64,000 nt of DNA from contig NC_089274.1 in the NCBI RefSeq assembly GCF_963678975.1, positions 19,485,633 through 19,549,632 of the forward strand, in the 5' to 3' direction. This DNA comes from Dysidea avara. Taxonomy: Eukaryota > Porifera > Demospongiae > Dictyoceratida > Dysideidae. Under the pieces are notes generated by a model that worked only from the letters and a program-made list of their open reading frames with translations, was not told the origin of the DNA and did no database searches. Shown piece after piece: positions 1 through 64,000 of this stretch. Position 1 is the stretch's first letter. Each line of letters starts with the position of its first letter. A program made the position numbers and the translations under genes.

Positions 1-45
1 CAAGTTAACAAGTTAACTGACACACAGTCACTGCAATAGCCTCAT

Positions 46-1448
46 TCATACCATGTCACCGTTATCATGGCCTCTTGTGCCATTGCCAAAACCATCACTG
101 CCGTCGTTTCTCCCACTCTTCCCATCCTTGCCATCATCTTGTCCTCTTCTTCTCCTCTCATCATCACTATCACCATTGTGCTGATGTAATCTTCCACCAT
201 GAGTTAGGTCTCCATTGTGAGTGCCATGCCCTCCTAGTTGATTACGGTCTGTTAGCATTGCTAGGTGACCATCATCAGGGTCCAGAGTTGTGTTGAGGCG
301 ACTGTGATCTGTTTAGAGGTGTATGAAAGGCTGGCTGTGTGTCATACTTACATATATACCTCCTCTAGTTTCACTGTTGTCATTGTCACCATCTAGTATG
401 ATATAGCCACCACCAATACGAATGGTCTTGCAATTTGAACATCTGATACATTTAGTGATATAGCCAGTGCTGAAAACATTTGTATATGATTTCTTACCTT
501 CCACCTCTTAATCTACAACGTTCACATGGTATATAGTCTAGTCCATCCCTTTTGTCCGTGTCAAATTGTTTCTGATATATGCTGGCTTGTTCAACAAAGT
601 TAATATAGTGTGCTGCACTCGGCCTTGCAGTGTGATATCTAACCATTAGATATACAATTGTACTGGAGAGTACTTGCAATGCAACTTACCTCACATCATC
701 ATACACCTCCATGTTGGGCTGCAGAAATAAGCCACATTATCGTCTACTTGTTTAGTTATTACTGCTGATGACTCACCTTTAAGCTATATGCTCTGCGGCG
801 ATTGTGAGGTGGCTGTTTTCTTTGCTTGTCAGACTTGACGGGTAAACAAACCGAATGTCTTTTTTGACTGTAGCCATCATCATGTACATACTGGTATGAT
901 ACATGCTCTGGTACACTCTGCAGGTAGTGGGGCTCGTTGAGCCTACCCAAGATGTCCATGTAATCCGGATCACTGTCTTCATGCACTATAGACAACGACT
1001 TGGTAGCACTTGGCTGCACATTTTCACCAATTGTCAATGCAGATTTAGTTCTGTATTGCATATTGAGTGGTTTAAGACGATTAGCTGGTGCTGTGCTCGG
1101 CTTCACTGGAAGAATACTTCGTGAATTGCTGTCAACGTGTCCTGTCGACCTTCCATTAGAAGACTGAGCTAACAGAGTTCCGGTGAAGCGCCTTGGCAAG
1201 TCATCTACGTGCTCTCTTCTGTCTGGAATTAGTCCTAGTGGGCGTGGTGCTTGTCGCGAGGAAGATTTCGATGAGCTGGGCTTGTAAACATCACCAGGTC
1301 TTCGAAAGTTGTACGGGGTATACATGGGAACAATCGATGGAACTATGTTCCCGACAAAGGGGTGGTGAAAGCCACTCCCTTTTGTGCCAGATCCCATCAC
1401 GGCCACTGTAGGGCCTGCTATTCGCGGCAGTTGTTTGGCTTCTCCCAT
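46..1448 (-). CDS. Unrecognised protein with paired CxxC motifs, 5 exons
   Basis: Function unknown. I read five exons on the minus strand: about 1448-777, 717-687, 636-496, 440-332 and 309-46, with GT/AG junctions and introns down to about 50 bp. The first exon gives about 224 residues rich in Ser, Pro and Arg with no clear domain, beginning MGEAKQLPRIAG. Later exons carry CERC and, after 13 residues, CIRCSNC, which looks like a small zinc-binding site. The last exon is very Asp/Gly/Asn/His rich and charged (DSDDERRRRGQDDGKDGK), probably disordered. The start is the first ATG; the frame is closed upstream by a stop near 1494. The apparent stop at 46-48 sits beside a possible splice donor (ATG|GTATGA), so the gene may continue off the window. 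It lies 183 bp downstream of SDF2 on the same strand. The exon joins are inferred and the identity is open. Confidence 0.6.
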
Positions 1449-1631
1449 TATCACCTTGACAACATATACATATGTGCACCGGAAAACCGTAAACTAATCC
1501 TCACTTGAAGCATCATACTATGAAGGCATGCACATGTATTGTATTTCGTGAGTTATGTTTGCAATCAAAAACCACTTTTATAATGCTGCCTGGATATCTA
1601 ATATTATGCAATTGAAAAACTGTATTGACTG

Positions 1632-2801
1632 CTAGTGTTTTTCAGGCTTCAGATAAATCCCTTCCTGGAATAGAATGAATGACACACAAATGGTAATACT
1701 AGTCACACAACATTACCATGGCTTTCCACAGGTTTTGTCTGGTTGGTGAAGGGTAACCAGAAATCTCCCTCTGACCAGCAATAGGCCTCCCATAAGTATG
1801 ACCAGTACAATGCAGATATCTATAACAGTATCATGACAAATCATGGAAGTTCGCTTGTTACACTTACTTTTGAGTAGCGGAATGTTTAAACCTAATGGGA
1901 TCATCCCTTCTCCAGTTGTCAGTACTGCACTCCACTTGCCAATTATCTCCTGTAAAAGTACTGTTATTGCAGCTAGTTCTGAATTAAGACTTAAATTACC
2001 GTCATCACCAGAGTCTTTGCTGTCTCTGCCATCACCAAAACAACTAACTTCCTGGTTGTTTGATAAAGGTGACTGGAAATAATGGCTATGAAGGAACACC
2101 CTTGTTTGTAGATGTTGTAGTCGAATATTGTCACCACATTTAATGGGCTCCCTACATACAGGACAAAAACAACCAGCTTAACAACTGCAAGTAGCACCAC
2201 AACATGCTATTCAATATGGTATTAGGATGTGCAGAAATAATATACAGGAAAGATATGGTTTATCATCATATCACGACACACATCATACAAACACTCACCC
2301 TCTGGTACACTGTCCCTTATGTTGTGCCTTCACTACCCAGTAGCTATTGACATCATCGGCATGTGTTACACCGGTCACTGACTGTGTACACAACACATAC
2401 TGACTGTGTAACATGTTGTGTTTTAAACACGCACCTGTTGTCCACTTCCTGATCCATACTTCACGTCATGAGAATGTAGTCTGATATTTGTGTCGACATG
2501 AGTTAGCTTCAATACGGTACCACAAGTGACAAACTGAAATCCTACACAAAGGAGTGTTTTCAATGCACAATAATCACTGGACAACAGGTGTAGATCTTTT
2601 CCACCTGAACAACTATATCATATAGTGCACACAAATGGGTTACCATAATATTAAAAGTGGGTACTTAATGCTTTGTACCACAATTGTGTCTAATTAAAGC
2701 ACAACATTATCCACATTCTTACCTGAAGCGTTCACTGACAAATGTTGACTCGTCAGTAATATAGTTATAATACAGACTAAACTAAACCTATACCGATCCA
2801 T
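1632..2801 (-). CDS. SDF2: SDF2-like ER protein with MIR domains
   Basis: Stromal cell-derived factor 2 homologue, a secretory-pathway protein; the family works in ER protein folding with an HSP40/BiP complex (family knowledge). Exon 1 (2801-2723) encodes a signal peptide (MDRYRFSLVCIITILLTS) and is followed by five shorter exons with GT/AG junctions. Diagnostic stretches are FVTCGTVLKL, RLHSHDVKYGSGSGQQ, SVTGVTHADDVNSYWVVK, LHSHYFQSPLSNNQEVSCFG, DNWQVECSTDNWRRDDPI and the final EGIYLKPEKH. The repeated LHSH blocks mark the three MIR repeats. Length is about 205 residues, close to the 211 of human SDF2. The C terminus ends KPEKH and has no HDEL/KDEL-type signal, so it resembles SDF2 rather than SDF2L1. 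It is divergently arranged with SPEF1. Short ORFs in this stretch that read through introns are not used. Confidence 0.93.
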
Positions 2802-2971
2802 CGCTAATATTAACTACCCTATGAGTATAACAAGACAACCTACAATAAGCGGACACGTCACTTGATCGTGCTAACGCGCATGTGCTTTAAATGGAATAAC
2901 GTTTCCATAGTAGCAATCAAAAATCAGCATCTGTAAACAAATTATAAAATGTCAGAATTGCTCTTTATACC
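2802..2971. promoter_or_regulatory. Short bidirectional promoter between SDF2 and SPEF1
   Basis: Only 170 bp separate the two divergent start codons, so both genes probably share one promoter. It holds an NRF1-like ACGCGCATGTGC (about 2873-2884) and a CACGTCAC E-box/CRE-like site (about 2854). GTTTCCATAG at 2891-2900 is a weak match to half of an RFX X-box, which would suit a ciliary gene, but the second half-site is poor. Promoter role is inferred from position. Confidence 0.5.
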
Positions 2972-4689
2972 ATGGATGATATAAGCGATGAGGATTTTCA
3001 GAATCTATACGCGTGGATCGATGAAGTCCCTTTGTCTAGACCGAAGCGAAACATCACCAGAGACTTCAGTGACGGTGGTAAGTGTTTAATAAAATTCCCT
3101 ATACTGTTGGAATGTATTTGTAATTGCTTGTCACCTTAGTAATGACAGCAGAACTAGTAAAACATTTTATTCCAAAGTTGGTTGAGCTGCATAATTACAC
3201 CCCAGCAAATTCTACCCACCAAAAATTAGAAAACTGGAAAACTCTGAACAGTAAGTAATCCCAGGTGTACCTGTTTGACCTCATAGTGAACCTTTTGTGT
3301 GCATAGGAAAGGTATTTAACAAATTGGAGCACAACATATCTGACGATGTACTGCAAAAGATAGTAGAAAATAAACCACGCATTGTGGAATACATGCTGAT
3401 GAACTTGAAGGTCAAGATTGAGAGGTACTTGGTACGTGAAGAAGAGGTAAAGTACGACAATCTTCTACAACCTCATCCGGTTACAACTTTGTATAGTCCA
3501 ACTGATCCAAGTGAATTATATCATCAACTTGAACCACACAAACATTCCATGGCACTGAACTCTAGTAAAGCATCAACAAATCCTTATCCTAATTATTCTT
3601 TGGATAACGAGGATGTGTCACAGGAAAGGGGTGATAGTGGGAGACCATCACGATTACCAGTTCCAATATCAAATAACAGACATGTGTCACATGGTCATCG
3701 TATGCCACAGTATGGTACAAGAAATCCTTCACAGACACCTACATTGCCACCCATTGTACCCTCATTAAATGGTAAAAAGAAGGGATTTTCTGCCCCAGAA
3801 AGATCTAAATACAAGAAGTCATCTAGCAACTTTTGGTGAGTCAAGCTATCAATGGTGAAATCAAGAGTTCATAAACTCTTAGTGAATTTTATTTTAATAG
3901 TAATAGAGGGCATATAATATTATGATGTAACATGACCCACTTCTGTTATTTTCAGGGGGAACGCGCATTTAGTTAGTAGAGATAATCGTTGCAATTACAA
4001 TGCATTACAACTAGGGATGCTGTTATAGTAATGACATACATTGTGTATTGTTCTGTTTAATTTGTGTCATGGCTGAAATTCTTTGTAAAGTTGGCTACTC
4101 CAGCATGATGTAAAAAGAATAGAACTGTAGTGATAAGTACAGATGCATATATTCCTCATAATGCTTTTGAGGAATGTATTGTTCAAATGCACAAATGATC
4201 ATGTTTTACTAGGTTTTTGCTATGTTATGACATATGATAGTATAATATATTGAGTATGAATGACTTGTTGTACCCATCCCTATAATCAGCCTATCTTACT
4301 AGAATTGCTAACTAACCATCCCTATTTAACACTTCCTTTAAATTTATATTAACACCTTAAAAAGAGGTGAAAATAAGTTATTTGTGAGCATTACTGAAAG
4401 TAGCTTACCATGTGGTTACTTTTGACTGTTCTATTAGAGTATTTTGTGTTGTATTAGGAGTGCTAGACCAGAGCATAATTCAGCTTCTCATAGGATTGAG
4501 ATAGCTGAAAAAGACCAAGCCATCATGGAAACACATGAAACTATTCAGGTATAGCTACCCAGGTGTGTTATGTATCAATTATGTGTTATTGTTCAGCTGC
4601 TGCAAATGAAAGTGCGACGGCTGGAGCATCTTGTTCAAATAAAAGACTTAAAAATAGCAGAGCTCACAAAAAGTCTGCCAAAAAGATGA
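2972..4689 (+). CDS. SPEF1: SPEF1/CLAMP calponin-homology microtubule protein
   Basis: Sperm flagellar protein 1 homologue; the family binds and bundles microtubules in cilia and flagella, including the central pair (family knowledge). Five exons join in frame: 2972-3077, 3140-3250, 3307-3835, 4458-4548, 4597-4689, giving 309 residues; intron 4 is only 48 bp. The N-terminal CH domain (about residues 1-110) is clear: LYAWIDEVPLSRPKRN, TRDFSDG, VELHNYTPANSTHQKLENW. A Ser/Pro-rich linker follows. The C-terminal coiled coil QLLQMKVRRLEHLVQIKDLK matches the conserved SPEF1 tail. Exon 3 could be misread as ending at a TGA at 3837, but GTGAG at 3836 is a donor and exon 4 restores phase. The gene shows that the organism makes motile cilia or flagella. 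Confidence 0.94.
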
Positions 4690-4841
4690 TAATTGTATAT
4701 TTTTTATTAGCATCTTGTAATGTAATAAGTTACTACACACTCTAAGTCTAAGTACTCATGCTAACCAGTGCCGTGCGTTCTAATAGAGTTAAAGTGCGGC
4801 TTGTATTCGGTGTATACCTATTCTATATAAGGCCACCTGGG

Positions 4842-5744
4842 ATGGCAAGTGACAAAGTTGCTCGGGTTCTGTGTGTTCCTGGCGAGTTACCTGGTAACAG
4901 AAGGGATGAAACAACGGCCGGGATTACTAGAACTTACAAAGAGTTCTTTTGTGGCTGGGGAGCCTCGTTAGTAAATGTTGTTGTAACGTTCCCCGTTAAC
5001 AAAGCGATGTTTAGACAACAACTAGAAGGTGTTTCGATCAGGAAAGCATTTAGACAACTAAAACGGGAGGGATTGATTACATTGTACCGAGGAATGGGGC
5101 CACCACTTATTCAAAGGACCACATCAGTTGCTGTGATGTTTGGAACTTATGCAAAGTATCACAATTATTTGGAAAGCAATTTTCCAACTGTTCCACGCTT
5201 TTTCACCTCTCCGTGTGCTGCATTTGCTGCAGGCACAACAGAATTGTTACTTATCCCATTTGAACGTGTACAGACACTGCTACAGGCAAAACAGTTTCAT
5301 GGAACATACGATAATACATTTCATGTCTTCAGAAATTTGAGACATCACGGAATATCAGAGTATTATCGAGGCATATCTGCATGTTTTATACGAAATGGAC
5401 TAAGTAATACATTATTTTTTGGACTGCGAGGACCGTTAAGGGACACTCTACCTGCAGTTGACCGGAAAGGTGGACATTGTTTTGTCGGTGACTTTGTAAG
5501 TGGAGCTGTGTTAGGGGCACTCCTTAGTACACTATTCTACCCACTAAATGTTGTGAAGACTCGTATGCAGGTGAAGGTTGGTGGTAGCCATTTAGCAATA
5601 TGGCCGACATTTCTAGTGATTTACAAGGAACGTGGTTACAGTTGGCGCAAGATATTTAGAGGTGTACATGTGAATTATTCTAGATCAGTTTTATCATGGG
5701 GGATTATCAATGCAATCTATGAAGCACTGATGAGATGGCTATAA
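4842..5744 (+). CDS. SLC25A51: Mitochondrial carrier, SLC25A51-like NAD+ transporter
   Basis: Single-exon member of the mitochondrial carrier family. It matches the SLC25A51/52 branch, which brings NAD+ into the matrix across the inner membrane (family knowledge). Landmarks are TFPVNKAMFRQQLEG, TLYRGMGPPLIQRTTSVAVM, AAGTTELLLIPFERVQTLLQ, GISEYYRGISACFIRNGLSN, FFGLRGPLRD and LFYPLNVVKTRMQ. Repeats 1 and 3 carry P-x-[DN]-x-[KR] like turns (PVNKA, PLNVVKTR); repeat 2 has PFERV, typical of this branch. There are three repeats, each expected to form two membrane helices. The open frame extends upstream to ATG 4758, but family members start nearer MASDKVARV, so ATG 4842 is preferred (about 300 residues). 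It starts about 150 bp after the SPEF1 stop, so its promoter overlaps SPEF1 3' sequence. AATAAA lies at 5758-5763. Confidence 0.93.
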   Translation: MASDKVARVLCVPGELPGNRRDETTAGITRTYKEFFCGWGASLVNVVVTFPVNKAMFRQQLEGVSIRKAFRQLKREGLITLYRGMGPPLIQRTTSVAVMFGTYAKYHNYLESNFPTVPRFFTSPCAAFAAGTTELLLIPFERVQTLLQAKQFHGTYDNTFHVFRNLRHHGISEYYRGISACFIRNGLSNTLFFGLRGPLRDTLPAVDRKGGHCFVGDFVSGAVLGALLSTLFYPLNVVKTRMQVKVGGSHLAIWPTFLVIYKERGYSWRKIFRGVHVNYSRSVLSWGIINAIYEALMRWL

Positions 5745-5757
5745 AATTAAGATCACC

Positions 5758-5814
5758 AATAAATTATTAATTTAAACAATTTGTTACATTTTTTATACAA
5801 TTTTATTATTTATT
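5758..5814. terminator. Overlapping convergent poly(A) signals
   Basis: AATAAA on the plus strand at 5758-5763 follows the carrier gene. TTTATT at 5802-5807 and 5809-5814 gives minus-strand AATAAA signals just past the MRNIP stop. Only 90 bp separate the two stop codons, so the 3' ends of the two mRNAs probably overlap. Confidence 0.65.
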
Positions 5815-5834
5815 CAGCATATATATTAACAAAA

Positions 5835-6959
5835 TTATAAGTGATTGAGGTCTGATGTTGAAAATGATGTCAACGATGGCAAGTTGCTACTATTGTTTGA
5901 TGTGAATTTGTGCCACTTTGAAGTGGAGGGAGTTGTATTGGATGATGCTCGTCTTCCTTGCATAAAATCATCAGATGTGGCTGTCATTTGAGAGACGCTG
6001 CTGCTGCTATCTAAGCCAGCTACACTGTCTGTAAGTCTCTGTATACTCTTAGAACTTTCTGTACCAATGTCAACACTGTCAAGATCATAAGTGGATTTTG
6101 AGCCTGTTATTTCCTTGAGTCCTTTTACAAAGTGTTTCCCTTGTTTCTTACTAGTACAGCTACTAGCACTGCTGTCCAGGCTGTAGTTTGAAAATGAGTT
6201 GTGCAATGTATTAGGATAAAATTGGCTATATGGTTCACTGTCTGGAGTAGTAAGGCTTGTAACACTGAGTAGTGACCACATCAATACCAAATTTGTCACC
6301 CATGTGTTACTGACCTGGTATTTCTCTTTGCCCTTTTAGAAGTCTGTTCAAATTCTTGTGGGCTATCCATGCCCAAATCTACATCTCCTTCCTAGCAAGT
6401 AGGTGGTGGCAATAATCACAAACTTGATAATGTAACTTACTTCATCAGACTCATGAGGACTCGTAAAAATTGACCACTTGCTCTTAGTCTGTACCACAGT
6501 GTAGGGAGGTTGTTGTGCACCTGGTAAACCATCGTCAGCTGGTTCGTTATCTTGTCCAAAAGCTCCATACTCATCTGGAGGCATCAGCAACCTACCGGTA
6601 AAGCCTGCAATAACTCAGAACATTGAGCGTCAGGTAGCTCACCTCTCTTTAGCTTTTTCAAATTCTCCCCTCTTCAAGTTCAGCTCCTGCACGTGCTTCC
6701 TACACTCAGCTGCTTGCCCCTCGAAATATTTCTGGGTACAGAATGACGCTAAAGCAAGTTGTATACGCTGTACCCTTTGTTTACCTTTACTACTGACTGT
6801 TTTGTCCCGCACACCTTGCACGTCCATTTGTTGCTGGACTTTTTCACCTATTGAGGGGATTAACGATAGCAACAGTTGATGAATACAATTTATTTGCACC
6901 TGGTGAACTTGAAATGTTTCACAGTTAACACATTGAATGACCATAAATGTTTGAACCAT
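5835..6959 (-). CDS. MRNIP: MRNIP-like MRN-complex interacting protein
   Basis: Homologue of MRN complex-interacting protein (formerly C5orf45), a nuclear protein that associates with MRE11-RAD50-NBS1 in the damage response (family knowledge). Six exons read on the minus strand, starting 6959-6900, 6847-6785 and 6731-6643. The zinc site is split over exons 1-2: VIQCVNCETFQVHQ then KWTCKVCGTKQSVVK, i.e. CxxC...CxxC. It is followed by GQAAECRKHVQELNLKRG, matching the human ADCRRHVQKLN block. Later come KSKWSIF, a basic SKRAKRN likely nuclear signal, a Ser/Thr-rich tail and STSKWHKF, equivalent to the conserved SKW segment. The final exon ends at the 5835 stop. Start: first ATG, directly before the conserved zinc finger. 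It is head-to-head with the TTC39 gene (94 bp). Confidence 0.9.
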
Positions 6960-7053
6960 TGCCAATATAAGTTACACCCCCTGCCCTCCTACGCGTATTT
7001 ATATAGGTGTGCATTATGTGGAATTAGAACTTCTCTTGTGATCAATATAATAT
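6960..7053. promoter_or_regulatory. 94-bp shared promoter, MRNIP / TTC39
   Basis: Two divergent start codons lie 94 bp apart. The interval contains ACGCGTATTTATATAGG (about 6991-7007), which has both a CpG-containing ACGCGT and a TATA-like stretch. Bidirectional use is inferred. Confidence 0.45.
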
Positions 7054-10000
7054 ATGGCGCAATCGTCAGGTACTACTAGCGACTTAAGGAGACTGCAACT
7101 TGGACACGAGGGGGTCCGCCTCGTGTTGTGTAGTAAGATTAATGAAGCGGAGGATTTATTCCGAAAGACCAGGTTTGTTTTACCCGAGGTTTTACCTTGT
7201 CAAATGATTGGTCAAATATGTGTATAAAAAAAGAACTTTTAATAGATCTCGTAAATAGCCAGCAGTTTTATTATGTTACCGTATTATACAGGTTCAAGGG
7301 ACCTCAATTACACGCTGGTTACAGCTCAGTGATGTTTTTGGTACGTTTCACATGTTTTCGAATTTTACGTTTGAGTGAATTTTTGTTACAACCAGAAATC
7401 CTTGATGACCTTTGATGAGGACTCAATGGAAAAGGCATACAAATTATTGGAGTCTACAGAAAAGTTTTGTGATGTTGGTGATGGAATGTTTGGACAGATG
7501 TTCAAAGATCAATCTCGTAGGGCTGAGCTACAAAATATGCCACCCCACGAAAAACAGTACAGGAAATGTGTTATTGCAGATTGTCTCTTGTTTGAGGCGA
7601 TACTGGCTTTCCTTAAGCAAGGGATCACCGGCTATGTTAAGGGTGGGTTTATCCTTCGCAAGGCTTGGAAATTGTATGTTAAAGTATATCAGGAAACAGA
7701 ACAGCTTTGCACAACCTTATCACCAATTACACCAGGATCTTCCCCTCCTGCGGATGACTTTCCAGATGGAACCAATGACAGTGCAGAAGAAAATGGAACA
7801 GGCGATCAAAATGGCAAAGGAGGTGATAGCTCTGTTGATGCTGATCATAAAGAACTAGAGAAATTAAGTTTAGAAGAATTACCAATAGGAGCAGCACCGA
7901 CTAACAGTAATGGGGTTGATACTACAGATAGTAATGATGTGGCCGACGAAACTGATGATTTAGCTAGAGCGGCCATTTTGACACAGCCAGCTGCAAGTGG
8001 AGCCTACAAGTCAATACCATGGGACAGTGATGACTACATGTTTCCTACATCCATTACTGAGTTACAGGACCAAGATAGTAGGCTTAGAGCTGCTGTGTAT
8101 TTCGGTTATGGTGTGATGAATTTGTGTATTTCACTAATCCCTCCTAAGCTTCTGAAAGTAGCCAACTTACTGGGGTTCCGAGGGGATCGTGAATTTGGCC
8201 TTCGGGCGCTGAAATATGTCAGTTGTTCACAAGACATAAAAGCACCATTAGCCAGGTAAGAATGTGTAACCACAAGATCTTGTGATGATCTTGTGTTTTA
8301 CATGATGTATGTGTGGTTAGTGTGTGTAATGAAACCTGTTGACGTGAACACTTGTGGATACCTACATAACCCAGGCACTTACCAAAGTATCCGTTAGTGC
8401 ACCATCAGTAGGCCCTTAATGCATAAACTATCAGGGTACCTTGATACTCAGGACAAAATTGGTTGGTCCCAAGCGGTCCAAATAGTTTCAGTGTAGTCAC
8501 TATGTAGTGTGCTCCTTTACTGGTCATATTCCACATAGGTTGGCGCTACTCTGGTACCATACCATAATTCGTCCCTTCTTTGCTCTGGATGACAAACAGG
8601 ATGCAGGTTAGCCCATTGAATGTAATCACTGGTGATCTGTTTGAAATAATCACCACCATCAATTGTCACTTTTACTTGTTATACTACATGATTAAGTGAT
8701 GTCACTTCACTATGTGATGTCACTTTCACTATGTGATGTCATATGATGTCATTACAGGTGTAGCAGAAGCTTCATCAATACTGTCACAAGCAGAAAAGGA
8801 ATATCCTGACTCTGCAATATTCCAGTATTTCAAGGGCAGGGTGATGTCTCTTCAGGTATGGCCACTGTGATTATTGTAATGTATCATTGGTGGAACCCCA
8901 TGAACATTTCGGGGCCATGTTGTAGTGTCATTGTTAGTGGGGTGTCAATCCTTATTTTAGGGGTATAAAGGGTACCAAGAGTTCGTAGTATAAAAATGAT
9001 GAGTCACTTTTATATTATTAGAAACTATTGATGGTAACAAATAGGACCATGGGCAAGTGTCCACATTTCAAAGATGGGATCTATTTTGGTGTATATCATA
9101 GTGTTTTTTGAATGATTAAATTTCAACTTGCAAATATTTTTAAAATATTTCAAAAACATAGTGTCTGGCATGCTGACCTCATAAAAAAACAACAAAAAAA
9201 CATAGCTATAAAATCACTTGTCGCTATATGGAGCTCTCGCAAGCTCTCATATTGCAATGCACACCATGTGTAGGTGAGACAATCTGGACCCTATTGTTGT
9301 TGAAGAGGAGCTGCATTGTCATCATGAACTTGGTACTGAATCTTGTCTACCCGCCATAATCTGCATGCATGCTGTCCGTCCATGATTAAACTAGACACTA
9401 CAGTTGGTTATGTCAAAAGGGGGTTACTGATTGTAACGTACCGTTTTCATCCACAGTGGTAGAACTGGTAGTATTTTTACATGTGTAGCTAGTTGTGAAG
9501 ATCATAGCTCACAGGAAACTTATAGCTAGCTACTCAGCTTTACTTTGTATTTCAAAAATATTAAAAAAGAAAGCTGACAGTTTATTTAAAAAATTTTCAT
9601 GATTGAAAATTGTCCCATTATACGGTATACTGTGATCAGTGGCTATAACTGAAGATGTAGGATTCTAGTCCTAATAATTTTACCCTCATAGCTGTTGTGC
9701 ACTATGTCATGGCCACTAAAGGTTTGTCCTATATTAAAAGCATTCCATTGAAATAAACTCTTATGTGATATCTAGGATACATATCATGTGACTAAATGTT
9801 CATTAACCTTCAGAGCCATATAAGTGTAATGTTTTGTGTAGACTCTTTGTCAATTAGTATAGTGTAAACAAACCATAGAAGTGTCTTACACTTGTGTTGC
9901 CATGGTAATTGTGTACTATCCAGTGTTGAGCAATGTTGGGTGGTATGGAATAACTTGGTACATAACTATTGTGGCATTAAGTATTGTGGTATTCTAACTT

Positions 10001-13000
10001 GTCTACTTTACACACACAAATCAAAAATGCAAGGATAGTTGCAGAAGTAACCAATCGACAAGACTTCTTACATGTATTTTTTGTACAAAAGTGCATCTAT
10101 TTATGAACAGTTTGCAGTGTTCCCAAAACAGAAGATCAATTGAGCAGCTAATACCACTGAGCAGCTACATATTTCTTAGTTCAGAATACGTTGTTGTATA
10201 CATTGCCTGTTGTCATGTGGTGTTTTAATTGCCTACAGGGTAACTTGCCTGAGGCACTCAAGTTGTACACAGTTGCAGCAGAGGCAGCACAGGAGCAAAG
10301 AGAAATTGAACATATTTGTCTTTATGAGAAAGGTGTGTAACTGTTGAATTCATTGTGTAAGAGTGTAATTGTATAATCAATGTACCCAGTATGTACATAC
10401 AGTAACTATAATAGTACTCCAATACTAGTAACTTTGTGAATATAAATATACACATTACTCATTTGTGTACATATTAGTGTTGTGACCTATTATCACATCT
10501 CATAGGGTGGATGCACATGTTACAGTTACAGTGGACAGAGACCGTACCTTGCTTTGTTAGGTGAGCAAAGGGGTATTGCTATAGTTACTATGGTAACTGC
10601 TTTATGTTCAGACTGAAGAATGAGACAAGATGGTCAGCCTGTTACTATGCCTACCTAGCTGCTAGTAAGTCATGTGTAGTATTTTTGTCTGTGATGGGGA
10701 GAAACGGACTATTTTATTCTTGGGGTGGAACCAAACTTGCTGAAGTTGCTTTCTTTATACAACAACTCAACCCTTGGTATACATACTGTCAAGATGATCA
10801 ATGATCCCTTTGTATTCACATGAAAACATTTTCAGATGTAGCAAATTCATTTTGATGATTCACATGATTGTGTCCTACCCCAGAGTTTGTACCTAGCCGT
10901 CATCTATTTTGTTGGTGACATTTTTCAAACCCTTAAGAATCCCCTCTTTATTTTGTTAACAGTGTGAGGTACTTAGTGATGAAAATTTCGTTTGCTGTAG
11001 TTGTGACAGGAGCTACTGGTGATCTGGTGAAGTCTCGTGAGCTGTTCTTGCAGTCAGCAAAACTGGTGAAACGCAAGACCAACAATTTGGAAAAGTTTTG
11101 TGCCAGAAGAGTAAGACTAGTGTAATAGCTATAAGGGAAATAGTTATTACATATTGCATAAGGGACCGTAAGTCGTGCATGTTTTGTGTCACCACTCATA
11201 ACATCACCGTATGACTAGTGATGTCATCCACACTTGGTATGTGTGACTAGTGCCTCAAGGGCTACCCATGCCAGTGGTACTATGCTCGAAGGCAAGGATA
11301 GCTGCTCTGTGTGTCATAAAGCTTTTTTAAAAATGGTACCAAAGTCGCGCATTGACACATTAAGTTGTGCATCTATAATTCACAGTGCTTCCAGTGCTTA
11401 GAAAGTTAGTTCAAGTATTGCCCAGCTGAGTGTTCAACGTTGGTATCGATTGTAATAACAATCCATTATTTCTAGTGCTGATAATGGTGCTTCCTTTGTG
11501 ACATAGTAGAATACTTTAAATTGTGCAGTTTTCTTGGTCTAATTTACATATTTTTGATGGCACATGTCATATAGAAGTGGAAACTGTGTAGTGGTGTACA
11601 ATTTACAGTCCCTTATGCTACTTATTACTGGGCAGTAACATATGGAGTTGTGGGTTTTTGAAGATAAGCCATGAGGGACGAGGGTATCAGGTGACAATGA
11701 CTTTTGAGAGGACATTTCATATGAATCTATCATGCTTTACTGATTCTTTTACTTGACTGTTTTATTAGAGTGTTTCACTAATTCTTCCACAAGTGTATCT
11801 TGAGAATTCTCAAAGTTGCAATCACTGCTTGGCAAGCAACCTACAATGTTTAAAACATGCCCATTTTAACAGCTTTTGTAGTGCTTGCTTTAAACCCCCT
11901 TGGGTGTTTCATTTACATTTTTACTAACAGAGCATTGTGATGATGTACAAATTTCAATACACAAATGCAAATTACAGTGCCTAAATTTAAACTAGTATCA
12001 TTTGTCACAAAAAGGGCTACATCACCAATAAATACTTGTACTATGGTTGAAATAGGTTGTAATCTTAGTGGATAACAAGTAAGCTACTCAATTAGTTCTC
12101 GAACTGTCCAGACTATTTAACAACATTAAGAAGCATTGAACATATAGTCCAGTGTGTCCATTTTGACTGACAACTATACTGAATGTCAAAAGCCATTGAT
12201 TTAGTTGATAAAATGTTTTCATTGATAATCAAGTCCATAAGAATTTCCATTGTAATAGTAGATCATGTGATCCATAGGCTTTGTGGTACAAGCGTGGTCC
12301 CACTCAGCTAATGAAGGAGGAAACCTTACTAATGTTGCTCGAGGTGGTCTATTTGTGGAGGGCATTACCCAACTGCAGCAAGGAGACCAAAGAGAAGATC
12401 ATCGAAATGTTGAAAGGTATATGACTTGTGATAATGGTATGTTCCATGGTGTAGAGTTAATGACTGACTTCTAGTTATAATTTGTGCAGTTTCCTAAACC
12501 ATGTCTGTCTGTCCCTACCCAAAACATTAACTATACAAGTAGTGAAGGTTGGTGTATACAAGTTGTATTACACAATAGAGCACACATCTCTAGATCTGTT
12601 TAATCAATAAGCTGTTTATGTACACATAAGTGGTTGCGTCGTTCCCAATCATGTTTGCTATCAGGGCATGACATACACAGTCTGTGTAACAGGCAGTTTT
12701 TCCCCTAAAGAGTGTTAGTACTACAAGCTAGAGTAATAGCTTGCAGAGTGTGACCAATCACCCAAGTCAATCCTAGCCTAACCACTGAATTATTATGTAG
12801 ATATCTTCAATTGTGGGTTAGCTGCAGGTAACATTTGTTAACATGAAATGGGCAAGTCCTGCAATTATCACTGAAAGTTTTAGTTAAGTAATTTTGCAAG
12901 TGTTTTAAAGCTATTGCATCATTCAAAAGACTGTTTACGAAGTTTACAAGCATCTAGATGGGTAAGCTTCACTGTTGAGTGGTTATCATGTATTCAAATT

Positions 13001-15560
13001 GCGGGTATGGTCTGTATTTAGAAAACACGGTGAAATGCTTGTAAATAAGTATAGCACTACTTGCCTTAAACACTTTTGTTTGAGTGCTATTCATGACAAA
13101 GTCCAACTCGTGGTTATAATCACATGATCATTGATTAGTTTTCACTATCATTTTCAGCATGAACTTTTGTAAAAGAAACCAACAGAACCATTACCATGGC
13201 CAGCCATGTTTTTGTGATATGTACCCTGAAATTTACCTTTGAAGTTAGATGGCACATTTCCAATTAGATGCGACAAACTACATCTGTGAAATTTTCTAAC
13301 TGGATCTGAACTGGGTCAACAGATAAAATATCATTTCAGTGTAATACTGTGTTCTCAGTTATCCAAACAAACTTGATTGTTTATCCAAATAGCAAAAGTG
13401 ATTGCTGTTCAATTGTTGCCACTATGTTACGGTAGATCTGCTGTAAATGAATGGGGCTCTGTATGTAAATACCTTATCTGGACAAATATTCACTATTGTT
13501 GAAGTCTTGTACCGATGGAATGCAGTATTACATCCACTTTATTTTGTGTGTTGTTGTTCCTGTAGCTACAGAGTCAACTTTAGGAGTGACAGGATTTCAT
13601 GTTGGCCTACGTTGTCTTTTATTGGGAGCAACTCTGATCACTTTAGGAAGACTTGATGAAGCCGAGCAGGTGTGTATATTAATTGTTCATGTCAGTTCTC
13701 ATCCAACGTATACAGATCTTGAAGAAGACTTACCAGTGTGAGGCTGCACTGAAGAACACTGAGAAGCACATCCTTTCATTTGCTACCTATGAATTAGGAA
13801 CAATCTACTTTGAGAGGCAACAGGTATGTTTGTGACTGATAATGTGAAACTGGGCCATGGGACACACAGAATTGCATACCTTTTCAAACTTTCGTGTCTC
13901 ATAGCTTCTTTACCGTTATGCTATTGTCATTCATTTATTACCTATCAATTGGCTATGTAGTACAAATTACAGATTGCGTATATTCCACTCAGTTAGATAT
14001 GACAATCAGGACTAGTTTGTGTCCACATGCCTGGTTTCACAATTCACATGATGGGTCACAGATCTGTTGTACATTAGTAGAGTGATTTTAGTAGAACGCT
14101 TTAGCTGTACTCCATGTTGATAGAAAATGTACATACTAAATTTGCTACCACTATCAGTAACAGATGCATACAAAAGAATTGGTACTCATTAGTTGTTTAC
14201 TGTTAAGACACTTGAACTGTTGGAAGTTCAAAGCCAAACCCTTATATGTGCAGGGCCTCACCACTTTAGGTACCTACACAAAATGTCTTGACAACAAGGC
14301 AGCCTACCTGTAATAATAATACTTTGGTGCAGTCCCCTGAATCCCTACAGGTGCATCAAGCAGATGCTGTGGTCTTCCAATTCATAGAATGTGGTTGTGG
14401 ATTTTTCTGCATGGGCACGCTTATACCACAAGCGATAAGCTGATCGTGAAGATGTCTGGCTTGCAGAATCATTGTGTAGTTACCCTCACACAAAGTTATG
14501 TTAGCCCTTCAAACCACAATTTATTTTTTTATGTTACACATAAAAGAAACAAGTTGCCATGGACAGCCTATTCATTGCTATTCAAAGTAAGGCCATGTTT
14601 GTACTTTACCTCGTGGTGGCAAAAAATGTTTCATGCAAAGGTAAGGAATTCACGAATGCTCATTTGTGTGTTTCTACATTCACTTGAAAAAGAGGCGTTG
14701 CCATCTTGACCTTTACTCTTATCACATGACCCCATCGATGCACTGTGAGTTGATTAGACTTTATTCCAACCTTGTAGCACAAAGGATAAGAGAAAAGAAT
14801 TATGACATTATATATAGGACTAAAATGAATATTGTAAATGCCAATGAAACGGATACTTATTTAATATTCTAAATGTATATATTTGATTCACAAACAGTTT
14901 TTGTAGGAAATAAAACTATTACATTTGTGCTGATCTGTTAATACATGTACTATAAGCTCCAGTTTTAACAAAGTTTTAAAGTCTATTGTTTTACCGTTGT
15001 ACAGTATTATGTCTATAGAACATCGAATCTGCCCCCATAGCTTCGAACACTTGATTTAGAACAAATAATTAACTATTTGAATGGTTTGTTTCAGCCCTAG
15101 CTTTTATAAAGAGCCTCACTGTTTTATTTATGCATTTTTTCGAACCATCTATCTACTTGGTACTTTTCCATTATGATAATCGTATTAGACATTACATCAC
15201 TCACGAAATAGTTGTAGTTTCATTCATCTAGCTTCAAAGACTTGCGGAAAAAGAAGCATGCTTTTTTGACACTTGAATTTCGAAGGGTTAAGACAATGGA
15301 CTAGTAGTATACACACACTCTTGTCCTATAAACTGCATTGATTTGATGTGATAAATGATGTTTGGTTTTGTTGTTAGTACCAAAAGAGCCTCAAGTTCTT
15401 CTCATTTGCAAAGGTAAGTGATAGCTGCTACTGGTAAATGCTATGGTGTTAGTTGATGTGTTCCCCATAGGAGGAGTGGAGTGGTTATGAGTTTGAGGCA
15501 AGATTGTTGTTTAAGGTCCACTCTGCTTTACTTGGACTAAAAGAACTGGGATATTCCTGA
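7054..15560 (+). CDS. TTC39-family tetratricopeptide protein, 14 exons
   Basis: Member of the TTC39A/B/C family (IML2-type domain with C-terminal TPRs). Family roles include lipid metabolism (TTC39B), but the role here is unknown. Exons: 7054-7172, 7292-7340, 7396-8255, 8539-8606, 8758-8855, 10239-10332, 10506-10560, 10612-10664, 11001-11110, 12278-12416, 13566-13669, 13716-13823, 15378-15413, 15471-15560. All junctions are GT/AG, phases agree, and the total is exactly 661 codons. Recognised blocks are LHAGYSSVMFL, MTFDEDSMEKAYKLLEST, YVKGGFILRKAWKLY, GYGVMNLCISLIPPKLLK, LLGFRGDREFGLRAL, ETRWSACYYAYLAA and a TPR-like LGRLDEAEQ. An acidic, low-complexity insert (about residues 170-245) sits in exon 3. 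The start ATG is 94 bp from MRNIP. Which of A, B or C it equals cannot be told by eye. Confidence 0.92.
8695..8756 (+). repeat. Short tandem repeat in TTC39 intron
   Basis: About three imperfect copies of a GTGATGTCACTTTCACTAT-like unit lie just before the exon that starts at 8758. Each unit contains TGATGTCA, a CRE/AP-1-like octamer, but an intronic chance repeat is the simplest reading. Confidence 0.6.
8856..10238. other. 1.4-kb TTC39 intron, no recognised content
   Basis: AT-rich intron between exons 5 and 6. I see no convincing ORF, TIR pair or RNA gene. Further long introns at 11,111-12,277, 12,417-13,565 and 13,824-15,377 are similar; open frames of 60-106 codons in them lack exon signals or similarity I recognise. 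Confidence 0.6.
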
Positions 15561-17110
15561 GCTGCTCAGTTAGATGAAGAGAATTTTATTTATTTATTTA
15601 CTCATTGTATAATTATTAATGATTGTGTGCATGATATTTTATTATTGAAGTGATTTTTAAGAAATGGGAATTTAGGACATAACTATTGTCATTGCATGTA
15701 TAAAGGTGAAGTAGACTAATATGGGTTCTGGTTCTACTATATGTTAAGCTTTTAATTGGGTTTATTGGTGAACAGTGATATGTGTTTATGCAAACCTGCT
15801 CCAGGGGGTTTCCGGAAACCAGTCATGTTTGGATTGAGGCACTGTAATAGAGTGACTCAATGACTCTAATAAAGCAGTCACGGTATTCAGTGGTAAGCCA
15901 GAAACCAATCACCAAGAATCCTGGGCTTCCATTTGATTGTCAAGGTGTTTGTACCAGCATGGGGGGGATATATATGTGTAACCAACTAACAACAAGAGTG
16001 TACAGGCCTCAGGGTAGGCCTGGTATGGCTCCAAACCACATTCACACTTGTGCTGGCAACTAGGTATCAATTGTATGGTCAATGTTAGTCCTTTTATCCC
16101 AATGGATTGTAGCCTGCTTTGAAATGATACACCTATAGGCCTTCCACTCAAGGAATACTGAGAGGATCTGTGCATGTCATATAGTTCACTATATAGTTTC
16201 AAGCATCTACACAGATACATTATAGCTGCACTATGAACAGAATTATGGATGCCTATCTATGCAGCATCTCTGACTCCCTGGAAACACTATATATACTACA
16301 TATACTAAGATAGCATATCAGAATACACTCTCCAGGGAGAAGGAAGTAATCAATGCTGCAGTAAAATGATTTCCTAAAAAAATAGCTCCTGCAAACCATG
16401 ACTTGAGTGTTATATTAGGGTGGTTGACTATCATGGTCAGGCTTCAAAAAGTCAACAGAGTATTTCTTGAATGGGGCATCTAAATGGTGAAATGGACAGT
16501 GAATTAGTATATTTATTATTTATCTAATTTGTCAAAATGACAGGGTGGCACCAAAAGGCATAGCCTGTACAAGGGTGCTTCCCTAACATACATACATAAT
16601 GAGATACAGAACAAGAACAGTACAAAACACAATTATAACACAATTACAAGAAACACTAAGTACAAAACAGACGATAAAGGGCACGACGAAAAGAGTTCAC
16701 AGATTTGATACTCAGTATATCAACAGACACATTGTTCCACAGGAATACAGTAGCTATTCACAAAAAACGAGAACCGGTAGTTGTTGATGGTAGATTGTAA
16801 AGGTACAATGTGTCTGTTGATACTGATACTGAATAGCATAAGATAGCACATCAGAATACACTCTTCAGGGAGAAGGAACAAGGAAACGATCAATGCTGCA
16901 GTATTAAAAATGACAATGATAATATAAATAAACACTTAAACAGTGGGAAGAGAGGCAAACTCTGCCCAGTCTTGGGATGATGGTATTGTTGCCATTAAAC
17001 TGATAAATAGCTCCTTCTGCAAACCATGGTTTGAGTGTTATATTAGGGTGGTTGACTATCATGGTCAGGCTTCAAAGTCATGTTGAATGGGGTATCTGAA
17101 TGAAATGGAC
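15561..17110. repeat. Intergenic repeats: direct duplication and retroposon-like tail
   Basis: Two diverged direct copies of one segment lie at about 16308-16501 and 16839-17114; both contain AGTGTTATATTAGGGTGG followed by TTGACTATCATGGTCAGG. Between them 16506-16600 looks like the 3' end of a non-LTR retroposon on the minus strand (GCCTTTTGGTGCCACCCTGT then ATAAATAATAAAT on the reverse complement). TCAGTATATCAACAGACACA (about 16713-16732) and its complement near 16811-16830 form an imperfect hairpin. No gene is apparent. Confidence 0.55.
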
Positions 17111-17124
17111 AGTGACAAAGACCA

Positions 17125-17242
17125 CCGTGTCATGACGTCGTGTCCTACCTCTGGTGCTTCCCATTCCGAATCCAGACGTCGTTTTTTGAAAGGGGCGGGG
17201 GGCTTTATGTATGTATGCGCATGTGCGTTGTGAATGTCCAAG
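17125..17242 (+). promoter_or_regulatory. GC-rich promoter of the Death-NACHT-LRR gene
   Basis: In an AT-rich region this 120-bp stretch is a CpG-bearing island just 5' of the first ATG. It has two GACGTCGT CRE-like cores (about 17132 and 17175), a GC box GGGGCGGGG (17192-17200), an NRF1-like ATGCGCATGTGCG (about 17214-17226) and a YY1-like CCAAGATGGC overlapping the ATG at 17243. Promoter function is inferred from site content and position. Confidence 0.55.
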
Positions 17243-20200
17243 ATGGCTCAGGATGCTGATCATAAGCCAGGTGTCAAGCAGGGTGAAAGCAATCCTACGG
17301 ATTTACGATCCTTTAATGAGACAGGTGAGTTTAATATTAGATTATCGATTGTAAAAGACAAGGGTTACAAAAAAGCAGACTTCTCAACCTGGAAGCAGAC
17401 ACTCATCCTTGATCCTGGGGGTCCTTCAGTCCTTCACATACTCAATTCATCGACGATATTTCGAAATATGGAAATTTGCCAACCCAAATTTCTAATTTCT
17501 GGATAAATTTCTACCAAATTTCTGTCTTGGAAAATTCTTGAGTGCTGTGAAGTTGTAGCTTGAGTTGTAGTATATTCTGTACTTTAGGCTACTGTATTAG
17601 ATGAGCTTAAGATGAGCTGTAATTTCAGTATGGGTTCAAGCTGAGCCGAGCGGTTCTAGTAAGTTGTCGTGACTCTATCGTGGTTGAGGCTAGGGTGCCA
17701 GTGCGTGTGACCTCTCAGGAATTTGAATAAAACTCTCGTCAGTAATCCATGGACACACCAAAACAACTTACATGTGGCCTTTGCACTGTGGGAATCGAAT
17801 CAGCTCGAAAGTATACAACAAATTTACGAAGCAGATTACGGACACATGTTAGTGCGCTTATAAACTAGATGTTACTATATGTCTTCTATTGACAGTGATC
17901 CCTCTTCCTTGCATCTCGCCTTGTATATATACACATGTAGATGCATGCAGTATAACTTACACTAATGAAATAATCAAATAATTAATCATACGGATTATGT
18001 ATTTAAAATTTCAGTTACATATTTCTGAATTTCCAACAAAAATTTCTATATTTCTAATAAAAATTGCCAAATTTCCATAGTCATCGACGACATTTCTGGA
18101 AGTGAAGGACCCCTCGCACTCATCCCCATGTGAATCCTATCATCTTTGAGATGGGACTCATACATACATTTGTTTTAACAAAATATTGTTAGCTATGTGG
18201 GTGAAATGGTGTTGTTTACCTCAGCTTAATATATCTATGCTATAGTGTATGATAAGAACCTACTATCTTTGCTCCATCGTTGAATCACGTGATATCAGCT
18301 TTTCAACTTATGCACTAGTTCAGTAGTGATTCATCATCGAAATTACCTGCTCTCCATGCGTGCAAGGATAAAGTGTTCAGTGGGGGGGGATTAAAATTTT
18401 AGCTAGGAGTTAGTTAGATCCCCATTTGAAGGGCAAAGGGCAGTGTTATTTAAGTGTGTAGGTCCACATGCACACAAGGACCATCTTGTACTATACTACA
18501 AGTAAAATGTTTAGCTATATGCTATAAACATTTCAAACGCATTGGCATTTGTACTAACATACCATTCACAGCATAGTATAGATCAGATAAGGCTGCTGTA
18601 TGAACTGAGTCCTGTAAACAATGGGTTAGGACCCATACTTGGATACAATGCAACTTGAGAGTTAATGATTTTGTTGGTTGAGTTCTGAGTATAGTCTACA
18701 CTTTGGAGTTTCTAAAAAGTAGCTGTGTACTTGACTGCTTTGCTCAATTCCCTGCCTAGAAGCACCCGCTAGCACTACATATTTTTGTAGCCAAATCTTT
18801 TTCTATGCACGGTGCTTGTTGATTAGCATCTGCTTATATGGTACCGCTCAAATGCAACGTTGTCTCGCGAGAGTGTGAGCAATTAAAAAAAAGAAGCTAA
18901 TTAAAGGGCATGGCACCTGTTTCGCTTGCGAGTATGCTTGCGAGCAAAATGGGTACCACGCCCTTTAATTAGTGAGGTTTTTAATCACTCACACTCTCAT
19001 GAGACGAGAATGAATTTGAGTGGTAACATAGTCTCTAACTGATAAGTGTCATGCTATGTTAGACTGTGTTTTTCTAGGAATGTACTGTACTTTGTTGCTT
19101 TTTTTCATTCTACTCTTGCATGGCCAGACTACTTTCCCTGTTTTATGACTACTTTTATTCTTGTTGTCTTCTTCCATCATAAATTAGATGCTTGTATGAA
19201 ACACTTATACTCATATCAATTATAATTGTGTGACTTTACACTCCATAACTACTTAACATGACTACTAGAGATTACTCTACGATCAAGGTACTCTAATAAA
19301 GCAGTCACTCTAATAACACAGGTGCAGACTAGCAGATTTACATGTATTCTACTAGAACAGTTGCATGTTTCTGTTATGGATACCATACGCAAAATAAACA
19401 AATTAGTATGTTTAAAAAGTATTCTGTTGTGATGCTAGTGTAACCTCTGTACTGAAATGCAGGTACACATGCTAAGTATAAAGTGACAAATTCTAATATT
19501 TTAAAAGGAAACCACTTCAAGTGTGTAGTTAGTGAATTAGGTACAAGTAGTACAAATTTAGGTGCTTGGACTTTTATTTGGCACATCAACTATCATTATA
19601 TCATTGTAAAACAATTTACGTAAAAAAATATATGAAAATTTCTTACAAGAAAATTTTTGCAAAAGATTGAGATACTTTAATAGAGCAGTCATTTGTGTAT
19701 ATTTTTCGCACAAAAATTTTTGCATGAAAAATAAGGTAAATTAAACTTTGAAATCCTTAGCCTCTGAAAAACTTGAAGGGAGAATTCTATATAATAGTCA
19801 TTCTGTAGGGATGTGGCAATTATACCAGCATAAATTTGAGAATAATAGGGTATGTGTGTGAAGCAATTATATAAAGTAAGAAAATCCACAATTTGCACAA
19901 TTTCATTTTAAAAGCTCAAGATACTCTAATAGAGCAGTCAAAAATTCTAGTTGAACAGTTGTGCAAATATATCAGAGCGATTATGAAATTAAATACTCTA
20001 ATATGGCAACCAGCTAAGAGAACAGGAGACTATTTCCGAAGTAGCACTGTAAACTTAAAACATTACTGGCCGCATAATTTTGGAAAGAGCATTTGTAATG
20101 TTATTAGCATAATAGCTAATGCTGTTTAAGTACTGGTCGAATGGAGATGAAATCCTGGATCTCAGGCTGTGTGGCTCCTTAGGCACTTGCCTAGACTGCA

Positions 20201-23200
20201 AGCTGTCTCCAGATCAAGTCACTGTCTGGGGCTTTTAGTTGCCTTCTTGTGGGTCCCTAGTGGGATAGTGACTAATAAATAAATAAAGTCTATCACTCAT
20301 GCAATATATAAAATTTTCACAACAGATTTTCTGCATATTCCTAATAACTAATAGAAATCTTTCCCTAAAATCTAGCCAAAAATCTTAAAAGTTTGATACC
20401 TTGTACTAGATTTTTTTTCAAATTGTGGACCCTTTGATAATGCTTAAATTGTCTGTTTATGTGATGCACAAATTGTCTTTTATTATTTGTTTATAGGTAA
20501 AACCCGTCCGGCCATGAGAGATTTAAGTAGACATGTGGTACCATCAGTTGCAGTGAAGTGGTACGAACTTGGATTAGAATTATTAGAGACCAAACATGAA
20601 AAATACCTTGATGTTATTGAAAGTGATGGCAACAAATATGATGTACAGTGGTGCTGTAGAAAGATGTTTCGTAAATGGTTAGAAACTTCTGATACTGCCA
20701 CTTGGGATCAGCTAATAGAAGCTATAAAAAGTATAAACTTGAATGATGTAGCCAGTGGAATTCCGTCACTTTTACTTCAAGGTGAATATGTGTATTGGAG
20801 TGTGCATGATTTCCATGTACCTTGCAATTATATTTTAGAAATCTATATAATAAAAAGCTGTCTGCCTGTCTGACCGTCTATCTGTCATTCTGCTTGCTTG
20901 CCAGTCACGATTCATTCTAAAAGCTACTGGACAAACTGTTTAAATGATAGAGTGCCTGACTTGTGTGTAGAAGATTATGGAATCCAGTTAGTTCGAGCTT
21001 AAATCGGATGACTGCAGGTTCGAGGCCACCTAGGTCCAGTCATGGATTTTTTCTCCTTTCTCGAACTTTTCAAACACACCTTAAGTAGCTAAAGTCTTTG
21101 AGCAGGTTGTAGGACCAGGTGTCCTACAGACCTTCAGCACTTGTGCTGTAAAGCATTAATAAATAAAATAAATAAATAGTGATATGTTTTTTGTCTTTTT
21201 AATCATAGTTTTTTGTGTACACAATTTAAAGCTGGACTTTCTAAAATCATAGTTATTGACAACCATAGTATGTATCGATGTGGGATTTAAACACTCATTA
21301 TCTGGCTATTGAATGTTATTGCTGTATATTGACACTTGTTTTTGTTCACTCTTTACATGTAATTAACTGTATTTGATTGTAATTGTACTGCACATCAGCA
21401 TTATACCCCTGGAAGGTCCTGCTGATCAAAAATAAATAAATAATATAATACAGTACATTGAAGACACTGGTATAAGGTTGGATCCCTGCACAACTTTTTT
21501 CGAATAATTGAACCTTTTTGTTTTCTGTGCACCCATGTTATGCACATTTTTGCCTGCTAACTTTTATGTTTAAAGTTTTTCTTACTGGCATAGACTGCCT
21601 CACAACATAAGGACTCTTAGCATTTGTGTTGGTAGGGGCATGCTAAAGTAGGTGAATTACAGACATGTCGATCTGTTTGTGCTGTGTTGTATTAGAACAA
21701 GTAGATTTTCAATTTTGTTTGTACTTTGTTTTTATACTTCTTTGCTACACACTTACACTTTCCAGAATATCTGTATCTATGTTTTAAATAGGCTATAGGT
21801 ATGTACTGGCATGCAAACTGCACACAGTAAAAGCCATATCGCTATTGAAGTAAATAATGAAGATATGGTACCTCTGTGTAATCTGCACAAATGCACATGA
21901 CACCATGCAGAAGTTTTGAACTTGTGAGTGGTGTGTGTGTGTGTTTGCTTCACCTTGCACTTACTATTTCAATACTTTTTAAAAGGATGGTATGAAATTT
22001 TTTTGGAATTTTGTAGTAAATGTCTATCTGCCTGCCTAATTTCAGGCAAGTGTAACTCGATCGATAATGGCTAAGGCTACGGGCTTGATTTTTTCACTTT
22101 ACATCGCTTCATCCCAAGATGTGCCTTTTGGCATACCACAGTATATACAATGCATGCATCATGGACTTACTTTTGTCCTCCTTTGTGTTCGTCACTTCTT
22201 TTTGTTGACAGCCCAAGGTGTCAATTCGTGCTATCCCAAGGTGTCAATTCGTGCTAGCACAATGGCTTCCCTATGTTTGTAAATGGGAATCATTGGCATT
22301 TTCTGTGGTGACTGGATTGATTGCAAAGGCGCTTCCCCTAGTTTGTAATGCTATGAAACGGGCTGAACATAGCTGAAAGCGAAGCATAATGGCCAGGTCA
22401 TAGACACTTCAGTAATTGATAGTTGGGAACATGAATCATCCATATTTTTTCGTGGTGACTGGATTGATTGCAGAGGTGCTTCTCATACTTCTTTGTTTGT
22501 AGCATTGTGTAACGGGCTGAACATAGCTGAAAGCAAAATGTAATGGCCACTTCACTTTCGAGTCAGTAATTCATAGCTGGGATGCACATTCATACAAAAA
22601 CTTTAACTCTGGTGCCATCCTTACTTTTGATGCAGTATGCGTGGGTTCACCAGCCATTACAAAAAAAGTAAACAAGTACAAGGAATTTTAAGTTCGATTA
22701 GAGATCATAGAAAAAAGTAGGGAAATAAGGAAGGTTACCTACACCTGCAGATATACTAATGGATATTCAATCCAGTCATGGCTATAGGGATTAAGTGTCC
22801 ACTAGTATATCTGCAGGTGTAGGTGACCTCCCTTGTTTACCTACTTATTTTCTATGAACCCTAATCGAACTTAAAATTCCTAATTTTCCTTATCCTTGTG
22901 TTATACTACTAGTACCACATAGTTTGGGTATGCACAATACTATAGTTGTCATACAGTACGATAGTACTGTATAGAAGGGAACACAAAGGAGTAGGTGTGG
23001 CCCACGAAATAATATCACTCAAAAACCAGCTTCAATTTTCCTTGATAACGATGAGGCAGTATTTACTAAGCCCAAACTAACCTTCAGATTGACCTGAAAT
23101 GCTTTCAACAAGTTGCTACGTAATTTAAAAAAAAAAAAATATTTAACAGAATTTTCTACTGACTGACTGACTGAGTAACTGATGGCTTCAGACAAGCATA

Positions 23201-26200
23201 ACTCGATAATGGCTAAGGCTACGGGCTTGATTTTTTCACTGTTTGACGTCGCTTCGGCTTGAGAGATGCCTTTTGGCATACCGCAGTACGTACAATGCAT
23301 TTTTCATGGACTTACCAGTGTCCTCCTTTGTGTCCCATTCATCTTTGCTGACAGTGAAAAGTGTCGTACTGCTGTGAAACGGGTTGAAAATAGCTGACAA
23401 CAAAACATAATGAATGCTTCACTTTTCAGACAATAATTGATATAAATGGGGCGCGCGGTACCATTTCTTTCTTTCGGTATGCATGGATTGTAGAGGTGCT
23501 TTTTGAACAGTTCTTGATTCAAAATGCTGTGTAACGGGTTGAACATAGCTGACAACAGATACTCTACTTTTCAGATGACAATTGATATGCGGTATGCGTA
23601 GGTTCACCAGTCATAATAATTATTTACAAAAAAGTTAACAAACAATACACAAAAAATTTGAATTTTCAACTAGAGTAGGGACCATAGCACATTGATAAAC
23701 AGTACTGAAACAAGTTGGAGTAGTCCATGATATTAAAATCACAGTAAAACAATAAGAAGTGTTATATCCCTACTGTGCATTTCCGTTATGATATCTTGGA
23801 GCTCAGTAGGGATATAACACTTCTTATTGTTTTCTATGAAGGTTTGTGTTTCCCCACCAAAAATTAACCAGTTTTTTTTTCAGAAAGACTTTGCGATAAC
23901 AATGAAGCCCATATGTGTCTTCAGAGTGACTCTAAATCAAGACACATGGTAGTGTGTCGTGCAGCCAAGAAAGCCAGCGTGCCACATCGTGAGTATATTT
24001 ACAGGAAGAGACTAAACACAATTTTCATGCACAGTGTACAATATAAGGGAAAATTATTGCTCGGACAGAATGGCCAATCAAAAGTAAATTTGATTGGCCA
24101 TTTCTGAAATTGCATGGCCATAAGATAGAGGTGTACTATCCTAGTGTACGAAGCACACCCCGCAGTGCGAAGCACAAGCCTTCTAGAGGTGTCTGGGGGC
24201 ATGCACCCCCAGGAAATTTTTGAAAAAGGATCACTCTGAGATTGAATCTGAGACCACTTTCAACTACTTATCACTGAACTTTATGCACATGCATTTTACA
24301 GAGAATTAATTGTTTATTAGTAATACATGTACAAAATTTGTGTTGCTGCATACATATTTTACAAAAAAAACCTATGAATCAATGTATTGTACAGCTAGTT
24401 TGTAGACTTAGCTAGGCTAAATGCTTTGTTACAAGTGATGTTGAGTCAGCACAGATTGAATTATCAACTAGCTATTGCTAAAGTTTCTCTTGTGAATAGC
24501 AATAGATCAAAACTTACTCTCGAACTTTCTGTGTGCAGAACACTTTTATCACGTGACTTTCATTCCACTTTCTCCAGCCACTGCATCTCTACAAATTATA
24601 ACCACGAAATGGCCACTTTGCAAACATTACTTTCTTTTCTTCTCTTGGAAGGCGCCACTCGTGTAGTCAGTGTAGTGATCGTTTCTTCACAACATTGACA
24701 GTAACCCACAATTGATAATTTGGGTAAATACGAGGTGCAGTGCTCTAGCTTACGCATGCGCATCGAGTCGATGCTTCGATGGGATCGAGACTTCACGTAG
24801 TGATTAAATAGCTTCGGTAAGGAAAGTTAACGATACGACAATAATAATAACTATAATATTACATGTTATAAAAACTAATAATAAAGAATTACAGTTGTAA
24901 AAATTTTGATCGGCACAAATGGCCGACCAACGGCTACATTGATCGGTCAACAGCATCATTTGGTCGGAAAATGGCCGAGGACCGACCGTTATATTGTACT
25001 CTGCATGCATATGTAGCTCCATGCTCCTTTCTCGAATTGGAATCATTTTTATACTGCAAACGCCCTCCACCTTCAGCACCCCATATAACAAATTTGAGCA
25101 AGATTGTCTAATGCAATCGTGTTAGGAAATTGTGAAATAAAAGACTTCGAACTCGGCTTCATATGTTTTTTTGTTAGGGGGCTTGGGGGGCTTAGATTCT
25201 TCTTTTCGCACACTGTGCAAAAACTATTATAACATGCAAATGCGTAGCTTGATTGTTGTGAGCTTTCGTTCACTTTAAGAATGTATTGTGGCACAATCAT
25301 GTATACCAAGTTTAGTGCAATCTGATTAATAGTCATAGAGCTATGGACGATTATTTGCATTAACAAAGGTCGACTTGTTGTCATGCCTACGGGGTAAACC
25401 ACTTATGGGAATAACTTAAAGATTGGTATGCATATAGGTTAACCATCATAGCTCAAACCATTTGTGGTTTTAAAGAAATTGCATTGACAACTATGGAGTT
25501 ACAAGGCAAAAACCAAATAACTGTAAATGGCTGGGTAAAATACTCTAATAGAACAATCACCACAGGGTAAAAAGAGTACACGAAAAATGTCGAAATAAAA
25601 TTACTAGCCAGCGCTCGAACCAGGGACCTCCAAACTGACACCCAAATCCTTAACCACTGAGCCTATGATCACCTCACTTAATTTCTACTTTATTCTAGCT
25701 AAAATGTGCTCAATAGTGAAAAGTTTGTAATTTCATAGATCTACCAATGGAAAATGTAGTTTCTTCTAGAACATTCTGTGTGTGTTCTATTAGAAATTCT
25801 CAAAGAAATGTGCACTCTGTTAGAGCATTCAAAAGTAATCAAGTAAACTCTGCAATACTGTACTATTACAACTTCTCTAGTATTCCATCAAATCAATTTC
25901 AGCCAATGATCAGTTTGGTACAGATAGCGGCAGGGTAGTATACTACTATTAAGACCTACTCGTGCCAATCGCCATCATCATAATGATCATAAGGGTGCGG
26001 CCTTCAAAAAGCCTGGGTGAAAAAGTTATGAAATCAAAGCCATGAAATGGCTGCAATGATGATAATAAATTTACAAAAGCTATTACTAAAATTTATTATC
26101 ATCCGCATAATTGCAGCCATTTCATGGCCACCACCTTTGATTTCATAACTTTTTTCACCCTGGCTTTTTGGAGGCTGCACCCTTTTTATACAGCTTGGCT

Positions 26201-29200
26201 GTTTTTTATGTGGATATACATTAAAATTTTATTTATAAAATTTTCTATGGCTGACTATTAACAAACAAGTACACAAAAAATTTGGAATTTTCAACTAGAG
26301 TAGGGACCATAGCACATCGATAAAAAGTACTGAAACAAGCTGGAGTAGTGCATGATATTAAATCACAGTAAAACAATAAGAAGCATTATATCCCTATTGT
26401 GCATTTCATTATGGTATCTTGAGCACAGCAGGGATATGACGCTTCTTATTGTTTTACTGTAATTTAATATTGTGCACTAATCCAGTTTGTTTCAGTACTT
26501 TTTTCAATGTGCTATGATCCCTGCTCTAGTTGAAAATTCCATTTTTTTGTGTACTTGCTTGTTAACTTTTTTTGTAAAATAAAATTTATGACTGGTGTAC
26601 CCACGCATACCGCATCAAAAGAAAGAAACGGCGCCGCGTGCTCCAGCTGCCAATAATTGTCTGAAAACTGAAATATCCATTACAATTCGTTGTTAGCTAT
26701 GTTCAACCCGTTACACAGCATTACAAATCAAGGACTGTTCGAAAAGCACAAAGTAGCCACAATGAAAAATATGAACGATTTCTGTTATGAAGGGAAGCCA
26801 TCACGTGCTACCATCAAATCGACACCTTTTGCTGTCAGCCAAGATGAATGGGACACAAGGAGGATACTGGTAAATCCATGAAGAATGCATTGTACATACT
26901 GTGGTATGCAAAAAGGAACCTCTTGGGCCGAAGCGACGTCAACAGTGAAAACATCAAGCCTGTAGCCTTAGCCGTTATCAAGTTACCCTCTGAAGGCACC
27001 AGTCAGGCAGTTAGTCAGTAAAAAATTCCATTTAATAATTTAAAAAAAATTCTGTAGCAACTTGTTGAAAGCATTTTGAGTTGATCTGAAAGCTTGTTTG
27101 GGCTTAGTTTTACCTCACCAATACTGCCTTATCATCGTCAGGGAAAATTGAGGCTGTGATTTTTTGTGGGCCCACACCTACACTTTTGTGGTCCTTACTA
27201 TCGTACTGTATGTAGGGATGTCAAACGGATTTTTAAAAGTTTGACAAATGCATCACTGTCAGTAGTAGATTAATAACTGCATGCCTAGTTTTAGAAGTCG
27301 CACAACATAACTTGTTCTGTTTGCAGATGCTGCTTACCTGGGGCCTAAGACAAAGGAAATGAGTAGTAGAACAGTAGGTGAGTACTCTGAGTTGTATTTA
27401 TACTGTGTTGTCATCATCATTGTTGTTACCAGGTGCATGGCATGACAAATTATTTGCTTTATTGCTGAGCGTCTCTGGCTGTTCTGGCATGGTTCATTTC
27501 CTTTTCTATTTTACATACTGGCCAATTTTACCCATACCTACAAGCACAATTTCTTACAGTACAGTGGGAATTATGAAGATTTGCATTTTCCCACCAAAAT
27601 CCAATCAAAATATCTAGCACCATCTTTCTTTCATGATAACTTGGTAGTGCTTGTTAGGTGTAATTTAGAGTGACCTGAAATGCTTTTGATAAGTTTTGGA
27701 ATTTGAACTATTGACTAACTGACTGCCTGTTTAATGTTGCTTAGACCTGAGATGTGCCTTTTCATCCACCGCAGCTGCTGCAATGCATGCACTATATGAA
27801 TTTACCTTGGTCCTCCTTTGTGTTTTTCTCCACTACTACATAGATGTTGATTTGTGGTAATGCCTTGTGCTGGATACCACTTTTATAGTGAGCATCGTCT
27901 GTAATTTCTGTAGTGATTGGATTGATCACAGAGGCATTTGTGTGTAACACTATATCGGGTGGCTGAAAACAGAGCAACTCACTCTTTATGTTCTATGTTT
28001 GCTCAGTACCATCAGCATCGCAGTATCTCACCAACCACGAATTGTGTGTGTTTGGGCATTGGCATGCGTATGATACTAGAAGATCTGACTGTTTTTCAAG
28101 TGTTTCACTTCATTTTCTCAAATATTTTTAAACCAGGTGTGCGTGCCAGCTGTGTGCATGCACCTGGTTTCCTGAAATTGGTTCGGCAAAATCTGCATGT
28201 CTGCATGTCTGTCCAACACTCATGTGAGCAAACAGGCTTTGAGCTACAGAAAATAATCCTTCATTCAATCAATAAAGGCTGTTTATGTACTGTAGTAGAA
28301 GTGTTGTTTTTGTTGTGTTTACATGAAGGGGGTGTGGCTGGTAACTGAAACCAGGTGAAACAGGTCGGTAGGGGCTGCTAGCCTACATGTTGTAACAGGT
28401 ATGCAACGACTGAAAAACAACATAACAGGCCTTGTAAGCTACCAGGAATGGAATTTGTTCTCAAGTTGAAAGGGCACATATTCCCTTTGTACATGAGTGA
28501 AAATTAAGGACAGCCATGATGCTTTGTAGATCAAGAATTTGTGTATGAAAACACTAAAGAAGATACTTCTGTGTGTTATTTGTGGTTTAAAGTGGTTTGC
28601 TCAAGTTATGCTTCCTTAGCAATGCATAGCAGCATAATTGAAAAATAATTGGTGAATTATAAAATATGTTTAAGTTTAATGTAGTATTTTTTCAATAATT
28701 GATGCACAAAAATAGCAACAAAATAGTACACACAGATATGAATTACATTATAAAATCATTCCAGTTCCAAAAAATTTAATGTACTGCATGTATTGTTACA
28801 AAACAAGGCAAGAAACAAAGCTACGTATAGCATGCTGTGTGGTTAATTTAATTTATAAAGAGTTGATTAATTTAAGGGATAGTATTTTCTGGTACCTGGT
28901 TTTTAGAAATAGCATAGTATCAAACATCATAGATCTATTCAGTAGTGGAACTCTGTGTCTTTGGGAGCAAGGAAAGCATCATACAGTGACTTTGTCTCTT
29001 TTAATTGGGTCGTCAACAAGAGAGCTATAGTACACATGATAGGTATTACACTGTAGGCCAAACCTGTACCATGGTAATGGTAAAAGTCAACATTGTGGCA
29101 TTTTGTCTGCCTTTTCCGAGCCTTTTTTTTTTTTTTTTTTTTTTTCTTTCTTTCTTTTGACTTCCCTTGCATGGTGTCCACTAGTGTTATTAACATAAAC

Positions 29201-32200
29201 TGCTAGGATTTGACCTCAGATTTGGTGACAACACATTATCTTCTTCATGGTCTTTCACATGTTCAAAATATTTAGGAAATGCTTAACTGAGTGATTGTGA
29301 CAAATGCATTGGGTACAAAAGTTTCTTCCATGAAAAAAAAACAACTTGCTATACACTAATTATCTATACACAGCCTAATATGGCTAAATTTTACCAGGAT
29401 GCTTTTATGAACACACACAAAGCAATATTAAGTAACAGTATCAAAAAGTGTAATAAGTATGTAATACCTTAACACTTTTTGTGTATTTTATCCATGCAGC
29501 TGTTCAACAGGGTGTGTTTGAAGATTTAGATATTACCGATTGTAGAATTGACATTGCTTTTACTCGTGTCAGTTGTAAATTGCTTGGTATACTGCTGGAA
29601 GGAAAATTTGATGTTACTGTGATACGTATTGCTTGTTTTGCTAACGCAAACACTGAGTGTGGTATTGGATATCCTGAAGGTCTACAACAGAAAATGATTA
29701 CAGCTAAATCAGTAGCTGAATTGATTGAAGTTTTGACGTTACATCCCACTCACTGGAGCTGGATAAACATCCAGGTTATGGAGAAAATTGCATCCTTAAG
29801 TAATCGAGCTACAAAGCTAGTAGAACATTATAAAACTGTTATTTCTGCTAAAAGGGTAAAGGAAATTTTACAAGATATACCAGACTTTGTAGTTGACGAA
29901 ACCTTTTATGTTAGAATTAAAGAAAAATGGAAAAAAGCATTGGATGAAATGACTTTCAAAGACATCCAAGATCATCATATTTCTGTTGGAAAATTTTTTG
30001 GTGTTAATGAATCAGCAATTGTACTTGTAGAAATACTTAAAGGGTGTGTTGAAATTCATTGGCTAATTCCAAAAGTGTTATTAGACCATGCAAGAAATGA
30101 ATTTGAAAAGATCAAAACTAAACTATTGAATTTCAGCATTGTTTCAGTAGAATTTATGTCGGACAACCACTTTTCAATTACAGGTAACTGTGTTATCAAA
30201 AATTCATAAAACTCTGGTGGTGTATGCAGTGTTGGGCAAGTTACTTTTTAAAAGTAACTAGTTACATATTACATATTACTTGCAACTGAACTATTTAGTT
30301 ACAGTTACATATTACCCATAAAATAAAATAACTATAATAATATTACATATTATATTACTTTGTGTCCACAGCCTTAAGCTGTCACATGTGAAACTACCAC
30401 CTTATCACGTGACATGATGGCGTTGTTGGACAATGTACAAATCTTGGTTATAAGTAAGAAGCTGGTGAATAAGCTTCATTCAGTAGGCTTCATTACTTTG
30501 TTGTGGCTAGGCGCTACTCAGTGGATTACTAATGAGATTAGTAACTTCGTTACTTGTAGTAATAATATTATGTAATATTAGATTCGTTACAGTAACTATA
30601 TTACTTAGGTAACGCATTATATTTGTAAGTAAAGTAACTTGAGTTATATTACCTGTTTTTATAGTGTATTTCGTTATATTACTTAGTTACCACAAAAGTA
30701 ATATTACGTAATGCGTTACTCCCAACACTGGTGTATGTAACTGTATACTAATCCTGCTCTATAGTATGCAGTAGAATCTCAGTTATCTCACATCAGTTAT
30801 TCAGAATATTGTTTAACCGAACAAAATGATTGGTATTTGTATTTTCTTGGTTAAACACTGCACCTTCAATAGTATAGCTGAGTGGTGCCACGAAATAAAG
30901 GCTTAAACATATTGTTTTCGAACATCCAGTGGTGGTCAAGTTTGAATAGTTGCTGCATCAATTTTTGGAACTACATGTAAGGTAATAAATGCTACAGCGT
31001 TTAACCAGTAATTATATCCTAGTAAAGTCATACTTCAAAGAATTACAGTACGATAGTACTGTATATTAGGGATCATGGATGTTTGTGTTTTTCTGGCCAA
31101 ATATATCACCCAAAAACCAGCTTCACAATACCATCCTGGCGCCTTGGCAGTATCGGTTAGGTATAACCAAGCCCAAAAGTGCCTTCAGTATGACCCTAAA
31201 TGCTTCCAATAGATAGCCACAAAATTTTTGGAAAAATTTATTCAATGGAATTTTCTACTGACTGACTAACTGCATACCTGATTCCTTCAGACTAGTGTAA
31301 CTTGATAACAGCTAAGGCTATGGGTTTGATTTTTTAACTGTTTGACGTTGCTTCGTCCTGAGACATGCCTTTTGACATACCACAGTACATATAATGCATG
31401 TATCATGAACTTAACTTTGTCCTCCTTTTCTTTTTGCTGACAGCCCAAGGTGTCAATTCATGGTAGCGTGATGATGGCTTCCCTACATTTGTAAATGGAA
31501 ATCGTCTGTAGTTTCTGTGTGACTGGATTGATTGCAGATTGAGGCACTTCTAATACTGTTCTTTGTTTGTAATGCTGTGTAACAGGCTGAAAAGTGAAAA
31601 CAAAGCGTAATGGCCACTGCACTTTCGAGTCAGTAATTGATAGTTGAGGCATGCAAATTGTCTGTATTTTTGTGGCAATTAGATTGTTCTCCTACTGTTC
31701 TTCATTTGTAGCGCTGTGTCGAGTCAGTAATTGATAGTTGAGGCATGCAAATTGTCTGTATTTTTGTGGCAATTAGATTGTTCTCCTACTGTTCTTCATT
31801 TGTAGCGCTGTGTAATGGGCTGAGCATAGCTGAAAGCTAAGTGGAATGGGCACTTCACTTTCGAATCAGTAATTTATTGATAGCTGTGGTGTGTGTTCAG
31901 ACAAAAACATTATCTCTAGTGCCATCCTTTCTTTTGATGTGGTATGCATAGGTTCACCAGTCATAACAATGTTACAAAAGAAATAAACAAACAAATATAA
32001 GGAAAAATTAGGAACTTTAATTTTGATTAGGGATCATAGAAAAAATCAGGGAACAAAGGAGGTCTGTCTGTTGCCAGTATCAGATGTCTGTTGCCATTGC
32101 CAAATGGTCTGGCTTCCAGCTAACATATGTTGGGAGCTGATTGGAGAGCTGGCTTGCAAACAAGTCCATTGACAGGGGACCCAACTGAGAATTGATTCTC

Positions 32201-35200
32201 TGGAATATCTTGGGTGAGAGTTTCCACTCTGACCTGTCCAGCCAGGCTCTGGATTTCCTGTCTGCAATGGAGTTCATAACTTCTGGTAGAAACTGGGCCT
32301 ACAATGAAATGTTCTCCATGCTCCAGAACCACAGGGTCTTGGCCAGATGTGAAAGTGTTGGAAAGTCAATGCCTCCCCCCCTTCCTGTTGATGTACGCCA
32401 CTGCCAGGGGTTAATCTAGGGGGGGGGGGGGGGGGGGGTGGGCACAGGCCCCCTCTGGGTTAGCTATTGCCCCCCCCCTAGGTTTATACCTAAAGCCTTG
32501 AGAAATGGAAAGGTTTAATTGATCCCAAAGTTGTATAATCCAATGGTCAATATTCAATGGCATCACAGTAAAATTTCACCAAAATTGAGTATATTTACAC
32601 CTAAATTTTCAAAATTTTCCTGGGGGAGCATGCCCCCAGACCCCCTAGAATCCGAAGCGACTTACTTCGCCCCCTCTAGGTTTATATTCTGGGTTGAGCC
32701 CTGACTGCGGTTGTGTTGTCTATTCTCAGGAGAACAGAGATGCTTGATTGTCCCTTAGCAAAGGTTTGAACTGCCAGAGTAGCTGTTAGAAGTTCTAGGC
32801 AATTGATGTGTAGGGTCCGCTCCTGGGTGTCTGGGTAAATTTCCCCTCACAGGTGGCTCCCCTCACAGGTGGCTCCCCAGCCCTGCAGTGAAGCATCGGA
32901 ATTTATTACTATTGTGGAGGCTAGGGAAATCAGGCTTCTCCCCAGGAGGTGAGATGTTGTTCCCACCATTGCAGGTCCTCTATTGCCTGTGGAGACAACT
33001 TGACTGTTGACTGATAATCCTGAGAATTGGCTGCCAAAGTTTGCCTGAGAGACACTTGGAGTGAGCGACAGAACAGTGGCGCCATCTGCAGTACTGGACT
33101 GGTTGCATTTAGCTTACCCAAGAATTGAGCTAGTGATTAAGCAAGGACATCTGGGGTGAACAGAAGATGTTGTGCTTTGGTTCTGATCTTCTTTATTTTC
33201 TCTCCTGGAAGTTTTAATTCCATGGACTGTGAATTTACAGTCATTCCCAGAAACTATATTTGTTGACAAGGGATTAGTATGGATTTTTTGTTGTTGGTGA
33301 CAAACCCTAGATTTTCTAGGAGGAAGAGAGCTATAGATGTGTTCTTGAATGAGGTATTCCGAACTGACCATTAGTAACATGTTGTCCCTGTAGATCACTA
33401 GTCTGATTCCAATGGTCCTCAGTAGGTTGAGGACTTTTGTGAACACCCTCGGGGCAGTGCATAGCCTGAAGGGGAGGCATAGAAACTAGAATGACTCTGC
33501 ATTCACCCTGAAGAGGAGGTGATGAAAATGATGTGCTATTGGTAGCATGAAGAAGTCGTCCTTCAGGTATATCTTCATCATCCCAATGATTCCAATCTCC
33601 CTTCTGTAGAAGGGATTTCATTGTTTTTGTAGGCTCTCCATCTTGAAGTGCTCTGACTTCACATAGTTGTTGAGCCTTTTTTGGTTGATAACTGGTCTCT
33701 TACCACCATCTTTCTTGGGTACCATGAACATGCTGGAATAAAAGCCCTGTGAATCTGGAACATGCTGGAACCCTGCGTATTGCTTGAACGTGTGAATCTC
33801 CTCCTGCAGCAGGTTCTGGTTCTCTGATGAGAAGTGATGGCTGTGTGGCATGGCCTCTTGCTTGGGGGCTGATAGGAGAGCCCTCTGTCACTGTTTGTAG
33901 GGCTGGTCAGCATCCTCCAATTCGACTGAAACAGGCTGATTCTGCCTGCAAATGATTAGGTTTTCATCCACATCTTTGGCTTGTTTGGGCAGCTTGGATT
34001 TGAAGGCTAGATCCAATCTGGGACATTTAGTGTAGACACTGTCCAGGTGTGGATGCTTTCTCTTCGTGCTTTGGTGTTTCTCGTTGGTAAGCACCTTAGA
34101 GAAGGCTTCTTTGATCACCCCCGGTTGTGATGTCTGAGATCTTCCATGTCTCTCCTGAATCAGAATCCGATTCAACTGTTGACCGGTAGACAATCTCGCC
34201 GTAGTCAGGAGGGTTGCAATCAGTTTTGGAGTGATCACTCCAGAGTAGAGGGTCTGTGCGACTCAGCACACTGTTGTCGGCTGCTTCCCGTTCAGGAGGA
34301 AGATTCGTCTTCAAGGCTGAGACTCTGCTATGGTAACCCAGTTGCAGCGCTGGCAAGACTCTGCTCGGGTAGCCCGGTAGCACTGGTGAGACTGCTCGCT
34401 GCTGGTTGCAACTGGCTGGGCAGTTGATTCCAACTGAACAACTCATTACGAGATTTCAACTGAACAACTCATTACGAGATTTCAACTGAACAACTCATTA
34501 CGAGATTTCAACTGAACAACTCATTACGAGATGGAGTTGATATTGTGCTTTACCATCTTGAAGTCTTCCGATATCTGGATCTGTAAGTCAGTCAGCATCG
34601 TAGTGATGGTGGTGAAATTGGGAGAACTTTGCCGATGATGGTGATGGCAGTTATATGCTTCTTCTTGTGGCAACGTTCTGGAGAGGAGTTAGTCAACATT
34701 GTGTTACATGTGTTGCTGAGCAAGAAAATGGCCAATGGGTGTGATTACGTGAGGGTACTTATAGAGTACCGGATGTGACATCATAATTTCTATTCTACAA
34801 ATTGCTGAAATATGGAAAACTAGGCCAAACACATTGATATGTGATCTGAGCATTCCGAAATGTGATTCACTTTTTTTTACCCTGGCTTTTTGGGGCCACG
34901 CCCTTTTTTCACAGCTTGGCTGTTATAGTTTAGATTTTATTAACTATTAGGGATCATTACAATAAAAGTGCTGAAACGAAGAAATCATTAACTGACATGC
35001 AAATCAAAGTTAATATCTAAACAAAATTCATCGTTATAGTGAGGCATATATTGCATCAAAGTGATAATTATGGTGTTCAAATTATTTGACTATAAATTGT
35101 GTGCACCCCAACTTCAGTTCTAACAAGCTATGTGCTCCCTTATTCTTAGCCCATTACACATGGTCACATAAGGTATGTCCACACGAAGGAACCGGATGCA

Positions 35201-38200
35201 AATGAAATTCAGGCAATGCGTATTGAATCCGAATTGAACGTGTCCACATGCATCATCACGTAATGCACATTATTGAATTTACTAGTGTAGTAAATGGATA
35301 ATTAAACGGTTGAGAAAACACTGATTTGTGCCAACCAAGAGAACAGTGAGTTTAATGATACAATGAAAGGAATAGCTCGTAGTAATGCTTATAGCTACTT
35401 GTGTTTATAACATACTTGAAGGATTTCTACAAGTAGAGTATGAAAGACCGCTGATGGTGCGTGAATGGTAGCTATGGGACTGTTTTTCTTTTAAACTCTA
35501 AGAGCTAGCGACGATGATGAAACACTGCTTCAACAGGTCCTTGCGCTTTTATCATACCGAGCGCTTCTGTATTTCTAACCTGTGTTATTTACAAAAGTCA
35601 CACGCAAACGTGTCAAGCCCTCACGTGCTAACTAGCATTTCATTATTATGATGTAGCAAATCCCGATTCACCAGCCAATTCGTATTCAAACTACCTGTAA
35701 ATGTGGATTTGTGTAATCCACTTTCAATTCGAATTGCCTTAATATGCATTCTGTGCGGATGCGAGTAATTTGAATCAATGCGTATTCAATTTGCATTATT
35801 TTTGTCATGTGGACATGCCTATAATTAGGTACAGGAAGTGTGTCTGCAATCATTCAGTCCTCTCAGTTCAACTATATAGAAAAGTATAGTGCAAAAAATT
35901 ACAGGCATTTCTCATTTCATTTTAAGGATATTGTGATAACCAACACACAAAGCCATTGACATGTTGTTTATGAACCAAGACCTTTTAGAAACAAAAGGAA
36001 ATGGGGTGCAAAGAGAAGAAAATTTTGTTTCACTGGATTTTGTCTCCTGTGGTTCACCAAAGGGTCCAAGCAGAAAAATTAAGAATTTTAAACTTGAGTA
36101 AGGATCATAGTAATATAAATGAAACAAGGGAAATGGCCACACCTGCAGCTATACTGGTGATTTAGTTCCTACTTCGGTCATACAGTGTGTCAATATAGGT
36201 GTAGACTGTAGAGATTAAAAGTCCATTCAGTATATGTAGCTGCAGGTGTAGGCAACCTCCCTTGTTTCATTACTTTCTATTTCTATATTCCTACTTTGTA
36301 ATTCAAACTTCTTAACTTTTTCCCTTAATTGTATAGTTGGTGAACCCATACATGCCACATGAATTGCAGATACATGGTAAAATGTGCCGTGTGCCTTGAC
36401 TCTCAAATACTAAAAAGCCATTTCGCTTTGTTTTCAGCTATGTTACAAAGTATTATAAATGAAGAGCAGAACAAGAAGCACCTCTGCAAGAAATTACAAG
36501 CAATTCTGTGATAGCACAAGAAGCGCTATCTGCAAATCAACAACTATGCATGAATGGAGACAGAAGTGAGAGGACAAAGGTAAGTCTCTATGCATGATGT
36601 AGCTGCTGCAGTAGGTAAAAGGTCAAGCAGTGTCAACAGTGAAGAATTAAGCCTATAACTTTAACTATAGAAGTAATCAAGGGCGTAGTAGCTGCACCAG
36701 CTGGTCAGGCCATAGCCTTACCACTTTTTAGCTATCTTAAAAAAGAATTCTTGCATAATATACGAGCACATGGTGAGGCACGTGATTCATGGATACTTCG
36801 TCCTCAACTTCATCTGAATGGTTTCATGAAAATCCGCACCATCCCAGATTATTTAACCAGCCGATAAGGAGATCATTTCAGCCCTGTTGGTTTAACACTT
36901 GGAGTTGGCTACATTATGACGAAGGTAATGGTACTGTATTGTTTTTTTGTGGAAAAGTCAAGCAGGAAGGCTTATTAAAGGTGAACTGTAAGGATGTAGT
37001 ATTTGCTTCTAAAGGGTTTGCTAACTGGAACTAATTAACTAATTAGTATTATGTGGTTTCTACATCAGAAAGAGATAATAAACACAATGAATTTGACAAA
37101 AAAATACATTTGTAACTTTCCTAATTTTTGCTATTTACAAAAAGTAAATGTTTAAAGATTTCCCCCCAGACCCCCTGCTATATGTATCCATGGCTGGACC
37201 AATTTAAATTTGGCTGCTACTCCCCGATAGTCAATTTATGCTTGGCTGAAGGTGTCCCCAGTTAGTCAGTAAGAAAAAACAAGAGATTAAAAAAAAATGC
37301 CAAACTCAACCATACTATGAAGTGCTTGATTATGCCAAGCATTACTGTCAAACTACAGTTTTTGGTTGATATATTTGGCAGGAAAGTGCGCTATATGCAG
37401 TACTTTAGGAATCATGGAGGTTTGCACTTTCTCACAAAAAAATATTGACCAGAAACCAGCCACAATACCTTCATGGCAACTTAGCTGTATTGGTTGGTAG
37501 TGGTAGAATCAAACCAAAAGTGTCTTCAGAGCGGTCAAGAACACTGTTAATAAGTTTCTATAGAATTTTATTTAACAGAATTGCTACTGCCTGCCTGCCT
37601 GCCCGCTTGCCTACCTGCCTGCTTAATGCTTTCAGACAAGTGTAACTCAATAACAGCTAAGGCTACAGGCTTGATTTTTTTCACTGTTACAGCGTGTTTA
37701 CACTAGCCATTTAGTTCGACGTATCTCAAACTGAAGCGATTTCAAAGGTAGTGTAAACGCGTACCATACCAAACTGAACTGAAGCGAACCGCTCTATAAA
37801 AGACCTGTGGGTCTGAATCGATCTAGTTCCCTCCACTTGCTAGTATAAACGAAAACCGAATGCTCGTATCGCTCTCATAATTATTCACGTGAGTTGGTTC
37901 AAAACCGTGGGTTTGCGCGCGAAGCAATGGCCTATACAAACTGGACGGACGCTGAAGTTTTTCGATTAATTCAAGTTTGGAGTGAGGAAGGGATACAAGA
38001 GCAGTTGGAGGGCGCTAAGAGAAACAAACACATATATGAACAACTGGCGGAAGACTTGGCTATATATGGAATAGAAAAAATAGGGGAACAGTGTCGCACA
38101 AAAGTAAAAAAGCTTCACCAACAGTACAAGAAACTTGCTGATAAGTACAAGGAGACTGGCCAAGGAAGAACCAAGTGGAAATTCTTTGATAAATTAAACG

Positions 38201-41200
38201 AGCTTCTTGCCACAAGACCTGCTACTCATCCACCAGTAGTTCTTGATACCCTTGATAGTACCACGCTCAATAATACAGACACAGAATCACCAACAGTAGT
38301 ATCAGATGAAGAACATGAACTGACAGGTGGTCATGATGATGGTAATGAAGAGGACCAGAGTAACACAAGTGATGAGGCAAATATGGAACAACCATAGATG
38401 CAACACAATCTTCAGCAGAAAATGTACCACCGACAGATGTACAATCTACAGAGAAGAGTACCATTAGTAAGTGCTCATCAGGTAGAAAGCGAAAGAGAAA
38501 CAAAGGGGAAGTAATGGAAGACATGATGACAAAGGTAATGAAATCAGTAACAGACAGCATGTAGAACAGTGATCGGATGTTCCTGGAGTTAGAGGAAAGA
38601 AGAATGAAATTTGAAGCTGAGCAGAGGAGGCAAGAGAGAGAATTTCAGCTGAGGATGGTACAGATCTTCAATGCATCACAGAGAGGCCATAGTAGTGGTT
38701 ATAGCTGTAGTTATTCCCCTTATTCCTCACCTCCCCCAAGTGAGTTTTATTATGGTTCGGACAACAGTTAAACTTTGATTCTAACTTTGTTAAACAGTGA
38801 TGTACTACACGTGTATGTTGTACATGTTGCCATGATTATACAGTACACCCCTGTACTAGTATTTCGTTTACAATATTTCTTTAAAGTGTTAATAAATCAG
38901 TTACTATGAATCATACACAGATACATCAATTGTATAATGGTTGCTTGCATAGTTTAGTACATCATAAATTGAAGTACGTCACCAACAAATCTCGGACTCT
39001 ATTTCCAGTGTTGGATCTTGTACTTACTGGAGCTCTGTGCTATCAGGCTGATCAAAGTCGTAGCTTTGTTGTAACCACTCATCATTAAAGGAATCATTGT
39101 GGATCTCACAGATATTATGCAATGTGCAACAAGCTAAAATTACATTAGGAACATTGCTGATATCCATGTCTATTTGCTTGGACAACCTCCTCCATCTTGC
39201 TTTAAGCCTCCCAAAAGCTATCTCAACAATAACCCGTCCATGTGACAACCTATAATTGTATGTCTTGTGATCAGTTGGCATTGATATAGAAAATGGAAAT
39301 GGCTTTAACAACCAGGGAAGTAGTGGGTAAGCTGAATCACAAATTAAAAATATAGGAATGTTACCTCCACTAACCAGCAAGGTATCACCTTGCAGTAGCT
39401 CACCATTATTGGCCTTTCTGTACAGTGAAGAATTTGTGAACACTCGTGCATCATGCACGTTTCCTGGCCATCCAACATACACATCTCTGAAGATACCATT
39501 GTGATTTACAACTGCCTGTGTAACAACAGAGTACCACCCCTTATGATTGTAGTAATCAGTGTGGTTCATGAGAGGTGGGGTGATTGGAATATGGGTTCCA
39601 TCAACTGAACCAGCACATTGTGGCACACCCCATTTCTCCTTAAAGCCTGTTATCACCTCTTTCAACCTTCTCCAGTAGGAAAACGGATGTACAGTGGTAC
39701 CAGCTTCTGCATAATAGCCTTGCACATTTCTTTGACAATGATACATACTGTGCATCTTACTATTCCAAAAAGATAGGCTACTGTGCAGTACTCTGATGGT
39801 GTGGCCAAAATCCAAAGTGTGATAGCTACACGCCTTTCTACTGACACAGGCCTCCTCATTACAGTGGTTTCCTTTTCTACCAACGACCTTAATTGCTCAC
39901 AAAGGTAGTTGAATGTTGCACGGCTTACTCTAAAATTCTCCAACCAATCTCGTGATCCAAAGCTTTGCAGCACCACATCTTCCCACCAATTAGAAGAGCG
40001 ATGATGCATCCAGATTGTCCTGTCTTGACGGTTGCACTACTCCATGACTGCTGTTGACAACAGAGTCCCAACCAGAGTCACCAATACCTTTCTTCTAGAC
40101 TTGGCATAAGCTCTCCTTCGCCTTGATGATGTCCTTATGCTACCATTACTTCTGTTAACGAACGGTGCAAGAGCTGACAGCGCTGAAGACATCAAGGAAG
40201 ATATTTCTGCATAAAACAGCAGAACCCACAATCGGTTTGTGCTCAAAACTGTAATTGATTGTGGGTTCTGTTGTTTTCATTACGAGGCAAACCAGTTCAT
40301 TTCGTGTAAACAAAGCTCCGAAAGCAAATTAAATTGATCTGAATCGATAATTCACGAATTGAGTCACTGGTGTAAACACGCTGTTAGACATTGCTTCAGC
40401 CCAACAGGTGCCTTTTGGCATACACCAGTATGTACAATGTATACATTGTTATTTACCTTTGTGTCCCATTTCTTTTCACTGACAGTGCAAGGTGTAGATT
40501 TTAGAGGTGCACCAATATGACATTTAGCCTATATTCCGATAACCGATATAAAATAATATTATCAAACCGATAAACAAAGCCGACTTGATATGGTAGTATA
40601 GACTTTTTTCTTACAATTTTCACTCTAAATTCAGCTGTAAAGTGACAGTGTGGGACTTAAATCAATTAGTTGACATTACATAAACAGTATTGCTAGGATA
40701 TTATTAGAGCACGAGTGCCCACAAATAGATATTTATGTGTATCTGTATCCGCAACTTATTTACACATATTACCAATCCGATACCAGTAATAAAAAACAAG
40801 GCCGATATAACCAATAACCGATAGCTGATCCGATTATCGGTGCACCTCTAGACTAGATTTGCAGTTGCACTTCCCTACGTTTGTAACAAATTTTTGTGGT
40901 GACTGGATTGATTGCAGAAGCACTGGTCTTAGTTTGTAATGCTGTGTAACAACATAGCTGAAAACAAAGCATAATGGCCATTCCACTTTTTCAGTAACTG
41001 ATAGTTGGGACACAAATTCTGACAAAACTATTAAGTATAGCAACATTCTTTTGTTTGATGCAGTATGCACTAGTTTACCAGTCATAAAAGTAACCAAACA
41101 AGTAAAAGGAAAAATGAATTTTAAGTGTAGGCTAGAGACCTAGCATGAGGATCTTTGTGGATTTTAAAACTGAGGCAAAGCCAAGGTTTTTAAAACAGCT

Positions 41201-44200
41201 TAACGCCCATCTGTTTCTTCTTCAACTAAACTGTAGATGGACTTTAGCAAATATGATCTAGATGGGTAAGTTTCCTTGTAGAATGTTTATTTGCACTATC
41301 TGTAATGTGGGTGTGGTCAATAGTGAAACCGTTCCTGGTACATTATACTGCTGTTGCGCCACAAATGCCTTGTGACAACTTGGCTGCCTTTGCATATGCC
41401 ATATCGTCACAGCAGTGTGAAGAACAGGTGCATTAATAAAACAGTTGAAGGCATGGCTGCAGCGATGAGGTGTGAGCTTCGATTTCAATGAAAATATGTT
41501 CAGTCTTCTGCACTCATGTATAGATTGCATGATCAGTGGCGTAGCTACCATTGAGGCAGCTGCCTCGGTAAAAAAATTCCCAATAATTCAGGCTGAGCAG
41601 GTCTGAGTTTTTGGTACCCCAAATTTTCTACTCAAACATTACTAAACAACATAACTGTACTACACATAATAGAAGTAGGGCCGGAACCCACGGTGACAAG
41701 GTCTGGCATTGGTTGGACCACTTTTCAGCTACCTGAATTTGTATCACGAAAAAATTGAGATACTCTAATAGAGCAGTCATCGTAATATACTCTAATAGAG
41801 CATTCAGTACAGATTATAGCCACTGTTCTCATTACACTGCTTGGTATATTCATCAAAATTTATGTTATAGTTGTCTTTAAATTACTTTTCAAAGTCAACT
41901 GCATGGCATTGCATTGAGCTAATTGATCATGTATATCATGCATGCATTAGCAGTTACAATCAAAAAATAGTCTCCACATGCCAAGTCAAAGTATATTATT
42001 TCAAAATTTGTCTTGAGAGAGTAAGCACCCAGACTCCTTAGCTTGACATGTCTAGCACATGCAGTTGAAAGAGATAATCTCTGCTGACTTAAATATCACA
42101 TATGATCAGATCAATAAAAGTATCTGATCACTCGAAATATCAAGTCAGTTTTTTTGTGTTGAATGCAGTAAACTAGTCTAATAATTGAAACATGGTATAC
42201 TGTAGCATTGACCATTACTTATGACATGTACTCTTCTGAAACAGTTTCTTCCATCCAACAAGAGAGTCAACCTGCAAATGCTGTACCACTCATGTTTGAA
42301 AGTGTTTGTGAATCAGTTGAGTCAGAAGCAGACCTTCTCAATTATAGGTCAATGTATAAACTTTGCCTTGGTAAAAAAATTTTTCTGGCTATGCCACTGA
42401 TGATGATGATTTTAAAATGACATCTAATTCAATCTCATAATGGCTCCAACTATAGTATGTACGTGTTGAGCTGAATCCTCAAAAACATTTAATAACTCAT
42501 GGATGCAATTACACATGATCTTGAAATTTGGCTCGTTTGTAGTATTGCTTGACCCGCTAAAAATATTTCAAAATCACTTTGTTCAAATGTCTGACATAAT
42601 ATTTACGGCCAATCAAAATTTTCACAATACATTTCCTATGAGGAAGCCATACAAATACAATGTCCATTACGGGCCTTTCTTGAACTTGTAATGGAGCCAA
42701 ACTGTATGTGTCTGTTGTTAACACCTTTGCTGTCACCAGACATGGGGCCAAGTACATGAGTACTTATACTTAAGTACACTTAAGTACAGATTTGAAAGTA
42801 CTTGTACTTTACTTAAATACTTCCTTAATTTCCCCAATGTACTTGTACTTATACTCAAGTACTTTACTAAGTACTTGTATGTACTTGAGTACTTAAAGTA
42901 CTTTTTAAGTACTTGAGTACTTAAAGTACTTTTTAAGTACTTGTAAGTATTGCAAACATTGTACGTAGTTTGTACACAGTGGGTGAAGGTGCAGTTTACA
43001 ACTTTTTGCGATTCTTCTACTGCCTTCCCCAACCTTACTATGTACCATGTTGCCACGATTAATGATGTCATGGCATTCTGGAAAACAAAAACAATGCTGC
43101 TGTTCAAGTCAGTGAATTTTAAGAGTTTAAGAGAGAGAATGGTTGACAAAAACCAACCCCCCTAGGTACACTTACATACTACAATACACTGAATACAGCA
43201 TATATTTTACTACAGCAAAATATACTTGTACTTTACTTAAGTACTCTCTTGATTGCTGCTGGAGTACTTGTACTTGTACTTGGAAAATTCAAAAGTACTT
43301 GTACTTTACTTAAGTACTTGTACTTTACTTAAGTACTTTTAAATGTACTTGACCCCATGTCTGGCTGTCACCACTAATCATCTGGTTGGCTGAAATGTTA
43401 ACTCTGGTGAGAAAAAATCCACTTTTAATTTTTAGCTGTTTTTCAGGATTCAGTACAAGTTGTACATACTATATATACCCATATAAAACGCTCCCATTTT
43501 TCTAAGTTGGGTAGCTTCCTATAATTGAATTGCTTTAAGCATGCTTATAAAATGAATGGAGTGGTCAAGCTTGGGTGACTTCATCCACTGCAGACTATTA
43601 GCCTGCAATATGCTTGGGAGAGCATAGCAAATCAATGATTGAAAGTGGGATTTGCAATGCCTGGGGTCCTTTTGCTAGCAGATTTTTAAGGACTTGTTAG
43701 CAGGTATTTTAGTGAATTTTAAAGACCACATTATCCAGCATTTTATGCATACCACTTTATATTAGGGATCATAGACATAAACAGTAGTGAAACAAGGGAG
43801 ATTGCCTACACCTACAGATATATAGTAGTGGACATTTAATCTCTAATTCAGTCATGGGTACAGACTGAAATAGAGATTACATGTATATCTGCAAGTGTAG
43901 GCAACCTCTCTTGATTCACTACTCTTTTAAAAAAATTGTAGGACCTTATTGAAAGTGTTTTTAGGTATGGCATGTTTGGGCTTGATTGTGCACAACCAGC
44001 GCTGTGAAGGTGCCTGCAGGCAATATATATGCAAGGGCATCCGAGTAGGTGCGACCAGTGAGGCCAGAGCCTAACCACTTTTTGGCTGTAAATAAAATAA
44101 AACTGAAACATCAAACTTGATGAAGCCAAAAAAAGCCAAAATAAAATGAACATGCAACAAATGACACTTTCAGATGACACTTTAAGCTGTCTTTCACTCA

Positions 44201-47200
44201 GAACTGTATTATGTCAACTTCATATGTGTTAAATGCCTCTTAAAATAGTTATCAAACAGTACGTTCAATGCCACATCTACTAAATGGATCTTAGTTGATT
44301 AATAATGATCGAGCACCAAGACCACACCTCTTAACAATCTATCATGATGATATTGGCCTAGCTGTATTCATAATGCTAGCACGATGAAAATATAAAATAG
44401 TGACACACCCCCTGGGGGGGTAGGTGAAAGGCTGACTCGAGATACTCTAATACAACAGTCACCCTAATAAAACAGTCACACGTGTATAGCTACAATAAAC
44501 CAAACAAACTAGTATTTAAAAGTGAAGTAGGGATCCAAGCAACAAAAGTAGTGAAACAAGAGATGAATGATGGTATTACAGCATAGCTCGGTGGGAAATC
44601 CCTACATTGGTATGTTATAATGTTCAATACCAAAGTAGGGATTTTCCCACTGAGTTATGCTGTAATACCATCATTCATCTCTAGACTTGTTTCACTACTT
44701 TTTATCACTTGGATTCTTACTTCACTTTTAAACTAATAATTATTACCATTTTGGCTTTGTTTTTCTTTACACTACTTTGGAAATATCTCTTACAGTTTAT
44801 CTATTAATTAATAAACTCAAATGATAAGTTTTAAGAATTAAACAGTATTATGGAGGTGCTTTTTGGCAGTGTCCAGTTATCATTAAACACTTGTTAGTGG
44901 ATAGATAACTAGTACCTTCCACACAGTGTTACAAAATCCAAAATTGCCTCCAAATAAGCATCTCAAAATGTGCAATTTCAAAATTTTCCAGGATGGGGCA
45001 TTCCCCCAAGCTGAGCCTTACCACTTTTACTTTTACTCTGATGCCCTGGTTTCTGGTCATATGAAAATCTGCATATAAATGTTACTTATGAATTTTATCC
45101 ACAATCCAACTTGTTGACTGGCATAGTTGAACTTCTTCGTCACTTCAGTAAATCTCATTATGTTGGTAATGTGAGTATGTACATATGCTAGTATTGAATG
45201 AGTTTGAAGTATACTTCATCTTTCCACATATAGGTGAAGATATTCAGATAGCCACTAACATGTTGTGTCAACGTTACATACAAAACAGATGTGCTCTACC
45301 AGAAGATGACTGGCCACCCTACCACCCTAAACACTACTACACTCCATTAACTATTATCCATCATGAGGGAAGACATACTGAAACTGAAGTCATCACTGTA
45401 GCACAAGAAATGGCTGTGAAGGAAAATTTAAGGGCTTATGGTATGACAATTAATGATCTTTTTAATCCATTGGAAGGAGCTACTCCTTTTCCATACATAA
45501 TCCTGATAGAAGGAGCTCCTGGAATAGGAAAAACTCTTTTGAGCAAAGAAATCGCTTTACAATGGGTTAATCACACTATACTACACAACAGTAAGTTGTT
45601 ATTTTTATTGTTCATACAAGATCCCCAGGTAAACAGTATTAAAGACATTCCATCACTTGTTAACTGTTTTTGTGAGGGTAGTGCAATGGTTAATAAGATA
45701 ACTGATTGGCTTGTTGAAACTGATGGTCAATATCTTACCATTGTGCTTGATGGATATGATGAAGTGTCTGAAGGTAACAAAAACCATTTTATTAATGATA
45801 TTATATGTCGTAAAAAGTTGACTAAATGTGTTCTGGTAATTACATCTCGTCCAACTGCTTCATCACATCTCCACAATATTGTGGACTGTAGGGCAGAAAT
45901 GTTGGGATTTACTGAGGAGGATCGACTGGATTTCATTAAAAATGCGTTGCCTGATCAAGTGGAAAAAATCAAAGAACTTGAACAGTTTCTACAATATAAT
46001 TCATTCCTTAACACATTGTGTTACATTCCACTGAACATGAGCATTCTACTTTGCCTCACTAATGATGGTATCAGCACTTTACCAAGAACGCAAACTAGAT
46101 TGTGTGAGAAATTCATTATAATGACAATTGTTCGTTTTTTAAACAAAGACCAAAAGATATCTACTGTTACTATAGCCAGTTTCAATGACCTACCCCATCC
46201 ATATGATCAAGTGGTTAAGGAGTTGTCACAATTTGCTTTTCTTACTTTACAAAAGGACCAGTTAGTGTTCACACTGTCTGAGGTTAAAGCAACATGTCCT
46301 AACCTCACTCCTGCTAACTGGTATGGACTTGGCTTGTTAAAATGCACTAAATATTTTAAACCACAAGATGGTCATGATCATAAATCATTTCATTTCCTTC
46401 ATTTTTCCATTCAAGAATACATGGCAGCCCGTCACATTGCCTCACTACCAAACAACGTACAGGTAAGATTACTCAGAGACACATTTTGGAACATCAGATA
46501 TCACAACACTTGGGTAATGTATGTTGGCATTACAGGTGGCAGTACATTTGCATTTAAGCATTATCTTTCTGGAAACCTTTTCCCGTTGTCCAGTCGACTG
46601 TTTGGAATTTCATCTATATCAAGGAGAATATTAAATAATAAAATCAAATGTCTTTACCTGTTACACTGTTTGGCAGAAGCTGATCATAGAATGTTACCAT
46701 CTTTTGAGAACATATTCCACGGAGGAATAATTGACCTCAGTCACCAATCCTTGTTACCTAATGATGTACACACACTTGCATTTCTACTGTTAAGATCACC
46801 GAATAAACAGTGGGAAATGATTAACTTATCACACTGTAACATTGATAGCAAGTGCTGTGATGTCTTGTGGGAAATGTTCCATTCTCAAAGTATAACAGTC
46901 AAAACTGTTGATATTTCTCATAACGATTTAACCTGGGAATCTGTTAATAAACTATCAGATGTTTTGAGACTCTGGAAAATCAATGAGTTAGTTGTCTCAG
47001 TTGACAGCTTCTATGACAGGGCAACACTAAAAGTAATCATTAGTTTTACTAGAAAATTATTGAGTGCTATTGAGGTGGACCCTCTAGGTTCTAACTTGTT
47101 GGTCAGTTACATTCCTGAAAAAGACAAAGTGATTCTTGTGTTTTCAAATAAGAACTACATTACATGTAAACAATGTAACAATTGTTGTTTGAATGATAAC

Positions 47201-50200
47201 ATGATTGATGTGTTGAAGAGTTTCACAAGACAAATGAATATTAAAAGAATAGCTCACGTTGATGTTAGTGTGGTTATTAGTGATAGTGATAGGAAATTGT
47301 CTACACTTCCTACCAGCATTCAAAATGTAACACTTTATGGATCAAATTTATACTCGAAAGGTATTCTTGGCTATTCTACAAATGCTATCATAACCTTTAA
47401 TCATGAAAATTTTGCACTAGTAAGAACGGTAGCAGATTATTTAGCAACTGTTGTGCATCATAGCAACCAATTAGACACATCATATCTAAACGCTATTCCA
47501 TCAAATCTAGCAATAAACATTAAAAATTTCCTACAGCAATTTACAACAATGAACACTGTTAGTGTTAATGATAACAATATTAATGACAAAGCTGCATATG
47601 ACGTTGCAGCTGTTTTATCTTATCATGCTAAATTAAAAATTCTAGATCTAGGTAAAAATAATTTACAAGCAGCAGGAACTATTAAGATTGCAAGAGCTTT
47701 AAAAAATATTACAACTTTGACAATATTTGATATGAATAACAACAATATTAATGATGAAGCAGCAGATGATATTGCAGCTGTTTTATCTCACAATATGGAA
47801 TTACAACAACTAGAGTTAAGTGGAAATAATTTACAAACAGCAGGTGCCATTAAGATTGCAAGAGGTTTACGAAATACTACAACTCTGACAATATTTGATA
47901 TGGAAAATAACAATATTAGTGATGAAGCAGCAGACGACATTGCAACTGTTTTATCTCGTAATACTAAACTACAACAGCTATATCTTGGTGGAAATAATTT
48001 AAAAACATCAGGTGCCATTAAAATTGCAAGAGCTTTGCAGTGTACTACAAATTTGACAATATTTTGTGTACAAAATAATAATATTGGTTGTGAGGCAGCT
48101 GATGACATTGCAGCTGTTTTAGGTTGCAGTGGTAAACTACAGGAGGTAGATCTAGGTGCAAATAATATACAAACAACGGGTGCTATTAAGATTGCAAGAG
48201 CTTTGCTTACTACTTTGACAGTGTTTAGCATTGAAAACAACAACGTTACTGATGAAGCAGTAGATGACATTGCAGCTATTTTATTTCAAAATGCTAAACT
48301 GCAAGAACTATATCTAGGTGGAAATAATTTACAAACAACAGGTGCTATTAAGATTGCAAGAGCATTGCAACATACTAAAAGTCTGTTAATATTTGGTGTT
48401 GAAGAAAACAATATTAGCAACGAAGCAGCAGATGACATTGCAACTGTTTTATATCATAATTCTAAATTACAAGAGCTATATATAGGCGGAAATAATTTAC
48501 AAACAGTAGGTGCCATCAAGGTTGCAAAAGCACTGCAAAGTACCACAACTTTGTCAGTATTTAGTGTTGAAAACAACAATATTAGTAATGAAGCAGCAGA
48601 TGACATTGCTGTTATTTTATCTCATAATACTAAATTAAAAGAGCTGTATCTAGGTGGAAATAATTTACAAACAGTGGGTGCCATCAAGGTTGCAAAAGCA
48701 CTGCAAAGTACCACAACTTTGTCAGTATTTAGTGTTGAAAACAACGATATTAGTGATGAAGCAGCAGATGACATTGCAGCTGTTTTATCTCATAATACTA
48801 AATTACAAGAACTATATCTAGGTGAAAATAACTTGCAATCAGCAGGTTCCATTAAGATTGCAAAAGCTTTACAAACTACTACAACTCTGACACTATTTGA
48901 TATGCAAAACAACAATATTAATGATGAAGCAGCAAATGACATTGCAGCTGTTTTAGCTCTTAGTACTAAACTACAAAAGCTACATCTGGGTGGAAACAGT
49001 TTACAAACATTAGGTGCCATAACAATTGCAAGGGGTTTACAAAGTACCTAAAAATACTTAATATGGAAAGGAACAGTATCAGTTATGAAGCAGCAGATGA
49101 AATTGCAGTTGTTCTGTCTCATACTAAACTACACGAGTTATATCTAGGTGGAAACAATTTACAAACAGCAGGTGCCACTAAGATTGCAAGAGCTTTACAA
49201 AATACTACAACTCTTACAACACTTGATATGCAAAATAACAATATTAGTTATGAAGCAGCAAATGACATTGCAACTGTTTTATCTCGTAATTCTAAACTAC
49301 AAAAGTTTTATCTAGGTGGAAACAATTTACAAACATCAGGAGCCATAAAGATTGCAAGAGCTTTACAAAATAATGTGACTCTAGTAATATTTGATATGGA
49401 AAACAACAATATTAGTGATGAAGCAGCTGATGATATTGCCGTTGTTTTATCTCATAACGTTAAACTACAAAACGTACATCTAGGTAGGAATAATTTATGT
49501 TCAACAGGTGTCATTAAGATTGTACAGGCTTTACACAGTGTTACAACTCTAACATCTTTCAGTATTGGAGCCAACAATGTTAGTGATGAAGCAGCAGATG
49601 ATATTGCAACTGTTTTGTATCATAATACTAAACTACAACAGCTAAATTTAAGCAAAAGTAATTTACAAATAGAAAGTGTCACCATAATTGCAAAGGCATT
49701 ACAAAATATGACAGCACTTACAGTACTTAACATGAAAAACAACAACATAAGTGATGAAGGAGCAGATGACATTGCAGCTGTTTTATCTCATAATACTAAA
49801 CTACAATGGTTAGGACTAGGTGACAATAATTTACAATCAGCAGGTGCCATTAAGATAGCAAAAGCATTGCAAAGTATTATAACTCTGACAGTTTTTCACA
49901 TGGAAAACAACAATATTAGTGATGAAGCAGCTGATGATCTTGCATCTGTTTTATCCAGCAACGGTAGATTACAACAGCTATATCTAAGTGGAAATAATTT
50001 ACAATCAGTGGGTACCATTAAAATTACAAAAGCCTTACAAGATACTACAACTTTGGAAATATTTGATTTGGAGAGTAATAATATTAGCGATGAGGCAGCA
50101 GATGACATTGCAGCTGTTATATTTCATAATACTAAACTGCAAGAGCTATATCTAGGTGGAAACAATTTACAAACAGCAGGTGCTATTAAGATTGCTAGTG

Positions 50201-50613
50201 CTTTATTGACTGCTTCAACAGTAGTATTGCTTGACATTTCAAACAATAATATTAGTGACGAAGCAGCAGACAGCATTGTAGCTGTATTGTGCCACAATTC
50301 CGATATACAAGAAATATATCTAGATGGAAATAATTTTCAATCAACAGGTGCCCTTAGAATAGCACGAGCTTTAAAAAGTATTGCGACTCTGACAAAGTTT
50401 AGTATGAAAAACAATAATATTGGAGGTGAAGCAGTAGATGATATAGCAGCCATTTTAGCTAATAATATTAATCTGAAAGAGTTGGACTTAGGAGGAAATC
50501 AGTCAGTGGATGGTATTGAGACTATTGAAGATTTACAAAGTACCACAAGCAACAATACTTCAAGTGATGAAGAAACAGACTATGCTACCAAGATCTACTT
50601 ACAACTAATTTAA
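17243..50613 (+). CDS. Death-NACHT-LRR (NLR-type) receptor with frame-broken LRR array
   Basis: NLR-type intracellular receptor; the family senses microbial or danger signals through LRRs, oligomerises by NACHT and signals through death-fold domains (family knowledge). Exons: 17243-17324, 20497-20781 (Death-like: LLETKHEKYLDVIES, VQWCCRKMFRKWLE, ATWDQLIEAI), 27327-27377, 29500-30183 (228-codon helical exon, no named domain), probable 45127-45165, then 45234 onward. All internal junctions are phase 1, which ties the exons together across 33 kb. NACHT: Walker A GAPGIGKT (45512-45535), Walker B LTIVLDGYDE, sensor VLVITSRP, then winged-helix region with FLHFSIQEYMAARHIA. About 18 56-residue LRR units follow. 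A stop at 49049-49051, caused by an apparent 7-nt deletion, ends the NACHT frame at about 1652 residues; LRR coding continues at 49063-50613 in another frame. It could be a truncated working receptor, a pseudogene allele or an assembly error. Confidence 0.88.
18837..19030. mobile_element. Palindromic MITE, about 194 bp, TA-flanked
   Basis: The two ends are near-complementary: TATGGTACCGCTCAAATGCA at the left and, on the reverse complement of the right end, TATGTTACCACTCAAATTCA. Both arms continue through GAGAGTGTGAG and AATTAAAGGGC. The TA at each edge would suit a Tc1/mariner-type target duplication. It lies in NLR intron 1. No coding capacity. Confidence 0.7.
20145..20286 (+). mobile_element. 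Retroposon (SINE/LINE 3' end) with AATAAATAAA tail
   Basis: A GC-richer segment containing TCTGGGGCTTTTAGTTGCC and TGGGTCCCTAGTGGGATAGT runs into TGACTAATAAATAAATAAAG. A short-unit tail like this is typical of L2/CR1-type retroposition. The 5' end is not defined. Confidence 0.5.
20497..20781 (+). other. Death-like domain exon of the NLR gene
   Basis: A 95-codon phase 1-1 exon. RHVVPSVAVKWYELGLELLE, then YLDVIES, CCRKMFRKWLE and ATWDQLIEAIKSI give the six-helix Death-fold pattern seen in many sponge and cnidarian proteins: a Trp in helix 1, a CC..M..KWL helix, and a TW..L..A helix. Symmetrical phase lets such exons be shuffled between genes. It could also be called a DED/CARD relative; Death fits best. 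Confidence 0.8.
20900..21178 (+). mobile_element. tRNA-derived SINE
   Basis: An A-box-like TAAATGATAGAGTGCCTGAC (about 20940-20959) and a good B box GGTTCGAGGCC (about 21018-21028) are followed by an unrelated body and an AATAAATAAAATAAATAAAT tail. Box spacing is a little longer than in a tRNA and the acceptor stem does not pair, so it is a SINE and not a working tRNA. Confidence 0.65.
21370..21446 (+). mobile_element. Non-LTR retroposon 3' tail
   Basis: CACATCAGCATTATACCCC and GGAAGGTCCTGCTGATC can pair as a small hairpin and lead directly into AAAAATAAATAAATAATA. This is the usual form of a 5'-truncated LINE or SINE 3' end. Upstream limit unknown. Confidence 0.5.
22000..22880 (+). repeat. 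Copy 1 of hairpin-bearing dispersed repeat family
   Basis: The body runs 5' to 3' from the CTGCCTGCC / TCGATAATGGCTAAGGCTAC block through GTGCCTTTTGGCATACCAC to GTTCACCAGCCAT. It ends in a palindrome at 22682-22880 whose arms start GGAATTTTAAGTTCGATTAG and end with the exact complement. The arms also hold ACACCTGCAGATATACTA. It lies in NLR intron 2. See the finding on the family. Confidence 0.75.
22950..23832 (+). repeat. Copy 2 of the hairpin-bearing family
   Basis: It begins at an ACAGTACGATAGTACTGTAT palindrome, which marks the outer end of several copies. It carries the same body blocks as copy 1 and ends in a different hairpin (arms around AAGTGTTATATCCCTACTG and CAGTAGGGATATAACACTT, about 23757-23823). 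A reading frame shared with the copies at 26.7 kb and 61.3 kb lies on the minus strand (FNPLHSILNQELFKKH). 23833-23945 is a fragment of a third copy. Confidence 0.75.
25601..25680 (-). mobile_element. tRNA-like SINE head
   Basis: On the minus strand an A-box-like TAGGCTCAGTGGTTAAGG and a B box GGTTCGAGCGC are spaced about as in a tRNA. The acceptor stem does not close and no CCA-proximal pairing is seen, so I read it as a SINE head or tRNA relic. Confidence 0.5.
25991..26190. mobile_element. Palindromic MITE, about 200 bp
   Basis: Arms of about 60 bp: AAAAAGCCTGGGTGAAAAAG, then TTATGAAATCAAAGCCATGA on the left, mirrored by TTGATTTCATAACTTTTTTC and ACCCTGGCTTTTTGGAGGC on the right. A degenerate single arm of the same family is at about 34869-34923, inside the large intron. 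Confidence 0.7.
26270..27215 (-). repeat. Copy of the hairpin-bearing family, reverse orientation
   Basis: The hairpin comes first (26284-26540; GGAATTTTCAACTAGAG at the left, complement at the right, central AAGAAGCATTATATCCCTA), followed by the body in reverse. It ends near TCGTACTGTATGTAGGGAT. An open frame 26690-26881 (about 63 codons: MKNMNDFCYEGKPSRA, DEWDTRR) is shared with the 61.3-kb copy. NLR exon 3 starts 112 bp further on. Confidence 0.75.
27570..27990 (+). repeat. Degenerate copy of the hairpin-bearing family
   Basis: Weakly conserved body blocks occur in the same order as in copy 2: CATTTTCCCACCAAAAT, AGAGTGACCTGAAATGCTTT, GATGTGCCTTTTCATCCACC, TTTACCTTGGTCCTCCTTTG and GTGATTGGATTGATCACAGA. 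No hairpin is left. It lies in the NLR intron between exons 3 and 4. Confidence 0.55.
27991..29499. other. NLR intron remainder, no recognised gene
   Basis: No coding exon is supported here. A 136-codon open frame at 27938-28348 overlaps the repeat copy and has no splice context. A poly-T run lies at about 29124-29145, perhaps the tail of an old retroposon on the minus strand. Confidence 0.5.
30227..30730. mobile_element. hAT-type MITE 43 bp after an NLR exon
   Basis: Ends are CAGTGTTGGG...CCCAACACTG. The flanks GTGTATG on both sides are a 7-8 bp target duplication. The interior is built of TTACTT / AAGTAACT repeats able to fold on themselves. It has no ORF. It begins 43 bp after the splice donor of NLR exon 4, so the insertion just missed the exon. 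Confidence 0.85.
31045..32058 (+). repeat. Copy of the hairpin-bearing family, cut by the DIRS-like fossil
   Basis: It starts with TACAGTACGATAGTACTGTA (about 31046) and holds the usual body. It reaches only the left arm of its hairpin (GGAACTTTAATTTTGATTAG, GGGATCATAGAAAAAATC) before DIRS-like sequence takes over. It contains a perfect 94-bp tandem duplication at 31627-31813. Confidence 0.7.
31627..31813 (+). repeat. 94-bp tandem duplication
   Basis: 31627-31720 is repeated directly at 31721-31813 without a visible mismatch, in contrast to the diverged surroundings. It begins GAGTCAGTAATTGATAGTTG. Either very young or an assembly artefact. Confidence 0.9.
32405..32703. mobile_element. Small DNA element inserted in the DIRS-like fossil
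   Basis: Ends are CAGGGGTTAATCTAG at the left and CAGGGCTCAACCCAG on the reverse complement of the right. ACTGC on both sides (32400-32404 and 32704-32708) looks like a 5-bp target duplication. It has a long poly-G run near the left end and a GCATGCCCCCAGACCCCCTA block found in other repeats here. Non-coding; possibly hAT5-type, from the 5-bp duplication only. Confidence 0.7.
34431..34532 (+). repeat. 26-bp tandem repeat, 4 copies
   Basis: Four direct copies of a 26-bp unit that begins CAACTGAACAACTCATTACG, with almost no differences. It lies in the upstream part of the DIRS-like fossil. Confidence 0.9.
35172..35821. mobile_element. Non-autonomous DNA element, about 650 bp, with long TIRs
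   Basis: The left end GGTATGTCCACACG and the reverse complement of the right end GGCATGTCCACATGA match, and inverted similarity continues inward (GCAATGCGTATTGAAT on the left, CAATGCGTATTCAATTTGC on the right). No ORF. The target duplication is unclear (TAA/TATAA at the edges). The TIR style resembles PIF/Harbinger relatives; this is inference. Confidence 0.65.
36080..36770 (-). repeat. Copy of the hairpin-bearing family, reverse orientation
   Basis: The hairpin is at 36080-36321 (arms AAACAAGGGAAATGGCC..ACACCTGCAG and CTGCAGGTGTAGGCAACC..CTTGTTTC), followed by degraded reversed body (TTTCGCTTTGTTTTCAGCTA, AGAACAAGAAGCACCTCTGC). A 36789-37034 open frame beyond it has no recognised similarity. 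Confidence 0.6.
37927..38771 (+). pseudogene. Harbinger Myb/SANT-like accessory protein, broken
   Basis: In Harbinger elements this protein binds DNA and helps bring the transposase to the ends and into the nucleus (family knowledge). From ATG 37927 the frame gives a trihelix-type Myb domain: YTNWTDAEVFRLIQVWSEEG, EQCRTKVKKLHQQYKKL, RTKWKFFDKLNELL (about residues 1-100). An acidic linker follows. The frame ends with a TAG at 38395-38397 through an apparent frameshift. In the shifted frame come a basic stretch GRKRKRNKG, one further stop (38562-38564), and the coiled-coil tail RRMKFEAEQRRQEREFQLRM up to 38771. The upstream extension to 37894 starts with TTG and is not used. Confidence 0.85.
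39024..40246 (-). pseudogene. Harbinger DDE transposase (HARBI1-like), broken
   Basis: DDE_Tnp_4-type transposase. Reading from the high coordinates: an N-terminal region (40246-40040), an in-frame TAG at 40037-40039, a helical domain (WWEDVVLQSFGSRDWLENFR, about 39,980), then the catalytic core. Catalytic candidates are D in AGSVDGTHIPI, D in FLICDSAYPLLPW and E in IVEIAFGRLKARWR. VGWPGNVHDARVF and ACCTLHNICE are hallmark blocks. A single-base shift lies near 39,670, just before LKEVITGFKEKWG. With one stop and one frameshift this copy cannot make full-length protein. HARBI1-like host genes also look like this, but the surrounding TIRs and TSD show it is the transposon's own gene. Confidence 0.9.
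40502..40850. mobile_element. hAT-like MITE, 349 bp
   Basis: TAGAGGTGCACC at the left matches GGTGCACCTCTA at the right. The interior repeats ATAACCGATA / ATCGG motifs. Flanks share TAGATTT imperfectly, so the 8-bp duplication is not clean. No ORF. It sits just right of the Harbinger in the same host repeat. Confidence 0.75.
41131..42728. other. NLR intron segment with 18-bp motif pair, no gene
   Basis: No exon is supported. Contains two copies of the dispersed ACTCTAATAGAGCAGTCA-type motif at 41762-41779 and 41789-41806. Open frames at 41258-41551 and 42208-42420 show nothing I recognise. Confidence 0.5.
42737..43363. mobile_element. hAT-type non-autonomous element, 627 bp
   Basis: CAGACATGGGG at the left and CCCCATGTCTG at the right, with an exact 8-bp target duplication GCTGTCAC (42729-42736 and 43364-43371). 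Both ends are packed with AAGTACTT-type repeats that pair between the ends. No transposase; the 138-codon minus frame is repeat-derived. Confidence 0.9.
43763..44105 (-). repeat. Copy of the hairpin-bearing family, short
   Basis: The hairpin 43763-43928 (AGTAGTGAAACAAGGGAGAT and AACCTCTCTTGATTCACTAC; inner CACCTACAGATATA) is followed by a short reversed body with GTATGGCATGTTTGGGCTTG. Confidence 0.65.
44514..44735. repeat. Stand-alone foldback hairpin of the family
   Basis: A long palindrome: GTAGTGAAACAAGAGATGAA, TGATGGTATTACAGCATAGC on the left and the complements GCTGTAATACCATCATTCAT, CTAGACTTGTTTCACTAC on the right. It is bounded by AAAAGTGAAGTAGGGATCCA and its complement. Arms are about 95 bp with few mismatches. 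Little or no body follows. Confidence 0.75.
45127..45165 (+). other. Probable 39-bp microexon of the NLR gene
   Basis: CATAG acceptor before 45127 and GTAATG donor at 45166 bracket 39 bp that is open in the required frame (VELLRHFSKSHYVG across the junctions) and is phase 1 on both sides like every other internal NLR exon. It lies 68 bp before the NACHT exon. The donor is not ideal, so this needs transcript support. Confidence 0.5.
47527..50534 (+). repeat. LRR array, about 18 units of 168 bp
   Basis: Tandem 56-residue double-LRR units of ribonuclease-inhibitor type, consensus around KLQELYLGGNNLQTAGAIKI, then ARALQNTTTLTIFDMENNN, then ISDEAADDIAAVLSHN. Nine units lie before the stop at 49049-49051 and about nine after it. 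The two units around 48,490-48,825 are almost identical in DNA, showing recent duplication or gene conversion. Confidence 0.9.
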
Positions 50614-51370
50614 TTTTTTATTAGCTATAATTATAATTGTTGTCAGATTAATGACACATGCAACGCAGCTATGTATTTGTTGCTGAATATATAAATTTAG
50701 TGCATGCATGTACACACATTCACATATCGGTATAGTATTGATCTCTGTTACTTTTAAATGTGCATGCTTCATTGTGTCTCAGGATTGGAAAATAACTAAA
50801 TTGATGGATAAGAACAAATTTTATGTCACTCAGAGTTAGTTGCAATCAATTTTTAGCTTTTTATATACCATAATTGGCTTTAATTTTTCCATTTTGAAAT
50901 AAACTTTGTATGCAAAAAAATTACTGAAACTTTTGTACTGTGTATGTCTTTGAAATCAAAAGTTCAATGTTTTCAAGTGTGACATTACTACCAGGAAACA
51001 TGTTAAATTTTTGTTAATGCTATCCTATATACACTGAGTGGCCTATGATCATGTGGTGGTTTGCCATGCGGCTATCAAACAATTCTGGCATGTTTGCTCA
51101 ACATTCTTGCATTCAACACACTATAGAAAGGAATGAAGGCTGTTAGATGCATCATTAGGCTCAGATGATTATAGTGTCTTGTTTGGTACAGAAACCGTTT
51201 CAATACATGCAGCAGTTGGTGAGATAATCAACGGAATGTAGACAGACAGATGGCTAATATTATTATAGATAGAAAATTATTTCTGGGTAATGTAACGAGT
51301 TTTACAATGACATAATGGTACTACAAACAAATAAGCATGTACTACTACTACTACAACTCTGATTATAACT
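50614..51370. other. 3' region of the NLR gene
   Basis: No coding sequence. AATAAA at 50898-50903 is the likely NLR poly(A) signal. The rest is AT-rich with no repeat I can name. The next gene reads toward it on the minus strand. Confidence 0.55.
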
Positions 51371-53030
51371 TTACAGAATTCTATGCAGTAGGCTGTTGTA
51401 GGTAAGACACTGGTTGTACTTTATAAGGATCAGATACAAGAGAATTGATGTCTCGATGGTGGACTCTTCCTGGGCTTTCGTCATCACTTGAGAAACCTTC
51501 AACTCATCATGCAGCAACTTCTCTTTAGGTTCAGATAGTTTCTTCTGAGCTTGAAATATCTCCTCTCTATATAATCTTTCCTGAACTTGTTTTTCTCTAA
51601 CCGATATCTTTTGAGCCTTTTCCTTTTTTTCTTCAGCAAATTTCTTTTGAGCCAGTTTTTCATCCGCGTGTTGTTTCCAAATTGCTTGAAGACGTGCCTT
51701 TCTTACTCTAATACTTGTACTATGTTTTCGCCAAAGATGAGTATGAGCTGTTGATACTGTAATAGATTTCTTACTACCTGCTTCTTCAGCCTGTTCTTTA
51801 AGTGGTGTATGTGGAGGACAGGTACCAGATGAGTAGTCACTAACTTCACCTTGATCATTTTGGTTGCCATGCTCAACTATCTGATTTTGGTCAATGACTT
51901 CATTTAATTCATCTTGACTGTCTCCATCACTCACAAAAGTGACTTCAGTAGTGTGATTTTGACTATCATGAATGTTCCTTTCAGCACAAACTAACACACC
52001 ATCACTTAGTGACATGGAAGTATTATTTGAGCTAGAAGCTGAGTGCAGCTAGAAGCTGAGTGCTTAGACTTTGGACTGCTGTTTGAAAATGCAAGAACTG
52101 CACGCTCCCTCTCAGCTCTAGCAGATGGGGTATTGCTTCTCAACTGAGCCCATTGGTCTTGAATTTGTTTAGACAATTTATGACATTTTCTGATTTGTTC
52201 TGTAAACATAACAATAACTTGTCTCTAAAAATGAATGACAATTAACATATACATTAATAGAGAGGTTTAATAATTGTCAAATAGAGCGCATGCTTTCTTA
52301 TTCTCAGATGCTCTTGACTGCTTTATTAGGGTAATTACATGACTGCACTAATAGAATACATCAATTGCCCATGTATACACTAATTATGGTAAGGAGGAAC
52401 CACTTTGCAACAAAGTAGTTAAGCTTCCTGATTTCAGTAACAGCATGCAATAAACTCGAACTCTGAGTTAACCTGTATGGCTTTGTACAGCAACAATGTT
52501 TGGGCTGTTTCTATTCAAAAATGATAAATGAAATCACAGACCGTGACCACTATATCCATTGAGAAGCCTTGACTCTCCTTGTAAACTGTGTTATGCCTGT
52601 GAAGCAAAACAACAATAATATGAATGAATGGCAAATCTCAGTTTCATCAATGTATATATACCTTCTTTTCATTTTAATACTCAGCCTGTATTGTATACCT
52701 TCTGCAAGAACTATATGAAAGTTGATGTCAGACAAGTATTTTTTGGTGTGTACTCTATTAGAGAATATTTACTTTGCAATCCTGATTATAAACCACTGTC
52801 ATGGTTCACGATACACACTTCAACTGCACTTGGATGCTGGTTGTGTACCACAGACTTGGATACACAATTCATTTTCACTGGTACAGCTGATACAAGACAC
52901 TTTCACATAACTAGTTTACAATCACACAACAAACCTCTGTTTCGTGGCTGCATCAACTGTTTCTGTACCTTGCCAGCCGAGTCAGTAGTTACATGTTTAT
53001 CAGCTTGATTAGAGGACCCTTCAGGTTGCA
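51371..53030 (-). pseudogene. Q-rich coiled-coil gene, copy A, decayed
   Basis: One of three related minus-strand genes; family not recognised. Recognisable exons are 53030-52900 (RLQPEGSSNQADKH) and 52198 down to 51371 (KLSKQIQDQWAQLRSNTPSA, RAE; then the acidic Asp/Gln region, then a Lys/Glu/Gln coiled coil such as KKFAEEKKEKAQKISVREKQ). Compared with copy B it is damaged. The first exon is out of frame and meets stops where B reads FVNCVVSYVRVP. A 17-bp unit is tandemly duplicated at 52030-52063, breaking the frame; one unit fewer would give SKHSASSSNNTSMSLSDG, matching B's layout. The retained reading frame 51371-52015 is 214 codons. It could still be expressed as a shorter protein. Confidence 0.6.
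52030..52063. repeat. 17-bp tandem duplication in copy A
   Basis: AGCTAGAAGCTGAGTGC occurs twice head to tail. Its length, not a multiple of three, explains the frame break in copy A. Confidence 0.9.
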
Positions 53031-53168
53031 ACCTGTACCAGAAAAGTGACATAACACCACAATCATATTTTATCATTTGTAGCAGTGACACTGATGAACG
53101 TATACATACATACATACATATTACATGCTAGGCTTGCTCAGGCTCACCCCAACATATGTGGTGTGTAC

Positions 53169-53500
53169 TAGTGCTGAAACGATTATTCGGTTATTCGACT
53201 ATTCGGTCGGCATGACACTATTCAATTCGTTACCACACTATTCAAATAATTGTTTGCACTTTGTACACTGTATTCAGATGGAAAAGCCAGCCTTGAAACT
53301 TAAGATTGTGAATGAAGTGATGTATCTATGCTGTAAAAATTTTAGAAAAGATAGAAATAGTTCTTAAGTTTTACCTTGCTCCCTAACAAAAAGTTTCAGT
53401 ATTTATTCAATAGAAGTATAAGCTTAAAGAATAATCAAATATTCAGTTGTTTTGTTAACAACTATTCGAATAGTAAAAATTGATATTCGTTTCAGCACTA
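53169..53500. mobile_element. hAT-type MITE, 332 bp, with 8-bp TSD
   Basis: TAGTGCTGAAACGA at the left and TCGTTTCAGCACTA at the right, flanked by exact 8-bp GTGTGTAC copies (53161-53168, 53501-53508). The interior has paired ATTCGAATA-type repeats. No transposase. It lies in or just upstream of the decayed copy A gene. Confidence 0.93.
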
Positions 53501-53508
53501 GTGTGTAC

Positions 53509-54440
53509 TACTAGTATATAGATAATGTCACTGATGTCCTACATGATAACAAGTACAAAAAACTAGCTGCCTTGATATATGTAATGGTCGGCTAGAAGAG
53601 CCAATATGGTGTGGTTTCTTAATCAGATTATCAACTGCGTTGAAAAAGCCAGTAAGCCAGACCTGCCTGTCGGTGATGTTCATGCATACGTAGATTTGTG
53701 CTACCTAGTGATAGAATCCTTAATGCAGAATTGCCTCCTACTTTTAGTAGCCAACAGAGCAAATTAGAGCAAAACCTATCAGCCATTTCTGAAATGAAAA
53801 CCCTCAAAGTTTGTGCCTTAATTTTGTTTCACACACAACAACCTGCCATAAAACACAAATGTGATTTGAAAAGGTCGTTTGATTTACTCTGAACTGTTAT
53901 TGCTATAAAAGTGAGCAATTGAATGTCACAGGAAAAGTTTGTCCAACAGACTTTATTAACATTCTTATAAATAATGTACATCTTCCTGAACTGATGACCA
54001 CTACTATGGTGGAAACTGTTAATGTGGTTCCAGTACTTTGTAAAGGGGGTTTCCAACAGTAGTACTGAAATACAAATGCAGGGGTTTGGGGGCACAGCCC
54101 CTACACATTGAGAGACCTAAATATTTTAATGCTTAACTTAGCAGCAGATTGTTGTATGAATTAGCACATCAATGTGATAGTGATGGTGCTACACATAGTT
54201 ATAGATACTGTGCGGCAAAAATTGAATGACTTGTAATTGTGACACGAAAATATTATTTCTAACTACGATTAAGTCTACTGAGGATTCACTTTGTACACTC
54301 AAGTGATATAAATACAGGATATCTATGACTAAAAAAGCTGCAGACTAGCAAGTATTCAGTTTTGCATCACTTACATTCAATGTTTGTATGGCCTAGGAAT
54401 ATTCTTCCGCATAAATTGGAAACAGTGAAAAACCTTGAAC
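53509..54440. other. Gene-less stretch, possibly old transposon sequence
   Basis: No gene supported. Several short open frames on plus may belong to the same decayed Helitron recognisable at 54.8 kb, but nothing can be assigned. GGGGTTTGGGGGCACAGCCC (about 54080-54100) resembles the G/C-rich core of other repeats here. Confidence 0.35.
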
Positions 54441-54508
54441 TTCCAACACTCTACACCATTTCCAACACTCTACACCATTTCCAACACTCTACACCATTTC
54501 CAACAATA
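54441..54508 (+). repeat. 19-bp tandem repeat, 3.5 copies
   Basis: TTCCAACACTCTACACCAT repeated head to tail three times plus a partial copy, without visible differences. Confidence 0.9.
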
Positions 54509-54824
54509 CAGTTCCTTTTGACAGGTACACCTTTGCAAGGCATATCCTTTTGTGGAGATTTGGTGGTGATTTGTTTTTCATGGATCTGTGGCTTAAATCA
54601 CCATTTCTACCATGTAAAGCAACAGGCCAGCCTGGATGCTATCATTATATTTCCACCTATTAGTTTCATCATGTCCTGCCCTGTGGTAGCTGTACTGCTA
54701 AATCAAGGGTTCTAAACACTTCAAACACAAACTCCTCCCCCTCAAATTGCCTCAAACTGTCTAGGCATACTTGCTGGCCAAAACATTGTGTTTTTGTTTC
54801 TCACTGTAGGCACATACCTAACAG

Positions 54825-55320
54825 TTGTTATTTTCTGTATTTGGCAACCAGTTTAACAAGTACAGATCTGTGACATTGTGTCCTACTAATGATGAATCAC
54901 TACAATTAATACTCAATCTTCTTTCAGGCAAGTCCATAACTTCTTTTAGTATGGATGACATTGTACATAATCATGAAGATGAACAGGCACAATATCCAGT
55001 CAAATTTCTTAATAGTCTTACGCCACATGGAATGCCTCCCCATAGGCTTAGACTGAAGGTTGGTGCTGTTGTAATTCTACTGTGAAACCTGAACTTATGT
55101 GAAGGCTTATGTAATGGGACACGCCTGCTGATATGCCATTTGCATAATAATTGCATGGATCCAGAAGTTCTCACAGGAACTGCAAGCATACCAGAGTGTT
55201 GATACCTGGCTTACCTGCAACTTCCAGATTGTGATTACACCATTTGTGCTTTCCCAATGCCAATTCCCATTGCACCTTTCATATTCAATGACAATCAACA
55301 AGGCATAGGGACACACATTT
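54825..55320 (+). pseudogene. Helitron-type helicase C-terminal fragment
   Basis: C-terminal end of a Pif1-like helicase of the Helitron type. Landmarks in order: LTPHGMPPHRLRLKVGAVVI, LLxNLNLCEGLCNGTRLL (x is an in-frame stop at 55083-55085) and LTGTASIPE. These match the usual LKVGAPVMLLRN...GLCNGTRL...IPR layout of domain 1B/2B. The copy lacks the Rep domain, Walker motifs and any Helitron terminus in view, and later sequence loses the frame. A relic of a rolling-circle transposon. Confidence 0.75.
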
Positions 55321-56100
55321 GATAAAGTTGGTATTTATATTGAGCGACCATGTTTTTCCCATGGGTAATTGTATGTGGCATTTTCAAGAGCATGTCGGTT
55401 TGCTGATGTTAGCATACAAATCATGAAGTCAACATCACATGGCTGACACCATGGTGGAACATTTACATCTAATGTAGTCTATCCTCAGATATTGACTTGA
55501 TTATTATGACACAGTTTGCTACAATAATATATGCATACATTTTTGATTTTGAATTGAATTTGTGTATTACCAAGTTCACTGTACATTGTTATGACATTAA
55601 ATGTGTGTATAATACAATGAAATGTATATTGTATAGCCATAGTGTGTCATACATATTAGATGGAAATATGAACCAGTTGACCAGATCATGTCCTTGCAGG
55701 TATGTAATTATGTTAATGGTGGGTGAGTGGGATATTTTATAATCAGCCATATATCTAAGTGTGTGCATGATAAACAAAGTTCTCAATGCATGCGACAAAC
55801 TGTAGCTACTCATGGTAGAACATGATACTGCTAATGGACTCGGTCACCATAGGAAATACTACATTGACTATACACAACATATTAACTACATAGAATGCCT
55901 TTTGTATAAGCGGATTTTTGTGTGAGTACACACATTGTATATTTAGTAGCAAAGCACAATTTTGCATGGGTAAAATACCTAAAGATGGATATTTATATGG
56001 CTACTTACTAAATACTTTCAAGAGGGCCCATATATCCTCTCTGTAGATTCTTTCCTGAGAGATGAATGTAACTTTACAAATGCTTTACTGTATGTTATTA
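55321..56100. other. Gene-poor stretch with a Q-rich exon relic
   Basis: Mostly featureless AT-rich DNA. At about 56,005-56,062 the minus strand reads QERIYREDIWALLKVF after a CTCTCAG, resembling QERLYREEIFQAQKKL of copy A, so it may be a lost exon or fragment of the Q-rich family. Confidence 0.4.
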
Positions 56101-56110
56101 TTCACCACTT

Positions 56111-56173
56111 TTAAGTTCTTACAGTAAGACTAAACTGGTGTGTCTCCAGTTTAGTCTTACTGTAAGAACTTAA
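56111..56173. repeat. Perfect 28-bp hairpin
   Basis: TTAAGTTCTTACAGTAAGAC plus TAAACTGG, a 7-nt loop, then the exact complement of all 28 bases. No mismatch. It could be a minimal foldback element, a recent inverted duplication or a small-RNA precursor. Confidence 0.9.
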
Positions 56174-56456
56174 GAAATTTAAATTTCAAAGTGGACCCCC
56201 TCTCTCTATATGCCCCTGTTGGTCACTTGAGGACACTTGCATTATCCAGTTAAGGTTCTAGAAATTAAGCTGGAAAATCAGGACACCTTCATAGTCAGGG
56301 CACTATTGGTTGTTGCAAGGTGTTCATAGAACCTGTTAATGTGGACACTTGAGGACACCAACATATTCCAGACTGACACTTGTAGTTAAGGCCACAAAAC
56401 ATCCCTTAGTACATAAAGTGAACGGGCACCTTAATAATCAGGACATCACTATTTAG

Positions 56457-57902
56457 TCAAAACTTATCCATATTACACAGGTACCATTGTACTACTAGTA
56501 CTCTGACTAACCTTACAGAATTCCTAGCAGACTGCTGTTGTGAAGTAGGTAAGACTCTTGTTGGTGCAGCTGATGGGTATGGTATACATATGGAAGGATG
56601 GGGCTGGATTGGTGCCTTAGTGAGTTCTTGAGTTTTTGTCATCACTTCTCCAGCAGACTTCTCTTCAACCACTTGTTTCTCTTGACCTCTAGCTTTATTC
56701 CCTTGAATTACCTTCTCTTTTTCCTGAACTAGAGTTAGACTTTCAGCTAGCTTTTGTTGAGTTACATTTTGCTGAATTAAGCTTTGTTGAGCTGGCTTTT
56801 GTTGCAATTGAGCTAGTTGGTAATGAGCTAATTTTAGTTGAGCAAGATTCTCTTGAACTCTCATCTCCTGAGCTTTAATCTCTTGAATTATCTTCTCTCT
56901 TTCCTGGGACAGTTTTTGCTGTTGAGTTAGTTTTTGTTGAGCTCTGATCTCGTGAATTTCATTAGCAAGATTCTCTTGCATTATCTTGTCTCTTTCCCGA
57001 GTTACTTTTCGTTGAGCAAATTTCTCTGGAGCTCTCATTTGTTGAGCTTTATTCTCCTTAATCAAAGGAAAGACCTCAGCAGTTATATTATGGTTAGAAG
57101 ATGTTTGATTGCCATCATCTTGCAAAATGGCCTCAACTACAAGATCTTGAGTTATACTCTGTCTTTGGCAATAATGATCAGACGCTGTCCAAAACATTTG
57201 ACCATCATCATCATCTTGATCACTAACTTCATCGTGAAAAATGGTCTCAACTACCTGATTTTGATCAATGAATTCATTTGCCAGATCTTGATCATTTTGA
57301 TCACTAACTTCATCTATCCAATTGTTTTGATCCATACCTTCACCTGCTTGAGCTTGACTATCTTGAAAAATGAGTTCATTTCTATTCCCTATATCAGCGA
57401 CTTCAGCAGTGTGATTTTGACTCTCCCAAGTGTTCCTTTTAGTTTGAACTACCACACTATCACTTAGTGACAAGGTATCATTTACTAAGCCAGAAACTGG
57501 GTATTCAGTTACTGGACTGTTGGTCGAAAAAGCAAACGCCTCAGCTCTAGCAGATGGAGTACTGACTCTCATCTGAGCCCAATGGTTATGAATTGTTTTG
57601 GACAATTTATTTTGGGCCAGCTCCTGAACACGTGCTCTGTAAGCATAGTGAAAGTTAACAAGACATAATTCAACTGCACAACTACTAACACATACCTACA
57701 TTTACTAGATGTTGCTTGTGTGTTAAGTCTGGAGGCAGTTTCCCTGATACTGCTGCTATAAGGCACTCTCACGTAACTGACTACACAGTTAACAAACCTC
57801 TGCTTTGTTGCTGTATTATCCACATCAGCATCCTTTCCAGTTGAATCTTTTAGCAGATTAGTCCCATCTATATCGACTCGATTTGTAGGTTGTAACCTAT
57901 AT
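56457..57902 (-). CDS. Q-rich coiled-coil protein, copy B
   Basis: Function unknown; the most complete of three local paralogues. Exon 57902-57696 reads LQPTNRVDIDGTNLLKDSTG, then FVNCVVSYVRVPYSSSIRET. A 57-bp-class intron follows and the main exon begins after a TTACAG near 57640 (RVQELAQNKLSKTIHNHWAQ, MRVSTPSARAEA). It then has an Asp/Gln/Asn-rich acidic middle (DEVSDQDDDDGQMF), a long Gln/Lys/Glu coiled coil of about 150 residues (QQKLSQEREKIIQEIKAQEM), and a Pro-rich end IQPHPSICIPYPSAAPTRVL. The main frame ends at 56457, but AATTCT|GTAAGGTTAG near 56520 is a likely donor shared with copies A and C, so the true C terminus may lie in a further exon. The first exon is missing; upstream DNA is the long-TIR element. 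Confidence 0.6.
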
Positions 57903-57991
57903 CCCAGGACAGAACTCTGTATTTAAATGGATGAGTTTTTCATTTATCTGAACAAATTTATTAAACTTTATCTAAACAAAGTTATTTATTT

Positions 57992-60629
57992 TAGTAGAGC
58001 TTCTAAGCACTTTCTTTGTGCACTTTTTGATAAAAGCATGAAATTTGGTACATAGTTTGTATATACCATAAAGGTCATTTTACGATCGGGAGCCACCTCA
58101 GATTTGACCTTTGGTGACCTTTGTGTCCAATTTTGTACTTAAAATTGATAGTTTTTCCTCTAATTCATTTATACATGACTCAAAATCCACAACCTTGGTG
58201 CCAAATTAATGCTTTTACTCTAAAAAGCAAGTTGATACTTACAGAAAGTCTTTAGCTTTCTCTATTCAAAAGTTATAGAAATTTTTATAAATATAACAAA
58301 TGCTATTTTTTCTCCTGCCCACGCATATACTTTTGATATGTAAAAGAAAGAAAGTTGCTTATTCAATTATCATACTATTCACCTCAACTGGGCATGAGTA
58401 TCAGGAGCAGACCCATTAACTATCAAAGGGTGCATATAGGGTAGTAGGAGTACAGTATAGGAGGTGGGGATAACTCACTTGCACAGTGTATAAATTATAC
58501 ATAGTAGAGACCAATTTTAAATAATTGTATTAACCAAGTACGTGGGTATAGGCTAAGGTTGTAACATAGATTATATAGTAAAATACAGTTGGTACACGTT
58601 CTGATCCGTGACTACAGAAACGCAAGATTTTGTCCTCCCTCTCAAAGACCCATATATAGTAGCCCAGATTCGACTGAAACTTGTACAGTTACTTGTTTAA
58701 TACTATTTCTTGAGTATAGGGTAGTATATATGTAGAACTTGAGCGGAAATGAATAAGGAGTATTTCACTTGGATTTCACTTTTTATTGCACAATTTGTCC
58801 TCCCTCTACTGGGCTTGCATGCACTTGCACATTTTGCGATAAGATTTACAAATTAACTTTATGTACATTAGTTCTATGTTATAGGCTATATATCTTTGTA
58901 ATAACACGAAGGTGACACTAGGTCTGTAGGCGCGGATGGAGCATGCGGTTTCCAATCCCCTTTCTCTACAATTTATGGTTGTAACAAGGAACCTACGGAA
59001 GTGTGGAGGATACATGGCATCCCTATTACTGTTAGACTTGTACATACACTTACAGGTCAAGATAGCTGAGTTGATAGTTTGGAATATGTACGTATCTATA
59101 AAATCACCTTAGGAAGAGCTTTATGTAGAATTGGTGTACTAGCATAGAAGTACAACATTTGATTACATTAGAAACATGCCTTATGGCTGGTTGGTCTAAT
59201 AGCTACTTACATGTACATTCGATTATTGACATATTTCACAGTCAAGGTTGATCTATTTACTCTATTCACTGAGAAATCTATTTATGCCATTTTGGTCTAG
59301 CCATGTACGCAGTGATACTGTTCTATAATTTCAATTTGTATTCCATTGTGTGAAGTGGGTGATACGTAATTATAGCTAACCTCTATAGGCCAAAAATGAA
59401 ACTAGTCATGAGTTAGAAAGGCTCTGTTACTTTCTAGGTAAAATTTAAGAAAATTTTCACAAACTTCATGAGTGAATGATAACAAATTTGTGAAAATGTA
59501 CGTTATTGTGATCATGAATGAATATGGTTGAGTTTAAAATATTATTTTGCTAGGCCGCACAATCTAGAATAATAATGAAAATTGCTTTTTACATGATTCT
59601 GTTCAACCCTTGATTCTGCCTATATGGTATAACAGGTTTGAATGGCAACAATAAAAATTAAAGTATATACCAAATGCTTATTACTTTTTAACATTCAAAT
59701 ATGAATATCCTGCTGTACAGATTTATTAACAACCATCGTTCACAAATATGGAGAGGCAAACTACCTTGGAGCTATGTCAATATAAGCTATATTATGGCCA
59801 TATATAGTCTTTGGTTGTTTTTTATTTTTATAGCACAACAGTAGGGTTAATATATGAAATATATGATGTATTCACTTTATTCTCATGGAGACTACACGGT
59901 GTGATTATCTATACTTGATATCACTTAATCTGTTACACAGGATTTAATTGGTGCATATTGCTGCATATTATAGTTTTCCTATCCTGAAAATTAATACAAC
60001 TGTAAATTAGGCTACTTAAACAAAATCATGTAACCTGATACCATACGTAGTTACTGTAATCACCTCAGGGTTATTTTGCTGTGGTATGTAGATAGACAAA
60101 TGGCTGCATTAGACAAGCAGGCAATACAGTTTTTTGAATTTGCTGTTCCAGTGTCCCTGGTATGGAGAGGTGGTCTCTTTACACAGGTGGTTACTAAGAC
60201 AGGGTCCACTATATAACTGTACAACAATTACTCAGGATGTAATAGAACTATGTGAAAACACTGTAGTATACATATATACAACTATAATGCATGATGTGTG
60301 TGGGCGGGTGAAAATATGATCTTATAAATAACTGTAACTTTTGAATAGAGAAAGCTACAGACTTTCTGTAAGCATCAACTTGCTCTTTAGAGTAAAAGCA
60401 TTACTTTGGCACCAAGTTTGTGGGTTTTGAGTCATGTACAAGTGAAATAGAGGAAAAACTGTCAATTTTTAAGTGTAAAATTGGATACAAAGGTCACCAA
60501 AGGTCAAATCTGAGGTGGCTCCCAATCTTAAAATGACCTTTATAGTATATGCAAACTATGTACCAAGTTTCATGATTTTATCAAAAAAATGCACAAAACT
60601 TGCTTTTTTTAAGGTTAGGAGCTCTACTA
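57992..60629. mobile_element. 2.64-kb element with about 330-bp terminal inverted repeats
   Basis: TAGTAGAGCTTCTAAGCAC at the left matches the complement of the right end (TAGTAGAGCTCCTAACC). Similarity continues inward for about 330 bp with scattered differences: GGAGCCACCTCAGATTTGAC and its counterpart GTCAAATCTGAGGTGGCTCC, and AGAAAGTCTTTAGCTTTCTC versus GAGAAAGCTACAGACTTTCT. The left arm is about 57992-58325, the right arm about 60290-60629. The 2-kb interior has no ORF above about 84 codons. The target duplication is not clear (TTT on both sides). A large non-autonomous or foldback DNA transposon of unassigned family. Confidence 0.85.
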
Positions 60630-60965
60630 TTTGGACACTTTCAGTAGACAGGTGTTAGAGTCTCACTGTATAAAGGAAAAAAAATCAAGCCCATCGCACT
60701 TGCTATTATCAAGTTACACTTGTCTGAAGGCATCAGGCAGTTAGTCACTCAGTAGAAAATTCCATTGAATAATTTTGTAGCAATCTATTGGAAGCATATA
60801 GGGTCGTACTGAAAGTATTTCTGGGCTTGGTTATGCCTAACCTTTACTGCCAAGGTGTCAAGATGGTAGCTGGTTTTTAGGCGATTTTTTTGGCCAGAAA
60901 AACCCATACCTCCATGATCCCTAATGTACTGTATGATATAGCTATGTGTGTTCATTTGGAAACCC
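60630..60965 (-). repeat. Copy of the hairpin-bearing family, truncated
   Basis: Reversed body with TTATCAAGTTACACTTGTCT, GAAGGCATCAGGCAGTTAGT and CCTCCATGATCCCTAATGTA, starting right at the edge of the long-TIR element. No hairpin. Confidence 0.65.
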
Positions 60966-60989
60966 TATATTTTAACCACAGTATATTAT

Positions 60990-61895
60990 GCTCATGAGTA
61001 ACAGTAAAACAATAAGAAATGATATATCCCCACTGTGCATTTCCATTATAGTATCTTGAGCACAGTAGAGATATAACACTTCTTATTTTTTTACTGTGAT
61101 TTAATGTTGTGCACTACTCCAGCTTGTTTCGGTATTTTTTATCGGTGTGCTATGGTCCCTACTCTCGTTGAAAATTCCAAATTTTTTTGTGTACTTGTTT
61201 GTTAACTTTTTTATATAAATAATGATTATGACTGGTGAACCCACGCATACCACATCTGAAATGGCACCACGCACCCCAGCTATATCAATAAGTGAAGTAC
61301 GTACCACTATGCTTCATTGTCAGCTATGTTCAACCTATTACACAGCATTTTGAATCAAGAATTGTTCAAAAAACACCTCTGTAATCCACACATACCGAAA
61401 GAAAGAAATGGTGCCGCGTGCCCCAGTTATATCAATTATCGTCTGAAAAGTGAAATATCCATTACGTTTCATTGTTGGCTATGTTCAACTCGTTACACAG
61501 CAGTACGAATCAAGAACTGTTTGAAAAGCACCCCTGCAATCAAAATAGCCACTATGAAAAATACGGATGATTTCTGTTACGAAGGGAAGCCATCACGTGC
61601 TACTGCCAAATCGACACTTTTCGCTATCAGCAAAGATGAATGGGACACAAAGGAGGATACTGGTAAGTCCATGAGAGAATGCATTGTATGTATTGCGGTA
61701 TGCCAAAAGGCACCTCTCAGGCTGAATCGACGTCGAACAGTGAAATAATCAAGCCCGTACGTAACCTTAGCCATTATCGAGTTACGCTTGTCTGAAGGCA
61801 TCGTCAGTCAATTACTCAGTCAGTTATTCAGTCAGTAGAAAATTCCGTTTAATAATTCAAAAATTTTTTTGTAGTAACTTGTTGAAAGAGTGACC
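60990..61895 (-). repeat. Copy of the hairpin-bearing family with the longest shared frame
   Basis: A partial hairpin (61000-61182; AACAATAAGAAATGATATAT and ATAACACTTCTTATTTTTTT) is followed by the reversed body. It carries an open frame of 143 codons on plus (61317-61748): FNLLHSILNQELFKKHLCNP, MKNTDDFCYEGKPSRATAKS, DEWDTKEDTG. A segment of about 165 bp is duplicated in tandem (two GCTATGTTCAAC blocks at 61322 and 61479). Confidence 0.75.
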
Positions 61896-61925
61896 AGAGC
61901 GGAGCGAGCCAAAGTCACTCAGTAG

Positions 61926-61990
61926 AAGTGTTAGAATGTCTTTAAATTCACCAAATTAATTCTGGTGAATTTCGAGACATTCTAACACTT
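61926..61990. repeat. Imperfect 28-bp hairpin
   Basis: AAGTGTTAGAATGTCT..AAATTCACCA and its near complement TGGTGAATTTCGAGACATTC TAACACTT around a short AT loop. It directly follows the family copy that ends near 61,895. Confidence 0.75.
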
Positions 61991-63326
61991 AAAATGACTA
62001 CAGCTTCTGGGGGTTGTGCTACTGTGCCCCCCCAGCCCCCCTGCTGCCACAGATTCTATAGCTCCCCGCATATACTACTTCCTCTGCTACTGTTGCTGCC
62101 TACCACTGCCCATTTTACTTACTGTTGATCATTTACTGATTAGAACCGTGTATATTCAAGATGAATAATGATCAAAATACTGATATTGTATTATACGTTT
62201 CAATATTGACAATAGTACAATAATTATGTATGTTGTGAAGTGGAAGAGCAGGTTTACTATTACAAAATTTCAATGAAACTTGTGACAAGTGACTACTAAG
62301 TATAGGTTGTGATTATGTGCCATTCTGAAGGTCTCTAAAATAACGAAGAAACCGTGGATTTGTGCAATAACTGATTTAGACTATGGCTCGTACCGCTCTG
62401 GTCACTACCAGTAATGGTGACTTCCTGATTGAATTAGTGCTAAAATAACTCACTGGTAGACTTCCTAAATGAATACGATCATCTTTATGATCCAGCAATG
62501 CTTTCTTTATACTCTAGTGATGCTTTCTTTATACTATAGCGCTGCTTTCTTTATACTCTAGTGATGCTTTCTTTATACTCTAGCGAAGATTTCTGATGGT
62601 TGTTGTGACTGGAAACTAGCAAAGCACGTGACACGTGTGAAAAAAATTGTCACAGGTATATAATCAGTTTAGATACCTACCTGCCTGTATCTGTTGGATT
62701 TTAAATACCTCATTAATGACTAAACTTCAAAACATACTATGCGTGCCATAGTCTAAGTGGTAAAAGATACTGTACCTGTGTTTACAGTGGTTACAAAGTC
62801 AAACACAGACACTCTGTAATAATATATTGTAAAGGAACTTGTAGCTATAGCAGGAGTCTAAGATATATAAACTATGAATCAAATTCTACCCAATGCAGGC
62901 AAATTAATAGTTGAACCGGCATTCTGTCTTGTGGTCCACAGTGGAATGTTACACCTTTGCCTATGATGCAGTGGATAAGACAAACAACAATTAACAGTTA
63001 GATATGTTTTCAGACAATGAGCGACACAACATGTGCACCGGTTGGTGAAACAATTAACAAATTCAGATTTTAACTGCTCTATAAAACTTTGATATTTTGC
63101 GAAGAACTAACTATTTCTATCAGCATATACCTAATATTCCCAAAATTACACCACTAAATATACATCCCTTATTTACACTGCAGGTCAGTTTATAATGGAT
63201 ACTTTTGGAGCATCACAAAGGGTGTCATCAGTTGTCCACATTGACATGTGCTTATATGAAACTGGAGCACTGCTAGTTAGTTACAATGTGTCCATATTAC
63301 ACTAGTTCAACTGCTACTACTGCTCC
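61991..63326. other. Gene-less stretch
   Basis: No exon supported. It contains a G/C-rich repeat core (TGTGCCCCCCCAGCCCCCCT, about 62024-62043) and the 22-bp tandem repeat listed separately; otherwise AT-rich and featureless. It may include the 3' part of Q-rich copy C. Confidence 0.5.
62499..62586 (+). repeat. 22-bp tandem repeat, 4 copies
   Basis: TGCTTTCTTTATACTCTAGT followed by GA, four times head to tail with one or two changes in each unit. Confidence 0.9.
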
Positions 63327-64000
63327 TCATACTAACCTTACAGAATTCATTGTAGACTGTTGTTGGGTAGTGAATAAAACACTTGTTGGTTGTGCTGGCA
63401 TGGCCAATGGGTAAAACACGTCATCTGGAGAATGAGGTTGGATTGGTATCTCTCTGGTAACTTCTTCTTGAGCTATAGTTATCCCTTCTTGAGCAGCTGC
63501 CTCTTCAACTGATTTTACCTCACTTAGTTGTTTTTGACCTCTTATCTCCTGAGCTTGGATTATCCCCTCCCTTTCCTGAGCTAGCTTTTTTTGCAATTGA
63601 ACTAACCTTTGGGTTAGCCTTTGTTGAGCTAGGTTTTGGTGAGTTATCTTTAGTTTCTCTTGAATTTTAACTATCTTCTCTCTAGATAACTTTTCTTGAG
63701 CCCTTTTCTCTTTAGCTAGTGCTCGTTTCTCTTTAGCTTGTGCTAGTTTCTCTTTAGCTAGCTCTCGTTGAGCTTGCTTCTCTTGAGCTAACGTCTTCTT
63801 TTGAAAATTGTTTCTTTTAACATACTTCTTTCGAGTCAGTTCAGCTAGCCTTCGGATTGCTTTGACTGCTTTGAGTTGTGCCTGCCTAATCCTAGAATGC
63901 TTTTGAATAGGACGTGTACGAGCTGATGATACTGAAAGTAATTTTGTATTCCTGGGTGGTAACCAACTCCAACCACAAATGAGCCCCTCAGTAGTTATAC
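63327..64000 (-). CDS. Q-rich coiled-coil protein, copy C, partial at window edge
   Basis: Third paralogue; open from the right edge of the window to the stop at 63327, about 224 codons, with no break. It enters with a conserved block shared with copy A (RNTKLLSVSSARTRPIQKHS, RIRQAQLKAVKAIRRL; A has TVSTAHTHLWRKHSTSIRVR at the same place). A long Lys/Glu/Ala/Gln coiled coil follows (QAQRELAKEKLAQAKEKRAL), then a Pro-rich tail ending TTQQQSTMNSVRLV. AATTCT|GTAAGG just before the stop is a probable splice donor, as in copy B, so the last residues may be intronic. The N-terminal exons lie outside the window. Function unknown. Confidence 0.65.
   Translation of the reverse strand, partial: ITTEGLICGWSWLPPRNTKLLSVSSARTRPIQKHSRIRQAQLKAVKAIRRLAELTRKKYVKRNNFQKKTLAQEKQAQRELAKEKLAQAKEKRALAKEKRAQEKLSREKIVKIQEKLKITHQNLAQQRLTQRLVQLQKKLAQEREGIIQAQEIRGQKQLSEVKSVEEAAAQEGITIAQEEVTREIPIQPHSPDDVFYPLAMPAQPTSVLFTTQQQSTMNSVRLV

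Follow-up and report, generated by a model that had tools for sequence, protein, structure and literature searches.

What kind of element joins a body of several hundred bases to a large terminal hairpin, and whether the two belong together at all, are the questions raised by the window, as we call the whole 64-kb stretch of DNA analysed here. It holds some ten decayed copies of what looks like a mobile element without coding capacity, and a large hairpin forms the end of several of these copies. The preliminary description had placed a repeat family at nine positions, and we found it at all nine, together with a further body copy (J) and a hairpin without a body (K). The copies and their parts are the following.

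21972-22898, + strand: copy A; body 21972-22657 with the 5' end missing, type 1 hairpin ~22672-22898
22287-22428 and 22433-22582, + strand: two monomers in the body of copy A
22949-23833, + strand: copy B; body as far as 23614, a body-side arm and, at 23746-23833, an inner hairpin of type 2
22952-22971, + strand: 5' palindrome of copy B, TACAGTAC-GATA-GTACTGTA
23836-23936, + strand: 5' body remnant, head to tail directly after B (E=4.9e-6)
26258-27213, - strand: copy C; body 27213-26588 and, at 26565-26258, a complete palindrome of type 2 (308 bp)
27548-27976, + strand: copy D; diverged body with the 3' end missing, without hairpin (2.8e-26 when left out)
31042-32067, + strand: copy E; body 31042-31964, one type 1-like hairpin arm, then unrelated GC-rich DNA
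31044-31063, + strand: 5' palindrome of copy E
31625-31813, + strand: perfect 94-bp duplication within the body of copy E
35837-36064, - strand: doubtful body remnant (36064-35837, body profile)
36066-36722, - strand: copy F; body 36722-36334, diverged, and a hairpin of type 1 at 36331-36066
37226-37385, - strand: body remnant (37385-37226, body profile)
37393-41147, + strand: copy G; body 37393-41085, with two younger insertions in it; no more than one hairpin arm at the 3' end
37690-40383: PIF/Harbinger-like transposon nested in copy G, not of the family
43758-44024, - strand: copy H; 5' body part only (44024-43925) and, joined to it, a hairpin of type 1 (43934-43758)
44500-44749: K; hairpin of type 3, body-less, carrying the outer arm of the family (3.7e-4 with K excluded from the model)
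60642-60949, - strand: copy J; body reduced to its 5' part, the 3' end missing, head to tail after I
61001-61891, - strand: copy I; body 61891-61228 without its 5' end, a body-side arm and, at 61097-61001, an inner hairpin of type 2

A body shared by dispersed copies

The dispersed family with one body is confirmed by a search of the 64 kb with a body profile made from nine copies (A-G, I and J; H was never included). This search gave 21 stretches at E<=1, the best 16 at E<=5.3e-18 and the weakest at E=0.083, with zero matches between 1 and 21.9 kb. Because the nine copies were themselves in the profile, leave-one-out profiles were run, and all nine were found again, the weakest being D (2.8e-26) and F (1.2e-24). 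The body part of H was detected at E=1.7e-6 and in nine of ten leave-out runs, being lost once J was dropped. Self-blastn provided an independent view of most copies, D being absent among the matches listed. The two short motifs previously thought common to all nine copies are less widespread: allowing up to 3 mismatches, motif 1 occurs at five places (A, B, C, E and G; chance mean 0.00) and motif 2 at six (A, B, C, E, G and I; chance mean 0.01). Exact-pattern scans of viral contigs and prokaryote genomes, collections without animal genomes as such and weakly informative here, yielded no further copies, and our literature search found the family described in none of the titles and abstract openings listed.

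Identity between the copies begins at TACAGTAC in five of the six that have a 5' end and at TGCAGTAC in the sixth, G. In only two of these six (B and E) is TACAGTAC followed by GATA and the complement GTACTGTA, and no exact TACAGTAC is present at any 3' end of the family. In all eight copies compared (F and H were left out), a (CTGN)n microsatellite occupies one and the same position; across the window, such a pair is present on the + strand in 2.8% of 70-base stretches. Monomers, up to ~150 bp long, vary in number from one to three, and two head-to-tail runs, A-B-remnant and I-J, contain copies with cut-off 3' ends. The short frame formerly proposed as a shared feature carries no coding signal, variable columns falling 18/19/22 by codon position (150 columns, six copies), and the open frames are not the same from copy to copy; a 150-aa frame on the opposite strand of copy I, considered as a coding candidate, is closed in the other translated copies. 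No target-site duplication was found in the flanks of the copies, most of which are truncated at one end; the six 5' flanks that were read show neither a consistent TT nor a duplication, and the 3' ends are undefined.

Copy G is split by an unrelated PIF/Harbinger transposon, bounded by a TTA duplication (37687-37689 and 40384-40386), whose ends (CAGCGTGTTTACACYAG) and duplication are unlike the ends of the family. It was considered as an autonomous partner and rejected, since it has its own ends and inserted into copy G later. Domains recognised in the window (NACHT-LRR, Death, mitochondrial carrier and TTC39) suggest animal DNA.

Hairpins, their place on the body and their cores

The hairpins are real, with stems of 33 to ~155 bp, but the statement that most copies end in a palindrome of 160-260 bp was too strong. 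Palindromes of ~150-310 bp are found in four of the nine: A (~201 bp), H (149-177 bp), C, and F (~250-270 bp, unreported in the search that gave A, B, C, H and I). Two of the remaining five, B (88 bp) and I (97 bp), retain the inner stem alone; E has a single arm; G has at most one, which was not recovered once G was left out of the model; and D has none. In the three hairpins that were folded with shuffles, RNA-fold z-scores were -18.6 (A), -30.6 (C) and -19.8 (K). Unrelated palindromes are also frequent in the window (for example 18837-19030 and 25986-26189).

Seven copies reach the 3' end of the body (A, B, C, E, F, G and I), and in six of them the arm occupies the same body position in leave-one-out models, the exception being G, whose arm is seen only with G in the model. 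In copy H the arm is retained behind a large deletion in the body, and D and J are cut off upstream of the arm position. This fixed position, kept even in the deleted H, argues against chance nesting and supports the claim that hairpin and body form one element with the hairpin built in; K, a hairpin with no adjoining body, counts the other way.

The proposal of several unrelated stem types on common outer arms is borne out. When five middle segments (from A, H, B, C and K) were compared, those of types 1, 2 and 3 were no more similar than shuffles in all eight cross-type pairs (p 0.19-0.98), and the outer arms align across core types. By eye, the apices share a motif, ATCYCTA / TAGRGAT. The type 1 core occurs in A, F and H, and in E as far as its single arm shows; type 2 in B, C and I only, whose bodies form one clade (support 1.00); and type 3 only in the body-less K. 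Since type 2 is confined to this clade, one core replacement suffices for the body-linked cases. The suggested exchangeability of cores is the weaker claim: a single replacement is shown, repeated exchange is not.

Within type 2, the apex of B is inverted with respect to C and I: of 12 informative columns, nine favour the inverted pairing and two and one the other pairings, six of the nine lying in the loop, so that within the stem the count is 3 versus 1 and 1. For type 1, A, F and H score alike in the same and in the inverted orientation. Comparison of arms within copies gave a mixed picture of homogenisation. Own arms are the closest match in A (85/103) and H (54/63), whereas in F they match at 82/122, versus 68/90 for its body-side arm with an arm of H, and in C at 131/155, versus 139/147 for its distal arm with the body-side arm of B.

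Affinities of the family and how it may move

Palindromic MITEs are short, non-coding and hairpin-forming elements. The family is likewise short, non-coding and hairpin-forming, but it has a body of several hundred bases to one side of its hairpin, and no target duplication was found for it. With Foldback/Galileo elements it shares long inverted repeats that vary among copies and exchange sequence; Galileo, in the portion of PMC3573991 consulted, has long repeats at both ends and 7-bp duplications, whereas the palindrome of the family is one-ended. HINE/DINE-1 elements, including Cg_HINE of the oyster, as characterised in the HINE passages of PMC7492417 and PMC4067079, match it in being non-coding, in a 5' repeat with a nearby complement (in no more than 2 of 6 copies here), in a tetranucleotide microsatellite, placed in the left flank in HINE, in central tandem monomers of varying number, which are optional in HINE, in a palindrome placed in the right flank, and in head-to-tail copies with cut-off 3' ends, which according to the former paper are frequent among tandem Helitron copies. 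They differ in their short stems (palindromes of 5-10 bp in the mite, short in the oyster; PMC4067079, PMC7492417), compared with 33 to ~155 bp here, in a microsatellite of GTCY rather than CTGN type, and in that HINE insert in a TT dinucleotide with no target duplication and have a 3' subTIR inverted to the 5' one, whereas for the family no exact 3' subTIR, consistent TT target or partner was found in the window. Although the layout is HINE-like, the palindrome is far too large for the family to be filed under HINE. This layout gives a partial answer as to the superfamily, which the preliminary description did not recognise.

We are confident that the family is a non-autonomous mobile element. 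It has the look of a known type of hitchhiking element, only oversized, and not of something entirely new. The explanation we tentatively prefer is that it works like HINE, moved in trans by a rolling-circle transposase of Helentron/Helitron type. In this view the element would start at the 5' palindrome and stop at the 3' hairpin, as its signal, with the microsatellite and the monomers, one to three in number, carried along passively. Imprecise stopping would then produce head-to-tail copies whose 3' ends are cut off, and would permit replacement of the hairpin core. Helraiser offers a parallel in the relevant part of PMC4778049: its 3' hairpin acts as terminator, an exchanged stem kept ~90% activity, and bypass produced new, diversified 3' ends; its palindrome, however, is of 19 bp, and its 5' TC and 3' CTAG ends are not seen in the family. 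Several observations go against rolling-circle movement, namely the long stems, GATA-GTACTGTA in two of six copies only, the lack of an exact TACAGTAC at the 3' end and of a consistent TT, and the lack of a match to the Rep/helicase of Helitrons in the 37 frames covered, out of the 40 stop-to-stop frames in the window that reach 100 aa or more.

A possible though less probable origin is a composite cut-and-paste element, in which a palindromic MITE family whose ends resemble TTAGGGATCATRGA took in the adjacent body through a second, similar upstream end; a single DDE transposase could then move hairpins alone as well as hairpin-plus-body units, the MITE subfamilies supplying the cores. The 5' end of E matches the distal end of H, inverted, at 17 of 18 positions of TATATTAGGGATCATRGA (0/300 shuffles), which would suit a cut-and-paste element better than a rolling-circle one, and the 5' end of J against H gives 0.003; these p values are uncorrected for 24 end-to-hairpin comparisons. 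For B, C, D and G the 5' end compared with H gives 0.13-0.94, the inverted pair TTAGGGATCATRGA being significant for E and J alone. Hairpins without a body are represented by K and, marginally, by an arm-like stretch at 34944-34977 (E=0.051), but there is no confirmed hairpin-less body with an intact 3' end, a target duplication was found at neither end, and in A, C and F the palindrome continues well past the supposed TTAGGGATCATRGA-like end. K and the abundance of unrelated palindromes in the window would also fit the chance nesting of a body and a palindromic MITE that have no relation to each other. This we regard as improbable, given one arm position in six of seven 3'-complete copies and in H, with two core types, and a single ancestral insertion would in any case have become part of the element.

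It is similarly unlikely that the hairpins are kept because their RNA yields small RNAs, as hairpin siRNA or miRNA-like precursors. The folds of A, C and K are very stable, and PMC6211395, in the part consulted, reports hairpin RNAs in the sponge Amphimedon and a tendency of its multi-mapping endo-siRNA clusters to be structured. The arm mismatches of seven hairpins, however, have no clear strand bias (23 G-U, 19 A-C and 24 other; 23 versus 15 for the first two without K, whose strand is arbitrary), giving no clear sign of selection on the stems at the RNA level, and there was no Rfam match at gathering scores; small-RNA production is still compatible with both results. Least probable, to our mind, is a eukaryotic mobile element whose terminal hairpin occurs as 'flip' and as 'flop', in opposite orientations, and which is replicated through that hairpin as viral rolling-hairpin genomes are; the apex of B, inverted against C and I, would be the footprint of such replication, and the 5' palindrome would be the second end of the element.

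If the family does move by rolling circle, it would show how far a 3' terminator hairpin can grow and be replaced, and would be a natural counterpart to the stem-exchange experiment with Helraiser. If it is instead a palindromic MITE with a captured body, it would represent one-ended capture of several hundred bases. Under either reading small RNAs might originate from the long hairpins, and the family is an example of how copies of one element may be separated by a repeat library into 'bodies' and 'hairpins'.

Copies of the repeat family and structure of the body

A profile of the body, the repeat part shared by the family, detects ten copies in the window (A to J) plus a few remnants, all within 21.9-61.9 kb. 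They include all nine positions named in the preliminary description; copy J is additional. All of the ten copies except H went into building the profile. In a leave-one-out analysis all nine were recovered, D and F most weakly (2.8e-26 and 1.2e-24), and H was recovered in 9 of 10 runs. The two motifs previously quoted as shared are more frequent than chance but absent from some copies. Since identity among the aligned bodies is 49-86%, the family is old and decayed. These counts come from a small sample, ten copies in one window, and several of them depend on copy boundaries and segments set by us.

Copies of the family, a hairpin lacking a body and insertions in copy G
A, 21972-22898 (+): type 1 core, palindrome of ~201 bp
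B, 22949-23833 (+): type 2 core, hairpin reduced to the inner stem (88 bp)
C, 26258-27213 (-): type 2 core, palindrome of 308 bp
D, 27548-27976 (+): body copy
E, 31042-32067 (+): hairpin reduced to one arm
F, 36066-36722 (-): type 1 core, palindrome of ~250-270 bp
G, 37393-41147 (+): body copy, interrupted twice
37690-40383: PIF/Harbinger-like transposon in G, TTA duplication, 17-bp ends with one mismatch, Myb/SANT-like and DDE_Tnp_4 frames
~40500-40853: MITE in G with ends TAGAGGTGCACC, by which we tentatively take it to be hAT-like
H, 43758-44024 (-): type 1 core, palindrome of 149-177 bp
I, 61001-61891 (-): type 2 core, hairpin reduced to the inner stem (97 bp)
J, 60642-60949 (-): body copy, head to tail behind I
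K, 44500-44749: hairpin, type 3 core

The 5' end of the body is present in six copies (B, C, D, E, G and J), where identity begins at TACAGTAC or, in G, at TGCAGTAC; GATA and the complement GTACTGTA lie behind this onset in B and E and are missing in the other four. About 200 bp farther on, a (CTGN)n microsatellite occupies the identical place in all eight copies compared, followed by monomers, from one to three per copy, each no longer than ~150 bp. Copy E holds a perfect 94-bp duplication. The hairpin starts behind GGTTCACCAGTCAT. No codon-position signal was found in the body (variable columns 18, 19 and 22 of 150). By eye, and in a single copy, ATCCCTACA, preceding TACAGTAC in C (27203-27230), mirrors TATTAGGGAT, which follows TACAGTAC in E, as if the 5' end had once been a longer palindrome.

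Among neighbouring features, a Death domain open frame lies at 20448-20873 (E=3.8e-5) and a NACHT-LRR gene at 45185-50613, with its leucine-rich repeats within a 168-bp tandem array of 17.4 copies and its open frame broken into two pieces near 49.05 kb. Copy E ends at the edge of a GC-richer block (32068-34500; 0.465 over 32-34 kb) with overlapping minus-strand frames, four of which were scanned and gave no Pfam match. An inverted pair of a 275-bp repeat (58015-58287 and 60323-60597, 90.5% identity) adjoins the cut-off end of J.

Terminal hairpins and their cores

In seven copies (A, B, C, E, F, G and I) the body is retained up to its 3' end. In six of them the outer arm of the hairpin sits at a constant place behind it and is recovered with its own copy left out of the arm model; the arm of G was not recovered once G was left out. 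H has lost most of the body, its hairpin being joined to the body's 5' part, and K carries the family outer arm (3.7e-4 with K left out) with no body adjoining it. An arm-like stretch at 34944-34977 is marginal (E 0.015-0.48). The three hairpins folded, A, C and K, gave z-scores of -18.6, -30.6 and -19.8. Arm mismatches comprise 23 G-U, 19 A-C and 24 others; since G-U and A-C stand at 23 vs 19 (23 vs 15 without K, whose strand is arbitrary), there is no clear sign of RNA-level selection.

A stretch common to 26159-26215 and 34870-34926 (E=2.9e-5), made up of the end of a palindrome at 25986-26189 plus ACAGCTTGGCTGT, lies at both sites a short way before hairpin-arm-like sequence, raising the possibility that the element, or its 3' flank, extends beyond the limits described. 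Another palindrome of ~194 bp, at 18837-19030, has outer and inner arm pairs and is unrelated in sequence to the family.

The hairpin stems had been described as unrelated types on common outer arms, apparently exchangeable. Unrelated they are: in all eight cross-type pairs, drawn from five middle segments, similarity is no higher than in shuffles. The case for exchange is weaker. The bodies of B, C and I form a single clade (support 1.00, nine-copy tree), and one replacement on that branch suffices to explain the body-linked core types; free exchange of cores is unnecessary. The type 2 apex of B is inverted, relative to the body, with respect to C and I: its loop aligns to theirs at 12 and 13 when inverted and at -3.5 and -3 when direct, whereas C and I are concordant (direct 26, inverted 7). 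Nine of 12 informative columns, six of them in the loop, back the inversion, which is most plainly put down to arm-to-arm recombination. For type 1 apices the alignment does not discriminate orientation.

The family as a probable mobile element

A non-autonomous mobile element is the best interpretation of the family. The main rival to the Helraiser-like mechanism favoured below, capture of a body by a palindromic MITE, we regard as somewhat less likely. An inverted 17/18 match, TATATTAGGGATCATRGA, between the 5' end of E and the distal end of H (0/300 shuffles) would suit a cut-and-paste element, and J against H gives 0.003; B, C, D and G against the same end give p of 0.13-0.94, all among 24 comparisons left uncorrected. 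Neither insertion in G shares its ends with the family.

In layout the family is like HINEs as portrayed in parts of PMC4067079 and PMC7492417, also in having copies arranged head to tail whose 3' ends are cut off, here A-B-remnant (23836-23936) and I-J. The palindromes of HINEs in those accounts are, however, far shorter, the 5' complement occurs here in only two of six copies, and neither an exact TACAGTAC at any 3' end nor a consistent TT in the 5' flanks was found. We did not file the family as HINE because one defining HINE feature, the short 3' palindrome, was looked for and not found. Of the window's 40 stop-to-stop frames with a length of 100 aa or more, 37 were compared and gave no match to Helitron Rep/helicase.

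In the Helitron Helraiser, according to PMC4778049, the 3' hairpin is the terminator, ~90% activity is retained with an exchanged stem and is not kept after swapping the whole hairpin or its loop, and terminator bypass generates new 3' ends. By analogy, we tentatively favour a Helraiser-like mechanism as the likeliest one for this mobile element, in which the 3' hairpin would serve as terminator and its bypass would yield new 3' ends.
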